Shown in pieces: positions 1 through 64,000 of a stretch of DNA of 64,000 bases (position 1 is the stretch's first letter; the number at the start of each line of letters is the position of its first letter). A model generated the notes under the pieces. It saw nothing but the letters and a program-made list of their open reading frames with translations. It made no database searches and had not been told where the DNA came from. Source of the DNA: Rapana venosa (taxonomy: Eukaryota; Mollusca; Gastropoda; Neogastropoda; Muricidae); the NCBI GenBank assembly GCA_028751875.1, contig CM054134.1, forward strand, positions 75,263,738 to 75,327,737. Direction: 5' to 3'. The position numbers and the translations under genes are program-made.

Positions 1-60
1 TACATACAACATACATACAATTTAAAACAAACATTCATACATAAATAAAACATCCCCTTT
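1..60. repeat. Decayed (TACA)n tract
   Basis: Imperfect TACA repeats. The same tract stands just before spacer S in every monomer, so the window opens inside a monomer. Confidence 0.7.
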
Positions 61-376
61 CAATACTAAAAACCTATTCAAAGGGGTACCCCTTTGGGGG
101 GCATGCCGGGGTTTATGCCCAAAATCTTTTTCGGAAGCTTTACACAAAAATTTTATTTTTATTCTTTTTTCCCTCCTTTTCCCTTTTTCCCCCCCCTCAA
201 AATGAAATTTTGGGCCCAGGGGCGATGTATATTTAAACCATTTCAGGTTCAGGGTTCAGAGGTTTAGAGTTTCTCTCCTATTCCAGGTCACACCCGTAAA
301 TGCCTGTGTTGTATTGGGTCAGGCAAAATGACCAAAAGTCCCAGTCCTGTCCCCCTTTGATTGGGCACCTTTTAGG
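61..376. other. Spacer S, low quality
   Basis: No gene. It matches the clean copy at 14228-14516 (AAGTGAATTGGGGCC-like and CAGTCCTGTCCC-like landmarks) but with inflated homopolymers. The reversed truncated SINE-2 found before spacer S in later monomers is absent here. Confidence 0.6.
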
Positions 377-842
377 TAACAGGGGATCGGTGGTCTGAGG
401 TAACGCGGGCCTTCTGGGGAAAACGAAAAGTCCCAGGGCGGGAAATGTGCGGTGGGTTTTCCCAAACTCGTGGGAACCCCAAATTTTCCCCCTCCTTTTT
501 GACCATGAGTGGTTGGGGCTTGGGGGATAGTCTTTTTGGGTGAGACGATAAACCGGGTTCCCCTTGGTTTCACATAATTATTTCACGCCCCCAAAAAAAA
601 AACCCCCGGCAAAAAAAAGAGTTTTTCCTTTGGGAAAATGTTCTAGAAAAAAAGGGCCCCTCTGATAGGGAAAACCAAAAACACATTTCCCGCAGGGGGA
701 AAAAAACCCCAAAAAAAGGGTGGGTGTTTGTTTCCCACGCGTCTTCCCCCGGGGAAAAGCAGCCCCCAATTTTACGCAGAGGGAAAAATGCCGTGACTTT
801 AAATGGTAAAAAAATAAATAAATAAAAAATAAATAAAAACAA
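377..842 (+). mobile_element. SINE-1, degraded copy
   Basis: Recognisable pieces are the A-box-like GGTGGTCTGAGGTAA, the AAAAGTCCCAG block, the central domain GAGACGATAAACCG near 542-555 and an ATAAATAAAT-rich tail near 810-840. Many homopolymer errors make the exact ends uncertain. Confidence 0.6.
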
Positions 843-1283
843 AAACCTGGGCCCGCAGTGGCTGATTGGGGGAGGTGGAGATAGCAACAATGACAAGGAC
901 AACCAAAAAATTTCTTTAAAAACCCAAAACAAACAAAACATATCTGGAAAAGACCTCCCCCTCTCCCTTTTGCCAAAAAAAACCCTTTAAACATTTAAAT
1001 TTCCCACCTCAAGCACATTTATTTCAAACCCCAAAATTTTCCAATCTTTTTCCATTCCCTTTTTGTCCCTGCCCCTTTAACCCAAACCCCAAACACCCTG
1101 CCCGGGGGTTAACCTCCCTTTTTGTGTGGGGCGTTTGGGGGCGTGCCCGGGGGGTGTGTATACATTTTTAAAATTTGTAAAAAAATTTTAATTGTTACTG
1201 AATGGAAAATTTTGAATGAGTGGGGTGAATGAAAAGGGGTTTTATTTGTGTTTTTTCAAGATATGGGGTATTGTTAAATTCCA
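843..1283 (+). mobile_element. CR1/L2-like LINE 3' end, degraded
   Basis: Collinear with 54609-55212. The GT tract (about 1122-1162) is short and broken and the C-terminal reading frame is not readable. It ends at the tail TTGTTAAATTCCATG before the TAG tract. Confidence 0.5.
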
Positions 1284-1589
1284 TGGAGTAGTAGTAGTAG
1301 TAGTATAGTTTTTAGGAGTAGGTAGTAAGTAGGGAAATTAGTAGTAGTAGTAGGGGGTAGTAGTAGTAAATAGTTGTTTTGTAGTAAATAGTTTTTAGTT
1401 AAATTAGTTGTAGTGTTGTAGTTTGTAGTAGTTAGTAGTAGTAGTGTAGTAGTATATCACTTTTCCCCTTTAAAACCACGGGCATAGTGTATGGTTTTAA
1501 GTTGCGGGGGCCCGTTCCCTTTTTTTGCCCCCCTGAGTTCTTTTGTCTCAGCTGGGTCCCCGGTTTTAAAACCCAAAAATTAAAAAAAC
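1284..1589. repeat. (TAG)n tract and facing tail element
   Basis: TAG/GTA repeats run from 1284 to 1452. Then a degraded minus-oriented tail element follows, recognisable by AAAACCACGGGCATAGTG and a GTCTCAGCTGG remnant. Confidence 0.55.
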
Positions 1590-2644
1590 CCCCTATTTCA
1601 CGGGGTTTTTGGGCAAAAGAAGAGTTCAAACCCCCCATCTTTGAGGCTTTTTTGGAAGGGGTTCTAAAGAAGCTTTTCAAAACAGGCTTTTTTTAGAAGC
1701 CTTTTTTTTTAATTAAAAATTTTTGCTAAAGTATCCTTTTTTTTTAAACAGAAAAACGGACCCTCCCAAACTTTTGAAAAAGAGTTTTTTTTTTCGAAAA
1801 AAAAAACCTTTCCATTGTAGAAGGGTTTTTAAAACATCATAAGAGCGTTTTAAAAACAAAAAACATACCAACACACACAACACACACACACACATCAATA
1901 CACACAAAAAAAACAACCACACAATAATTTATCAAGGGTTTGGTAAGAAAAGGGTTTTTTTTTTAAGAAAGCCTTGCTGAGTTTTGGGAGAAGATATTTT
2001 AAAAACCCTTGTCCACAAAATTTTTTCAGTTTTTAATTTTTTTTTAATCCTTCCCCCAAAATTTTTTTTAAAGGAGATTTTAAAATTTTTCCCCAAAAAC
2101 CAAGGGATTTTTTTAATTTCGGGGTTTTTTTAAAAACCCATCCCCCCAAGGGTTTTTTTTTGGGTTTTTGAAGGGATTTTTAAAACCTAAACCCATCCTG
2201 GTTTTTTGTAAAAGGAAAATTTGGGGTTTTTTTCCTATCCAAATTTGGGTTTTGGGAGAAGATATGGGTTTTTTTAAAACCCCTTTCCCCCCCGGAATTT
2301 TTTTAGAAGGGGTTTAAAAAAAACCCATCAATTTATACTTTTTTAGAAAAGTTTTAAAAAAAAAGAAAAAACAGCCCTTTTGCAGAAATTTTTTTTTTAA
2401 ATCCTCCATCAGACTTTTGTAAAACAAAGGGGGTTTTTTTCCCTCCCTCAAAACTTTCGTGGAAAAAAGGGGGGGGTTTTTTTAAAAACCCCTCAGGCTT
2501 TTGTAGAAAGGGTTTTTTGTCATTTTTTAAAAAGCCCTCCATCCGCTTTAGAGAAAAATTGGTTTTGGGGTTTTTTTTACACCCCCTCCATTATTCTTTT
2601 GACACAGAAAAAATTAAAAACCCCTTTATCAGGTTTTGAGAAGG
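1590..2644. repeat. 37-bp minisatellite, degraded, with CA tract
   Basis: Degenerate repeats built on TTTTGTAGAAG, TTTTAAA and CCATCAGG. A CA microsatellite lies at 1866-1915. This CA tract is an empty site for the RNase H LINE that fills it in three other monomers. Confidence 0.6.
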
Positions 2645-3252
2645 GGTTTGCACTAACTATGCCCTGTTGTATGGAGGAAAGACAGGAGCAAAGTGAGCAC
2701 ACATACAAAAAGGGTCTGCACTAGTTTCGATAGGGGTGTTGATTTAAAGGCCCGGGGAAGGGACCAGACCCCCTTCCAGAGAAAAAGTTTACAACCCCTG
2801 GATTTTTTTGTTCTTTTTTTTTCTTCTTTCCCCAACGCTCAAGGGCCCCAACTTGCCTTAATTTTTTTCTATCACCCAGCGAAAATTAATGCGTTGCGCG
2901 GTTATATGTCAGGAACCCGCACGCCCATTTTTTGGGGTGAATATGTTCTCTTTTTTAAAAACATGGGGGGATGGGTTTTAGTCTTTCTGAAAAAAGAGGG
3001 GGAGAATGGACCCCAAAAAGGGAGGAAAATAGACAAGAAAGGGTGGGGAGGGGAAAAAAAAAGGAACCAGGGAGGGAAAAAAAGGGAGGGGCAGAAAAGA
3101 GGGGAAAATTCCTAGCCCCCCATTTCCAGAAGGTTTGGGGGAACTGTTGATATTGGGGCAGGCCTCCCGGCCCTCCCCCCCAAAGGGGGTCTGAGATTTT
3201 AAACCCCCCCTATTCCAAAATTTTGTTTTTGGGGGAGGGGGAAAAAAAAAAA
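2645..3252. other. Spacer P, degraded
   Basis: No gene. It aligns with 50936-51444: GAGCA..GTGAGCACACATACAA, then the purine-rich AAAAAGAGG..GACAAGAAAG stretch before the tRNA pair. Confidence 0.55.
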
Positions 3253-3332
3253 GTGGGACGCCGGGGGGTCCCAAAAAACCCGGGGGCCCTTTTACATGCA
3301 AAGGAACGCTCTACCCCCTGAGTTTCATCCCC
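3253..3332 (-). pseudogene. tRNA-Ala-like copy, pair A, degraded
   Basis: The anticodon-loop remnant reads TGC on minus, and the CATCCCC acceptor end is present. Insertions in the T arm break the fold. Some may be sequencing error. Confidence 0.5.
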
Positions 3333-3503
3333 ATTGTTTAAATTTTTTCGGCCCGATTGTTTTAGAAGCCTGTCACTTTCCCTTTTTGGGTTTCTCAAAT
3401 TTAAATTCGCCCCTAATGTTGGTTTTGTAAAGGGGGTTTAAAAGAATCTGGTTTATTAAGGGGTCTAGGGGTTTGTTGTTTCCCTTTGTCCAATTTAAAT
3501 CCG

Positions 3504-3579
3504 ATGGGGTTTTAGTCCGTGGTTAGGCGTTCGCTTCCCCTTTTGAAAGGCCCCCGGGTTTTTTCCCCCGGGATCTCCC
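3504..3579 (+). pseudogene. tRNA-Ala-like copy, pair A, degraded
   Basis: GATGGGGTTTTAG..GGCGTTCGCTTCC and GGCCCCCGGG blocks remain. The anticodon is lost and the T stem is swollen by homopolymers. Confidence 0.45.
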
Positions 3580-4493
3580 TTTTTTTTCCTTGCCCTTTTA
3601 AAACAGAATTTGGGGGTTTTTTGAAACTTTTCCCAAATTTTTTTTTCGGTTTTTTCCATTTTTATTTTTTTTTTCACACCCGTGAGTGCCTGGGTAGGCC
3701 CCTGGTCTTAAAGGACCCCCAAAAGGGCCCACAGTTTCCCCTCCCGTCCCCCTTGGACCCTCTGGGGTTTTTAAATTTTATTCATTATCCCGTTTTTTTT
3801 TTAGCCCCCCCCACAAAGGCCAAAATCAAGGGTGTTTCCCCCCTTTGCTTTTGTAAACTTCAGTAAAATTCACTTCAAAGTTCCGAATCAATACCCCCCT
3901 AATCTTTTTTAAATTTTTCCAAAAAATGTCAACCTTTTTTAAAAAGTTTTTTTATCAAACGGGCAGAAAGTAAACCCTTGTTTCCCGACATTCTGTTTAA
4001 CTTACTATTTCAATGTTTCAAAAAAATTTTATTTTTTAAAAAAAAAAGGAAACATTTGGTTTTTTTTTTAAACCCTCAGGCTTTTTTAAGAGATTTACAA
4101 CCCATGACCAGTGGTATGGAGTTAGCAGCCTGTGCAGCATACAGGGAAACTCCCGGGCCAATCTTCGGGTGGTTTTTTAATTTAAGGGCTGGGGCCCGTA
4201 CAATTTTCCCCCCTGAGAAGAAGAAAGACACAGCGAGATTTCAACCCCTGATTTTAACGAAAAGTAAAATTTAAGGGATTATGGGGATGCCAAACAGATC
4301 AAACCCCGGGGGGTTCCATGCCCAAAACCACGGTTTGACCCGTAATTTTCCAAATGTTTGTCATGTCCAGCTCCTAGGCAAACGAAAACGAATGAAGATG
4401 GGAACAGTACCTTTCCCGGAAAAAAAAAAACACCCTGAGATTTTTTAAAATCCCATAAAAAAAGGAAAAAAAACCAAAAAAAAAATTTTTTTG
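3580..4493. other. Spacer Q without SINE insertion, degraded
   Basis: No gene. It contains the CAGTTTCCCC..GGACCCTCTGGGG junction that is an empty site for the truncated SINE-1 found in other monomers. The later part, with CCATGACCAGTGGTATGG at 4104-4121, leads into pair B. Confidence 0.5.
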
Positions 4494-4564
4494 GAAAGCC
4501 GGGGGGTCGAAACCGGGGCCTTTCACCTTTCAAAGCGAACGTCTCCAATGAGCTTACATCCCCA
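4494..4564 (-). pseudogene. tRNA-Ala-like copy, pair B, degraded
   Basis: The minus-strand A-box and B-box regions are recognisable (GAGCTTACATCCCC, GGGGTCGAAACC), but the anticodon loop is scrambled. Confidence 0.45.
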
Positions 4565-4748
4565 TATACCTTTAGTTGGGCGGATGGGTATAACCCCCTC
4601 CACTGCCCCCTTTCCCTTTATTATGTTCCCGTTTTTCAAATATACCCCCCATTTAAAACTGGGTTTTGGAAAACCCACCCTTTATTAGGAACCCCTTTTT
4701 TCCAGAAATATTAGGGTAGTTTTATTTTTTTTATCCAACTATAACAGA

Positions 4749-4812
4749 GGGGGGGTACTCAGTGGTAGAGCGTTCGTTCCCTTTTTGAAAGGCCCTGGCT
4801 GGAAATTTCCCC
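4749..4812 (+). pseudogene. tRNA-Ala-like copy, pair B, degraded
   Basis: TCAGTGGTAGAGCGTTCG and GAAAGGCCC are preserved. The anticodon and T arm are not. Confidence 0.45.
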
Positions 4813-5262
4813 AATTTTTCTTTTTTTTTTTACACTTCCCATGAGGACTTGAGACTAGGACATTTACTTTAAAAAGGGTTAAAAAAACCCAAAAAAAAAA
4901 ATCATTAATTTTGCAAATCGAGAAGTGGATTTAAATTTTTGTAACTCTCTCTCTCTCCCCTCTCTCTCTTCTCTCTCTCTCTCTCTCCTCTCTCTTTTCT
5001 CTTCTCTCTCTTCTCTCTTTTTCTCTCTCTTTCTCCTCTCTCCCTCCAAACTCTTTTTACGGGCCCATTATTTTTTTTTGGGGGTATTTCCCGCCCGAGT
5101 AATTTTTGGTGAATGAAATTTTTTGCTGGTTTTTCTTTGGTTTTTTGGGTTATTCAGCCTTTTTTTTTGTAATGATTTTGGGAAAACCTACATTTCAACC
5201 AATTTCATCCCTACATACATCCCTACATACCCAAAATACATACAATACATATCATACCAATA
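4813..5262. repeat. Spacer R with CT and TACA tracts
   Basis: Pyrimidine microsatellite (CT-rich) at 4947-5046, then AT-rich spacer and a short (TACA)n at 5212-5262. No gene. Confidence 0.65.
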
Positions 5263-5549
5263 AAACATAAATATTCAAGGTTTTACAGGTTTTTTGGGGA
5301 CAGGGCCCCAAGGTTGGGCATTTCCCAAGGGCTTGCCCAAACTTTACAAGAAGTTATATTTCAATTTTTTTGCATTTCCATTTTTGCCCCCCAAAGTGAA
5401 TTGGGCCCAGGACCGATGTAAATTTAAACCCTTTCAGGTTTTTGGTTTTATAGTTCCCGAGGGCCTCTCCCATTTTTGGCTCACACCAGTGGGGGTGCCT
5501 GTGTAGTTTTGGTCAGGACAACTTTTATTGAAACCTTGAGATAACAAAA
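5263..5549. other. Spacer S
   Basis: No gene. Collinear with 14228-14516, including the CACACCAGTG..TGCCTGTGTAG landmark. The reversed truncated SINE-2 is absent. Confidence 0.6.
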
Positions 5550-5982
5550 GGGGGATCCCGGGGGGCTGGGGGTAACGCGCCCCGGGCTAGAAAAACAAAA
5601 AGTCCCAGTCGGAAGTGTTCGGTGGTTCGAAAACCCCTTTGGACCGAAACTTTTTCCCCCCTCCCTTTGCCCTGATGGGGGGTTGGGGCCCCTAGCTTTC
5701 GGATGAGCGATAAAAAGGGGTCCGTGTGTTACACATAATTATTAAAGCAGTAAAAAAACCCCCGGCAACAAGGGAGTTGTCCCTGGGGAAAAATTTTTTA
5801 GAACCCAAATCACTTTGATAAGGAAAAAAAAAACAGTTGCAGACAGAAAAAGAAAAAAAAAGGGGGGGCGTGCTTTGTGGCCACGCGCTCCCCCCTGGAG
5901 AGGCGCCGAAAATTTAGCAGGAAATTTGCCCCGGGGACTTAAAAATGGGGAAAAATTAATAAATTTTAAATAAACAAAAAAT
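5550..5982 (+). mobile_element. SINE-1, degraded copy
   Basis: AGTCCCAGTCGGAAGTG is intact near 5600, followed by a GATGAGCGATAAA remnant of the central domain and a TAAATAAAC tail. Confidence 0.65.
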
Positions 5983-6405
5983 GGCCCCAGTGGATGAATT
6001 GGGGGATGGGGGGAGATCAGCGATGTCATAAGGCGCAAAAAACATTCTTCAAAAAAAAACAAACAAAAACATATCTGGAAAAGACCTCCCTCTCCCCCCT
6101 TCGCCAAAAACCCCCCTTTTAAAAACTTTTAAATCCCGCCTCAAGGCCCCATTTATTTCAAACCAAGATTCTCCCCCCTTGTTCCTACTCATTTTTTGTC
6201 CCGGCCTAACAGCCAAACCCATTCACCCTTCCCGAGTTACCAATCTTTTATGTGTGTACGCGTGTGTGCGTGGGCGTGTGTGTGAGTATACATTTGAAAT
6301 GGAAAAAAAAAACGTTTAATTGTAATGGCTGGCATGTGAATGAGTGGGATGAGTCAAGGCCTTTGCTTTTTTTTTGTGCCAAGATATGGCGTATATAAAC
6401 TCCAA
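5983..6405 (+). mobile_element. CR1/L2-like LINE 3' end
   Basis: GGAAAAGACCTCCCTCTC corresponds to the C-terminal coding part. A GT tract lies at 6249-6293. The tail AAGATATGGCG..TATAAACTCCA ends at the TAG tract. Confidence 0.6.
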
Positions 6406-6770
6406 GTAGTAGTAGTAGTAGTAGTTGTAAGTAGTTCAGCGCTATATAAATTCCATATAGTAGTAAGTAGTAGTTAGTTGTTAGTAGTGGTTAGTAGTTA
6501 GTAGTAGTAGTAGTAGTTGTTGTTGTTGTTGTTGTTTTTGATGTTGTTGTTGTTGTTGTTGTTGTTGTGTTGTTGTTGTTGTTGAAGTTGTTGTGAAGTG
6601 TTAGTATTAGTTGTAGTAGTAGTAGTAGTCGTTAGTGACGTAGTAGTAATAGTAGTTTAGTAGTAGTTTAGTAGTAGTTAGTTAGTAGTAGTAGTAGTAG
6701 TAGTAGTAGTGTTGTTGTTTGTTTTGTTGTTGTTGTTTTGTTGTTGTTGGTTGTTGTTGTTGTTGAAGAG
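6406..6770. repeat. (TAG)n/(TTG)n tract
   Basis: TAG repeats alternate with long TTG runs. Here the (TAC)n arm and the facing tail element seen elsewhere are missing: the tract runs straight into minisatellite-like sequence. Confidence 0.8.
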
Positions 6771-8270
6771 AGTTTTTTTTTTTTTCTAAAAAAACCCAAA
6801 TCCTCAGGCTTTTGTAAAAGGTTTTTTTTAATCTCCATAATGCAGTTAACAACCAACACACCACACACACACAAACACAAACACACACAAAAACAAAACA
6901 AACAAAAAAAATCAAGCTTTTGAAAAAGAGTTGTTGGGGTTTTTTTAAAAACATTTGGAGTTTTTTGGAATAATTTTTTTTAAAACCCTATCCATCATAA
7001 TTTTTCCAAGATGTTTTGTTTTTTTAACCCTTTTATGAGGGTTTTGTAGAAAGTTTTTAAAACCTATCCACCGGGTTTTTTGTAAGAGTTTTAAAATCCT
7101 ATCCCCCAGGTTTTTGTAGAAGAATTTAAAATCCTTCCACCAGGATTTGTTAAAAGTTTTTTAAAATCCTATCCACCAGGATTTTGTAAAAAGAGAAAAA
7201 TTTTAAAAACCAAATCCACCGGATTTTGTAAAAAGACATTTCAAAAATCCTATCCCCGGATTTGGTAGAAGGATTTTAAAACCTTCCCACAGGTTTTTGT
7301 AGACGGTTTTTTAACATATTACCTGGCCCCTGTAGAAAAATTTTGGGTTTCTTATTTAAATTCATCTCTTTTGTAGAAGTTTTTTTTTAAATCATCCATC
7401 AGCTTTTCTAAAGATTTAAAACCCCATCAAGGTTCTGTAGAAAAGGGGGGGTTTTGTTAAAGCCATCGGCTTTTTAAAGGTTTTGTTGTCATTTTTTAAA
7501 GCCACCCATCAGATTTAGTAAAAGGGTTGGTGAAAACCCATCGTTCCCTTTAAAAAGGATTGGGGGGTTTTCTTAAACCCACTTAGGCTTTACGAAGAAT
7601 TGGGGGGTTTTTTTTTTTTAAACCCATCCGTTAGGCTTAAGCGCCGGGGGTTTTCACATGCTTGTTTAAAACCCTTGACGCGGGGGGAAAACAGCAAAGG
7701 GAGGGGCTGTTGACCAGTGGTTTTTTCCACTAGGGAAATTTTCCACTTTTACAGCTTACTTAGTGATCGACTATGCTTTTATAGGGGGCTTGCATGCCAG
7801 CCCCTTAGTGCTGACCCCGGGGGGCTAGTTGGCCTTTGGAGAACATCTAAAACGCGACGCCCTTATGCCCATTGGCCGAGAGGTGGGGTGTACTGTGGAA
7901 GGCATCTCCATTTAAAATAAAAATTTCTGCCCAATTTCCAAAAAAAATCTCCTTTCCCTGCTTTTGGGGTCTTTGTCAAACAGGGACTAACAACATACAC
8001 TTTAGCAAAAAATTTGGGTTGTTTTTTAAACCCATGTTAGGCTTTACCCGCAAAATTTGTTGGGTTTTTTTTAAAACCCATCCTTAGGCTTTAGAAAAGG
8101 TTTGGGGGTTTTTTCTTTAAACCCCACCTTTAGGCTTTAGAAAAAGAAGTGGTGGGTTTTTTTTACCCCCATCGTTGGGCTTTAGCAGAAAATTGGGGGG
8201 GGTTTTTTAAACCCCAAACCATCGTCTTTTGCACAGAAGATTTAAAAAAACATTATCAGGTTTTTTTGTA
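6771..8270. repeat. 37-bp minisatellite, plus-type
   Basis: Noisy repeats of the TTTTGTAGAAG..TTTTAAAATCC..CCATCAGG family, with a CA tract at about 6860-6905. It is interrupted by unrelated DNA at 7683-7925. Confidence 0.7.
7683..7925. other. Unidentified 243-bp insert in the minisatellite
   Basis: This block interrupts the minisatellite of this monomer only. It contains CCCATTGGCCGAGAGGTGGG and ends GGAAGGCATCTCCA. One open frame (7717-7920) has no domain I recognise. It may be an unrelated SINE. I could not fix its ends or find a target-site duplication. Confidence 0.4.
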
Positions 8271-8820
8271 AAAGAGTTGCGTAACTATGACCAGGGGTAT
8301 GGAGGTTGAGGAGCAAGTGAGAACATACAAGAGCTCTTATTCTAGTCTGCAGAGGGGTGTTGAATGAGCTAGGGAAGCACCAGCCCCCCATCCCGGAGGG
8401 AAGTGACCCCGCTGAGATTTTTTGTTCTTTTTCTGCTTCTTCCCACGCTCAGACAACTAGCCTACTTTTGTCTATAAACCCCGCAAAAATAAATGCATTG
8501 CGCGGCCTTATAAGTCAGACGCACACCCGTTTTTGGGGCGGGGGAATGTTTTCCCTTTACAAGCCCTGGTGGAGGGGTTTTTTCTTTCTGAAAAAGAAAC
8601 GGAGAATAACCAAGAATCAGAAACTAGACAAAAGGAGGTGGCAGGAAAAAAAGGAAAAAAGGCAGAAACAAGGAGAGACAAAAAAAGGGGAATTCCTACC
8701 CCATCATTCCGAAGGTGGGGTGCTATTGATATTGTCAGGCCTCCGAACCCCCACAGGGGTCTAAATTTTTTTAAACCCGCCATATTCAATTTTATTTTTT
8801 TGAGGAGGGGAAAAAAAAAG
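8271..8820. other. Spacer P
   Basis: No gene. It has the ATGCATTGCGCGGCC and GAGGTGGCAGGAAA landmarks shared with the other P spacers. Confidence 0.65.
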
Positions 8821-8892
8821 GTGGAGACCCCGGGGATCAAACCCGGGCCCTTTTTCACATGCAAACGAACGTTTACCACTGAGTAATCCCCA
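8821..8892 (-). pseudogene. tRNA-Ala-like copy, pair A
   Basis: Anticodon reads TGC on minus. Homopolymer changes in the T arm and an A-box deletion (GAGTAATCCCC) break the acceptor and D stems. Confidence 0.55.
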
Positions 8893-9036
8893 CTTGTCAA
8901 TTTTCAGCAGAGCTGGGGAAACCTTACTTTCTTATTATGCTCATTTATCAGCCCCTACGTTGGTTATTAAGGGGTTTATCAGAATCCCGGTTTATCTAAA
9001 AGGTGGGAGAGTTAGTCCGTTTGTCTATATCAGTCG

Positions 9037-9109
9037 AGGGGGATTTTGTCAGTGGTAGAGCGTTCGCTTCGCATGTAAAAGGGGCCCGGGTTCGACCCCC
9101 GGATCTCCA
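9037..9109 (+). pseudogene. tRNA-Ala-like copy, pair A, CGC
   Basis: CAGTGGTAGAGCGTTCGCTT and anticodon loop TTCGCAT are intact. The first stem reads GGGGGATTTTG and the T stem has extra bases. T-rich sequence follows. Confidence 0.55.
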
Positions 9110-9384
9110 TTTTTTTTTTTGTTCTTGCAGAAGACAGCTAGGAATTTTTTTCGAAACTTTTTAAACTTCTTTTTCTTTTTTTTTCCATTTTGTTTTTTTT
9201 TTCCAAACACGAGTGAGTGCCTGTGAGCAGGTTTAATGGCCCCAACCGCCCCACAGTCCCAGCCGTCCCCTTGCCCCCCTGGGGTTCATTTCTTCCATGT
9301 CCTTTTTTTTAAGCCCCCCAACCGCAAGGCCTTATAAAAGGCTGTCCCCCTTTGCTTTCTGAATTCAGTAACATTCACTTCAAA
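9110..9384. other. Spacer Q, first part
   Basis: No gene. The site occupied by truncated SINE-1 in other monomers is empty at about 9265. A minus-strand LINE interrupts the spacer at 9397. Confidence 0.6.
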
Positions 9385-12300
9385 GTTTAGAATTCATAAA
9401 TCATCACTATCCCTTCGTCGGGAGACCGTTGGGGTACCCGCAGGACGCGCAAGGGGACCCCAAAATTTTCTGTCGGGGTTTTTCAGGGGGTTTTGGTACA
9501 GTGGGGGCCGGTCCACCCCTTATTTTGGGATATCCAGTTTTTTGCGTGGTGTCCCTGCCCCCTTTGCTCCTCCACCTTCCCTGCAGGACTTCTTTGACAG
9601 GTGTTATGCCTTGGTGTCCCCAAACCCCATTCAGTTTCCTCCGTTTATGTATCTGAAGGTTCTTGTTGCCAGCCAGTGCCTCGATCTTGCCAGACGTAGT
9701 CTTTGGTTTGGGTTTGTAGGTATTTTCAGGATCCGCTGGGCCTTCATCTCAAAGGTTTAAATGCGACGTTCTAAATCGGCAGTAAGTGCCCATGCTTCAC
9801 AGCTGTACAAGGCAATGGATGTACGAGTGCTTGAAAGGTTGCCCTTTGGGTTTGGGTTCTGTGTTTGTGGTTTCTCCAACTTTCCCCCGCTAGTCATGGG
9901 GGAAATGCCCCCCGCAAGTCTGATTTACCTTTGTGTGTTTCGTGCCTTTTTTTGGTGATGATGCTAAAGGTTTTGAAAGTTTCCACTCCTTGGTCTCGCC
10001 ACTCATCTTGATGCTGGGGGGGAGTGGTGGGTGTGGTACTTTTCCTGGGATCTTGCCTTTTTTTCCCTGCTGATCTCCAAAACCGTGGGCATTGGTGTGT
10101 TTCCAGTTGGTGGGGAGATTGGAGTTCTTCTTCCTGCGGGCCCCTGAGATCAAAATCGTCTGCGAATCGAAAAATTTTTTAGACTGGCCTTCCCCTATTT
10201 TGATTGTGGTCTTTAGTCAAGGAGGGCCCCCTGCATGTTTCTCCCGGAAACGTTTTAAAAGAAAGGGGATAGCGGGGAGCCTTGTGAATCCAACTGAGTT
10301 TCCCGGAAGAACTCCCCGATTTCTCCCCCCCATGGGAAATGCACGTGGGAGCTTTATAAAGCGCCTGGAGCTTGAAAAGGGCCTTCGAAGCTATAGTCTT
10401 ATGATTGCCCCAACTTTTCCCCTCGGTCGAAGGCCTTTTTGAAGCAAAAAGTTGTTTTTAGAGCTGTAGCTGTTTGGGTGCTTCCTAAAGGGGATTTGTG
10501 TTGAAGATCTGCTGACAGTGCTTCGAAACCGGGCTGAAACCCGCCCGTTCTTTGTAGGATTTCTTTGCTTGTGGTTCAGTTGTTCAAGGCAAAACGTTTG
10601 CATAACTTGCTTTGGTGGTTATCAGATGATTGTTCTGAATTTTGGCACTTCTTCAGGTCTCCCTTCTTTGGGGAAATGGAATATGATGGGTTTTGGGTCC
10701 ACTGTTCAGGCCCCTCTTTCTGGTCCGTGCGTTGGCAGGGATTTTTAATGCCTTTTCATCTCTGGGCCTGTTCTTGATGGTCAGCCGGGGTGTTGTCAAT
10801 CCCCGGTGCTTTCCCCCCTTTAGGGGCTTTCTGCTTCTTTTACTCTTCCCAGCACCCGTGTGCTTTTGGGTCTATGGTCTGGGGTCTTGCCTGAAGTTTG
10901 TTCGGATCAGCCCTTTAGCTTGTAGTTGTACGGTCTTGCAATTTTCTTCCATCTCTTCGATAGTGGCGCTCCTGTAAGGAGACCCCTCTTTGTCTTCAAT
11001 AACGGAGGGGGTTTGGGTGCTGGACTTGGTTAGTACCTTGATGGTCGGGGACGCCCTTTGCTGTCTCTTTTGCCATTGCTTTTCAACCTTGGGGGCATTT
11101 TTCTGACAACGTTCCCATGGCCTCGTATTTCTTCTTGTTTACCCGTTACGTTCATACTTTCGGGCCCTTTCTGGGTTTTTGTTTTTTACTGGGTTTGTCC
11201 CACGTTGGTCGCACGGGCCAGGGAAAGTTGGTAAACCCCGGTTGGTTCTTTTTTTTTTCTCTTTCCCAAGGTCTCCAGCCGTCTCCTGAAGGTCTTGCTG
11301 AAGGTTCAGGAGGTGGTTTATGTCTTTGGAGGAAATTTAAAGCTGCAAAATCTGCCCCCCTTTTCCCGCTTTAAAGATTTTAGCGATTCGGGGGGCCTTC
11401 AGTTCTCCTGTTGAACCCCAAACGGGGATTTTTCCTTTTTGGTTCTTGGTTTAGCTTGATCTGTAGGGTCATGGACCTTCGTGCATGCCAAATCAGCGCC
11501 AGGGAAACTTTTGTTGGGCTTTGTTGAGCTCGACTTAAAACGTTTGGGGGGCCCGGATTGTGTCAATTGGTTTTTTGTCTTTCCCCTTTTGGGGTGCCAT
11601 CGTTCTTCTTTATGCTTGTGGGGGTATAAAGGGGTTGGCGAAGTAAGATTTTTGGTGCTTGCGAATTTCCCAAAAATCTGAGCCTCTACTTATTTCGTCC
11701 CCCCAAAACGGCCTACTGCCCCGGCCCTTGGTATAAAGGGCAGGTCCCATCTTGGCATTCCAGTCGCCCGGTCACGGAAAATCCTTTTTGGAGTTATTTG
11801 ATGGCGCTCTCCAAATCTTCGTAGAAACATCGATTGCTTCATCATCGTAGTTGTTTGGTGTAGACTTTTATGATGGTCATTTTTGTGGTTTTGCTGCGAC
11901 ACCATGGAGACAGTCTGCTTGAGATTGGGGTCAGCGATGACCTGTTAGTCCTCTTCTTGTTGACAAGAAATCCTACTCCTGTTGGTGTTTTGGGTGGGCG
12001 CCACTATACCATAGTTTGTGATCTTCTTTGTAGTTTTTTGCCCAAAAACCGACCCCAACGGACTTCGGCCAGTCCAATTGTCCCTTCGTATCTTTGAAGT
12101 TCATGGGGGTTTGCTCTTGGAGTTTCCCCATGCGTGCAATTTTCGGTGTTCCATGTACCAAAATGGTCCTTTCACCGGAGTTTGATCGTTGTGTTTGGTC
12201 CCAGTCGCATTTTTCCACCTCCATCCTAAAAACCCCCAAGGAAGGCGGGTTGTTGGTATTCGGGCCTCAACCGATCCCGTCTTTCTTGCAGTGTTGTCCA

Positions 12301-12473
12301 GAGGGATTTTTGTGGGCTGGATTGCTTGGCGGCGCCCCTCCCTCTCCAACTGCTTTTGCCATGCTGGGGATTTTTTGGGCGGGTTATTCCCCACTAGACA
12401 GGTAGTACTGGGGGGTACAGGTTACCAGTAGCAGAGGAAAAACCCCTTTACTCTGACTCCTGTTTAGAATTCA
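9385..12473 (-). mobile_element. RTE-like LINE, minus strand, with 12-bp target duplication
   Basis: A 3.07-kb element (9397-12461) flanked by GTTTAGAATTCA at 9385-9396 and again at 12462-12473, a direct repeat that marks target-site duplication. Read on minus, its 5' end (AACCTGTACC, CCTCTGCTACTGG) and N-terminal protein match the plus-strand element at 43723, so both belong to one family. The 3' tail is short and AT-rich with a GTGATGA motif, as is usual in RTE elements. No long frame survives. Frames are cut by many indels, and I cannot tell true decay from the poor base quality here. Confidence 0.75.
11973..12394 (-). pseudogene. Endonuclease N-terminus of the RTE-like LINE, fragmented
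   Basis: Two overlapping minus-strand frames carry the pieces. One (11973-12239) reads TILVHGTP..MGKLQE and then LWYSGAHPKHQ, which lines up with TIATWNVR..TGKLQE and LLYYSGEQDKH of the element at 43.7 kb. This is the start of an apurinic-type endonuclease domain. Not functional. Confidence 0.6.
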
Positions 12474-13457
12474 CCTCCTAAAACTTTTCAAAAACCAAAG
12501 TCAACCTAAAATGTTTTACATCAAAATACAAAATACCAAGATGCCGACATTCTGTTTACTTCATTTCAATGTTAAAAAAAGTACTTAAAAAAAAAAAAAT
12601 GGGGAACACGTTGGGGTAAGGAAGGGAAAGGGTCCCCTAAACCCATAAGGTCATAGGGGGGAGGGGGGTCAGAGACCCCACTTCTCTGGGCCAGCTATTG
12701 AGGGGGGCGCCCACTCCTCTCCCTCGCTGCTTTTCCTTCCCTGCCCTAAGAGGGGGGGGTACCCATTTACGCTGGGGAAAATGGGGGAACTGTATGAAAC
12801 CAAGGCGCGCAAACGGTCACCCCCCAACTGGTACCGCGCTCGACGCTGCTTAACTTGCTGGGGGGAAAGCGAGTGCTCCGACCACTGAGCTATCCCGTCC
12901 CCACACACGTTGGAGTACTTTTTTTTAATCCATCAGGCTTTGTAAGAGAGTTACAACCCATGACCAGTGGTATGGATGACAGCGGCATGTGCAGCATACA
13001 GTAGGCTCCTGTGCACAATCTTCGGGTGGTTTGAATGAAGACTGGGACAGTACAATATCCCCACCTGAGAAGAAGAAGAAGACACAGCTGAGATTTCAAA
13101 CCCCTAATTTAACGAAAAGTAATAATCCAAGAACCCTGAGAAAGGCAGAACAGAGAGAGGAATGGAGGGAACTGGTTGTTGAGTCTTTGAGGGTGCCCCC
13201 ACGGTCGTCAGACTACGGGACAGATAGATAGATAGATAGAATAATTCAAGTTGATTACCGAGGATGACAAAACAGATCAAACCCAGGGGCTTACATGCAA
13301 AGCCACGGTTCAGACAGACAGTAATTACCAGTGTCTTATCATGTCCAGCTCCTGACCAAACGAATCGAATGAAGACTGGGACAGTACAATCTCCAGGAGA
13401 AGAAAAAACACCACTGAGATTTTAAACTCGCGATAAAAAGAACCACAAAAAAAGTTG
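12474..13457. other. Spacer Q, second part, with SINE-3
   Basis: Resumes spacer Q after the LINE. It contains a separate SINE insertion (12615-12904), then clean sequence with CCATGACCAGTGGTATGG at 12958-12975, a short GATA repeat at 13213-13239 and two copies of the GAATGAAGACTGGGACAGTA motif. No gene. Confidence 0.65.
12615..12904 (-). mobile_element. SINE-3, minus strand, 290 bp
   Basis: On minus the head reads GGGGACGGGATAGCTCAGTG, a tRNA-type A box, followed by a GC-rich body. Direct repeats ACACGTTGG flank it at 12606-12614 and 12905-12913. It occurs only once in the window, so it is a recent or monomer-specific insertion. Confidence 0.7.
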
Positions 13458-13529
13458 TGGAGATGCCGGGGATCGAACCCGGGGCCTTTCACATGCAAAG
13501 CGAACGCTCTACCACTGAGCTACATCCCC
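13458..13529 (-). tRNA. tRNA-Ala (TGC), pair B
   Basis: Perfect 72-nt cloverleaf on minus. The 7-bp acceptor stem has G3-U70, the identity pair for alanine. The D arm is GCTCAGTGGTAGAGC, the anticodon loop TTTGCAT and the T arm GGTTCGATCC. The A box (TAGCTCAGTGG) and B box are intact. A T run lies just past its 3' end on minus (the A run before 13455). It faces away from the CGC gene at 13691. Confidence 0.93.
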
Positions 13530-13690
13530 ACCTTTAAGTCAGTTCGGTAGGATGGGTCATAAGCCTGTCCACTGCCCCTTGATTCATTATGTTCAGTTTA
13601 CATTAGTAGCCACCATACACCGTTTATTAGGATACCCGTTTATCCTGAGACATAGGAGTAGTTTTATCTGTTTGTCCAACTATAACAGAT
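13530..13690. other. Conserved spacer between divergent tRNA genes
   Basis: 161 bp with TTCGGTAGGATGGGTCATAA, TTCATTATGTTCAGTTTACA and ATAACAGAT landmarks, all kept in the other pair-B spacers and partly in pair A. Confidence 0.7.
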
Positions 13691-13762
13691 GGGGATGTAG
13701 CTCAGTGGTAGAGCGTTCGCTTCGCATGTGAAAGGCCCCGGGTTCGATCCCCGGCATCTCCA
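13691..13762 (+). tRNA. tRNA-Ala (CGC), pair B
   Basis: Perfect 72-nt cloverleaf. It differs from its minus-strand partner only at the first anticodon base (TTCGCAT loop). G3-U70 and both promoter boxes are present. The anticodon stem contains one G-U pair. A T run follows at once. Confidence 0.93.
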
Positions 13763-13763
13763 C

Positions 13764-13770
13764 TTTTTTT
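13764..13770 (+). terminator. Pol III T-run terminator
   Basis: Seven T residues start two bases after the tRNA, with ten more at 13774-13783. This is the usual RNA polymerase III stop. Confidence 0.8.
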
Positions 13771-13949
13771 GTCTTTTTTTTTTGACAGTTCCATGAAGAC
13801 TTCAGACTAGGACATTTACTTCAAAATGATGGGAAAAAATCATTAATTTTGCAGTCTGAGAAGTGGATACTTTTTGTAGCCTCTCTCTCTCTCTCTCTCT
13901 CTCTCATCCTCTCTCTCTCTCCATCTGCTCTCTCCCTCTCTCTCTCTTT

Positions 13950-13988
<39 letters not shown>

Positions 13989-14121
13989 CTAACTTTGTTC
14001 CCAGGCCTGTTATCTTTTTGTGGTATCTTTGGGAGTAGTTTAGGTGAACTAAGAGTTTTAGCTGTGTTTTGTATGGATTCTTGATCTACTGCAGCCTTTA
14101 TTTTGTAATGATTTTGGAATA
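13771..14121. repeat. Spacer R with CT tract
   Basis: Clean copy. It has CCATGAAGACTTCAGACTAG, then a long CT microsatellite at 13884-13990 and AT-rich spacer. No gene. Confidence 0.75.
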
Positions 14122-14192
<71 letters not shown>

Positions 14193-14197
14193 GTATA

Positions 14198-14227
<30 letters not shown>
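14122..14227. repeat. (AT)n followed by (GTAT)/(ACAT)n
   Basis: About 28 AT units at 14124-14180, then GTAT and ACAT units to 14226. The other monomers have only the tetranucleotide part. Confidence 0.9.
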
Positions 14228-14228
<1 letters not shown>

Positions 14229-14516
14229 TCAAGGTGTACAGTTTGGGGTACATGCCAAGGTGTCATGCCAAAGTCTTACCGAAGCTTAGAAGAAGTTCTA
14301 TTTCATTCTTTTGCATCCTTCCATTTTCGCCCCTCAAAGTGAATTGGGGCCTAGGGCCGATGTATATTTAAACCATTTTAGAGTTCAGGGTTTAGAGTTC
14401 AGAGTTCTCTCCTATTCCAGGCTCACACCAGTGAGTGCCTGTGTAGTATTGGTCAGGACAACTGACCCACGGTCTCCAGTCCTGTCCCACCTTTGATTGA
14501 CACCTTGAGATAACAA
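14228..14516. other. Spacer S, clean reference copy
   Basis: No gene. It holds TTTGGGGTACATGCCAAGG, short GTTCAG repeats and CAGTCCTGTCCCACC. The last motif also occurs in spacer Q, so S and Q share an old segment. Confidence 0.65.
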
Positions 14517-14655
14517 GGGGGATCGGTGGTCTAGAGGTAAGGCGCCTGTCTAGAAAGCGAAAAGTCCCAGTCGGAAGTGTGCGGTGGTTCGAATCCCGTT
14601 TGGACCCGAAACTTTTCCCCCATCCATTAGACCATGAGTGGTGGTCTGGGCGCTA

Positions 14656-14686
<31 letters not shown>

Positions 14687-14952
14687 CGTGTGTTACACAT
14701 AATTATTTAACGCACGTAAAAAAAGAACCCATGGCAACAAGAGAGTTGTCCTTGGCAAAATTTTCTAGAAAAAAACACTCTGATAGGGAAACACAAATAC
14801 ACCAGTTGCAGACAGGAAAAAGACCCCCCAAAAATGGGTGGCGCTGCTCTTGTGCCGACGCGCTCTCCCCGGGAAGAGCAGCCCGAATTTCACGCAGAGA
14901 AATCTGCCGTGACTTGAAGTGGTATAAATAAATAAATATAAATCAATAAACA
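14517..14952 (+). mobile_element. SINE-1, best-preserved copy
   Basis: The head (14517-14605) looks tRNA-Ser-like: A box TGGTCTAGAGG, a CTAGAAA loop that would carry AGA, a long variable-arm region and B box GGTTCGAATCC. The stems no longer pair well. The centre carries TTTCGGATGAGACGATAAAC and CGAGGTCCCGTGTG. From memory this resembles the deeply conserved SINE core called Nin-DC, but I have not checked. The tail is (ATAAA)n. Copies in reverse-oriented monomers and at 37078 and 60921 carry a nested insertion that this copy lacks. Confidence 0.8.
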
Positions 14953-15077
14953 AACGTGGCTGCAGTGGCTGACATGGGGGAGGCGGAGATAGCGATGTCA
15001 CTGACAAGGACAACAAACATACTTCAAGAACAAAACATATCTGGAATGACCTCCCTCTCTCAATTCACCAAAAGCCA
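14953..15077 (+). mobile_element. CR1/L2-like LINE 3' end, first part
   Basis: Starts at GTGGCTGCAGTGGCTGACAT and includes GGAATGACCTCCCTCTCTC of the C-terminal coding part. SINE-2 is inserted after CCAAAAGCC. Confidence 0.65.
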
Positions 15078-15417
15078 AAACAGGATAGCCTAGTGGTTAG
15101 AGCATTGCGCTCGCAATCTGAGGACCTGGGTTCGATTCCCGTTCAAGGGGGATATTTTCCCCTGGAGTTAACATCAGTGCAGACTCCACGCTGCTCCAAA
15201 ATTCCTTCGGATGAGACTATAAACCGAGGTCCCGTGTGCGAACGCACGCAGAATATCTTGCGCACACGTTAAATCCTGTTCCGTTTTTTGTCAGAGTAGG
15301 CCATTGTGTGCCGGTGGAAGCAGATGACAGAATTTACAAAACCGCATACACACGGGGACTGGATGTATAAAAGCACATAAGTGCTTATTCCATTATCCTC
15401 GATATAAAAGGTTTTTT
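15078..15417 (+). mobile_element. SINE-2, full copy
   Basis: The tRNA-like head has A box TAGCCTAGTGGTTAGAG and B box GGTTCGATTCC. Downstream is a second version of the same SINE core (TTCGGATGAGACTATAAACC) and a long 3' part that ends CCTCGATATAAAAG. The flanks share AAAGCC, a likely short target duplication inside the LINE 3' end. Confidence 0.75.
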
Positions 15418-15540
15418 TTTAATTTTTAAAAGCCTTCTTATGACGCTTGTAAATTCTACCTCAAGACACATTTCTCCCCTCTTGGGTTTTCTTTTTTCCC
15501 TCCCCAAAGCCGAAAAACCCCTCACCCCGCCCGAGGAAAA
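15418..15540 (+). mobile_element. CR1/L2-like LINE 3' end, continued, cut by gap
   Basis: AAAAGCCTTCTTATGACGC resumes the LINE 3' end after SINE-2. Quality falls before the gap and the expected GT tract is not reached. Confidence 0.6.
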
Positions 15541-16040
15541 NNNNNNNNNNNNNNNNNNNNNNNNNNNNNNNNNNNNNNNNNNNNNNNNNNNNNNNNNNNN
15601 NNNNNNNNNNNNNNNNNNNNNNNNNNNNNNNNNNNNNNNNNNNNNNNNNNNNNNNNNNNNNNNNNNNNNNNNNNNNNNNNNNNNNNNNNNNNNNNNNNNN
15701 NNNNNNNNNNNNNNNNNNNNNNNNNNNNNNNNNNNNNNNNNNNNNNNNNNNNNNNNNNNNNNNNNNNNNNNNNNNNNNNNNNNNNNNNNNNNNNNNNNNN
15801 NNNNNNNNNNNNNNNNNNNNNNNNNNNNNNNNNNNNNNNNNNNNNNNNNNNNNNNNNNNNNNNNNNNNNNNNNNNNNNNNNNNNNNNNNNNNNNNNNNNN
15901 NNNNNNNNNNNNNNNNNNNNNNNNNNNNNNNNNNNNNNNNNNNNNNNNNNNNNNNNNNNNNNNNNNNNNNNNNNNNNNNNNNNNNNNNNNNNNNNNNNNN
16001 NNNNNNNNNNNNNNNNNNNNNNNNNNNNNNNNNNNNNNNN
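15541..16040. other. Assembly gap, 500 N
   Basis: Exactly 500 N, so probably a placeholder of unknown true size. The plus-oriented monomer on the left and the reversed arm on the right meet across it. Long open frames that cross it are artefacts. Confidence 0.99.
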
Positions 16041-16899
16041 CCACTTTTGAATCCGGTTGTTATGTAAAGTACCAATTTCCCCAAAGGACCATTGAAGAAC
16101 CACGAAAAATTGATTTGTATCCATTCTTGCATAAATTAATTCTAGAATTTAATCTCAAATACAATATCTTTCCTTATGTTTCCCAGCCAGTGCTTTAGTG
16201 CCATCAAATACTGCTTTTGAGTCAACGCAAAAAAGAATGTGGTGAATGTCAAGCGCAGTATTTGACAAAAAATTCAAGGCCATAAGGATTGCAAACAATT
16301 CACACACGTAAAAATAGAAAAATGTTTTCCTAAATGAAATGATTTTTGTACTTTAAAAACAGGAATCACAAATGCTGCCCCCTTTCTTCCTGATTCCAGA
16401 AACAGATCCATCAGTATACACTTTTAAATGATTAGAATAATTACTTTCAGTGTGACTTTTTCATCAACGGTGAGCAAATTTTGATCTTCATTCTTTTTGA
16501 CATCCGTGTAGTCAGTGTCAAAGTTAGCCGATATATGTTCCCAAGGAGGCATTTGAGGAACCATCGAAAAATTGGAATTGTTGTTAGGTCAATACAATGT
16601 CTTTCATTAATGAATCTGTATAAGTTTTAATTGGCAGGAGAAATGAAACATTGCTTGCTCGTTTTGGATAGTCAGTGTCTGATTCATAAAAAAAATCATC
16701 TTTTACTGAATTTGGAACAGAGAGACTTCGAATCACATACTTTGATACGGCCAATCGTTCTTTGTTAGAAGAGAGAGTAAATGTGCTTCTTTATAAGTAT
16801 TATTTATGTTAGCATGGACTGGAACACCAAGTGCTATTTTTATGGCTTTACTGTCTAAACTTTGTAATTTTTTAAGTAGGTAATCTGCAGCAGAAATAT

Positions 16900-16903
<4 letters not shown>
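16041..16903 (-). mobile_element. RNase H-bearing LINE 3' end, minus, truncated by gap
   Basis: Third copy of the element at 39083 and 62975. On minus it encodes the end of a reverse transcriptase (IALGVPVHANI), then a linker and the start of RNase H with YTDGS, FTCEL and FCVDSK. It keeps one frame at the YESDTDYPK junction (about 16665-16685), where both plus copies carry an extra A. From about 16041 to 16150 it diverges sharply, probably from poor quality beside the gap. Confidence 0.75.

Positions 16904-16953
<50 letters not shown>
16904..16953. repeat. (GT)n microsatellite at LINE 5' junction
   Basis: A pure GT run. It is the CA tract of the plus orientation, into which the RNase H LINE inserted. 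Confidence 0.9.
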
Positions 16954-16956
<3 letters not shown>

Positions 16957-17244
16957 AAAAAACTGTTCTTATGAATGTATTAACATTTTTTTCTACAAAA
17001 GCCTGATGGATAGTTTTTTTTATAAAAACTCTTCTTCAAAAGCTTGATGGATACGTTTTGTTTTTGTTTGTTTTTTAAAATGATGGATAGTTATTATTAT
17101 TAACAAAACAACAACTCTTCTACAAAAGCCCGATTGTTAGATTCTTTCAGAACTCTTCCACAAAAGCCTCATAGATGGGCGTTGAACTCTTCTGTGACAA
17201 AAAGCCTGGTGAATAGTGGGTTTTATTAATTTTATTTTAGTTGT
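16954..17244 (-). repeat. Minisatellite-like flank
   Basis: Reverse-oriented units with TCTACAAAAGCCTGATGG and related forms. This is the segment lying between the tail element and the CA tract in plus monomers (38761-39020). Confidence 0.7.
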
Positions 17245-17428
17245 TGTTTTTTTAAACCAGTACGCCAGCTGCAGACATAAGAACTCAGGCAGGCCAAAGA
17301 GTGAAGCTGGGCCTGCCCAACTTGCCCATCACTATTCCCGTGGTTTTAAGGGACGAAGTGATCATCTTCTAAGCGCTCTGATTTGTATTTGCAAGATAAA
17401 GCGCTCTATAAATTCCATATATTATTAC

Positions 17429-17478
<50 letters not shown>

Positions 17479-17782
17479 GTAGTAGTAGTAGTAGTAGTTG
17501 TATATTAGTAGTAAGTAAATAATCATAGTAATAGAAATACAACAACAACAAACAACACACAACAACAACAACACACAACTACTACTACTACTAACTACTA
17601 CTACTACTACTCTACTACTACTACTACAACTACTACTACACATACTACTACTACTACACTAATCACTGCTTCCTATCGCACTCTCAATGCTAGCTGCTGC
17701 TCTGAAGCTTTCTTGCTGCTGCTACTGCTGCTCTTGCTGCTGCTGCTACTGCTACTGCTACTGCTGCTACTACTACTACATC
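17245..17782 (+). repeat. Tail-bearing element and (TTA)n...(TAC)n tract
   Basis: The tail element (17245-17404) has CGCCAGCTGCAGACATAAGA and ends in AAGCGCTCTATAAATTCCAT, a common non-LTR 3' tail, followed by (ATT)n at 17424-17476. TAG, then TAC and CTG units run to 17782. The tyrosine-rich open frame here is only (TAT)n. Confidence 0.7.
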
Positions 17783-18102
17783 GAACTTATATAGCGCCAT
17801 ATCTTGCAAAAAAAAAAAATCAAAGCGCTTTCACTCATCCCACTCAATTCACATGCAGCCAGTTACAATGAAAAGTTTTTACAAATTCAAATGTATACAC
17901 ACACACGCACGCACGCACGCACACACACGCACACACACGCACACACATGCACACACATAAAGGTTGTACACTCCGGCAGGGTGATGGGGTTTTGGCTGTT
18001 GAGGGGCAGGGACAAAAATGAGATGGAACAAGATGGAAATCTTAGGTTTGAAATAAATGTGTCTTGAGGTAGGATTTAAAAACGTCATAAGAAGGCTTTG
18101 AA
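17783..18102 (-). mobile_element. CR1/L2-like LINE 3' end, minus, distal part
   Basis: Includes the tail GCGCCATATCTTGC on minus, a CA tract at 17900-17958 and CACTCCGGCAGGGTGATGGG. Interrupted by SINE-2. Confidence 0.65.
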
Positions 18103-18446
18103 ACAAAATTCTTTTATATCGAGGGTAATGGAAAAAGCACTTATGTGCTTTTTTTACCTCCAGTCCCCGTGTGTATGCGGTTTTGTAAATTTTGTCATCT
18201 GCTTCCCCTGGCACACAATGGCCTACTCTGGCAAAAAGCGGAACAGGATTTAACGTGTGCGCAAGATATTCTGCGTGCGTTCGCACACGGGACCTCGGTT
18301 TATAGTCTCATCCGAAGGACTTTTGGGGGAGAGTGGAGTCGGCACTGATGTTAACTCCAGGGGAAAATATCCCCTTGAACTGGAATCGAACCCGGGTTGT
18401 CAGATAGCGAGCGCAATGTTCTAACCACTAGGCTATCCCGTCTCGG
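18103..18446 (-). mobile_element. SINE-2, minus
   Basis: Mirror copy of 37761-38098. B box and A box are seen on minus at about 18380-18435, with the core AACCGAGGTCCCGTGTGCG. The flanking AAAGCC repeat is preserved. Confidence 0.75.
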
Positions 18447-18569
18447 CTTTTGGCGAAGGGAGAGAGGGAGGCCATTCCAGATATGTTTAGTTTTTGAAGT
18501 ATGTTCGTTGTCCTTGTCAGTTACATCGCTGATCTCCACCTCCCCCAAGTCATCCACTGCAGCCACGTT
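18447..18569 (-). mobile_element. CR1/L2-like LINE 3' end, minus, coding part
   Basis: Minus-strand reading gives KHIWNGLPLSLRQKP, the C-terminal block typical of CR1/L2-group ORF2, joined directly to the SINE-2 sequence. Confidence 0.65.
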
Positions 18570-18822
18570 TTGTTATTTATTTATATTTATTTATACCACT
18601 TTAAGTCACGGCAGATTTCTCTACGTGAAATTCGGGCTGCTCTTCCCGAGGAGAGCGCGTCGCCACAAGAGCAGCGCCACCCTTTTTTGTGTGTTTTTCC
18701 TGTCTGCAACTGTATTTGTTTCCCTATCAGAGTGGCTTTTTTTCTACAAAATTTCGCCAGGGATAACTCTTTTGTTGCCGTGGGTTCTTTTACGTGCGTT
18801 AAATAATTATGTGTAACACACG

Positions 18823-18853
<31 letters not shown>

Positions 18854-19123
18854 TAGCGCCCAGACCACCACTCATGGTCTAATGTAGGCCATTGTGTGCC
18901 GGGGGAACGGATGAAAAAATTTACAAAACCGGGGACTGGATGTATAAAAGCACATAAGTGCTTATTCCACTATCCTCGATATAAAAGAATAAATAAAATT
19001 AAATAAAATAAAATAATGGATGGGGGAAAGTTTCGGGTCCAATCGGGATTCGAACCACCGCACACTTCCGACTGGGACTTTTCGCTTTCTAGACAGGCGC
19101 GGTACCTCTAGACCACCGATCCA
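18570..19123 (-). mobile_element. SINE-1, minus, with nested insertion
   Basis: Well-preserved head (19020-19123) and core (18823-18860) on minus. The element is split by a SINE-2 fragment at 18885-19013. Confidence 0.8.
18885..19013 (+). mobile_element. SINE-2 3' fragment nested in SINE-1
   Basis: A 5'-truncated SINE-2 (GTAGGCCATTGTGTGCCGGG to CCTCGATATAAAAG plus an A-rich tail) lies opposite to its host. TAATG at 18880-18884 and 19014-19018 is the target duplication. Confidence 0.8.
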
Positions 19124-19422
19124 CCTTGTTACCTCAAGGTGTCAATCAAAGGTGGGACAGGACTGGAGACTGTGGGTCAGTTGTCCTGACCAATACTACA
19201 CAGGCACTCACTGGTGTCCACTTGGAATAGGAGAGAACTCTGAACTCTGAACCCTGAACCCTGAACTCTGAAATGGTTTAAATATACATCGGCCTTAGGC
19301 CACAATTCACTTTGAGGGGCGAAAATGGAAGGATGCAAAAGAATGAAATGTAACTTCTTGTAAAGCTTTGGTAAGACTTCGGCATGACACTATGGCATGT
19401 ACCCCAAACTGTTCACCTTCGG
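19124..19422 (-). other. Spacer S, reversed
   Basis: No gene. Reverse complement of 36786-37077, nearly identical. Confidence 0.75.
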
Positions 19423-19640
19423 ATGAGACTATAAACCGAGGCCCCGTGTGCGAACGCATGCAGAACTTCTTGCCCACACGTTAAATCCTGTTCCGCTGTT
19501 CGAAAGAGTAGGTCATTGTGTGCCGGTGGGAACAGATGACAAAATTTAAAAAAACCGCATACACACATATAAAAAAAGTCATCTGAGCACTTTGATTTGT
19601 TGCTTTACAAGATTCAGCACTATATAAATTCCATACATTA
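19423..19640 (+). mobile_element. Truncated SINE-2 relative with GCGCTATATAAATTCC tail
   Basis: Starts at CTTCGGATGAGACTATAAAC, so it lacks the tRNA head, and ends CACTATATAAATTCCATACA followed by (TTA)n. The tail differs from that of full SINE-2, so this is a distinct subfamily. It is absent from the first three monomers. Confidence 0.7.
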
Positions 19641-20027
19641 TTATTATTATTATTATTATTATTATGTATTATGTATGTATGTATGTATGTATGTATGTAT
19701 GTATGTATGTATGTATGTATGTATGTATGTATGTATGTATGTATTCCAAAATCATTACTAAATAAAGTAGATCAAGAATTCAAACAAAACAGCAAAAAAT
19801 CTCAGTTCACCTAAACTGCTCCCCAGGATACCACAAAAAAGATAATAGGCCTGCGAACAAAGTTAGGAGAGAGCAAGAGCGAGAGCGAGGGAGAGAGAGG
19901 CCTTACAAAAAGGTATCCACTTATCAGACTGTAAAATTAATGATTTTTTGGTTGGTTTTTATCAATTTAAAGTAAATGTCCTAGTCTCAAGTCTTCATGG
20001 TAGTGTAAAACAAAGAAGAAAAAGTAG
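19641..20027 (-). repeat. (GTAT)n tract and spacer R, reversed
   Basis: GTAT units at 19673-19743, GA-rich remnant of the CT tract at 19866-19905, then spacer. No gene. Confidence 0.75.
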
Positions 20028-20099
20028 TGGAGATGCCGGGGATCGAACCCGGGGCCTTTCACATGCGAAGCGAACGCTCTACCACTGAGCTACATCCCC
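20028..20099 (-). tRNA. tRNA-Ala (CGC), pair B
   Basis: Perfect 72-mer on minus with anticodon loop TTCGCAT. In this reversed monomer it is the equivalent of the plus-strand CGC gene at 13691. A short A-run context at 20011-20023 gives only weak T runs downstream on minus. Confidence 0.9.
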
Positions 20100-20280
20100 T
20101 TCTGTTAGAGATGGACAAAATAAAACTACTCCTATGTCTCTGGATAAACGGGTATCCTAATGAAGGGGTGTGGTTGGATAGCCCACTCTTCTTATGGTGG
20201 CAACTAGTGTAAACTGAACATAATGAAGGAAGGGGCAGTGGAAAGGCTTATGACCCATCCTGCCGAACTGGTCTACAGGT

Positions 20281-20352
20281 GGGGATGTAGCTCAGTGGTA
20301 GAGCGTTCGCTTTGCATGTGAAAGGCCCCGGGTTCGATCCCCGGCATCTCCA
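20281..20352 (+). tRNA. tRNA-Ala (TGC), pair B
   Basis: Perfect 72-mer with anticodon loop TTTGCAT and G3-U70. A long T run (20355-20365) follows, a good Pol III stop. Divergent from 20028 across a 181-bp spacer. Confidence 0.92.
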
Positions 20353-21065
20353 CAATTTTTTTTTTTGGTTCTTTTTATCGCGAGTTTCAAATCTCACTGG
20401 TGTTTATTCTTCTCCTGGAGATGGTACTGTCCCAGTCTTCATTCGATTCGTTTGCTTAGGAGCTGGACATGACAGACACTGGTAATTACTGTCTGTCTGA
20501 ACCGTGGCTTTGCATGGAAGCCCCTGGTTTCGATCTGTTTTGTCATCCTCAGTGATCAACTGGAATTATTACTTTTCGTTAAATGAGTGGTTTGAAATCT
20601 CAGCTGTGTCTTCTTCTTCTTCTCAGGTGGGGATATTGTACTGTCCCAGTCTTCATTCAAACCACCTGAAGATTGTGCACAGGAGCCTACTGTATGCTGC
20701 ACATGCTGCTGTCATCCATACCACTGGTCATGGGTTGTAACTCTCTTACAAAGCCTGATGGATTAAAATAATACTCTAATGTGTTCCTTATTTTTTTAAT
20801 TACTTTTTTTGTAACATTGAAATAGTAAGTTAAACAGAATGTCTGGCATGTATGGTACTTTGTCGTTTGATGTAAAACATTCTTAGGTTGACAGTGTTGG
20901 ATATTTGAAAAGATTAGGAGGTAGTGATTCTGAACTTTGAAGTGAATGTTATTGAAGTTGAAGAAACCAAAGGAGGGGACAGCCTTGATATGGCCTTTGT
21001 GGTTGGTGGGGCTGAAAACAACAGGATAGGGAATGAAATGAAGCCCTAGGGGGGTCAAAGGTTTG
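20353..21065 (-). other. Spacer Q, reversed, clean copy
   Basis: No gene. It contains two copies of the GACTGGGACAGTA motif on minus and the Q landmarks AACTTTGAAGTGAATG and GGGTCAAAGG next to the SINE insertion. Confidence 0.7.
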
Positions 21066-21118
21066 GGCCCGAAACTTTTCACACATCCATTAGACCATGA
21101 GTGGTGGTCTGGGCGCTA

Positions 21119-21149
<31 letters not shown>

Positions 21150-21384
21150 CGTGTATTACACAAAATTATTCAGCGCATGTAAAAGAACCCACGTCAACAA
21201 GAGAGTTGTCCGTGGCAAAATTCTTAGAAAAAAGCCACTCTGATAGGGAAACAAATACAGTTGCAGACAAAAACACACAAAAAGGGTGGCGCTGCTCTTG
21301 TGGCGACGTGCTCTCCTCTGGGAGAGCAGCCCGAATTTCATGCAGAGAAATCTCGTGACTTTAGTGGTTTAAATAATAATTAGG
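21066..21384 (+). mobile_element. Truncated SINE-1 in spacer Q
   Basis: Begins GGGCCCGAAACTTTTCACAC, just past the tRNA head, and runs through core TTTCGGATGAGACGATAAAC to an A/T tail. In the plus monomer it is inserted in reverse. A short ACCTT-like repeat may be the target duplication. Empty sites exist at about 3750, 9265 and 42630. Confidence 0.75.
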
Positions 21385-21552
21385 TGGGACATGGGTCAGA
21401 CTTGGAGTCTGTGGGTCAGTTGGGTCCATAGCCCAGCGCTACACAGGCTCTCTCTGAGTGAAAAAAAAACAAAATGGAAAAAAAACGAAAAAGAAGTTGA
21501 AAAAGGTTCGAAAAAATCTCATAGTAGTTGCCATGGAAGGAAAAAAAAATAA
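21385..21552 (-). other. Spacer Q remainder
   Basis: GACTTGGAGTCTGTGGGTCA and an A-rich stretch leading to the tRNA. No gene. Confidence 0.6.
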
Positions 21553-21627
21553 TGGAGATGCCGGGGATCGAACCCGGGGCCTTTCACATGCAACCAGGCG
21601 AACGCTCTACCACTGAGCTACTTCCCC
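21553..21627 (-). pseudogene. tRNA-Ala-like, pair A, anticodon-arm insertion
   Basis: All arms match the consensus except for a 3-nt change at CAACCAGGCG, which enlarges the anticodon region next to TGC. CTTCCCC replaces CATCCCC at the 5' end. Confidence 0.7.
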
Positions 21628-21791
21628 ATCTGACTGATATTGACAGCGAAACTACTCGTACTTCTTATGGTATAAAACGGGTATTCTTTATCCCCCTACA
21701 TAAACCCCCCCCCAACATTAGCGGCTGATGTAAACTGAGCATAATGAAGAAAGTGTCAGGTTGATTCAGCTTGCCGAAGAACTTGACAAGT

Positions 21792-21863
21792 GGGGATGTA
21801 GCTCAGTCGGTTAGAGCGGTCGCTTTTGCATAGTGAAGGCCCGGTTCGATCCCTGGCGTTCCA
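21792..21863 (+). pseudogene. tRNA-Ala-like (TGC), pair A, degraded
   Basis: The acceptor start GGGGATGTAGCTCAG is intact. The D loop has an insertion (GTCGGTTAG), the anticodon loop gains a T and the T arm is CCGGTTCGATCCCTGG. Confidence 0.65.
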
Positions 21864-22399
21864 CATTTTTTTTCCTCCTCAAAAATAAACTTGAATATCA
21901 GATCCCCTGTGGGTATGCCGGAGGCTGGCTATATCAATAGCTTTCCCCACTTCTGGTAATGAGGGGTTAGGAATTCCCTTTTTCTGTTCCTCCTTTTGTT
22001 TCTGCTGGGTCCCTTATTCTTTCCTGCCACCTCCTTCTTGTCTAGTTTCTGCCTTCTTGTCCATTCTCCTCTCTTTTTCAGAAAGACTAAAACCCATCCA
22101 CCAGGTCTTGTAAGAGAAACACATCCACGCCCAAATCGGATGTGCTGTGCCTGATTTACAAGGCAGCGCAATGCATTTTCGCTGGTGTGATAGACAACAG
22201 TAGGCTAGTTGTTGTCTGAGTGTTGAGGAAGAAGAAGAAAAACAAATACAAAATCTCAGCGGAGTCATCTTCTCCTCCAGTATGGGGGTCTGGTGTTTAC
22301 CTAGTCTTCATTCAAACCTCAATCTGCAGACTATGCACAGGAACTTCTTGTATGTATGCTCGACTTGCTCCTGTCATCCATCCATACCACGGGTCATAG
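21864..22399 (-). other. Spacer P, reversed
   Basis: No gene. On minus it has the purine-rich GACAAGAAGGAGGTGGCAGG stretch and the GCATTGCGCTGCCTTG landmark. Confidence 0.7.
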
Positions 22400-23499
22400 T
22401 TAGTGCAACTCTTCTAAAAAAGCTTGATGAATGTGTTTTTACTCTTCAGTGACAAAAGACTGGTGGATGGGTTTGCAAAAAACCAACAATTCTTCTGCTA
22501 AAGCCTAACGGATGGGTGTAAAGAAAATCCAACAATTCTTCTACTAAAGCCTAACGAATGCGTGTAAAGAAAACCCAACAATTCTTCTGCTAAAGGCTAA
22601 TGGATGGGTTTACAACAATCTCTTCTACTAAAGTCTGATGCAGGCTTTAAAAAAATGACAACAAACCTTCTACAAAAGCCTAGTATGGCTTTAACAAAAC
22701 CCCACCTTTTCTACAGAAGTTGATGGAGGGGTTTGAACTCTTCTAGAAAAGTCTGATGGATAAGTTAAAAAAAATCTTCTACAAAAGTCTGTGAGTTTAA
22801 ATAAGAACCCAAATTTATTTCTACAGGAGCCAGGTAGATATGTTTAAAAACTCGTCTACAAAACTCTGTTGGGTAGGATTTTAAAATCTCTTCTACAAAT
22901 CTGGTGGATAGGATTTTAAATTTCTTCTACAAAACCATGATGGATAGGATTTTAAAACCTCTTCTACAAAACCTGTGGATCGGATTTTAAAAATCTCTTC
23001 TACAAAATCCTGTGGATAGATTAAACAAACAACAACTATTTACGAAATCTGGTGGATAGATTTTAATATCTCTTCTACAAAACCCTGATAGATTAGGATT
23101 TTAAAATCTCTTTACCATAACCCTGATGGATAGGATTTTAAAATCTCTTCTCAAAACCCTGATGGTAGATTTAAAAAACCATCTCTTTACTACAAATTCC
23201 TGGTGGATAGGTTTTTATAATCTCTTTCTTCAAAATCCTGGTGGATAGGATTTTAAAATATCTTTACAAAATTCTGGTGGATAGGATTTTAAATTTTCTA
23301 CAAAAAGTGTATGGTGGATTGGATTTTAAAATATTCTTCTACAAAGTCTTGGTGGATGGATTTAAAGAACAACACATCTTGGGACAAAAAATGATGGTTA
23401 GGCTTTTAAAAATATCTTCTACAAAACTGCGATGGGGATGGTTTTTAAAAAACACACCCAAAACAACAGTCTTCTTCAAAAGCATTTGATGTATGTGTG

Positions 23500-23540
<41 letters not shown>

Positions 23541-23814
23541 TTAATAACTGTCTTATGATTGTATTAACATTTTTTTCTACAAAAGCCTGATGGTTAGTTT
23601 TAAAAAAAAACTCTTCTTCAAAAGCTTTGATGGATACGTTTTGTTTTTGTTTGTTTTTTTAAAATGATGGATAGTTATTATTATTAACAATATCAAAAAG
23701 CTCTTCTTCAAAGACCGATGTTAGAGTTTTCAACTCTTCCACAAAGATCATAGTTGGGCGCTTGAAATCTTCTGTGATACAATAGCCTGGTGAATAGTGG
23801 GTTTTTATTAATTT
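22400..23814 (-). repeat. 37-bp minisatellite, reversed, with GT tract
   Basis: Around 30 units with CTACAAAA..CCTGATGGATAGG and GATTTTAAAATC. The GT microsatellite at 23493-23540 is an empty LINE site. Confidence 0.85.
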
Positions 23815-24545
23815 TTGGTTTTTAAACCAGTACGCCAGTGCAGACATAAGACCCCAGACAGGCCAAAGAGGGAAGCTGGGCCTGCCCAACTTGACCATTA
23901 CTATTCCCGTGGTTGTAAGGGACATGTGATCATCTTCTAAGCGCTCTGATTTGTATTTGCAGTTAAAGCGCTTTAAATTTTCATATATTAATAATTATAT
24001 TAATACTAATACTAATATTATTATTATTATTATTTTTATTATTACTATTATTTGTTTATTATATATTATATTTATATCATCATCATCATTCATCATCTTC
24101 ATCATCATCTTCATCATCACACATCATCATATCATCATCATCATCATCAATAATCATATCATCATCATCATCTTCATCATATCTCATCATCATCTTCATA
24201 ATCTTCATCATTATTATTATTATTATTCATTATTATTATTATCTATTTGTAGTAGTAGTAGTCGATTAGTACTACTATACTATCTTACTACACTATACTA
24301 CTACTACTACTACTATCTATACTACTAATATACTACTATACTACTACTACTACTACTCTACTACTATACTAACTATACTACTACAACATTAACAACATCA
24401 ACAACAAACAACTACAACAACACAACAAACAACTTTATACTACTACTATATACTACTACTAACCTACTACTACTAATACTTTCTACTACTAATATACTAC
24501 TTACTATACTACTATACTATATAACTATTCTACTACTACTTGGCA
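23815..24545 (+). repeat. Tail-bearing element and (TTA)/(CAT)/(TAC)n tract
   Basis: Tail element 23815-23984 (CAGTACGCCAGTGCAGACAT, AAGCGCT near its end), then mixed trinucleotides: TTA, ATC and TAC in that order. Confidence 0.7.
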
Positions 24546-24677
24546 ATTTACAATAGCGCCATATCTTGCAAAACACAAATCAAAGCCATTTCATTTATCC
24601 CACCATTCACATGCAGTACAGTACAATTAAAAGTTTTTACAAATTCAAATGCATACATACACACATTTAAGCACGCA

Positions 24678-24730
<53 letters not shown>

Positions 24731-25100
24731 CACGCGCGCGCGCGCGCACTCCCACACACACCACACCCACCACCACACACTACACAACACAAAACAACAC
24801 ACACTAAAACAAGCACACACTACACACACTCCAACATACGTTTTACATTCGGCAGGGTGATGGGGTTTGGGCTGTTGAGGGCTGAGCAATAATGAAGATG
24901 GGCAAGGGAGGGGATGAATCTATGTTGAAATAAATGTGTCTTGAGGCCGGATTTAAAAGTGTTATAAGGAGGCTTTTGGCGAAGGGAGAGAGGGAGGTCA
25001 TTCCAGATATGTTTTGTTTGTTTTGTTCTTGAAGTATGTTTGTTGTCTGCCTCAGTGACATCGTGATTAACCTCCCCAAGTTCAAGCCACTGCAGCACGT
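24546..25100 (-). mobile_element. CR1/L2-like LINE 3' end, minus, uninterrupted
   Basis: Best readable protein end of this family. On minus, 24820-25098 gives HIWNDLPLSLRQKPPYNTFK followed by SGLKTHLFQ. WNxLP..LR and the FK-x-LK-x-FLF-like motif are characteristic of the ORF2 C-terminus in CR1/L2-group LINEs. The 3' UTR contains a CA/CG tract (24665-24835) and the tail GCGCCATATCTTGC. The copy is 5'-truncated to about 550 bp. Confidence 0.7.
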
Positions 25101-25522
25101 TTGGTTTTTTATATTTATTTTTTTATACCACTTTATGTCACGGGCAGATTTATCGGCGTGAAAATTCGGGCTTGCTTTCCCGGGGAGAGCGTGTGGCTTC
25201 AGAGCAGCGCACCACTACTTTTTTTCTTTTTCCTGTCTGCAACTGATGTGTTTCCCTATCAGATGGTTTTTTTAGAATATTTTGCCTAAGGACAACTCTC
25301 TTGTTGCTGGGTTCTTTTACGTGCGTTAAAAATATTATGTGTAACACAAGGGACCTCGGTTTATCGGACTCATCCGATAGACAAGAGCCCAGACCACCCA
25401 CCAATGGCTATGGATGGGGGAAAAGTTTGGGTCCAAACGGGATTCGAACAACCGCACACTATCGAATGGGACTTTCGCTGTCTAGACAGGCGGTTAACTC
25501 TCAACCCCAGACCACATCCAAC
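25101..25522 (-). mobile_element. SINE-1, minus, no nested insertion
   Basis: Noisy but complete from the ATTTATTTTTTTATACC tail to the head at about 25430-25510. The target site used by the nested insert is empty. Confidence 0.7.
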
Positions 25523-25825
25523 CTTTGGTTACCTCAAGGTGTATTCAAAGGTGGATGAACAGGACTGGAGACCGTGGGTCAGTTGTCCTGACCAATACTA
25601 CTCAGGCACTCACTGGTGTCCTCTTGGTATTGGAGAGAACTCTGAACTCTGAACCCTGTACCCTGAACTTAAATGGTTTAAATATACATCGGCCTTAGGC
25701 CACAATTCACTTTGTGGGGGCGAAATGGAAGGATGCAAAAGAAGAAATATAAACTCTTGTAAAGCTTGGGTAAGAACTTCAGCATGACACTATAGGATGT
25801 TCCCCAAAAATGTTCACCTTCGATG
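25523..25825 (-). other. Spacer S, reversed
   Basis: No gene. Same landmarks as 19124-19422 with small indels. Confidence 0.65.
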
Positions 25826-26040
25826 AGACTATAACCGAGGCCCTTGTGCGAACGCATGCAGAACATCTTCGCACACGTTAAATCTGTTCCGCTGTTCGAA
25901 GAGTAGGCATTGTGTTGCCGGTGGGAACAGATGACAAAGTTAATTAAACCGCAACACACATATAAAAAAGTCATATGGAGCGCTTTGATTGGTTGCTTTA
26001 CAAGATTCAGGCTATTTAAATTCCAGACTTCTTCTTATTA
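25826..26040 (+). mobile_element. Truncated SINE-2 relative
   Basis: GATGAGACTATAACCGAGGC to GGCTATTTAAATTCC. Headless, as at 19423. Confidence 0.65.
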
Positions 26041-26427
26041 TATAAATATGTATGTATGTATGTATGTATGTATGGATGTATGTATGTATGTATGTATGTA
26101 TGTATGTATGTTTGTATGTATGTATGTAATGTATGTATGTATTCGAAAAATCAGTATAATAAAGTAGATCAAGATTAAACAAAGCTGCTAAAATCTCAGT
26201 TCACCTAAATGTCCCCAGGTTACCATCAAAAAAAGATATAAGGCCTGCGAACAAAAGATCGGAGAGGCAAGAGCGAGAGAGGGAGAGAGAAGGCCTTCAA
26301 AAAGGTATCCACTTATCCAGACTGTAAAATTAAAGATTTTTAGGTTGGTTTTTATCTAATTTAAAGTAAATGTTTTCCTAGTTCTCTAAGTTCTTCATGG
26401 TAGTGTAAAACAAAGAGAAAAAAGTAG
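26041..26427 (-). repeat. (GTAT)n tract and spacer R, reversed
   Basis: GTAT units at 26047-26142, a short GA-rich remnant at 26270-26292, then AT-rich spacer. No gene. Confidence 0.7.
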
Positions 26428-26496
26428 TGGGATTGCCGGGGATCGAACCGGGGCTTTCAAATGCGAGCGAACGCTTACCACTGAGCTACATCGCCC
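26428..26496 (-). pseudogene. tRNA-Ala-like (CGC), pair B, small deletions
   Basis: B box and anticodon CGC are readable. Single-base losses occur in the T arm, anticodon stem and D-arm flank, and the 5' end reads TCGCCC. Could be sequencing error. Confidence 0.6.
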
Positions 26497-26676
26497 ATGT
26501 GATGGTTGGACGAAAAGATAAAACTACTAACTATGTTTGGATAAAAGGGTATCCAAAATGGGTGTGGTTTCATTGCCACAGTATTTTGGTGGCTACTAGT
26601 GTAAACTGAACATAATGAAGGAAGCACCTCGGCAGGGGCCAGACTTATGAACCATCCTGCCGAATGATCTACAGGT

Positions 26677-26749
26677 GGGGATATAGCTCAGTGGTTAGGA
26701 GCGTTCGCTTTGCATTGGAAAGGACCCCGGGTGCGATCCCGCATTTTCA
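26677..26749 (+). pseudogene. tRNA-Ala-like (TGC), pair B, point changes
   Basis: TGC loop intact. The A box reads TATAGCTCAGTGGTTAGGAG, the B box GGTGCGATCC and the 3' acceptor CATTTTCA, so acceptor pairing is lost. Confidence 0.6.
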
Positions 26750-27477
26750 CAACTTTTTTTGTTTGGGTTCTTTTTATCGCGAGTTTAAAATCTCAGTGGT
26801 GTTTATTCTTCTCCTGGAGATTGTGCTGTCCCAGTCTTCATTCATTCGTTTGCTTAGGAGCTGGACATGGCAGACACTGGTAATTACTGTCTGTCTGAAC
26901 CTGGCTTTGCATGGAAGCCCCTGGTTTCGATCTGTTTTGTCATCCTCAGTGATCAACTGGAATTATATTTTGTTTTAAGATGAGTGGTTGAAATCTCAGC
27001 TGTGTCTTCTTTCTTCTTCTAAGGTGGGGATATTGTACTGTCCAGTTCTTCATTCAAACCACCTGAAGATTGTGCCAGGGAAGCCTATCTGTATTGCTGA
27101 CTTGCTGCTGTCATCCATACCACTGGTCTGGTTGTCACTCTCTTTCAAGCCTGATGGATTAATATAATACTCTAATGTGTTCCTATTTTTTTCTAAATAC
27201 TTTTTTTGTAACCTTGAAATAGTAAGTGAAAACAGATGTCTGGTATGTGAGGTTCTTATGTCGTTTGATGGGTAAAAATTCTTAGGTTGACTGTGTTGGT
27301 TATTTGAAAAGATTTGGAGGTAGATGATTCTGAACTTTGAAGTGAATATTATTGAAGTTGAAGGGAACCATGGAGGGGACAGCCTTGATTATGGAGGGGC
27401 CTTTGTGTGTTGGTGCGGGTCTGAATCAAACAGGATAGGGAATGAAATGATGCTCTAGGGGGGTCAAAGGTTTGGGG
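26750..27477 (-). other. Spacer Q, reversed
   Basis: No gene. Same order as 20353-21065 with scattered indels. Confidence 0.65.
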
Positions 27478-27801
27478 CCGAAACTTTTCACACATCCATT
27501 AGACCATGAGTGTGTCTGGGCGCTAGTCTTTCGGATGAGCCGATTAAACGAGGTCTCGTGTATTACATCAAAATTATCTCAAGCGATGTAAAGAACCAAC
27601 GTCATCACGAGAGTTATCCGTGGCAAAATTCTTAGTAAATAAAGCCCACTCTGATAGGGAAAACAAATACAGTTGCAGACAAAAAACACACAAATAAGGG
27701 TGGCGCTGCTCTTGTGGCGAGTGCTCTCCTATGGGAGAGCAAGCCCGATTTCATGCAGAGAAAATCTACGTAATTAAGTGGTATAAATAAATAAATAAGG
27801 T
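27478..27801 (+). mobile_element. Truncated SINE-1 in spacer Q
   Basis: GGCCGAAACTTTTCACACAT to GTATAAATAAATAAATAAGG. Same junctions as at 21066. Confidence 0.7.
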
Positions 27802-27971
27802 GGGACATGGGACAGGACTGGAGACTGTGGGTCAGTTGGTGTCCATAGACCAGCGCTACACAGGCACTCACTCGTGTGAAAAAAAATCAAAATGGAAAAA
27901 AACGAAAAAGAAGTTGAAAATGTTTCGAAAAAAATCTCCTAGTCTGTCTTCATGGCAAGGAAAAAAAATAC
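27802..27971 (-). other. Spacer Q remainder, palindrome flank
   Basis: Reverse complement of 28275-28470: A-rich AACGAAAAAGAAGTTG against CAACTTCTTTTCG. No gene. Confidence 0.7.
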
Positions 27972-28043
27972 TGGAGATGCCGGGGATCGAACCCGGGGCC
28001 TTTCACATGCAAAGCGAACGCTCTACCACTGAGCTACATCCCC
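27972..28043 (-). tRNA. tRNA-Ala (TGC), pair A, at palindrome centre
   Basis: Perfect 72-mer on minus with TGC anticodon and G3-U70. It is the only perfect pair-A copy. An A run just before it (27961-27967) gives a T-run terminator on minus. It forms the left border of the palindrome loop. Confidence 0.88.
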
Positions 28044-28200
28044 ATCTGACTGATATTGACAGACGAAACTACTCCTTCTTCTCTGGATAAACGGGTATTC
28101 TGATAAACCCCTTACGTAACCAACGTTAGCGGCTGATGTTAATCGAGCATAATTGAAGAAAGTGAAGGCTTATCATCAGCGCTGCAAAGAACGTGCAAGT
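28044..28200. other. Palindrome centre: pair-A spacer
   Basis: 157 bp. It reads CTGACTGATATTGACAG..CGGCTGATGTTAATCG, the reverse complement of the plus-type pair-A spacers (for example 51516-51673). The spacer therefore belongs to the left arm, and the orientation switch lies at or just after the next tRNA. Confidence 0.75.
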
Positions 28201-28274
28201 GGGGATGTAGCTCAGTGGTAGAGAGTTCGCTTTGCATGGGAAAAGGGCCCCCAGGGTTCGTTCCCCGCATCTCA
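28201..28274 (+). pseudogene. tRNA-Ala-like (TGC), fold-back junction
   Basis: GGGGATGTAGCTCAGTGGTA and TTCGCTTTGCATG are intact. The T arm is swollen (GGGCCCCCAGGGTTCG) and the 3' end reads GCATCTCA. Its left flank is a reversed spacer and its right flank is plus-type spacer Q, so orientation changes inside this gene. Confidence 0.65.
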
Positions 28275-29534
28275 GTGTATTTTTTTTCTTGATGAAGAAT
28301 GACTAGGAGATGGGAGTTTTTTTCGAAACATTTTCAACTTCTTTTCGTTTTTTTTTTTTCCATGTGATTTTTTTTCACTCGAGGTGTGTTTTTGGGGGGC
28401 CCTTTTGTGTAGGGCTGGTCTTGGGAAACCATATGTCCCTCAGTCTCACCAGTCCTGTTCCATGTCCCACCGATTTAGTAAGTGTTATCCACTTAAGTCA
28501 CGAGATTTCTCTGCATGAATTTCGGGCCTGCTCTCCCAAGGTGAGCACCGTGCCCACGAGCAGCGCCACCTTTTTGTGTGTTTTTGTCTGCAACTGTATT
28601 AGGTTCCCTATCAGGTGGCTTTTTTCTAGAATTTTGCCACGGATAACTCTCTTGTTGACGTTGGTTCTTTTACATGCGCTGAATAATTTTGTGTAATACA
28701 CGGGGACTCGGTTTATCGTTCATCCCCGAAAGGTCCTAGCGCCAGACCACCATCTCATGGTCTAATGGATGTGTGAAAGTTTCGGGCCCAAAACTTTGAC
28801 CCCCCTAGAGCTTCATTTCACTTCCCTATCCTGTGGTTTTCAGCCCCACCAACCACAAAGGCATATCCCGGCTTGTCCCCTCCTTTGGTTTCTTCAACTT
28901 CAATAATATTCACTTCAAGGTTTCAGAATCACTACTCCTAATCTTTTCAAAAACTATCCAACAACTGTCAACTCAGATGTTTTACATCAACGGACCACCC
29001 AAAGTACATAACTTAAGAATTCTGTTTCACTTACTATTTCAATGTTACAAAAAAGGATTTAAAAAAAAATATAGGAGAACACATTAAGTATTATTTTAAT
29101 CCATCAGCATTGTAGAGAGTTACAAACCATGACCAGTGGTATGGATGACATGCAGCAACTGTGCTGCTTCAGTAGGATCTGTGAAATCTTAAGGTGTTTG
29201 AATGAAGACGGGACAGTTACAATACCCCACCTTGAGAGAAAGAAGAAGACAAGGGGGCTTGAGATTTCAAACCATATTTAACGAAAAGTTAATAATTTCC
29301 AGTTGATCACTGAGATGACAAAACAGATCGAATCATGCAGTGCCGCATCTGTTCCATTGCAAAGCCAGGTTCAGACAGACAGTAATTACCAGTGTCTGCC
29401 ATGTCCAGCTCCCCCTTTTAAGCTTACGAATGAATGAAGATGGGAAAGCACATCTCCAGGAGAAGTAAAAAACACATTGAGATATTAAAAACTCGCGATT
29501 TAAAAAGAAACCCAAACAAAAAAAAGTTGGTTTT
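28275..29534 (+). other. Spacer Q with truncated SINE-1
   Basis: Spacer sequence around the insertion at 28471-28795. Later it has CATGACCAGTGGTATGGATG and the GAATGAAGA motif copies. No gene. Confidence 0.65.
28471..28795 (-). mobile_element. Truncated SINE-1, minus
   Basis: Mirror of 27478-27801: tail TTAGTAAGTGTTATCCACTT, then core on minus, ending TTTCGGGCCC. Confidence 0.7.
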
Positions 29535-29605
29535 GAGAAAGCCGGGGATCGAACCAGGGGCCGTTCACATGCAAAGCGAAACGCTCTACCATGAGCTACA
29601 TCCCC
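29535..29605 (-). pseudogene. tRNA-Ala-like (TGC), pair B
   Basis: TGC is readable. Indels in the T arm (AACCAGGGGCCG) and D arm (ACCATGAGC) break the fold. Confidence 0.6.
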
Positions 29606-29777
29606 TCCTGAGATCAGTTCGGCAGGATGGGTCATATGTCTGTCCACTGCCCCTTCCCTTCTTATGTTCAGTTGTACACTAGTAGCCACCATAATACTGT
29701 TGCTTTGAACCACACCATTTTGGATACGTTTATCACATACTAGGAAGTAGTTTATTTTTCGTCCAACTATAACAGAT

Positions 29778-29852
29778 GGGGATGTAGCTCCAGTGGTAGA
29801 GCGTTAGCTTCGCATGTGAAAGCCCCGGCCGGGTTCGATACCGGCTTCTCCA
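29778..29852 (+). pseudogene. tRNA-Ala-like (CGC), pair B
   Basis: CGC loop present. An extra C in the A box and a duplicated CCGG in the T arm are present. Confidence 0.6.
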
Positions 29853-30201
29853 TACTTTTTCTTCTTTGTTTTACACTTACCTTGAAGACGTGGAGACTAG
29901 GACATTTACTTTAAATGATAAAAAACCACCAAAAAATCATTAATTTTACGTCTGATAAGTGGATACCTTTTTGTAAGGGCCTCTCTCTCCCTCCTCTCGC
30001 TCTTGCTCTCTCCTAACTTTGTTCCAGGCCCTTTTAGCTCTTTGTTGTGGTATCCTGGGGAGCAGTTTAGGTGAACTGAGATTTTTAGCTGCTTTGTTTG
30101 AATTCTTGATCTACTTTATTTAGTAATGATTTTGGAATACATACATACATACATACATACATACATACATACATACATACATACATACATACATACATAC
30201 A

Positions 30202-30234
<33 letters not shown>

Positions 30235-30236
30235 TA
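29853..30236 (+). repeat. Spacer R and (ACAT)n tract
   Basis: Short CT remnant at 29982-30012 and a long clean ACAT array at 30139-30231. No gene. Confidence 0.75.
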
Positions 30237-30465
30237 TAATAATAAGAAGAATGTATGGAATTTATATAGCGCTGAATCTTGTAAAGCAACAAATCAAAGC
30301 GCTCAGATGACTTTTTTTATATGTGTGTATGCGGGTTTTTTTAATTTTGTCTTCTTTTTCCCCCCGGCCACAATGGCTACTTTTCGAACGCGGAACAGGA
30401 TTTAACGTGTGCGCAAGATGTTTGCATGCGTTCGACCGGGGCCCTGGTTTATGTTCTCGAGGTGA
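30237..30465 (-). mobile_element. Truncated SINE-2 relative, minus
   Basis: Tail GGAATTTATATAGCGCTGAA on the plus strand, headless core at the far end, degraded from 30350. Confidence 0.65.
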
Positions 30466-30744
30466 ACTTTTGGGGTACACCCTTAGTGTTGCTAAAGTTT
30501 CCCCCAAGTTTTACAAGAAGTTATATTTCATTTTTTTGAACCCTTCCCATTTTCGCCCCCAAAGTGAATTTGGGGGCCTAGGCATGTATTTTTAAAAACC
30601 TTTTCAGAGTTCGGGGTTCGGGTTCAGAGTTAAATTTCTTCCTTTTCCCAAGGGACACCAGTGAGGCCTGTGTAGTATTGGTCAGGAAAAACTGCCCCCG
30701 GTTTCCCCGTCCTGTCCCCTTGATTGAACTTAAAGGTAAAAAAG
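30466..30744 (+). other. Spacer S, degraded
   Basis: No gene. AAAGTGAATTTGGGGGCC and CCGTCCTGTCCCC landmarks remain. Confidence 0.6.
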
Positions 30745-31145
30745 GTGGATCGGTTTGGTTAGAGGTAACGCCCCTGTTAAAAAGCGAAAAGTCCCGTCGG
30801 AAGTGTCGGTGGTTCGAATCCTTTTGGCCCCCAAAATTTCCCCCCCATCCATAACCCATGTGTGGTGGTCTGGGCTTTTGTTTTTGGAGGTCGAAAAAAC
30901 CGAGGTCCCGTGTGTTAACTAATTTTTAACGCAGTAAAAAAAACCCCGCAACAAGAAGTTGTCCGGGAAAAAATTTTTTCTAGAAAAAACCCTTGTGGGG
31001 GAAAAAAATCGTTGAGCGGAAAAAGAAAAAAAAGTGGGTGGCGTGCTTTGAACCACACGCTCCCCCCGGGAAAGAGGCAGCCCAAATTTCCGCGAAAAAT
31101 CTGCCGTGATTAAAGGGGTTTAAATAAATTAAATATAAATAACAA
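30745..31145 (+). mobile_element. SINE-1, degraded
   Basis: AAAGCGAAAAGTCCCGTCGG and GGTTCGAATCC (B box) are kept. The core is reduced to AACCGAGGTCCCGTGTGTT. Confidence 0.6.
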
Positions 31146-31682
31146 AACGTGGCTGCAGTGGTGCTTGGGGGAGGGGGTCGCGATGTCACTGAGGCAGCAA
31201 CAACATACTTCAAGAACAAAACAAAAAAAATTTTCGGAATGCCCTCCTTTCCCTTCGAAAAAAGCTCCTTTAACACTTTTAAACCGGGCCTCAAGACACA
31301 TTTTTTTAAATTTAGATTCTTCCCTTTTGGTCCACCCTAAATTTTTTGTCTTGCCCTCAACAGCCAAAACCCATCCCCCTGCCGGGAATGTAAAACGTTT
31401 GGTTTTGTGTGTTTTGTTGTGTGTGTGTTGTGTGGTGTGTGTGTGTGGTGTGTGTGTGTGTGTGTGTTTTTGTGTGTGTGTTGTGTGCGCGCGCGCGGTG
31501 TGGTGTGGTGTGTGTGTGTGTGTGTGTGTGTGCGGGGTGCGTGCGTGCGTGGTGGCGATGTGTTGATGTATGCTTTTGAATTTGTAAAAACTTTTAATTT
31601 TTACTGACTGATGTGATGGGGGATGAATGAAAAGGGGTTTTTATTTGTGTTTTGCAAAATTGGCGTATTGTAAATTCCATGT
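31146..31682 (+). mobile_element. CR1/L2-like LINE 3' end
   Basis: Fragments of the C-terminal frame, then a GT/GC tract at 31397-31560 and the tail TTGGCGTATTGTAAATTCC. Confidence 0.6.
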
Positions 31683-32364
31683 AGTGTATAGTAGTGTAGT
31701 AGTGTAGAGTTGTAGTATAGTAGTAGTAGTGTAGTAGGTAGTAGTTGTGTAGTAGTAGTTGTTTAGTAGTAGTAGTGTTGTAGTTGTTGTTGTTGTTTGT
31801 TGTTGTTTTGTTTTTTGTTTTTGTTAATGTTGTGTGTAGTAGTAGTAGTGTGAGTAGTTAAAATGTAGTAGTAGTGTTAGTTAGTGTAGTTAGTAGTAGT
31901 AGTGTGTAGTAGTGTGTAAGTAGGTTAGTTTTAGTTAGTAGTACTACTACTACTCTACTACTATAAAATAATAAAATAATGTAAAATAATTTAAAAATTT
32001 ATGATATTTTGATGATGATGATGTGATGATGATGATGTGATGATGAGTGTGATGATGATGAGGGTGTGTGATGATGATGAGGATGATGATGATGATGTGA
32101 TGGATGATGTGTTTATGATTATTAAATTTTTTTTAATAAAAATAATAATAGTAATAATAATAAAAATAATAAATTTTAAAATTAGTATTAGTATTATAAT
32201 ATTATTAATTATGAAATTTTTAGAGGCTTTTTCTTGCAATACAAATCGAGGTTGAAGATGATCACATGTCCCCTTACACCCGGAAAAGTAAGGTCAAATT
32301 GGGGGGCCCGCTTCCCCCTTTGGCCCGTCTGGGGGTTTTTGTTGCAGTGGGTTTGGTTTTAAAA
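31683..32364. repeat. (TAG)n/(ATG)n/(TAA)n tract and facing tail element
   Basis: TAG-rich 31683-31945, TAC 31940-31960, ATG 32010-32110, TAA 32140-32210. A degraded tail element on minus follows to 32364. Confidence 0.65.
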
Positions 32365-33745
32365 AAAAATTAAAAAAAACCCCCTATTCACCAGGTTTTG
32401 TACAGAAGAGTTCAAAGCCCCTTATGGGCTTTTGTGGAAAAGGCTGAAAAAATTAACAATCGGGTTTTTTTGAAGAGCTGTTGTTTTTTTATAAAAATAC
32501 TATCCATCATTTTAAAAAAAAACAAAAAAAAAAAAAGTTTTTCCATCAAGCTTTTGAAGAAGAGGTTTTTTTAAAAATATCCCCTCGGGGTTTTTTAGAA
32601 AAAAAAAGTTAATACTTATAAGAAAAGTTTTTTTAAACACCCACACCACAACACAACCACACAACAACACCACATTCATCGGCTTTTGAAGAAAAAAAAC
32701 TTGTTGGTTTTGGGGTGTTTTTTAGAAAAAACCATCCATCGCAGTTTTGTAGAGATATTTTAAAAGCCTATCCATCTGTTTTTTGTCCCAAAATTGTTTT
32801 TTTTAAAACCCTTTCCCCCAAGCTTTGTAGAAGAGTTTTAAAAACCTATCCACCGACTTTTGTTTGAAGAGATTTTTAAATCCTATCACCGAATTTGTAG
32901 AAGAGATTTTTTAAAAAAACCCTTTCCCCGGTTTTGTAGAAGAGATTTTAAACCCTATCCCGGATTTTGTTGTGAGTTGGTTTTTTTAATCCCATCCTTA
33001 GGGTTTTTTGAAGAGATTTTTAAAATCCTTCCATCAGGGTTTTGTAGAAGGATTTTAAAATCCTATCTTGGGTTTTGTGAAAGAGATTTTAAAATCTATC
33101 CACAGGTTTTGTGAAGAGTTGTTTTTTTTAACCCATCCCCCGGTTTTTTAGAAGGATTTTTAATTTCCCTTCCCTCAGGGTTTTTTAGAAGAGGTTTTAA
33201 AATCCATCCATCGGGGTTTTTTTAGAAGAAAATTTTTAAAAACCCATCCACCCGGGTTTTTTAGAAGAGATTTTTAAAAACCCACCCCTCAGGTTTTGTA
33301 GACGAGTTTTTTAAACATATTACCTGGTCTGTAGAATAAATTTGGGGTTTCTTATTTAATTTCAACTTTTTTAGAAGTTTTTTTTAACTTATCATAGACT
33401 TTTCTAGAAAAGTTCAAACCCCCCATCAAACTTTTGTAGAAAAAGGGGGGGTTTTTTTAAAACCCTCAGGGTTTTGTAGAAGGTTTGTTGTATTTTTTTT
33501 TAAACCCGCATGATTTAGTAGAGAGATTGTTGTAAAAACCCATCCATTAGCCTTTAGCAGAAGAATTGTTGGGTTTTCTTTATTACACGCATTCGTTAGG
33601 CTTTAGTAGAAGAATGTTGGATTTTCTTTACACCCATCCGTTAGGCTTTGCAGAAGAATTGTTGTTTTTTGCAAACCAATCACCAGTAGTCTTTTGTCAA
33701 TGAAGAGTAAAATAACCACTTCATCAAGGCTTTTTTAGAAGTGTT
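32365..33745 (+). repeat. 37-bp minisatellite
   Basis: Noisy but clearly periodic units with TTTTGTAGAAGAGATTTTAA. The CA site at 32637-32680 is empty of LINE sequence. Confidence 0.75.
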
Positions 33746-34292
33746 GCACTAATATGACCCCGGGGTATGGTGGATGACAGGAGAATGTCGAGCATACATA
33801 CAAGAAGTTCCTGTGCATAGTCTTGCTGATTGAGGTTGGTATGAAGATAGGTAAACACCAGACCCCATATGGAGGAGAAGATGACTCGCTGAGATTTTGT
33901 ATTTGTTTTTTCTTATTTTCCTAAACACTCAGACAAACAACTGCCATACTGTTGTCCTATCACACCAGCGAAAATGCATTGCGCTGCCTTGTAAATCAGG
34001 CCAGCACTTCGATTTGGGCGTGGTGTGTCTTCTCTTACAAAGGACCTGGTGGGATGGGTTTTAGTCTTTCTGAAAAAGAGGCAGGAGAATGGACTATGGG
34101 AAGGCAGAAACTAGACAAGAAGGAGGTGGCAGGGAAGAAAAGGGACAAGGCAGAAACAAAGAGGAGGGACAGAAAAGAGGGTAATTCCTAGCCCTCATTC
34201 CAGAGGTGGGGAGGAAGCTATTGATATTGCCAGGCCTCCGGATACCACAGAGGATCTGATATTCAGTTAGTTTTTGAGGATGGAAAAAATAT
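33746..34292 (+). other. Spacer P
   Basis: No gene. CACACCAGCGAAAATGCATT at 33961-33980, then the purine-rich stretch. Confidence 0.65.
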
Positions 34293-34366
34293 GTGGAAGA
34301 CGCCAGGGATCGATCACGGGGCCTTTCACATGCAAAGCGATAGCCTCTACACTGAGCTAAATCCCC
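34293..34366 (-). pseudogene. tRNA-Ala-like (TGC), pair A
   Basis: TGC loop intact. Insertions near the anticodon stem (GCGATAGCC) and a CTAAATCCCC 5' end. Confidence 0.6.
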
Positions 34367-34526
34367 ACTTGTAAGTTCATTCGGCAGAGTGATGATGAAG
34401 CCTGTCACTTTCTTCATTATGCTCAAGTTTACATACACCGCTTAAGTTGGTTATGTAAGGGGTTTATCAGATACCGTTTATCCAGGAAGTACGAGTGTTT
34501 CGTTCTGTTCAATAATCAGTACAGAT

Positions 34527-34600
34527 GGGGATGTAGCTCAGTGGTAGAGCGTTCGTTTGCATGTGAAAGGCCCCCGGGTGTTCGATCCCCTGGCATCTCA
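34527..34600 (+). pseudogene. tRNA-Ala-like (TGC), pair A
   Basis: The 5' half is perfect to GAGCGTTCG, then a C is lost before TTTGCAT. The T arm has extra bases (CCCCCGGGTGTTCG). Confidence 0.65.
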
Positions 34601-35845
34601 GTATTTTTTTTCCTTGCCATGAGACAGAACTAGGAGTTTTTTTCGAAACATTTTCAACTTCTTTTTCGTTTTTTTCCATTTTGATGATTTTTTTTTCACC
34701 ACGAGTGGAGTGCCGTTGTAGCGTGGTCTATTGGACACCAACTGACCACCAGTCTCCAGTCTGTCCCATGTCCCACCTTATTATTTAATTTTAACCACTT
34801 AAGTCACGTGGATTTCTCTGATGAAATTCGGGTGCTCTCCAGAGGAGAGCACGTCGACACTAGAGCAGCGCCACCTCCTTTTTGTGTGTTTTTTGTCTGC
34901 AATATAACTGTATTTGTTTTCCATATCAGAGTGGTTTTTTCTAAGATTTTGCCTCGGACAACTCTATTGTTGACCGTGGGTTCTTTCATGCGTTTCTGAT
35001 TAATTTTGTGTAATACACGGGAACCTCGGTTTATGTTCTCTCATCCAAAGGACTAGCGCCCCCGACCATCCATCATGGTCTAATGGATTGTGTGAAAATA
35101 GTTTCGGGCACAAACCTTTGACACCCATTTAGTGCTTCTTTCATTCCATATCCGGTTGTTTTCAGCCCACCACCACAATAATGCCATTTCAGGCTGTCCC
35201 TCCTTGGTTTCTTTCAACTTCATAATATTCACTTCAAAGTTCAGATCACTACCTCTAATCTTTTCAAATATCCAACACTGATCAATCCTAAGAATGTTTT
35301 ACATCAAAGACAAAGTACAAATACTTGCATAGACATTCTGTTTAACTTACTATTTCTATGTTACAAAAAAGTTCATTAAAAAAAAAATAAGGAACACATT
35401 AGAGTATTATTTTAATCTCATCAGCTTTGTAAGAGATGTTTACAAACCATGACCATTGGTATGGATGGACAGTGCTGTGCAGCATTCGGTAGGCTCTGTG
35501 CACTATCTTCAGGTGGTTTTGAATGAAAGACTGGGACAGTACAATATCCCCACCTTGAGAAGAAGAACAAGATACAGCTGAGATTTTCATACCACTCATT
35601 TAACGAAAAGTAATTTATTTCAGTTGATCAATGTGGATGACAAAATCAGATCGAACCCAGGGGCTTCCATGCAAAGACAGGGTCGGGTTCAGAAGACAGT
35701 AATTACAGAGTCCTGTCATGTCCAGCTCCTAAGCAAAAGAACAATTTATTACTGAATGAAGACTGGGACAGTACATCTCCAGGAGAAGAATAAACCACTG
35801 GGATTTTAAAACTCGCGATAAAAAGACCCAAACAAAAAAAAGTTG
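34601..35845 (+). other. Spacer Q with truncated SINE-1
   Basis: The insertion spans 34778-35110. The rest is spacer with no gene. Confidence 0.65.
34778..35110 (-). mobile_element. Truncated SINE-1, minus
   Basis: Collinear with 58514-58842, same insertion point after GTCCCACC. Confidence 0.7.
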
Positions 35846-35917
35846 TGGAGAATGCCGGGGACGAACCCGGGGCCTTTCACATGCAATGCGACACGCTTTA
35901 CCACTGAGCTACATCCC
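35846..35917 (-). pseudogene. tRNA-Ala-like (TGC), pair B
   Basis: Right length, but with several changes: GAATGCC in the acceptor, loss of a T in the B box, and GCATTGCATG with altered anticodon stem. Confidence 0.6.
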
Positions 35918-36094
35918 ACCTGTAGTATCAGATTAGGAGGTGGGTTCATAAGTCTGTCCACTGCCCCTTCCCTTCATTATGTTCAGTTTACATATAGTAG
36001 CAACCATAATACCTGGGCGATGAATCCACTCATTTTGGATTACCCGTTTATCAAACCTTAGGAGTAGTTTATCTTTTCGTCCAATATAACAGAT

Positions 36095-36167
36095 GGGGAT
36101 GTAGATCAGTGGTTAGAGCGTTCGCTTCGCATGTGAAAGGCCACGGGTTCGATTCCCCGGATCTCCA
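36095..36167 (+). pseudogene. tRNA-Ala-like (CGC), pair B
   Basis: One insertion in the D loop (GTGGTTAGAGC), A-box change TAGATCAG and GGATCTCCA at the end. T-rich sequence follows. Confidence 0.65.
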
Positions 36168-36544
36168 CTACTTTTTTCTTCTTTGTTTTTTACACTACAA
36201 TGTAAGACTTGAGACTAGGACATTTACTTTAAATTGATTAAAAAACCAACCAAATAGTCATTAATTTTACAGTCTGATAAATGGATACCTTTTTGTAAGG
36301 GCCTATCCCTCGCCTCTCGCTCTTGCTCTCTCCTAACTTTGTGCGCAGGCCTATTATCTATTGTATGGTATCCTGGGGAGCTGTTAGTGTGAACTGAGAT
36401 TTTTAGCTGTTTTGTTTGAATTCTTGATCTGCTTTTTTTTGTAATGACTTTGGGAATAATAAATAAAAACATAAGTACATACATACATAATACATACTTA
36501 CATACAAACATACTTACAGATATACATACATACATACATTCTCA
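36168..36544 (+). repeat. Spacer R and (TACA)n tract
   Basis: Weak CT remnant at 36300-36340 and interrupted TACA units at 36470-36538. No gene. Confidence 0.65.
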
Positions 36545-36785
36545 TATTATAATAATAAGAAGGTGTATGTAATTTATATAGCGCTTGAAATATTGTAAAG
36601 CATCAAATCAAGCGCTCAGATGACTTTTTTTTATATGTGGTATGCGAGTTTTTTTAATTTTGTCATCTGTTACCACGGCACACCAATGGCTACTCTTTCG
36701 AACAGCGGAACAGAATTTAACGTGTGCGCAAGATGTTCTGCATGCGTTCGCACACGGGGCCTCGGTTTATAGTCTCATCCGAAGG
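36545..36785 (-). mobile_element. Truncated SINE-2 relative, minus
   Basis: GTAATTTATATAGCGCTTGA tail to core CTCGGTTTATAGTCTCATCC. Confidence 0.7.
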
Positions 36786-37077
36786 TGAACAGTTTGGGGT
36801 ACATGCCATAGTGTCATGCTGAAGTCTTACCCAAGCTTTACAAGAAGTTATATTTCATTCTTTTGCATCCTTCCATTTTCGCCCCTCAAAGTGAATTGTG
36901 GCCTAAGGCCGATGTATATTTAAACCATTTCAGAGTTCAGGGTTCAGGGTTCAGAGTTCAGAGTTCTCTCCTATTCCAAGTGGACACCAGTGAGTGCCTG
37001 TGTAGTATTGGTCAGGACAACTGACCCACAGTCTCCAGTCCTGTCCCACCTTTGATTGACACCTTGGAGGTAACAAG
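36786..37077 (+). other. Spacer S, clean
   Basis: No gene. Near-identical reverse complement of 19124-19422. Confidence 0.75.
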
Positions 37078-37350
37078 GTGGATCGGTGGTCAAGAGGTAC
37101 CGCGCCTGTCTAGAAAGCGAAAAGTCCCAGTCGGAAGTGTGCGGTGATTCGAATCCCGATTGGACCCGAAACTTTCCCCCATCCATTATTTTATTTTATT
37201 TAATTTTATTTATTCTTTTATATCGAGGATAGTGGAATAAGCACTTATGTGCTTTTTATACATCCAGTCCCCGGGTTTTGTAAATTTTTTCATCCGTTCC
37301 CCCGGCACACAATGGCCTACATTAGACCATGAGTGGTGGTCTGGGCGCTA

Positions 37351-37381
<31 letters not shown>

Positions 37382-37632
37382 CGTGTGTTACACATAATTA
37401 TTTAACGCACGTAAAAGAACCCACGGCAACAAAAGAGTTATCCCTGGCGAAATTTTGTAGAAAAAAAAGCCACTCTGATAGGGAAACAAATACAGTTGCA
37501 GACAGGAAAAACACAAAAAAAAGGGTGGCGCTGCTCTTGTGACGACGCGCTCTCCTCGGGAAGAGCAGCCCGAATTTCACGTAGAGAAATCTGCCGTGAC
37601 TTAAAGTGGTATAAATAAATATAAATAAATAA
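37078..37632 (+). mobile_element. SINE-1 with nested insertion
   Basis: Clean head (37081-37168) and core (37355-37390). It shares the rare GGTACCGCGCCTG variant with the left-arm copy. Confidence 0.8.
37189..37319 (-). mobile_element. SINE-2 3' fragment nested in SINE-1
   Basis: Same fragment as at 18885, flanked by CATTA at 37184-37188 and 37320-37324. Confidence 0.8.
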
Positions 37633-37760
37633 CAAAACGTGGCTGCAGTGGATGACTTGGGGGAGGTAAAGGATCAGCGAGGGTAACTGACAAGGACAAC
37701 GAACAACTTCAAAAACTAAACATTCCTGGAATGGCTCTCCTCTCTCCCTTCGCCAAAAGC
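37633..37760 (+). mobile_element. CR1/L2-like LINE 3' end, first part
   Basis: ACGTGGCTGCAGTGGATGAC to CTTCGCCAAAAGC, then cut by SINE-2. Confidence 0.65.
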
Positions 37761-38098
37761 CGAGGACGGATAGCCTAGTGGTTAGAACATTGCGCTCGCT
37801 ATCTGACAACCGGGTTCGATTCCAGTTCAGGTTATTTTCCCCTGGAGTTAACCATCAGTGCCGACTCCAAACTCTCCCCAAAGCTACGGATGAGACTATA
37901 AACCGAGGTTCCGTTTGCGAACGCACGCAGAATTTTTGCGCCCATGTTTAAATCCTGTCCGCTTTTTCAGAGTAGGCTTGTGTCCAGGGGAAGCAGATGA
38001 CAAAATTTACAAAACCGCATACCCCATCGGGGAACCTTGAGGTAAAAAAAAGCACATAAGTGCTTTTTCCATTACCCTCGATATAAAAGAATTTGTTT
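37761..38098 (+). mobile_element. SINE-2
   Basis: Head 37769-37833 with A box TAGCCTAGTGGTTAG and B box GGTTCGATTCC, core at 37890, end CCTCGATATAAAAG. Confidence 0.75.
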
Positions 38099-38404
38099 CA
38101 AAGCTTCTTAGACGTTTTAATCTACCTCAAGACACATTTATTCAAACCTAAGATTCTCCTCTTGTTCCATATCATTTTTGTCCCTGCCCTCACAGCCAAA
38201 GCCCCATCACATGCCGGAGTGTACAACCTTATGTGTGTGCATGTGTGTGCGTTGTGTGTGCAGTGTGTGTGTAGTCTGTGAGTTGACGTAGTGTGTATAT
38301 ATTAGAATTTGTAAAAACTTTTCATTAGTAACTGGCTTGCATGTGAATAGTGAGTGGTGTTTGGTAAAGCTGTTTGTTTTTTTTTATTTAGCAAGATTAT
38401 GGCG
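38099..38404 (+). mobile_element. CR1/L2-like LINE 3' end, second part
   Basis: AAGCTTCTTAGACGTTTTAA onward. GT tract 38233-38282 and tail to the TAG tract. Confidence 0.65.
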
Positions 38405-38505
38405 TAAAATAAGTTGATGTAGTATAATAAGTAGTAGTATAGTAGTAATAAGTATTAGTTGTTGTTGTTTGTTGTTGTTGTTGTTGTTGTTGAATATTAT
38501 ACTAT

Positions 38506-38537
<32 letters not shown>

Positions 38538-38760
38538 ATAATAATAATAATAATAGTAATAATATATGGAATTTATAGAGCGCTTTATCTTGCAAATACA
38601 AATCAGAGCGCTTAGAAGAAGATGATCACCTCGTCCCTTAAAACCACGGGAATAGTGATGGTCAAGTTGCGCAGGCCCAGCTTCACTCTTTGGCCTGCCT
38701 GAGTTCTTTTGTCTGCAGCTGGCGAACTGGTTTAAAAAAAACAACAACTAAAATAAAATT
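38405..38760. repeat. (TAG)n-(TTG)n-(TAC)n hairpin tract and facing tail element
   Basis: TAG-rich 38405-38458, TTG 38459-38492, TAC then TAA to 38560: complementary TAG and TAC arms around a TTG loop. The tail element on minus (38576-38760) begins GGAATTTATAGAGCGCTTTA. Confidence 0.75.
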
Positions 38761-39047
38761 AATAAAACCCACTATTCACCAGGCTTTTTGTCACAGAAGA
38801 GTTCAACGCCCATCTATGAGGCTTTTGTGGAAGAGTTCTGAAAGAATCTAACAATCGGGCTTTTGTAGAAGAGTTGTTGTTTTGTTAATAATAATAACTA
38901 TCCATCATTTTAAAAAACAAACAAAAACAAAACGTATCCATCAAGCTTTTGAAAGAGTTTTTATAAAAAAAACTATCCATCAGGCTTTTGTAGAAAAAAA
39001 TGTTAATACATTCATAAGAACAGTTTTTTAAACACACACACACACAC

Positions 39048-39082
<35 letters not shown>
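38761..39082 (+). repeat. Minisatellite-like flank and CA tract
   Basis: TTTGTAGAAGAGTTGTTG units, then a CA microsatellite at 39034-39082, which is the LINE insertion site. Confidence 0.75.
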
Positions 39083-39087
<5 letters not shown>

Positions 39088-40412
39088 ATTTTTCTGCTGC
39101 AGATTACCTACTTAAAAAATTACAAAGTTTAGACAGTAAAGCCATAAAAATAGCACTTGGTGTTCCAGTCCATGCTAACATAAATAATACTTATAAAGAA
39201 GCACATTTACTCTCTCTTTCTGAACAAAGAAGATTGGCCGTATCAAAGTATGTGATTCGAAGTCTCTCTGTTCCAAATTCAGTAAAAGATGATTTTTTTT
39301 ATGAATCAAGACACTGACTATCCAAAACGAGCAAGCAATGTTTCATTTCTCCTGCCAATTAAAACTTATACAGATTCATTAATGAAAGACATTGGTATTG
39401 ACCTAACAACAATTCCAATTTTTCCGATGGTTCCTCAAATGCCTCCTTGGGAACATATATCGGCTAACTTTGACACTGACTACACGGATGTCAAAAAGAA
39501 TGAAGATCAAAATTTTCTCACCGTTGATGTAAAAAGTTCACACTGAAAGTAATTATTCTAATCATTTAAAAGTGTGTACTGATGGATCTGTTCTGGAATC
39601 AGGAAGAAATGGGGCAGCATTTGTGATTCCTGTTTTTAAAGTACAAAAATCATTTCATTTAGGAAAACATTTTTCTATTTTTACGTGTGAATTGTTTGCA
39701 ATCCTTATGGCCTTCAATTTTTTGTCAAATACTGCGCTTGACATTCACCACATTCTTTTTTGCGTTGACTCAAAGGCAGTATTGATGGCACTAAAGCACT
39801 GGCCTGGGAACATAAGGAAAGAAATTGTATTTGAGATTAAATTCTTGATACATTGTATTGCAAGCAGATGCATACAAATAACTTTTTGCTGGGTCCCTTC
39901 TCTCTGTGGAATCTATTGGAATGAGTTGGTTGATTCTTTAGCAAAACAAGGTGCCTCGGATTGCAACATTGAAACGTTTGGTTCCAATCTCGCATTGTCC
40001 TCGCATGAAATTAATGCTAAATTGATGAATTGTATACATTCTAAAATGAAGAAAACACACTTTGAAAACATTTCTTGCTCACGGAAAGTAGAAATTTTAA
40101 TATATAAAATGAGGCTAAATGCATGGAACACCAAATATTCTAAAAATATGACATGTTGCTGTTCCCAATCTCTTTCAATCCACCATTTATTGTTTGATTG
40201 CCCAATCCTAACTGACCTGTTTAAAAGGAGAGGAAGAATATTATAAAAAATAGTCCACTGTTCAAGAAGTTTTATATGACTCTCAGCAGTTCATAACATC
40301 AGTTGCTGAGGCTTAATATTTCCCCAGTAAGACGTCTACTGTAGATAGTTGTGAGAATATAAATATACATATAATTATTAGGGAGAGAGAGAGAGAGAGA
40401 GAGAGATGAGGG

Positions 40413-40449
<37 letters not shown>

Positions 40450-40527
40450 GAGAGAGAGAGAGATGTTGGTTTGAATGCGGGTGTGCCTTATCACCAAGTA
40501 GTGAATGGACATTAAACAAAACAAAAC
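39083..40527 (+). mobile_element. RNase H-bearing LINE, 5'-truncated
   Basis: Starts in the reverse-transcriptase thumb region, continues through RNase H and a zinc-knuckle-like tail, then a 3' UTR with a GA microsatellite (40381-40463) and an (AAACA)n tail at about 40513-40527. It sits inside the CA tract. The CA site resumes with ACACACATTCATCAGG, as in empty monomers. RNase H-bearing non-LTR elements belong to the Jockey/I-type lineages. I cannot name the clade. Confidence 0.8.
39100..40246 (+). pseudogene. Reverse transcriptase C-terminus plus RNase H, frameshifted
   Basis: The reading frame begins with KIALGVPVH..EAHLLSL, typical of sequence after the polymerase core. It breaks at about 39306 (extra A) and 39537 (extra T). 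RNase H spans about 39572-39960. Acidic catalytic residues are visible in YTDGS (here CTDGS), FTCEL and FCVDSK, and the late D in NELVD. The WVPTH histidine is replaced (WVPSL). A later C-rich stretch, TCCCSQSLSIHHLLFDCP, is a zinc-knuckle-like end common in these LINEs. Not functional. Confidence 0.75.
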
Positions 40528-41600
40528 AAAACACACACATTCATCAGGCTTTGAAGAAGAGTTGTTGGTTTTGGGTGTTTTTTTAGAAGAACCATCCATC
40601 GCAGTTTTGTAAGAGTAGTTTAAAATCCTATCCATCATGGTTTTGTTTAAATGAGTTTTTAAATCTATCCATCAGGATTTTGTAGAAGATTTTTAAAATC
40701 CTATCATCAGGGTTTTGTAGAAGAGATTTAAAATCCTATCCATCAGGGTTTTGTAGAAGAGATTTTAAAATCTATCCATCAGGGTTTTGTAGAATGATTT
40801 TTAAAATCCTATCCACAGGATTTTGTAAAAAGAGTGGTTTTGTAATCCTATCCATCAGGGTTTTGTAGAAGAGATTTTAAAATCCTATCCATCAGGGTTT
40901 TGTAGAAGAGATTTTAAAATCCTAACCACCAGGATTTTGTAGAAGAGTTGTTGTTTTTAATCCTATCCATCAGGGTTTTGTAGAAGAAATTTTAAAATCC
41001 TATCCATCAGGGTTTTGTAGAAGAGATTTTAAAATCCTATCCATCAGGGTTTTGTAGAAGAGATTTTAAAATCCTATCCATCAGGGTTTTGTAGAAGAGA
41101 TTTTAAAATCCTATCCACCAGGATTTTGTAGAAGAGATTTTAAAATCCTACCCATCAGAGTTTTGTAGACAAGTTTTTAAACATATCTACCTGGCTCCTG
41201 TAGAATAAATTTGGGGTTTCTTATTTAAACTCATCAGACTTTTGTAGAAGATTTTTTTTAACTTATCCATCAGACTTTTCTAGAAGAGTTCAAACCCCTC
41301 CATCAAACTTCTGTAGAAAAGGTGGGGTTTTGTTAAAGCCATCAGGCTTTTGTAGAAGGTTTGTTGTCATTTTTTTAAAGCCTACCATCAGACTTTAGTA
41401 GAAGAGATTGTTGTAAACCCATCCATTAGCCTTTAGCAGAAGAATTGTTGGGTTTTCTTTACACCCATCCGTTAGGCTTTAGTAGAAGAATGTTGGATTT
41501 TCTTTACACCCATCCGTTAGGCTTTAGCAGAAGAATTGTTGGTTTTTTGCAAACCCATCCACCAGTCTTTTGTCACTAAGATTTAAAAAACCCATTAAAG
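40528..41600 (+). repeat. 37-bp minisatellite, cleanest copy
   Basis: Between 40660 and 41170 units repeat every 36-38 bp with the palindrome GATTTTAAAATC followed by CTATCCATCAGGG. About 41008-41120 holds three nearly identical units. Flanking units are longer and carry TTGTTG insertions. Confidence 0.9.
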
Positions 41601-42160
41601 GCTTTTGAGAAGATTCACTAACTAAAAACCATGGTATGGATAGTTTCAGGGGGCAACGGCATAAAACAAAACCCTGTGTTTAGTCTGCAAAATTGGGGTT
41701 TGTTGAAGCCCAAAGGGAAGCCCCAAACCCCCCATACGGGGGAAAAAGACACCCCCGAGTTTTTTGTATTTTTTTTTCTTCTTTTTCCTTTCAACCTCAG
41801 CCCAATACCTTTAGTTTCTATCACCCCCAGGGGAAAAATGCTTGCGCTCCCTTGTAAATCGGGAAAAAGAAAACCCCCGTTTTGGGGCCCTGGTTTTGGG
41901 GGTTCTCTTTCAAACCGGGTTTGGATTTTTTTTTTAGTTTTTCTAAAAAGAGGCAGGAAAAGGGGGAACCAAAGGCAAAATTAGTAAAGAAGGAGGTGGC
42001 GGGAAGAAAAGGAAAAAGGAGAAACAAAGGGGAAGGCAAAAAGGGGGAATTTCCCTAGCCCCTCTTTTCCAGAAGGGGGGAAGCTATTGAATTGCCAGGC
42101 CTCCGGCATCCCCACGGGGGGATCTGATATTCAAGTTTTTTTTGAGGAGGAAAAAAAATG
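41601..42160 (+). other. Spacer P, degraded
   Basis: No gene. Homopolymers are swollen. GAAGGAGGTGGCGGGAA survives. Confidence 0.6.
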
Positions 42161-42233
42161 TGGAGACCGGGGATCAACCCCGGGGCCTTTTCACATCAAA
42201 GCGAACCCCTCTCCCAATGAGTTTCCCATCCCC
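42161..42233 (-). pseudogene. tRNA-Ala-like, pair A, degraded
   Basis: GGGGATCAACCCCGGGGCC marks the T arm. The anticodon loop is reduced to CATCAAAGCG. Confidence 0.5.
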
Positions 42234-42396
42234 ATTTTGCCCAATTCTCCCCAAGCTGTTAGAAGCCTGTCACTTTTTTTTTTTAAATGCTCCGTTTACT
42301 TCAGCCGCTAATGTTGGTTATGAAAGGGGTTTTATGAGAATATGGTTAATCTAAAACTTAGCAGTAGTTACTTTCGTTTGTAAAATATCATCAGAG

Positions 42397-42470
42397 GGGG
42401 AATGTAGCCAGTGGTAGAGCTTCGTTTTCGCATGTAAAAAGGCCCCCGGGGTTCGACCCCGGGTATCCCC
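42397..42470 (+). pseudogene. tRNA-Ala-like (CGC), pair A, degraded
   Basis: GTGGTAGAGCTTCGTTTTCG and CATG remain, with an expanded T arm. Confidence 0.5.
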
Positions 42471-43353
42471 TTTTTTTTTTCTTGCCATGAAAACAGATGG
42501 GAGTTTTTTCCAAAAACATGTTCAATCTTTTTTTTCCCTTTTTTTTTTCCATTTTTTTTTTCACCGGGGGAAGTCCCTGGTAGCACTGGTCAGGACACCA
42601 ACTCCCCCAAACATCTCCATCCTGTCCCACCTTGGACCCCTAACTTCTTCTTTCCCCATACCCGTTGTTTCCAGCCCCCCCCAACCCAAACGCCCTATAA
42701 AACTGCCCTCCTTTGGTTTCTTAATTTTCAGTAAAAATTCACTTAAAATTTTCAAAATCATTTCCCTTTCCTAATTTTTTCAAATATTAAAAAACAGTAA
42801 ACCTAAACATTTTTTTAACATCAAACGCCCAAAGAAACCTTTAATGCCAACATTCTGTTTAACTTACTATTTCAAAAATTAAAAAAAAAATATTTAAAAA
42901 AAAAAAGGGGAACACTTGGAGGTTTTTTTTAACCCAAAAGGGCCCTTTGTAAAAATTTTTAAAACCCCCTGACCAGTGGTATGGATGACACAGCATGTGC
43001 AGCATACTTTGGCTCCGGTGCACAATTTCGGGGGGTTTAATGAAGGACGGGGCCCAGTAAATATCCCCACTTTTGAGAAAAAAGAAGAAAACAGCTGGGG
43101 ATTTCAAACCACTCTTTTAAAACCTAAAAGTTTTAAATTCCATTGATCACTGGGATGACAAAAAAAGATCGATACCGGGGGCCCTTACATGAAAAGCCAC
43201 GGTTCGGCGGGAAGAAAATTACCAGTGTCGCCCAGGTCCAGCTAAAAACAAACAACCCGAATGAAGCGGGGAACAGTACAATCTCCAGGAGAAGAATAAA
43301 CACCACTGAGATTTTAAACTCGCGATAAAAAGAACCCAAACAAAAAAAAGTTG
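42471..43353 (+). other. Spacer Q without SINE insertion
   Basis: No gene. At 42620-42650, CCTGTCCCACCTTGGACCCC is the uninterrupted target site of the truncated SINE-1 present in other monomers. Confidence 0.65.
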
Positions 43354-43425
43354 TGGAGATGCCGGGGATCGAACCCGGGGCCTTTCACATGCAAAGCGAA
43401 CGCTCTACCACTGAGCTACATCCCC
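43354..43425 (-). tRNA. tRNA-Ala (TGC), pair B
   Basis: Perfect 72-mer on minus. The A run at 43343-43349 supplies a Pol III stop. Its plus-strand partner is displaced 3.5 kb away (46928) by a LINE. Confidence 0.92.
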
Positions 43426-43593
43426 ACCTGTAGATCAGTTCGGCAGGATGGGTCATAAGTCTGTCCACTGCCCCTTCCTTCATTATGTTCAGTTTACACT
43501 AGTAGCCACCATAATACTGGGCTATGAAACCACACCCATTTTGGATACCCCATTTATCCAAACATAGGAGTAGTTTTATCTTTTCGTCCAACT

Positions 43594-43604
43594 ATAACAG
43601 ATGG
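43594..43604. repeat. Target-site duplication, left copy
   Basis: ATAACAGATGG, repeated exactly at 46919-46929. It brackets the duplicated tRNA segment together with the LINE. Confidence 0.75.
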
Positions 43605-43722
43605 AACTCGCGATAAAAAGAACCCAAACAAAAAAAAAGTTGTGGAGATGCCGGGGATCGAACCCGGGGCCTTTCACATGCAAAGCGAACGCTCTACCAC
43701 TGAGCTACATCCCCACCTGTAG
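43605..43722 (+). repeat. 118-bp duplication carrying a second tRNA
   Basis: Repeats 43317-43433 almost exactly, from AACTCGCGATAAAAAG through the minus-strand tRNA to CCCACCTGTAG, then joins the LINE 5' end. Confidence 0.85.
43643..43714 (-). tRNA. tRNA-Ala (TGC), duplicate
   Basis: Perfect 72-mer identical to 43354-43425, with the same A-run (terminator) flank. Confidence 0.88.
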
Positions 43723-43795
43723 TTCCGTACCTCAGTGGTCAGGTCAGAGGTGTCCTCTGCTACCGGTAACCATGTAACCCGGTACCACCTGTGAC

Positions 43796-44959
43796 ATGTG
43801 GGGAGTCAACCCAACCCAAAAATCACGCCTGGAGAGAGATGGGCGCCGCCAGGCTACTTTTGCCCAAGACACGCTAAATGGAACGGACGAAAATAAAGAA
43901 TATACCGGATCGGTCGCCGCCCAGGTCAACAAGGACCGCGCCTTCCGTCTGCCACCAGGGCGGAGGCGCCAAGTGTGCTACTGGTGGAACCCCTACAAAA
44001 AAGATCAGAGGAAGGGACTACATCACCATCGCAACGTGGAACGTCAGAAGTCTGGCCCAAACAGGCAAACTCCAAGAACTGATATACGAGCTGGACAGGT
44101 ACACCTGGCATCTGGTAGGTCTCTGTGAGGTCAGATGGAAAGAGCACGGTGAACACCATACTGACGAGGGCCATTTGCTCTACTATAGCGGGGAGCAGGA
44201 CAAGCATATCAATGGCGTAGGCATGCTTGTCAACAAGAACATCAAGAACTCGGTAATAGGATACTACCCAGTAAAACAGCCGGATTATGGCCATCCGCCT
44301 CAGGGCTAGCCCCATTCAACATCACAGTGATTCAAGCCTACGCACCAACAACGGATCACGATGACGAAGTCGTAGAGGAATTCTACAACCAACTACAGGG
44401 CATCATCGATAAGATGAACAAGAAAGACATCTTGATCATCCAGGGAGGACTGGAACGCCAAGGTGGGCGGAGATGCACTGAAAGACTGGAGCAAATTCTG
44501 CGGTCCCTCCTGTAATGAAATTCACCAATGAGCGAGGACTCCGACTACTGGAATTTGCCAGCTGCAACGACACGGTGCTCGCCAATACCCTTGGAGAACA
44601 CAAGGCATCCCGACGCTGGACATGGCATGCACCCAATGGGATCCATCACAACCAGATTGATTTACATCCTGGTGCAGAACCGGTTTCGATCTGGCATCAA
44701 CAGAGCCAAGACGAGGACATTCCCAGGTGCAGACATGGGCAGCGATCATGACCTCGTGCTCCTGAACTTTAGAGTCCGATTGAAAAAGACCAATAAGCCA
44801 AAGAACACCAGACTCAAGTTCAACCTGGACAAAAACTGGAAGGACCCCCCCATCGCCGAGTCCTTCCAAGCAACAATAGGAGGGAAATTCGCACCACTGC
44901 TGGCCCTTGAAGAAGATGCCGAAACGATGACCACCAGTTTTAAACACAGTGATGACTGA
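43796..44959 (+). pseudogene. RTE-like endonuclease domain, four frameshifts
   Basis: After a basic N-terminal stretch, TIATWNVRSL opens an apurinic-type endonuclease. EVRW, YAPTTDH, a damaged QGDWN-type motif (QGGLE) and GSDHDLV follow, the last being the catalytic D-H near 44738-44758. The frame shifts at about 44000, 44313, 44446 and 44663, each explained by one extra or missing base. The enzyme would nick target DNA to prime reverse transcription. The motif order is complete, so loss of function is recent or partly due to sequence error. Confidence 0.8.
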
Positions 44960-46906
44960 GACAGCAAGCATACTTCTTGGCAAACATCGCCGAAAAACAA
45001 ACCATGGGTCACAGATGAAATCTTGAATATGTGTGACAAAAGACGAGACCTGAAGAAGAGCAGAACACTACAGGAGGAGCAGTTGATTTACAGAGAAGTA
45101 AACAAGAAGATCAGGAGAGACATGAAGAAGACCAAGGAGGAATGGATAGAGAAACAATGTACAGAATCGAAGAGAGCTGACAAAGAATAATAGCAGAAGA
45201 GCTACCAGATTGTGAAAGAGCTCACCAAACAGAAACAGGCAAGAGTCAGTAACATCCAGGACAAAGAAGGGAATTGCCTAACAGAAAAGAAGGAAATCGT
45301 TGGCAGATGGACGGAATACTGTTCCGAACTCTACAATCATCAGACGCTGGGCGACCCCAGCGTTCTTGCAAGCCAAGCCTCATCGAATAAAGACAACTTC
45401 CCAATTCTACGCGAGGAAGTAGAAGTAGCAATTAGATCGCTGAAGAAAGGAAAATCAGCAGGAATCGACAACATCCCAGCAGAGCTGATCCAACACGGGG
45501 GAGAAGCAGTGACAGACATCCTTACAAGTATCTGTAACAAGATCTGGCAGACCGGAGAGTGGCCTACACCATGGACCCAATCACTCATCATAACTCTCCC
45601 CAAGAAAGGAAATCTCCAGCAGTGCCAAAACTACAGGACAATCAGCCTCATAAGTCATGCCAGTAAAGTCATGCTGAAAGTGATCCTGAACAGGCTGAAA
45701 CCACAGGCAGAAGAGATCATCGCCGAAGAGCAGGCCGGTTTCCGCCCAAATAGAAGCACCACAGAACAGAGGGTTCTGTGTGAGAAATACAGCCAGCATC
45801 AACAAGACATCTTCCACGTCTTCATTGATTTTAAGAAGGCCTTCGATAGAGTATGGCATGACGCTCTGTGGGCCACCATGAACAATTCAACATGGGCCAG
45901 AAGCTGATCCACACCATCAAGGAACTCTACTCAAAGGCCACCAGTGCAGTACTCGTACAGGGCACGGTAGGGGAATGGTTCCGTACCTCAGTTGGGGTCC
46001 GACAGGGATGTTTGCTGTCGCCGACACTATTTAACATTTTCCTCGAACGCATCATGACTGACGCCTTGGAAGACCACACAGGCACAGTCAGCATTGGAGG
46101 GCGAACAATCACCAACCTCAGGTTTGCCGATGACATTGACGGTCTGGCAGGAAATGAAGAGGAACTGGCCAACCTAGTGAAGAAACTGGACGAAATATCC
46201 TCCCGATACGGCATGGAAATCAGTGCCGAGAAAACCAAGCTCATGACAAACAGTGCCCAGCCAATCACCACCAAGATCACTCTCAGCGGAAAAGAACTGG
46301 AGACAGTTGACCATTTCAAGTACCTTGGAGCCATCATAAGTGAGGAGGGATCGAAGACCGAAATCCCAGCAAGAGCGGGACAAACAGCAGCAGCAATGGC
46401 AAGACTGAAGACCATATGGAGAGGGCAGAAACATCCCTCTCGGAACCCAAAGGGAAAGTTACTAAACGCGCTAGTCACCTCAATCATGCTTTACGCATGT
46501 GAGGCATGGACACTAAACGCAGACCTACAAAGGAGGATCCAAGCAGTAGAAATGAGATGCCTCAGAAGGCTCCTTGGCATCTCATACAAGGACCATGTCA
46601 CCAACAATGAAGTCCGCAAAATGATCACTCAACAGGTGCGGGGTTATGAAGACCTACTGACCACGGCGAAAAAGAGGAAACTCAGATGGTATGGGCACGT
46701 AACACGCTCAGAAGGACTTGCAAAGACCATCCTGCAAGGAACAGTCCAGGGGGAGAAAGTGGGCCGACGACATCCGTGATTGGACAGGGGAGGACTTCAG
46801 TGTCACCCAGGCACTTGCCCACGACCGCGTTAAGTGGAGCCAGCTGGTCCACCGTTCTTCCACCATGCAGCGCCCCCACGACCCTGGCGGGTTACGGGAC
46901 CAGTGA
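44960..46906 (+). pseudogene. RTE-like reverse transcriptase and C-terminus, broken
   Basis: From 45020, TDEILNMCDKRRDLKK leads to tandem stops at 45187-45192. Reverse transcriptase motifs then run in order: GKSAGIDNIPAELI, LPKKGN..NYRTISLI, EEQAGFR, FIDFKKAFDRVWHD (catalytic Asp) and, after a frameshift at about 45885, GVRQGCLLSPTLFN, FADDIDGLAG (catalytic Asp pair near 46127) and FKYLGAIIS. The C-terminal part has YACEAWTLN, RRLLGISY and RWYGHVTRSEG. It shifts frame near 46775 and ends DRVKWSQLV..GGLRDQ. The coding domain is complete but cannot make one protein. Confidence 0.85.
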
Positions 46907-46927
46907 ACCAGTGAAGTGATAACAGAT

Positions 46928-47000
46928 GGGGATGTAGCTCAGTGGTAGAGCGTTCGCTTCGCATGTGAAAGGCCCCGGGGTTCGATCCCCGGCATCTCCA
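46928..47000 (+). tRNA. tRNA-Ala (CGC), pair B, one extra G
   Basis: 73 nt, identical to 13691-13762 apart from one more G in the CCCCGGGG T-stem run. This is the kind of homopolymer change that may be a sequencing slip. TTTTT lies at 47006-47010. Confidence 0.75.
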
Positions 47001-47308
47001 CTACTTTTTCTTCTTTGTTTTACACTACAATGAAGACTTGAGACTAGGACATTTACTTTAAATTGATAAAAACCAACCAAAAAATCATTAATTTTACAGT
47101 CTGATAAGTGGATACCTTTTTGTAAGGCTTCTCTCTCCCTCGCTCTCGCTCTTGCTCTCTCCTAACTTTGTTCGCAGGCCTATTATCTTTTTTGTGGTAT
47201 CCTGGGGAGCAGTTTAGGTGAACTGAGATTTTTAGCTGTTTTGTTTGAATTCTTGATCTACTTTATTTAGTAATGATTTTGGAATACATACGTACATACA
47301 TACATACA

Positions 47309-47342
<34 letters not shown>

Positions 47343-47347
47343 CATAT
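47001..47347 (+). repeat. Spacer R and (TACA)n tract
   Basis: Clean copy: CT/CG-rich remnant at 47129-47162 and TACA units at 47284-47346. No gene. Confidence 0.75.
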
Positions 47348-47586
47348 TATAATAATAAGAAGAATGTATGGAATTTATATAGCGCTGAATCTTGTAAAGC
47401 AACAAATCAAAGCGCTCAGATGACTTTTTTTATATGTGTGTATGCGGGTTTTTTTAATTTTGTCATCTGTTCCCACCGGCACACAATGGCCTACTCTTTC
47501 GAACAGCGGAACAGGATTTAACATGTGCGCAAGATGTTCTGCATGCGTTCGCACACGGGGCCTCGGTTTATAGTCTCATCCGAAGG
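47348..47586 (-). mobile_element. Truncated SINE-2 relative, minus, clean
   Basis: GGAATTTATATAGCGCTGAA at 47371-47390 to CTCGGTTTATAGTCTCATCC at 47562-47581. Best copy of this headless element. Confidence 0.75.
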
Positions 47587-47877
47587 TGAACAGTTTGGGG
47601 TACATGCCATAGTGTCATGCTGAAGTCTTACCCAAGCTTTACAAGAAGTTATATTTCATTCTTTTGCATCCTTCCATTTTCGCCCCTCAAAGTGAATTGT
47701 GGCCTAAGGCCGATGTATATTTAAACCATTTCAGAGTTCAGGGTTTTAGGGTTCAGAGTTCAGAGTTCTCTCCTATTCCAAGTGGACACCAGTGAGTGCC
47801 TGTGTAGTATTGGTCAGGACAACTGACCCACGGTCTCCAGTCCTGTCCCACCTTTGATTGACACCTTGAGGTAACAA
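47587..47877 (+). other. Spacer S, clean
   Basis: No gene. TTTGGGGTACATGCCATAGT start and CACCTTGAGGTAACAAAGG end. Confidence 0.75.
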
Positions 47878-48302
47878 AGGTGGATCGGTGGTTAGAGGTT
47901 AACGCGCTGTCTAGAAAGCGAATAGTCCCAGTCGGAAGTGTGCGGTGGGTTCTGTAATACCGTTGGACCGAACTTTTTCCCCATCAATAAGCCATGAGTG
48001 GTGTCTGGGCTCTTGTCTTTCGGATGAGGAGAATAAACCGAGGTCCCGTTCTCTGTTCTGTGGTTACACTAATTATTTAACGCACGTAAAAGAACCCACG
48101 CAACAAGAGAGTTGTCCTTGGCAAAATTTTCTAGAAAAAACCACTCTGATAGGGAAACAAATACAGTTGCAGACAGGAAAAAGAAAAAAAGTGGGTGGCG
48201 CTGCTCTTGTAGCCACACGCTTCCCCGGAAGTAGCAGCCCTGAATTTCACGCAGAGAAATCTGTCCGTGACTTAAGTGTATAAATAAATAATATAAAATA
48301 AC
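47878..48302 (+). mobile_element. SINE-1
   Basis: Head damaged near the B box (GTGGGTTCTGTAATACC). Core GAATAAACCGAGGTCCCGT and an ATAAATAAT tail. The nested insertion is absent. Confidence 0.65.
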
Positions 48303-48860
48303 AAAACGTGGTGCATGGCTGACTTGGGTGGTGGTGGAGATCAGCGATTGTCACTGACACGGACAACAAACATACATCAAGAACATAAACAAACAAAAGG
48401 AATGACACCCTCTTCCCTTCGCCAAAAATAGCCTCTTATAAACACTTTTAAATCCGGGCCTCATGTCACATTTATTTCAAACTTTTGATTTTCCCTCTTG
48501 GTCCATCTTCATTTTTGTCTCTGCCCCTCAACAGCCAAAACCCATCACCCGGCGGAATGTTAAAACGTGTGTTTTGTGTGTGTGAGTGTGTGTGTGTGTG
48601 TGTGTGTGTTGTGTGTGTGTGTGTGTTGTGTGTGTGTGTGTGTGTGAATTAGTGTGTGTGTGTGTGTGTTGTTGTGTGTGGGTGTGTGTGTGTGTGTTGT
48701 GTGTGCGTGCGTGCGTGCGTGGCGCGTGTGATGTGTGTGTGTGGTATACATTTGAATTTGGTAAAAACTTTTAATTTGTTACTGACTGCTAGTGAATGAG
48801 TGGGATGAATTGAAAGGGCTATGATTGTGTTTTTTCAAGATTGGCCGCTATTGTAAATTC
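48303..48860 (+). mobile_element. CR1/L2-like LINE 3' end
   Basis: Long GT/GC tract at 48562-48750, then TTTGAATTTGGTAAAAACTT and the tail before TAG repeats. Confidence 0.6.
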
Positions 48861-48989
48861 CTTGTTGTAGTAGTAGTCGTAGTAGTAGTAGTAGTCGTAG
48901 TAGGTAGTAGTAGTTGTAGTAGTGTAGTAGTAAGTAGTAGTAGATTAGTAGATGAGTAGGTAGTGAGTAGTAGTAGTGAAGTAGTAGTA

Positions 48990-49045
<56 letters not shown>

Positions 49046-49500
49046 GGTTGTTAGTAGTAGTAGTATTATTAGTTGTAGTACTCTACTTACTACTACTAAC
49101 TATACTACTATAATAATAATAATAATTAATCAATAATAATATAATACTGATTGATGATGAAGATGAAGATACTTGATGCTGATGATGGATGATGTTGATG
49201 ATCGATGTAGGATGATGATGATGATGATGAATGATAATAATAATAATAATAATAATTAATAATAATAATAATATTAATATTAATATTTAGTATTAAGAAT
49301 ATAATATATAGGAAATTTTTAAGAGCGCTTTTATCTTGCAATTACAAATCAGAGCGCTTAGAAGATGATCACATCGTCCCTTACAACCACGGGAATAATA
49401 ATGGTCAAGTTGGGCAGGCCCAGCTTCCCTCTTTGGCCTGCCTGGGGTCTTATGTCTGCAGCTGGCGTACTGGTTTAAAACAAAATTAATAAAAACCCAC
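48861..49500. repeat. (TAG)n-(TTG)n-(TAC)n tract and facing tail element
   Basis: TAG 48861-48990, TTG 48991-49044, TAG and TAC to 49110, ATG and TAA to 49265. The minus tail element (49291-49500) contains CAGCTGGCGTACTGG. Confidence 0.7.
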
Positions 49501-49755
49501 TATTCACCAGGCTTTTGTCACAGAAGAGTTCAACGCCCATCTATGAGGCTTTTGTGGAAGAGTTCTGAAAGAATCTAACAATCGGGCTTTTGTAGAAGAG
49601 TTGTTGTTTTGTTAATTATAATAACTATCCATCATTTTAAAAACAAACAAAAACTAAAACGTATCATCAAGCTTTGGAAGAAGAGTTTTTTTTTAAAAAA
49701 ACTATCCATCAGGCTTTTGTAGAAAAAAATGTAATACATATAAGACCAGTTTTTT

Positions 49756-49792
<37 letters not shown>

Positions 49793-50935
49793 ACCCACAC
49801 AACACACTTCATAGGCTTTTGAAGAAGACTTTGTTTGGTTTTTTTTTTGGGGTAGAAAAAACCATCCATCGCAGTTTTTTTGTAAAGATATTTTAAAAGC
49901 CTATCCATCATGTTTTTGTCCTAGAGTGTTTTCTTAAATCTATCACCAGGATTTGTTGAAGAGATTTTAAATTCCTATCCACCAGAATTTTGTAGAAAGA
50001 GATTTTAAAATCCTATCCACCCAGGATTTTTGTAGAAAGAGATTTTATACGAACATCGTCGCACACTCAACTAGGATTTTGGAGAAGAGTTGTTTTTTTA
50101 TCCTATCCATCAGGGTTTTGTAGAAGAGATTTTTAAAGATCCTATCCATCAGTGGTTTTGTAGAAGAGATTTTATATCCTTATCTATCAGGGTTTTGTAG
50201 AAGAGATTTTAAAATCCTAACCACCAGGACGTTTGTAGAAGAGTGTTGTTTTTAATACTATCCACCAGATTTTGTAGAAGAGGGATTTTAAACTCCTATC
50301 CATCAGGGTTTTTGTAGAAAGTAGATTTAAAAATCCAATCCCTCAGGGTTTTGTAAAGAGTATTTTAAAATCCTATCCATCAGGGTTTTGTAGAAGAGAT
50401 TTTATAAATCCTATCCACCAGGATTTTGTAGAAGAGATTTTAAAATCCAACCCATCAGAGTTTTGTAGTCGAGTTTTTAACTGTTCCTACCTGCCCTGTA
50501 GAATAAATTTGGGGTTATTATTAAAAACTCATCAGGACTTTTGTAGAAGATTTTTTTTTTAACGTATCCATCAGACTTTTCTTGAAGAGTGCAAACCCCT
50601 CCATCCAATCGTCTGTAGAAAAGGTGGGGTTTGTTAAAGCCATCAGGTTTGTGGAGGTTTGTTGTCATTTTTTAACAGCCTGCCATCAGACTTTAGTAGA
50701 GAGATTGTTGTAAACCATCCAAGGCCTTTAGCAGAAGAATCTGTTGGGTTTTCTTTACCACGCATCCGTTAGGCTTTAGTTTAAGTAGAAGAATGTTGGA
50801 TTTTTCTTTAAACCATCCGTTGGCCTTAGCAGAAGCATTGTTGATTTTTTGCAAAACCATCCACCAGTCTTTTGTCACCGAAGAGTTAAAAACCCATTCA
50901 TCTGGCTTTGTAGAAGAGTTGCACTAACTATAACA
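49501..50935 (+). repeat. 37-bp minisatellite with empty CA site
   Basis: CA tract at 49757-49806 without LINE, then units to about 50930 with moderate noise. Confidence 0.8.
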
Positions 50936-51444
50936 GTGGTATGGATAGATGACAGGAGCAAGTCGGCAATACATACAAGAGTTCCTGTGCATAGTCTGCT
51001 GGATTGAGGTTTTGAAGAGACTAGGGAAGCACCAGACCCCCTTGCGGAGGTGGGAAAATGACACCGCCGAGATTTTGTATTTGTTTTTCTTCTTTCTTCC
51101 TCAAAGCTCAGGACAACAACTAGATATGTTGTCTATCACACCAGCGAAAATACGTTGCGCTGCCTGTAAACAGGCACAGCACATCCGAATTGGGCGTGGA
51201 TGTTGTTCTCTTACATGACCTGGTGGATGGGTTTTAGTCTTTCTGAAAAAGAGGCAGGAGAATGGACCAAGAAGGCAGAACTAGACAAGAAGGAGGTGGC
51301 AGAAGGAAAAAGGGACAGGCAGAGAAACAAAGAGGCAGGACAGAAAAGAGGGAATTCCTAGCCCTCTATTTTCCAGAAGGTGGGGAAGCTATTGATATTG
51401 CCAGGCCTCAGATATTCAAAGTTTGTTTTGAGGAGGAAAAATAT
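50936..51444 (+). other. Spacer P
   Basis: No gene. Landmark GAAGGAGGTGGCAGAAGG at 51288-51305. Confidence 0.7.
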
Positions 51445-51515
51445 GTGAGACGCGGGGATCGTACCCGGGGCCTTTCACATGCAAGCGAACGCTCTACCAT
51501 CTGAGCTACATCCCC
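51445..51515 (-). pseudogene. tRNA-Ala-like (TGC), pair A
   Basis: TGC is readable with one base lost from the loop. GTACCCGG in place of GAACCCGG and an extra T in the D arm. Confidence 0.6.
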
Positions 51516-51673
51516 ACTTGTCAAGTTCTTTGGCAGAGCTGATGAGAAGCCTGTCACTTTCTTCATTATGCTCCCGTTTACATCAGCCGCTAAGGTTGGT
51601 TAGTAAGGGTTTATCAGAATACCCGTTTATCCGAGAAGAAGGAAGTAGTTTCGTCTGTCAATATCAGTAGAAT

Positions 51674-51750
51674 GGGGATTTTGTAGCTCATGGGTAGAAG
51701 CGTTCGCTTTGCATGTAAAAGGCCCCGGGTTTCGATCCCCGGCATCTCCA
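51674..51750 (+). pseudogene. tRNA-Ala-like (TGC), pair A
   Basis: Insertions near the 5' stem (GGGGATTTTGTAGC) and D loop. From TTCGCTTTGCATG the copy is nearly normal, and CATCTCCA closes it. Confidence 0.6.
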
Positions 51751-52953
51751 GTATTTTTTCCTTGCCATGAAAGATCAGACTGGATATTTTTCGAACATTT
51801 TCAACTTCTTTTTCGTTTTTTTCCATTTTGATTTTTTTTCACACGAGTGAGTGCCTGTGTAGGGCTGGTCTATGGACACCAACTGACCCACAGTCTCCAG
51901 TCCTGTCCCATGTCCCACCTTATTTATTTATTTATACCACTTAAGTCACGAGATTTCTCTGCATGAAATTCGGGCTGCTCTCCCAGAGGAGAGCACGTCG
52001 CCACAAGAGCAGCGCCACCCTTTTTGTGTGTTTTTGTCTGCAACTGTATTTGTTTCCCTATCAGAGTGGCTTTTTTCTAAGAATTTTGCCACGGATAACT
52101 CTCTTGTTGACGTGGGTTCTTTTACATGCGCTGAATAATTTTGTGTATAACGGGAACTGGTTTTTCGTTCTCATCGAATAGTGAGCGCCCTGCACCCTCA
52201 TGGTCTAATGGGATGTGTGAAAAAAGTTTCGGGGCCCAAACCTTTGACCCCCCTAGAGCTTCATTTCATTCCCTATCTGTTGTTTTCAGCCCCACCAACC
52301 ACAATGGCCATATCAAGGCTGTCCCCTCCTTTGGTTTCTTCAACTTCAATTCTCGCTCTTCACTTCAAACGTTCAGAATCACTACCCTAATCTTTTCAAA
52401 ATATCCAACACTGTCACTAGAATGTTTTACATCAAACGACAAAGTACCATATTACCAGACATTCTGGTTTCCACCTTATCTTTCAAATGTTACAAAAAAA
52501 GTATTTTAAAAAAAATAAGGAACACATTAGAGTATTATTTTAATCATCAGGCTTTGTAAGAGGTTACAAACCCATGACCAGTGGTATGGATGACAGCAGC
52601 TGTGCAGCATACTGTAGGCTCCTGTGCACAATCTTCAGGTGGTTTGAATGAAGACTGGGACAGTACAATATTCCCCACCTGAGAAGAAAAGAAGACACAG
52701 CTGAGATTTCAAACCCACTCATTTAACCGAAAAGTTAATAATTTCAGTTGATCACTCGAGGGATGACAAAACACAGTTCGAACCAGGGGCTTCATGCAAA
52801 GCCAGGTTCAGTCAGACAGTAATTACCAGTGTCTGCATGTCAGCTCCTAAAGTAACGAATGAATGAGATGGGTCAGCACAATCTCCAGGAGAAGAATAAA
52901 CACCACTGAGATTTTACACTCGCGATAAAAAGAACCCAAAACAAAAAAAAGTT
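51751..52953 (+). other. Spacer Q with truncated SINE-1
   Basis: Insertion at 51920-52238. The rest is spacer including CCATGACCAGTGGTATGG at 52573-52590. No gene. Confidence 0.7.
51920..52238 (-). mobile_element. Truncated SINE-1, minus
   Basis: TTATTTATTTATACCACTTA tail after GTCCCACC. Clean through about 52140, then noisy to GGGGCCC. Confidence 0.75.
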
Positions 52954-53018
52954 GTGGAAGATCGAACCGGGGGCCTTTCACATGCAAAGCGAACGCTCTA
53001 CCACTGAGCTACATCCCC
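52954..53018 (-). pseudogene. tRNA-Ala-like (TGC), pair B, acceptor deletion
   Basis: The 3' acceptor strand and part of the T arm are deleted (GGAAGATCGAACC). The remainder, including TGC and D arm, is perfect. Confidence 0.65.
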
Positions 53019-53196
53019 ACCTGTAGTACAGTCGGCAGGATGGGTCTAGTCTGTCCATGCCCCTTCCTTCATTATGTTCAGTTTACACTAGTAGCCCACC
53101 ATAATACTGTGCTATGAAACCACCCCCCCTCACATTTTGGATACCGTTTATCCAAAACCTAGGAGTAGTTTTATCTTTTCGCCAACTATAACAGTT

Positions 53197-53270
53197 TGGG
53201 ATGTCGCTCAGTTGTTTAGAGCGTTAGCTTCGCATGTGTAAGGCCCGGCGTTCGATCCCCGGCATCTCCA
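53197..53270 (+). pseudogene. tRNA-Ala-like (CGC), pair B
   Basis: CGC loop kept. The 5' stem is TTGGGATGTCGC and the D loop GTTGTTTAG, so promoter box A is damaged. B box GTTCGATCC intact. Confidence 0.6.
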
Positions 53271-53655
53271 CTACTTTTTCTTCTTTGTGTTTTTACAATA
53301 CCATGAAAGACTTGAGATAGGACATTTACTTTTAAATTGATAAAAACCAAACAAAAAATCATTAATTTTTAGTCTGATTAGTGGATACCTTGCGCGCGCG
53401 CTATCGCTCACGCCTCTCTTCCCTCTCTCTCGCTCTTGCTCTCTCCTAACTTTGTTCGCAGGCCTATTATCTTTTTGTGGTATCTGGGGTGCAGTTTAGG
53501 TGAACTGAGTTTTTAGTGCTTTGTTTGAATTCTTGATCTACTTTATTTAGTATTGATTTTCGAATCATACATCATACCTACATACATACATTACATACAT
53601 ACATACATAAATACATACATCATTTCATAGACTACATCATACCATACATAAAACA
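53271..53655 (+). repeat. Spacer R and (TACA)n tract
   Basis: A foreign-looking GCGCGCGC run at 53393-53401 precedes the CT remnant. TACA units at 53572-53655 are broken. No gene. Confidence 0.65.
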
Positions 53656-53898
53656 TATTATAATAATAAGAAGAATGTATGGAATTTTATATAGCGTGAA
53701 TCTTGTAATGCACAAATCAAAGCGCTCAGATGACTTTTTTTAATATGTGTGTATGCGGGTGCTTTATTAATTGTGTCATCTGTTCCCACCGGCACACAAT
53801 GGCTACTCTTCGAACAGCGGATACAGATTTAATCGTGTGCGCAAGATGTTCTGCATGCGTTTGCACACGGGGCCTCGGTTTAATAGTCTCATCGAAGG
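53656..53898 (-). mobile_element. Truncated SINE-2 relative, minus
   Basis: Tail GGAATTTTATATAGCGTGAA to TAATAGTCTCATCGAAGG. Confidence 0.65.
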
Positions 53899-54189
53899 TG
53901 AACAGTATGGGGTAAAATCCTATAGTGTCATGCTGAGTCTTACCCAAGCTTACAAGAAGTTATATTTCATTCTTTTGCTTCCGTCCATTTTCGCCCCTCA
54001 AAGTGAATTGTGCCTCAAGGCCGATGTTATATTTAAAATTTCAGGTGTTCAGGATTCAGGGTTCAGAGTTCAGAGTTCTCTTCCTACTCCAAGAGTGGAC
54101 TCCCAGTGGCCTGGGTAGTATTGGTAGGACAACTGACCCACGGTCTCAGTCCTGTCCCACCTTTGTTGACACTCTTGAGGTAACAAAGG
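53899..54189 (+). other. Spacer S
   Basis: No gene. Scattered indels relative to 47587-47877. Confidence 0.65.
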
Positions 54190-54608
54190 TTTGGTTCCGG
54201 TGGTCTAGAGGTACGCGCCTGTCTAGAAAGCGAAAAGTCCCAGTCGGAAGTCGCGCGCACGGTGGTTCGACCCGTTTGGACCCGAAACTTTTCCCCCATC
54301 CATAAGCCCATGTGTGGTGGTCTGGGTCTTGTCTTTCGGATGTGTCGAGAAACCGAGGTCCGTGTGTTACACATAATTATTTACGCACGGTTAAAAGAAC
54401 CCAGCACAATGAGAGTTCGTCCTTGGCAAAATTTTCTAGAAATAACCACTCTGATAGGGAAACAAATACAGTTGCAGACAGGAAAAAGAAAAATAAGTGG
54501 GTTGACGATGCTCTTGTGGGCCCACACGCTCTCCGGAAGAGCAGGCCCGAATTTCACGCAGGAAATCTGCGTGACTTAAAGTGGTATAAATAAATAAATA
54601 TAAATAAC
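54190..54608 (+). mobile_element. SINE-1
   Basis: AGAAAGCGAAAAGTCCCAGT intact. The B box is truncated (GGTTCGACCC). Core at 54334-54366. No nested insertion. Confidence 0.7.
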
Positions 54609-55212
54609 AAAACGTGGCTGCAGTGGCTGACTTGGGGGAGGTGGAGATCAGCGATGTCACTGAGGCAGACAACAAACATACTTCAAGAACAAAACAAACA
54701 AAACATATCTGGAATGACCTCCCTCTCTCCCTTGCCAAAAAGCCTCCTTTATACACTATTAAATCGGCCTCAAGACACATTTATTTTCAAATTTAGATTC
54801 TTCCCTCTTGGATCCATTCATTTTTGTCTCTGCCCCTAAACAGCCAAAACTCCCATCACCCTTGCCGGAATGTAAAAGTGTTGAGAGTGTGTGTGTGTGT
54901 GTGTGTGTGTTTGTGTGAGTGTGTTGTTGTGTGTATGTCTCTTTTTTATTTTTATGTTGTGTGTGTTGTGTGTGTTGTGTGTGTGTGTGCGCGCGCAGGC
55001 GCAGCGTGTCTCCTTAGTGTTTTGTGTGTGTGTGTGTGTGTGTTTGTTGTGTGCGTGGTGCGTGCGTGGCGTGGTGCGTATGTGTGTGTATTTATGCATT
55101 TGGAATTTGTAAAAACTTTTAATTGTTATCTGACTGCATTGTGAATGAGGTGGGATGAATGAAAGGCTTTGATTTGTGTTTTGCAAGATATGGCGCTATT
55201 GTCACAATTCCA
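54609..55212 (+). mobile_element. CR1/L2-like LINE 3' end
   Basis: Frame 54654-54839 gives NISGMTSLSPLPK-type shifted text and the neighbouring frame KHIWNDLPLSL. The GT tract is at 54885-55095 with interruptions. Tail AGATATGGCGCTATTGTCAC. Confidence 0.65.
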
Positions 55213-55214
55213 TG

Positions 55215-55249
<35 letters not shown>

Positions 55250-55587
55250 CAGTAGTTAGTAGTAGTAGTAAGTTAGTTTTAGTTGTAGTAGTCAAGTAGT
55301 CAGTAGTTGTAGTAGTAGTCAGTAGTAGTTAGTAGTTGTTGTTGTTGTTGTTGGTGTTGTTGTTGTGTTGTGGTAATGTTGTAGTAGTAGTAAGTAGTTG
55401 TAGTAGTGTAGTAGTAGTTAGTTAGTTAGTAGTAGTAGTAGTAGGTTAGTAGTAGTAGTTAGTAGTAGTAGTGTAGTAGTAGTAGTAGTAGTAGTAGTTA
55501 GTAGTATACTACTTACTACTACTACTACTATAATATTAATAATAATGATTATAATAATAATAATGATGATGATGATGATGATTGATG

Positions 55588-55625
<38 letters not shown>

Positions 55626-55980
55626 TGATGATGATGATGATGATGAATGATGTTGATGATGATGATGATGTTGTGATGATGATGATGATTGATGATGATG
55701 TTATAATATTAATTTAATAATAATAATAATAGTAATAATAATAATAATTAATAATATTAATATAGTAATGTAGTATTAATAATATTATTAATTTATGAAT
55801 TTATAGAGCGCTTTATCTTGCAATACTAATCAGAGCGCTTTGAAGATGTCACATCGTCCCTTCAAACCAGGGATAGTAATGGGTCAAGTTGGGCAGGCCC
55901 AGCTCCCTTTGGCCTGTTGGGGTCTTATGTTGCCGCTGGCGTACTGGTTTAAAACAAAATTAATTAAAAAACCCACTATT
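55213..55980. repeat. (TAG)n, (ATG)n, (TAA)n tract and facing tail element
   Basis: TAG/TTG 55213-55505, TAC 55506-55532, ATG 55562-55700, TAA 55715-55790. The tail element on minus begins TATAGAGCGCTTTATCTTGC. Confidence 0.7.
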
Positions 55981-57485
55981 CACCAGGTGTTTGTCACAGA
56001 AGAGTTCAGCGCCCAGATATGAGGCTTTTGAGGAAGAGTCTGAAAGATCTAACAATCGGGCTTTTGTAGAAGAGCTGTTGTTTTGTTAATTATAATTAAC
56101 TACCATCATTTTAAAAAAACAAACAAATACAAAACGTATCCATCCTCTGCTTTTGAGAAGGAGGTTTTTTTTTAAAAAACTATCCATCATGGCTTTTGTA
56201 GAAAAAAATGTTCTATACATTCATATGACGTTTTTTAAACGCACACCACACACACACACACACACCACACACACACACACAGCATTCATCAGGCTTTTGA
56301 GATGACTTGTTGGTTTTGGGGTGTTTTTTAGAAGAACCCATTCCATCGCAGTTTGTAGAGATATTTAAAAGCCTATACAATCATGTTTGTCATCGATTTT
56401 TGGGTGTTTTCTTAAATCCTATCCAACCAAGACTTTGTAGAAGAGATTTTAAAATCCTATCCACCAGACCTTTTGTAGAAGAGATTTTAAATTCATCCAC
56501 CAGAATTTGTAGAAGAGTTTTAAATTTCCTATCCCCCCCCCCTCCATTTTTTCTATCCCCCCTTCCTTTCCCCCTTTTTTTCACCAGGATTTTGTAGAAG
56601 AGATCGCCCGCCCCCCCCCCCCCTCTCCCCCCCCCCCCCCCCCCTCCACCTCCCCCCCTACCACCGGGATTTTTGTAGTAGAGTTGGTTTTTTTTTCTAT
56701 CAACAGGGTTTTTTAGAAGAGATTTTTAAAATCCTATCCATTCAGGTTTTTGTAGAAGAGATTTTAAATCTATCTATCAGGGTTTTGTAGAGGAGATTTT
56801 AAAATCCTATTCCTACAGGATTTTGTAATGAAGAGTTGTGTTTTTTAATTCCTATCACCAGGATTTTTGTAGAAGAGTTTTTAAAATACTATCCATCAGG
56901 GTTTTTGTAGTAGTGGTTTTAAAATCCTATCCATCAGGGTTTTGTGAAGAGATTTTAAATCTATCACAGGATTTTGTAGAAGAGATTTTTCAAAATCCTA
57001 CCCATCAGGTATTGTAAGACGAGGTTTTTAAAATATCTACCTGGCTCTGTTAGAATAAATTCTGGGTGTTTTTCTTATTTAAACTCATCAGACTTTTGTT
57101 AGAGATTTTTTTTTTTTAACTTAATCCATCAGACTTTTCTAGAAGAGTTCAACACCCACCTTCAAAATTCTGTAGAAAAGGTGTGGGTTTTGTTAAGCCA
57201 TCAGTCTTTTGTAGAAGGTTGTTGTCATTTTTTAAAGCCTGCCATCAGACTTTTGTAGAAGAGATTGTTGTAAACCTCCATTAGCCTTTGCAGAAGAATT
57301 GTTGGTTTTTCTTTTTACACGCATTCGTTAGGTTTAGTGAGAATGCTTGGATTTTTTTACACCCATCCGTTAGGCATTAGCAGAAGAATTGTTTGTTTTT
57401 TGCAAACCCATCCACCAGTCTTTTGCACTGAGAGTAAACAAAACACATTCACAAGTTTTTTAGAAGAGTTGCACTTACTATGACC
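55981..57485 (+). repeat. 37-bp minisatellite with poly-C blocks
   Basis: CA tract 56242-56281 empty of LINE. Regular units from 56410 are interrupted at 56530-56665 by long C runs, then resume. Confidence 0.75.
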
Positions 57486-58027
57486 GTGGTATGATGATGA
57501 CAGGAGCAAAGTCGAGCATACATACAAGAAAAGTTCATGTTGCATAGTCTGAGATTGAGGTTGAATGAAAGACTAGGTAAACACCAGGACCCCCATTTAC
57601 TGGAGGAGAAGATGACTCCGCTGAGGATTTTGTATTTGTTGCAAACACTCATGACAACAACTAGCACGCTCAGCGCGCGCTGCTCTATCGCACTCATACA
57701 TCGCAGCTAAAATGCCATTGCGCTGCCTTGTAAATCCCAGGGCACCACAGCAAATCGTTTTGGGCGTGGATTGTTCTCTTTACAAGACCTGGTGGGTTGG
57801 GTTTTAGTCTTTTGATAAAGAGGCAGGAGAGAGGAATGACAGGAAGCTGAACTAGACAAGGAAGGAGGTGGCAGAAGAAAAGGGGACAAGCAGAAACAAA
57901 GAGGGGGCATGAAAAGAGGGAATTCCAGCCCCTCATTTTCCAGAAGGTGGGAGCTATGGATATTGCCAGGCCTCCGGCATACCACGGGGATCTGATATTC
58001 AAGTTAGTTTTTGAGGAGGAAAAAATG
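57486..58027 (+). other. Spacer P
   Basis: No gene. An odd GCGCGCGC insertion at about 57671-57678 interrupts otherwise normal spacer. Confidence 0.65.
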
Positions 58028-58098
58028 TGGAGACGCCAGGATCGAACCGGGGCCTTTTCACATGCAAAGCGAACGCTCTACCACTGAGCTACATCCCC
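58028..58098 (-). pseudogene. tRNA-Ala-like (TGC), pair A
   Basis: Nearly normal. CGCCAGGATCGAACCGGGGCC shows one substitution and small T-arm shifts, and the D and anticodon arms are perfect. Confidence 0.65.
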
Positions 58099-58260
58099 AC
58101 TTGTCAGTTCTTCGGCAGAAGCTGATGAGAAGCCTGTCACTTTCTTCATTATGCTCAGTTTACATCAGCCGCTACTGTTGGTTATGTAAGGGGTTATCAG
58201 AATTACCCGGTTTTATCCTGAGAATACGAGTAGTTTCGTCTTTTTGTCAATATCAGTAGA

Positions 58261-58342
58261 TGTGGATGTTGCTCAGTGTAGAGGCATTTGTTAGAGCGTT
58301 CGCTTAGCATGTGAAAGCCCGGGTTCGTCCCCGGCATCTCCA
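58261..58342 (+). pseudogene. tRNA-Ala-like, AGC-type loop, insertion in D arm
   Basis: The loop reads TTAGCAT, which would be anticodon AGC, the only such copy. The D arm is duplicated (GTAGAGGC..TTAGAGCG) and bases are lost from the T arm. Confidence 0.55.
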
Positions 58343-59561
58343 GTATTTTTTTTCCTTGCCATGAAGAAGACTAGAGATTTTTTCGAAACTATTTTAACTT
58401 CTTTTTTCGTTTTTTCATTTTGATTTTTTTTCACACGACGTGAGTGCCTGTGTAGTCGCTGTATATGGACCACCAACTGACCCACAGTCTCAGTCCTGTC
58501 CTATGTCCCACTTGTTTATTAAATGTATACCACTTAAGTCACGAGATTTCTCTGCATGAAATTCGGGCTGCTCTCCCAGAGGAGAGCACGTCGCCACAAG
58601 AGCAGCGCCACCCTTTTTGTTGTGTTTTTGTCTGCAACTGTATTTTGTTTCCCTATCAGAGTTGCTTTTTTTTCTAAAAGAATTTTGCCACGGACAACTC
58701 TTTGTTGACGTGTGTTCTTTCTACATGCGCTGAATAATTTATGTGTAATACACGGGACCTCGGTTTATCGTCTTTCATCGAAAGACTAGAGCCCCAGACC
58801 ACCATCTGGTCTAATGGATGTACGGTGAAAAGTTTCGGGCCCCAAACTTTGACCCCCTAGAGCTTCTATTTCATTCCCTATCTGTTGTTTTCAGGCCCCA
58901 CCAACCACAAAGGCCATATCAAGGCTGTCCCCTCCTTTGGGTTTCTTCAACTTCAATAATATTCACTCAAAGTTCAGGATCACTACTCCTAATCTTTTCA
59001 AATAGCCAACACTGTCATCTACATAAGAATGTTTTACATCAAACGACAAAAGTACCATACATGCCAGGGACATTCTGTTTAACTTACTTATTTCAATGTT
59101 ACAAAAAAGTCATTAAAAAAAATAAGGAACAATTAGAGTATTATTTTAATCCATCAGGCTTTGTAAGAGAGTACAACCATGACAGTGGTATGGATGGACA
59201 GCAGCATGTGCAGCATACGTAGGCTCTGTGCACAATCTTCAGGTGGTTTGAATGAAGACTGGGACTCCCCCCTGTACAATATCCTCCACCTAGAGAAGAG
59301 AAGAAGATTACAGCTGAGATTTCAAAACCACTCATTTAACGAAAAGTAATATTCAAGTTGATCACTGAGGATGACAAAACAGATCGACCCCAGGGGCTTC
59401 CATGCAAAGCAGGGATTCAGACAGACAGTAATTACCAGTGTCTGTCATGTCCAGCTCTAGACAAACAATGACTTAAGACTGGGACAGTACCATTCCGGAG
59501 AAGAATAAACTCCACTGAGATTTTAAACACGCGATAAAAGAACCAAACAAAAAAAAGTATG
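58343..59561 (+). other. Spacer Q with truncated SINE-1
   Basis: Insertion at 58514-58842. The rest is spacer, with the GAATGAAGACTGGGAC motif at about 59250. No gene. Confidence 0.7.
58514..58842 (-). mobile_element. Truncated SINE-1, minus
   Basis: TTTATTAAATGTATACCACT tail, core TCGGTTTATCGTC on minus, ends TTTCGGGCCCC. Confidence 0.75.
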
Positions 59562-59633
59562 TGGAGGATGCCGGGGATCGAACCCGGGGCCGTTCACATG
59601 CAAGCGACGCTCTACCACTGAGCTTACATCCCC
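59562..59633 (-). pseudogene. tRNA-Ala-like (TGC), pair B, partner missing
   Basis: Right length but with compensating indels (GAGGATGCC, GCAAGCGACGC, GAGCTTACATCCCC). The plus-strand partner expected at about 59815 is absent. Confidence 0.6.
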
Positions 59634-59816
59634 ACCTGTAGATCAGTTCGGCAGGATGGGTCATAAGTCAGTCCACTGCCCTTCCTTCATTATGTTCAGT
59701 TTTTACTAGTAGCAACCATACATACTGGGCTATGAAACCACACCAATTTGGATACCGTTTATCAAACATAGGAGTAGTTTCTTTATTTTAGGTTTATCTT
59801 TTCGTCCAACTAAAAC

Positions 59817-60180
59817 AGTATTTGCACCCTCGCCTAACCTCCCCAGCTCCCGGCCCCCCCTATGCTAGCCGTTCTGAAAGACTCATTTGAACCACGGTCC
59901 CGCTGTAGCCCTCCCCGGACAATCTACAAAACCTACAATCTTTTCCAACTCTCTTTCCGTCTCTCCTCGCTCCAACTACCCATATACGTACACAATCGAG
60001 CCTCCTGGACCTCCTCTTCACTTCTAACATGATAAAAAAACTAAAACCATCGTCCTTAAATTCTCTACCAGTCTTGGAACTCCATCGTGAAGTCCTCTCA
60101 CACCTCCTTTTCGCTCACTGCCCTCATACACACTCATTCTCGCTCCTTGCTCTTCTCTAACTAATTCGTTGTGTGAGCAT
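59817..60180. other. Unexplained C-rich block replacing tRNA and spacer R
   Basis: After CCAACTAAAACAGTA the expected tRNA and spacer R are replaced by about 360 bp of pyrimidine-rich sequence (CTCCCCAGCTCCCGGCCC and similar) that matches nothing else here. Normal spacer returns near TTTTTTCTATGGTATCCTGG. No frame or tRNA fold seen. Confidence 0.5.
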
Positions 60181-60377
60181 AGTGTATCTTTTTTCTATGG
60201 TATCCTGGGAGCAGTTTAGGTGAACTGAGATTTTTTAGCTGTTTTGTTTGAATACATGATAGACTTTATTTAGTAATGACTTTGGATTACATAATACATA
60301 CATACATACATACATAACATACATACATACATACTTCATACATACATACAACATACATACATACTTACAATACATTA
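60181..60377 (+). repeat. Spacer R remainder and (TACA)n tract
   Basis: GGTATCCTGGGAGCAGTTTA, then interrupted TACA units 60293-60372. No gene. Confidence 0.7.
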
Positions 60378-60630
60378 CATTTATAATAATAAGAAGAATG
60401 TATGTAATTATATAGCGTGAATTTGCGCGTCTTCGCAACAAATCAAAGCGCTCAGATGACTCTTTTATTTATATGTGTTGTATGCGAGTTTTTTTAATTT
60501 TTGTATCTGTCCCAGACCGGGCAAACAATGCCTCTTTTTCGAACAGGGAACATGGAATTAACGTGTGCGACATGATGTTCTGCAGCGTTCGCACTATTCG
60601 CGCGCGCCTGGTTTATAGTTCATCCAGAAG
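60378..60630 (-). mobile_element. Truncated SINE-2 relative, minus
   Basis: Tail GTAATTATATAGCGTGAATT. The core is disrupted by a CGCGCGCC run at 60600-60607. Confidence 0.6.
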
Positions 60631-60920
60631 GTGAACAGTTTGGGGTACATGCCATAGTGTCATGCCGAAGTCTTACCCAAGCTTTTACAAGAAGTTATAT
60701 TTCAATTCTTTTTGCATCTTCCATTTTCGCCCGTCAAAGTGAAATTGTGCCTAAGGCGATGTATTATTTAACCATTTCGATTCAGGGTTCAGGGTTCGAG
60801 TTCAAGAGTTCTATCCTATTCCAGTGGACACAGTGAGTGCCTGATGTAGTATTGGTCAGGACAACTGACCACAGTCTCCAGTTCCTGGTCCACTTGATTG
60901 GACACTTGGAATGGTAACAA
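60631..60920 (+). other. Spacer S
   Basis: No gene. Same landmarks as 36786-37077 with indels. Confidence 0.65.
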
Positions 60921-61493
60921 GGTTTGGATCGGTTGGTCAAGGAGGTACGCGCCTTCCCTGTCTGTCTAGAAAGCGAAAAGTCCCAGTCGGAAGTGTGCGG
61001 TGATTCGAATCCCGATTGGACCCGAAAACTTTTCCCCATCCATTATTTATTTATTTAAATTTATTTTATTCTTTTATATCGAGGATAGTGAATAAGACTA
61101 TATGTGCTTTTATACATCCTGTCCCCGGTTTTGTAAATTTTTTCATCCGTTCCCCCGGACACACAATGGCCTAAATTAGACCTTGAGTGGTGGTCTGGGC
61201 GCTAGTTCTTCGGATGAGCGTAAACCTCGAGGTCCGTGTGTTACACATAATTATTTAACGCTCCGTAAAGAACCCACGGCAACAAATGAGTTTATCCTGG
61301 CGAAATTTTGTAGAAAAAAAGGCCACTCTGATAGGGAAAAAATACAGTTGCTGACAGGAAAAACACACAAAAAAGGGTGGCGGCTGCTCTTGTGGCGACG
61401 CGCTCTCCTCGGAAGAGCAGCAGATTTCACGTAAGAGGAAATCTGCCGTGACTGAAAAGTGGTCTAATATAATATAATAAATAACAAATAAGT
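60921..61493 (+). mobile_element. SINE-1 with nested insertion
   Basis: Head with GTGATTCGAATCCCGATTGG, the same variant as at 37148. Core near 61210. Confidence 0.75.
61046..61173 (-). mobile_element. SINE-2 3' fragment nested in SINE-1
   Basis: Third copy of the nested insert. CATTA at 61041-61045; the right repeat reads AATTA. Confidence 0.75.
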
Positions 61494-61610
61494 GGCTGCA
61501 GTGGATGGATTGGGGGAGGTGAAGATCAGCGATGTAACTGGCAAGGACAACGAACATACTTCAAAAAACTAACATATTGGAATGGCCTCCCTCTCTCCCT
61601 TCGCAAAATA
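61494..61610 (+). mobile_element. CR1/L2-like LINE 3' end, first part
   Basis: GTGGCTGCAGTGGATGGATT to CCTTCGCAAAATAGCC, cut by SINE-2. Confidence 0.65.
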
Positions 61611-61975
61611 GCCGAGGACGGGTAGCCTAGTGGTTAGAACATTGCGCTCGGCTATATGACAACCCGGGTTCGATTCAGTTCAAGGGGATATTTTCCCCTG
61701 GGAGTTAACATCAGTGCCGACTCCAACTCTCCCTCAAAAAGTCCTTCGGAGGAGACTATAACCGAAGGTCCGTTTTTTAAACTTTTTATTTGTGCGAACG
61801 CACGCAGAATATCTGCGCCACATGTTAAATCCTGTTTTCCGCTTTTGCCAGAGTAGGCCATGTGTGCCAGGGGAAGCAGATGACAAAATTTACAAAACCG
61901 CATACACACGGGGACTGGAGGTAAAAAAAGCACATAAGTGCTTTTTCCATTACCCTCGATATAAAAGAATTTTGT
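61611..61975 (+). mobile_element. SINE-2
   Basis: A box TAGCCTAGTGGTTAG and B box GGTTCGATTC. A T-rich insertion interrupts the core at 61775-61790. Confidence 0.7.
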
Positions 61976-62300
61976 TTCAAAGCCTTCTTATGACGTTTTT
62001 AAATCCTACCTCAAGACACATTTATTTCAAACCTAAGATTCTCCCCTCTTGTTCCATCTCATTTTTGTCCCTGCCCCTCAACAGCCAAAGCCCCATCACC
62101 CTGCCGGAGTGTACAACCTTTATGTGTGTGCATGTGTGTGCGTGTGTGTGCGTGTGTGTGCGTGCGTGCGTGCGTGTGTGTGTATACATTTGAATTTGTA
62201 AAAACTTTTCATTGTAACTGGCTGCATGTGAATTGAGTGGGATGATTGAAAGCCGCTTGATTTTTTTTTTTTTAGCAAGAATTATGGCGCTATATAGTTA
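61976..62300 (+). mobile_element. CR1/L2-like LINE 3' end, second part
   Basis: AAAGCCTTCTTATGACGTTT, GT tract 62124-62186, tail TTATGGCGCTATATAG. Confidence 0.7.
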
Positions 62301-62665
62301 GATGTAGTAGTCTGTAGTAGTACGTAGTAGTAGTAGTAGTAGTTGTTGTGTTGTTGTTTGATGTTGTGTTGTGTTGTTGATTGTACTATTACTACTACTA
62401 ATACTACTCTACTACTCCTAATAATAATAATATCATAACTAGTAATTAATATATGGAATTTATAGAGAGCTATATCTTGCATTAAATCAGAGTGCTTAGA
62501 GAAGATGTATCACTCGTCCCTTTAAAACCAACGGTAATAGTGATGGTCAAGTGCGCAGGCCCAGCTTACTCTTTGGCCTGCCTGAGTTCATTTTGGCTGC
62601 AGCTGGCGAATGGTATTTTTTTTAAAAAAAAACAACAACTAAAATAAAATTTAATAAAACCCACT
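62301..62665. repeat. (TAG)n-(TTG)n-(TAC)n tract and facing tail element
   Basis: Short version: TAG 62303-62343, TTG-like 62344-62381, TAC/TAA to 62430. Minus tail element from GGAATTTATAGAGAGCT at 62455. Confidence 0.7.
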
Positions 62666-62974
62666 ATTCACCAAGGTTTTTGCACAGAGAGTTCAAGCCA
62701 TATATGAGGCTTTTGTGGGAAGAGTTCTGAAAGAATTTAAACTATAGGGTTTTGTAGAAGAGTTGTGTTTGTTAATAATTATTAACTATCCATCATTTTA
62801 AAAAAACAAACAAAACAAAACGCATACCATCAAGCTTTTGAGAAGAAGTTTTATAAAAAAAAAACTAATCCATCAGGACTTTTTGTAGAAAAAATGTGAA
62901 TACATCATAAGAACAGTTTTTAAACACACACACACACACACACACCACTCACACACCACACACACACACACACA
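62666..62974 (+). repeat. Minisatellite-like flank and CA tract
   Basis: Collinear with 38761-39082. CA microsatellite at 62925-62974 precedes the LINE. Confidence 0.75.
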
Positions 62975-64000
62975 GTTTATTTTTTGCTGCAGATTACCTA
63001 CTTAAAAAAATTACAAGTTTAGGACAGTAAAGCCATAAAAATAGCACTTGGTGTTCCAGTCCATGCTAACATAAATAATACTTATAAAGAAGCACATTTA
63101 CTCTCTCTCTTTCTGAACAAAGAAGATTGGCCGTATCAAAGTATGTGATTCGAAGTCTCTCTGTTCCAAATTCAGTAAAAGATGATTTTTTTTATGAATC
63201 AAGACACTGACTATCCAAAACGAGCAAGCAATGTTTCATTTCTCCTGCCAATCAAAACTTATACAGATTCATTAATGAAAGATATTGGTATTGACCTAAC
63301 AACAATTCCAATTTTTCCGATGGTTCCTCAAATGCCTCCTTGGGAACATATATCGGCTAACTTTGACACTGACTACACGGATGTCAAAAAGAATGAAGAT
63401 CAAAATTTGCTCACCGTTGATGTAAAAAGTCACACTGAAAGTAATTATTCTAATCATTTAAAAGTGTATACTGATGGATCTGTTCTGGAATCAGGAAGAA
63501 ATGGGGCAGCATTTGTGATTCCTGTTTTTAAAGTACAAAAATCATTTCATTTAGGAAAACATTTTTCTATTTTTACGTGTGAATTGTTTGCAATCCTTAT
63601 GGCCTTGAATTTTTTGTCAAATACTGCGCTTGACATTCACCACATTCTTTTTTGCGTTGACTCAAAGGCAGTATTGATGGCACTAAAGCACTGGCCTGGG
63701 AACATAAGGAAAGATATTGTATTTGAGATTAAATTCTTGATACATTGTATTGCAAGCAGATGCATACAAATAACTTTTTGCTGGGTCCCTACTCACTGTG
63801 GAATCTATTGGAATGAGTTGGTTGATTCTTTAGCAAAACAAGGTGCCTCGGATTGCAACATTGAAACGTTTGGTTCCAATCTCGCATTGTCCTCGCATGA
63901 AATTAATGCTAAATTGATGAATTGTATACATTCTAAAATGAAAAAACACACTTTGAAAACTTTCTTGCTCACGGAAAGTAGAAATTTTAATATATAAAAT
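62975..64000 (+). mobile_element. RNase H-bearing LINE, cut by window edge
   Basis: Same 5' truncation point as the 39-kb copy, inside the same CA tract, so it was amplified with the monomer and not inserted afresh. Confidence 0.8.
63182..63997 (+). pseudogene. RNase H domain, best-preserved frame
   Basis: A 271-residue frame. After a linker, RNase H has all the expected residues: YTDGS, FTCEL, FCVDSK, WVPTHCG with its histidine, and NELVDSLAK. RNase H would remove RNA from the RNA/DNA hybrid during retrotransposition. The frame is cut off from the upstream reverse-transcriptase end by an extra A near 63199 and shifts again near 63940, so the copy is inactive as a whole. Confidence 0.78.

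Follow-up and report, generated by a model that had tools for sequence, protein, structure and literature searches.

An inverted tRNA-Ala array unit or a misjoin beside a scaffold gap in Rapana venosa

The mirror-image arrangement in the stretch of Rapana venosa DNA analysed here (64,000 nucleotides, hereafter the window, within a 2.28-Gb assembly) is an inverted array unit or a misjoin, and not a private palindrome of high identity or one copied from itself. The window sits in an array of divergent tRNA-Ala pairs. We infer that the mirror is somewhat more likely to come from a contig end that was wrongly joined, by misjoin or chimeric read, than from a true palindrome.

Self-BLAST aligned 16097–28044, inverted, with 28200–39895, and the modules occur in both arms in the mirror order and orientation described in the first-pass annotation. 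The inner alignment (17747–28044 against 38447–28200) shows 83.2% identity over 10705 columns, with 935 mismatches and 559 gap openings, and the outer one (16097–17631 against 39895–38412) shows 92.5%; the arm identity of 82.9–83.2% in BLAST is far above chance. The arrangement is thus that of a palindrome, with two inverted arms and a short spacer. The mirror, originally placed at 16041–40527, holds to about 39.9–40.0 kb; for 40.0–40.5 kb there is nothing to match on the left, as the 500-N gap cuts the left arm off. The arm length of about 12 kb, taken at first as a property of a palindrome, is set by this contig end, and in their outer part the arms are two different array units. The coordinate sums of matching landmarks, about 56.2 kb and falling outward to 55.99 kb as had been noted, drop because the microsatellite at 17.42–17.78 kb is longer in the left arm (354 bp between anchors, compared to 139 bp in the right arm).

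The tRNA pairs seen earlier are tRNA-Ala genes according to ARAGORN and Rfam, with 17 Rfam matches in the window and a top score of 70.4 bits. In all, 55 copies were found, including multiple intact genes of this one family, in repeated units of 6–12 kb that contain head-to-head tRNA-Ala pairs, retroelement DNA and microsatellite DNA; the array extends over at least about 105 kb. Its modules appear again at 46.9–63.8 kb and then to about 107 kb, past the window, all in right-arm orientation by self-BLAST. Because the same modules continue rightward in its orientation, the right arm is a piece of a long one-way array; the mirror stands, but the right arm is not the left arm's private counterpart. 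Among the 24 pairs tested (seven of the 55 copies are unpaired and were left out), which fall into two recurring flank types (A and B), 20 have the right-arm orientation (R) and three the left-arm orientation (F), and the turn is a hybrid. All three F pairs lie in the left arm, between the gap and the turn. Indels are present in 11 of the 14 tRNA-Ala copies of 16041–40527. At 76.6 Mb, two loci (L027 and L028) hold four tRNA-Ala genes without an array and are uninformative on the turn.

Coordinates of the array blocks, the gap, the turn and the tRNA-Ala pairs (positions in the window)
Feature	Position	Strand	Basis
Contig before the gap: array copies in R orientation with four tRNA pairs	3261..15473	-	BLAST and pair orientation
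Scaffold gap of 500 N; the next base is the left-arm start	15541..16040	.	Sequence, gap list
Left arm (F), the sole F-oriented block among the 24 tRNA pairs tested	16041..28044	+	BLAST, orientation test
Microsatellite stretch with TGC-rich block, left arm	17420..17780	+	Length between anchors
Divergent tRNA-Ala pair, type A, F, intact	20028..20352	.	ARAGORN and flank/orientation test
Divergent tRNA-Ala pair, type B, F, indels in both copies	21553..21864	.	Orientation test
Divergent tRNA-Ala pair, type A, F, indels in both copies	26428..26751	.	Orientation test
tRNA-Ala (TGC), intact, first inverted repeat of the turn	27972..28043	-	ARAGORN, Rfam 70.4 bits
Turn spacer, 157 bp, left-arm orientation to its end; noise from about 28.1 kb	28044..28200	+	
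Indel-bearing tRNA-Ala, the turn's second inverted repeat; orientation changes within or just past the gene	28201..28274	+	
Right arm (R1), opening units of the one-way array	28200..39895	-	BLAST
Divergent tRNA-Ala pair, type A, R, indels in both copies	29534..29852	.	Orientation test
Divergent tRNA-Ala pair, type B, R, indels in both copies	34295..34601	.	Orientation test
Divergent tRNA-Ala pair, type A, R, indels in both copies	35846..36167	.	Orientation test
R3, another complete 12-kb composite unit, R orientation	51437..63787	-	Self-BLAST

The 17% difference between the arms is mostly uncorrected long-read error, which masks their true identity. The left arm is mostly clean at 16.1–21.3 kb and noisy at 21.3–27.7 kb, and the right arm is noisy at 28.1–36.5 kb and partly clean at 36.5–39.9 kb. 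Six noisy stretches of the contig (16041–107945), compared with a clean copy, show 4.4–8.9% substitutions and about 5–11 indel events per 100 columns, most indels being 1–2 bp, with Ti:Tv of 1:1.7 to 1:3.0; this noise is of the error type. The tRNA copies agree with it, as 13 of the 55 are free of indels and carry 0–2 substitutions each, and the 42 with indels hold 158 substitutions, 147 deleted and 138 inserted bases in total. The indel/substitution ratio, 1.00–1.43 in the noisy stretches, was dropped as a lone noise test, with clean comparisons giving 0.18 (57 substitutions), 0.43 (28), 1.54 (13) and 2.00 (2); because the clean ratios scatter, the argument is carried by the absolute error rates and the tRNA copies. 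An old genuine palindrome, with arms diverged by 17% through evolution, would match the BLAST identity, but it was rejected with the error profile and the tRNA copies as yardstick and is barely credible: four mostly clean arm blocks differ by only 0–4% in substitutions, the tRNA copies are either nearly unchanged or indel-bearing, and the profile is rich in small indels and transversions.

We then compared both arms with other array units, namely R3 and the unit at 85–90 kb (R5), the right arm being R1. In the outer arm, the left arm shares 16 sites with R5 against R1 and R3, five with R1 and two with R3 (p = 0.0005 in a binomial test against equal thirds): the two outer arms belong to different units of the array. 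A strict first count (three with R5, one with R3 and none with R1) has too few sites alone; the looser count of 16/5/2 becomes 7/1/1 with 2-base clean flanks and is unchanged when the microsatellite is excluded, the 16 then consisting of 12 slip-prone and four plain sites, and all five left–R1 sites being slip-prone by our filter. Other outer sets vary in their outcome: with R102 and R5, the left arm shares 21 sites with R5, four with R1 and three with R102; with R65 and R102, 13 with R65, two with R1 and one with R102; with R65 and R3, seven with R65, five with R1 and one with R3; and with R3 and R102, seven with R1, five with R3 and four with R102, a slight lead of R1 and no clear winner. 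In addition, the TGC-rich microsatellite block is common to the left arm and R5. The VNTR distance is unreliable because the second anchor is itself repeated.

These data bear on the reading in which one molecule was read twice along the whole arms, as a missed adapter, a hairpin-capped fragment or an amplification palindrome, which we consider very unlikely. It is favoured by two clean patches that are almost identical between the arms (16960–17250, no substitutions and one gap in 289 columns; 18560–19010, two substitutions and three gaps in 451 columns) and by the GTAT microsatellite lengths (109/111 and 116/117), and artificial palindromes are abundant after amplification according to PMC6218980. 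However, the same variants do not run along the full arms: the outer variants differ and are carried independently by a noisy copy (16 left–R5 sites compared to five left–R1 sites), and the microsatellite differs by 215 bp with its block common to the left arm and R5. A one-molecule fold-back of the whole arm was therefore rejected for the outer ~5 kb, while the earlier warning of an artefact stands. The GTAT lengths were dropped as unit markers: the close agreement of the arms speaks for one origin, yet the R3 lengths (116 and 114) match almost as well. A one-molecule fold-back is possible for the inner ~7 kb, next to the turn. There, without R3, the left arm and R1 are clearly ahead (13 shared sites compared to one with R5b and two with R65), but with R3 they are not in excess: five fourth copies summed give 20 left–R1, 24 left–R3 and 18 R1–R3 sites, in sets that share sites.

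The turn itself is one tRNA pair, with 72-bp inverted genes and a spacer in left-arm orientation. The second half of the spacer scores 134 in this orientation compared to 18 when reversed, the highest of 200 shuffles being 27. A second junction copy turned up neither with the query 27900–28400 among the 40 of 110 candidates scored, where other left-starting matches stop by query base 394 and one extra match is the same locus read inverted, nor with the query 28180–28460 among the 40 of 64 scored, where long matches start at base 19 or later and earlier starters end by 114.

A false join would have placed 16041–28044 back-to-front at the contig end, through a long read that was chimeric or folded back, or by attaching another unit inverted, with the switch within the 72-bp inverted repeat of one tRNA pair in sequence that was never corrected. 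The orientation counts are consistent with this, and the F piece begins directly after the gap, the contig left of which is R. The right-arm flank takes over within noisy sequence, as single-read depth predicts, the noise profile is error-like, and no second junction copy appeared among the scored candidates. The change in quality at ~21.3 kb of the left arm is close to a shift from R5-like to R1/R3-like variants, as expected for a contig end of mixed sources. Against a false join, the switch coincides precisely with homologous tRNA sequence, a coincidence not expected from random ligation chimeras or template-complement reads, and an overlap of 72 bp is small for joining long reads. Furthermore, noise is found away from the turn too, 47.7–63 kb and much of 77–107 kb being equally noisy yet turn-free, and the indel/substitution ratio alone fails to separate clean from noisy sequence. 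The quality of nanopore reads falls after inverted repeats according to PMC7229812, but noise was dropped as a marker of the turn in view of these turn-free stretches.

The switch within homologous sequence is what a genuine inversion of at least one array unit between inverted tRNA-Ala genes would give, through recombination or the U-turn of a restarted replication fork, and we hold this reading tentatively, as the less probable of the two. If two pairs crossed over at their outer genes, the minus gene of the first with the plus gene of the second, the product would be flank a, tRNA-, spacer in F, tRNA+ and flank a-prime, and the observed turn, inside a tRNA pair with its spacer in F, has this order. 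As the outer arms differ, the better fit is a unit already present that was inverted, and not a new inverted duplication. The array has one more switch at a tRNA gene, in a hybrid pair at 72.3–72.6 kb whose left flank and spacer are type B and right flank type A, though misassembly of a tRNA repeat could also explain it. In yeast, tRNA genes stall forks and raise template switching in an assay, with U-turns possible at small inverted repeats (PMC6358216), and fold-back dimers arise from inverted repeats in single-stranded DNA (PMC10164571). Each pair would combine a 72-bp inverted repeat with a Pol III fork barrier, and a flip between two pairs would leave a palindromic junction with arms of at least 12 kb; head-to-head tRNA pairs may thus be natural U-turn or inversion sites in a homogenising array, a suggestion that we make with the same reserve. 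On the other side, the flipped piece abuts the contig end, its other breakpoint, expected within or past the 500-N gap, is absent from the assembly, and the junction is single among the scored candidates.

A false turn would warn that palindromes assembled in tandem tRNA arrays can be errors of contig ends, and that the apparent arm divergence there reflects base-calling noise and not age. A real one would be a natural case of a rearrangement breakpoint fixed by inverted tRNA genes in a large eukaryotic genome, by a mechanism that PMC6358216 and PMC10164571 study in yeasts. Like the yeast fold-backs and U-turns of those papers, the turn has a short inverted repeat and a loop in one orientation, but here there is one assembly only and the outer arms differ. 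If false, it would share with the fold-back and amplification palindromes in long reads of PMC6218980 an artificial inverted copy, a known long-read fault; here, however, the turn sits in an inverted repeat of tRNA genes around a 157-bp loop, and the outer arms do not come from one molecule.

Tandem clusters of tRNA genes are known in eukaryotes, and sex chromosomes carry long palindromes of high identity. The mirror arrangement across kilobases resembles the latter, but there is no sign of arm-to-arm homogenisation, and in the outer part the arms are not closer to each other than to other copies. A literature search found no such tRNA-Ala pair array, judged from titles and the openings of abstracts. 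The array resembles the tandem clusters in its repeated units, intact tRNA genes and 3′ flanks that are T-rich by eye, like Pol III terminators, and differs from them in its head-to-head tRNA-Ala pairs, its 6–12-kb units with retroelement DNA and the one block that is inverted in the assembly.

Self-BLAST of the window (C1:75263738-75327737 of an assembly of 2.28 Gb in 2004 contigs) bore out the mirror layout of the palindrome with ~12-kb arms that the first-pass annotation had described at 16041–40527. Two inverted matches join the arms, 16097–17631 with 39895–38412 at 92.5% identity and 17747–28044 with 38447–28200 at 83.2% identity over 10705 columns. As the first base of the left arm directly follows a 500-N gap (15541–16040), the contig end determines how long this arm is. 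Within the 230 kb examined around the window, including 85 kb of N, copies of the arm modules span ~3 kb to 107.8 kb in window coordinates, and the array may extend past the next gap beyond. It belongs to a known class, the tandem tRNA gene arrays, with 55 tRNA-Ala-like copies over the score cut-off (34 inside the window; hits at 18371 and 140924 also passed, but were removed by hand as unlike tRNA-Ala). The copies are arranged as head-to-head pairs of types A and B, distinguished by spacer and flanks. Excluding 7 unpaired copies, 24 pairs (48/55 copies) were scored for orientation: 20 are reverse (R), among them all four left of the gap, three are forward (F; 20.0, 21.6 and 26.4 kb), and the remaining pair, 27972/28201, is a hybrid with an identical flank type on either side. 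All matches of the left arm above 400 bits within the array are inverted, except itself and its own internal repeats. The "palindrome" is therefore a single F block at a contig end, in an array that otherwise runs one way. Four further tRNA-Ala genes, one head-to-head pair among them, lie outside the array at C1:76.60–76.62 Mb (loci L027 and L028).

The turn consists of one tRNA pair, in the order flank a, tRNA−, 157-bp spacer, tRNA+, flank a-prime. The spacer keeps the F orientation up to its end, its second half scoring 134 against the F spacer and 18 against the reverse (maximum 27 in 200 shuffles), and the sequence 3′ of tRNA+ scores 115 against flank a-prime and 22 against flank b. The arms thus reach inward as far as the 72-bp inverted genes, which they include, and the orientation switch lies within tRNA+ or directly after it. 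A second copy of the junction was not found: with query 27900–28400, for which 40 of 110 candidates were scored, no other left-starting match extends past query base 394; with query 28180–28460 (40 of 64 candidates scored), long matches start at query base 19 at least, and those starting before base 19 end by base 114.

Genes of the turn and RNase_H frames in the window
Feature	Position	Strand	Remark
tRNA− of turn	27972-28043	-	intact
tRNA+ of turn	28201-28274	+	carries indels
open frame with RNase_H (PF00075)	63182-63994		outer end of array unit
open frame with RNase_H (PF00075)	39572-40243		outer end of array unit

Taking the tRNA genes as a yardstick, 13/55 copies have no indel and 0–2 substitutions each, while 42/55 carry indels, with totals of 158 substitutions, 147 deleted and 138 inserted bases. 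Compared with a clean reference stretch (66.1–67.9 kb), six noisy stretches of contig 16041–107945 show 4.4–8.9% substitutions, with more transversions than transitions, and ~5–11 indel events per 100 columns, mostly of 1–2 bp; four clean comparisons show 0.4–6.9% and ~1–2 events. The indel/substitution ratios of the latter scatter (0.18, 0.43, 1.54 and 2.00), so this ratio by itself is no test of noise. Read by eye, clean patches alternate with noisy ones, at 16.1–17.3, 17.7–21.3 and 27.7–28.1 kb in the left arm and turn, and rightward at 36.5–37.7, 38.7–39.9, parts of 40.7–47.7, 63.0–63.8 and 64.6–68.2 kb; the sequence outside them is mostly noisy. The apparent 17% arm difference thus has the look of uncorrected long-read sequence. 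Where blocks are mostly clean, the two arms show 0 substitutions in 289 columns (16960–17250), 2 in 451 (18560–19010), 28 in 774 (16110–16890) and 24 in 615 (19020–19640). The leftward part of the contig preceding the gap (498–9110) is even noisier or genuinely more diverged, with broken tRNA pairs, about 12–25% difference in 300–400-base blocks and 13.1% substitutions against the clean reference at 3261–4819; tRNAs at 13458 and 13691, also left of the gap, are intact.

The palindrome as such fails one defining test in its outer part, since the arms there are no closer to one another than to further units: the left arm groups with R5 (85.2–89.6 kb), not with the right arm, R1. With the microsatellite excluded, the left arm shares variants with R5 at 16 sites (12 slip-prone, 4 plain), with R1 at 5 (all slip-prone) and with R3, the R-oriented unit at 51437–63787, at 2. 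Replacing R3 by another unit, R102, gave 21 sites with R5, 4 with R1 and 3 with R102; a set with R3 and R102 but without R5 gave no clear winner (R1 7, R3 5, R102 4). As R5 and R102 are noisy and hence hardly corrected towards clean copies, variants they have in common with the left arm are credible. The microsatellite stretch (17.42–17.78 kb) agrees: the left arm and R5 have a long form containing a TGC block (354 and 443 bp between anchors, respectively), whereas R1, R3 and R102 have a short one (139, 142 and 123 bp). In their outer part, then, the arms are not one molecule, which speaks against the fold-back artefact of the first-pass annotation as a whole-arm event. It is possible that a read folded back near the turn and was then extended outward with another unit's sequence, since left arm, R1 and R3 are inseparable in the inner part (21.4–28.0 kb; left + R1 20, left + R3 24, R1 + R3 18 sites, summed over five fourth copies with sites overlapping), and without R3 the left arm groups with R1 (13 sites, compared with 1 and 2 for units R5b and R65). 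The quality change near 21.3 kb fits such an event.

For the turn itself we lean slightly towards a false join at the contig end, because the sole F block abuts the gap, the sequence around the junction is uncorrected and the searches found no second junction copy. Somewhat less probable is a genuine inversion with inverted tRNA genes as its endpoints. A crossover joining the outer genes of two pairs would yield precisely the order seen, F spacer included, and the exact placement of the switch in homologous tRNA sequence favours this reading over random chimeras. Poor sequence quality, the position at a contig end and the lack of a second breakpoint favour the false join. A second tRNA-gene exchange is perhaps seen at 72.3–72.6 kb, where a pair (72265–72565; L018:6002–6302) has a type-B left flank and spacer and a type-A right flank; a tRNA gene was the site of exchange or deletion here, whether genuinely or through the assembly. 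Template switching at tRNA genes was reportedly assayed in fission yeast. One study describes tRNA genes as stalling replication forks and, when assayed in yeast, as raising template switching, with U-turns permitted by small inverted repeats (PMC6358216); others describe fold-back of inverted repeats within the single-stranded DNA of budding yeast (PMC10164571) and nanopore quality falling past an inverted-repeat junction (PMC7229812). The noise here is not limited to the turn. The palindrome would be of moderate interest only if reads confirm the turn.

A ~3.2-kb LINE-like element within 43318–47000, with two ORFs with RVT_1 and with Exo_endo_phos under its cut-off, is inserted between the spacer and plus gene of a type-A pair and adjoins a second copy of a ~118-bp flank-plus-tRNA segment; the short repeat aacagatgg flanking it resembles a target-site duplication. 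Both RNase_H frames lie near the element that the first-pass annotation named RNase H LINE. A ~52-base run, mainly C, at 56607–56658 adjoins a VNTR and has the appearance of a fault in base-calling or assembly. A 37-bp VNTR (22843–23363 and copies) is repeated across array units, and its length apparently varies among them.
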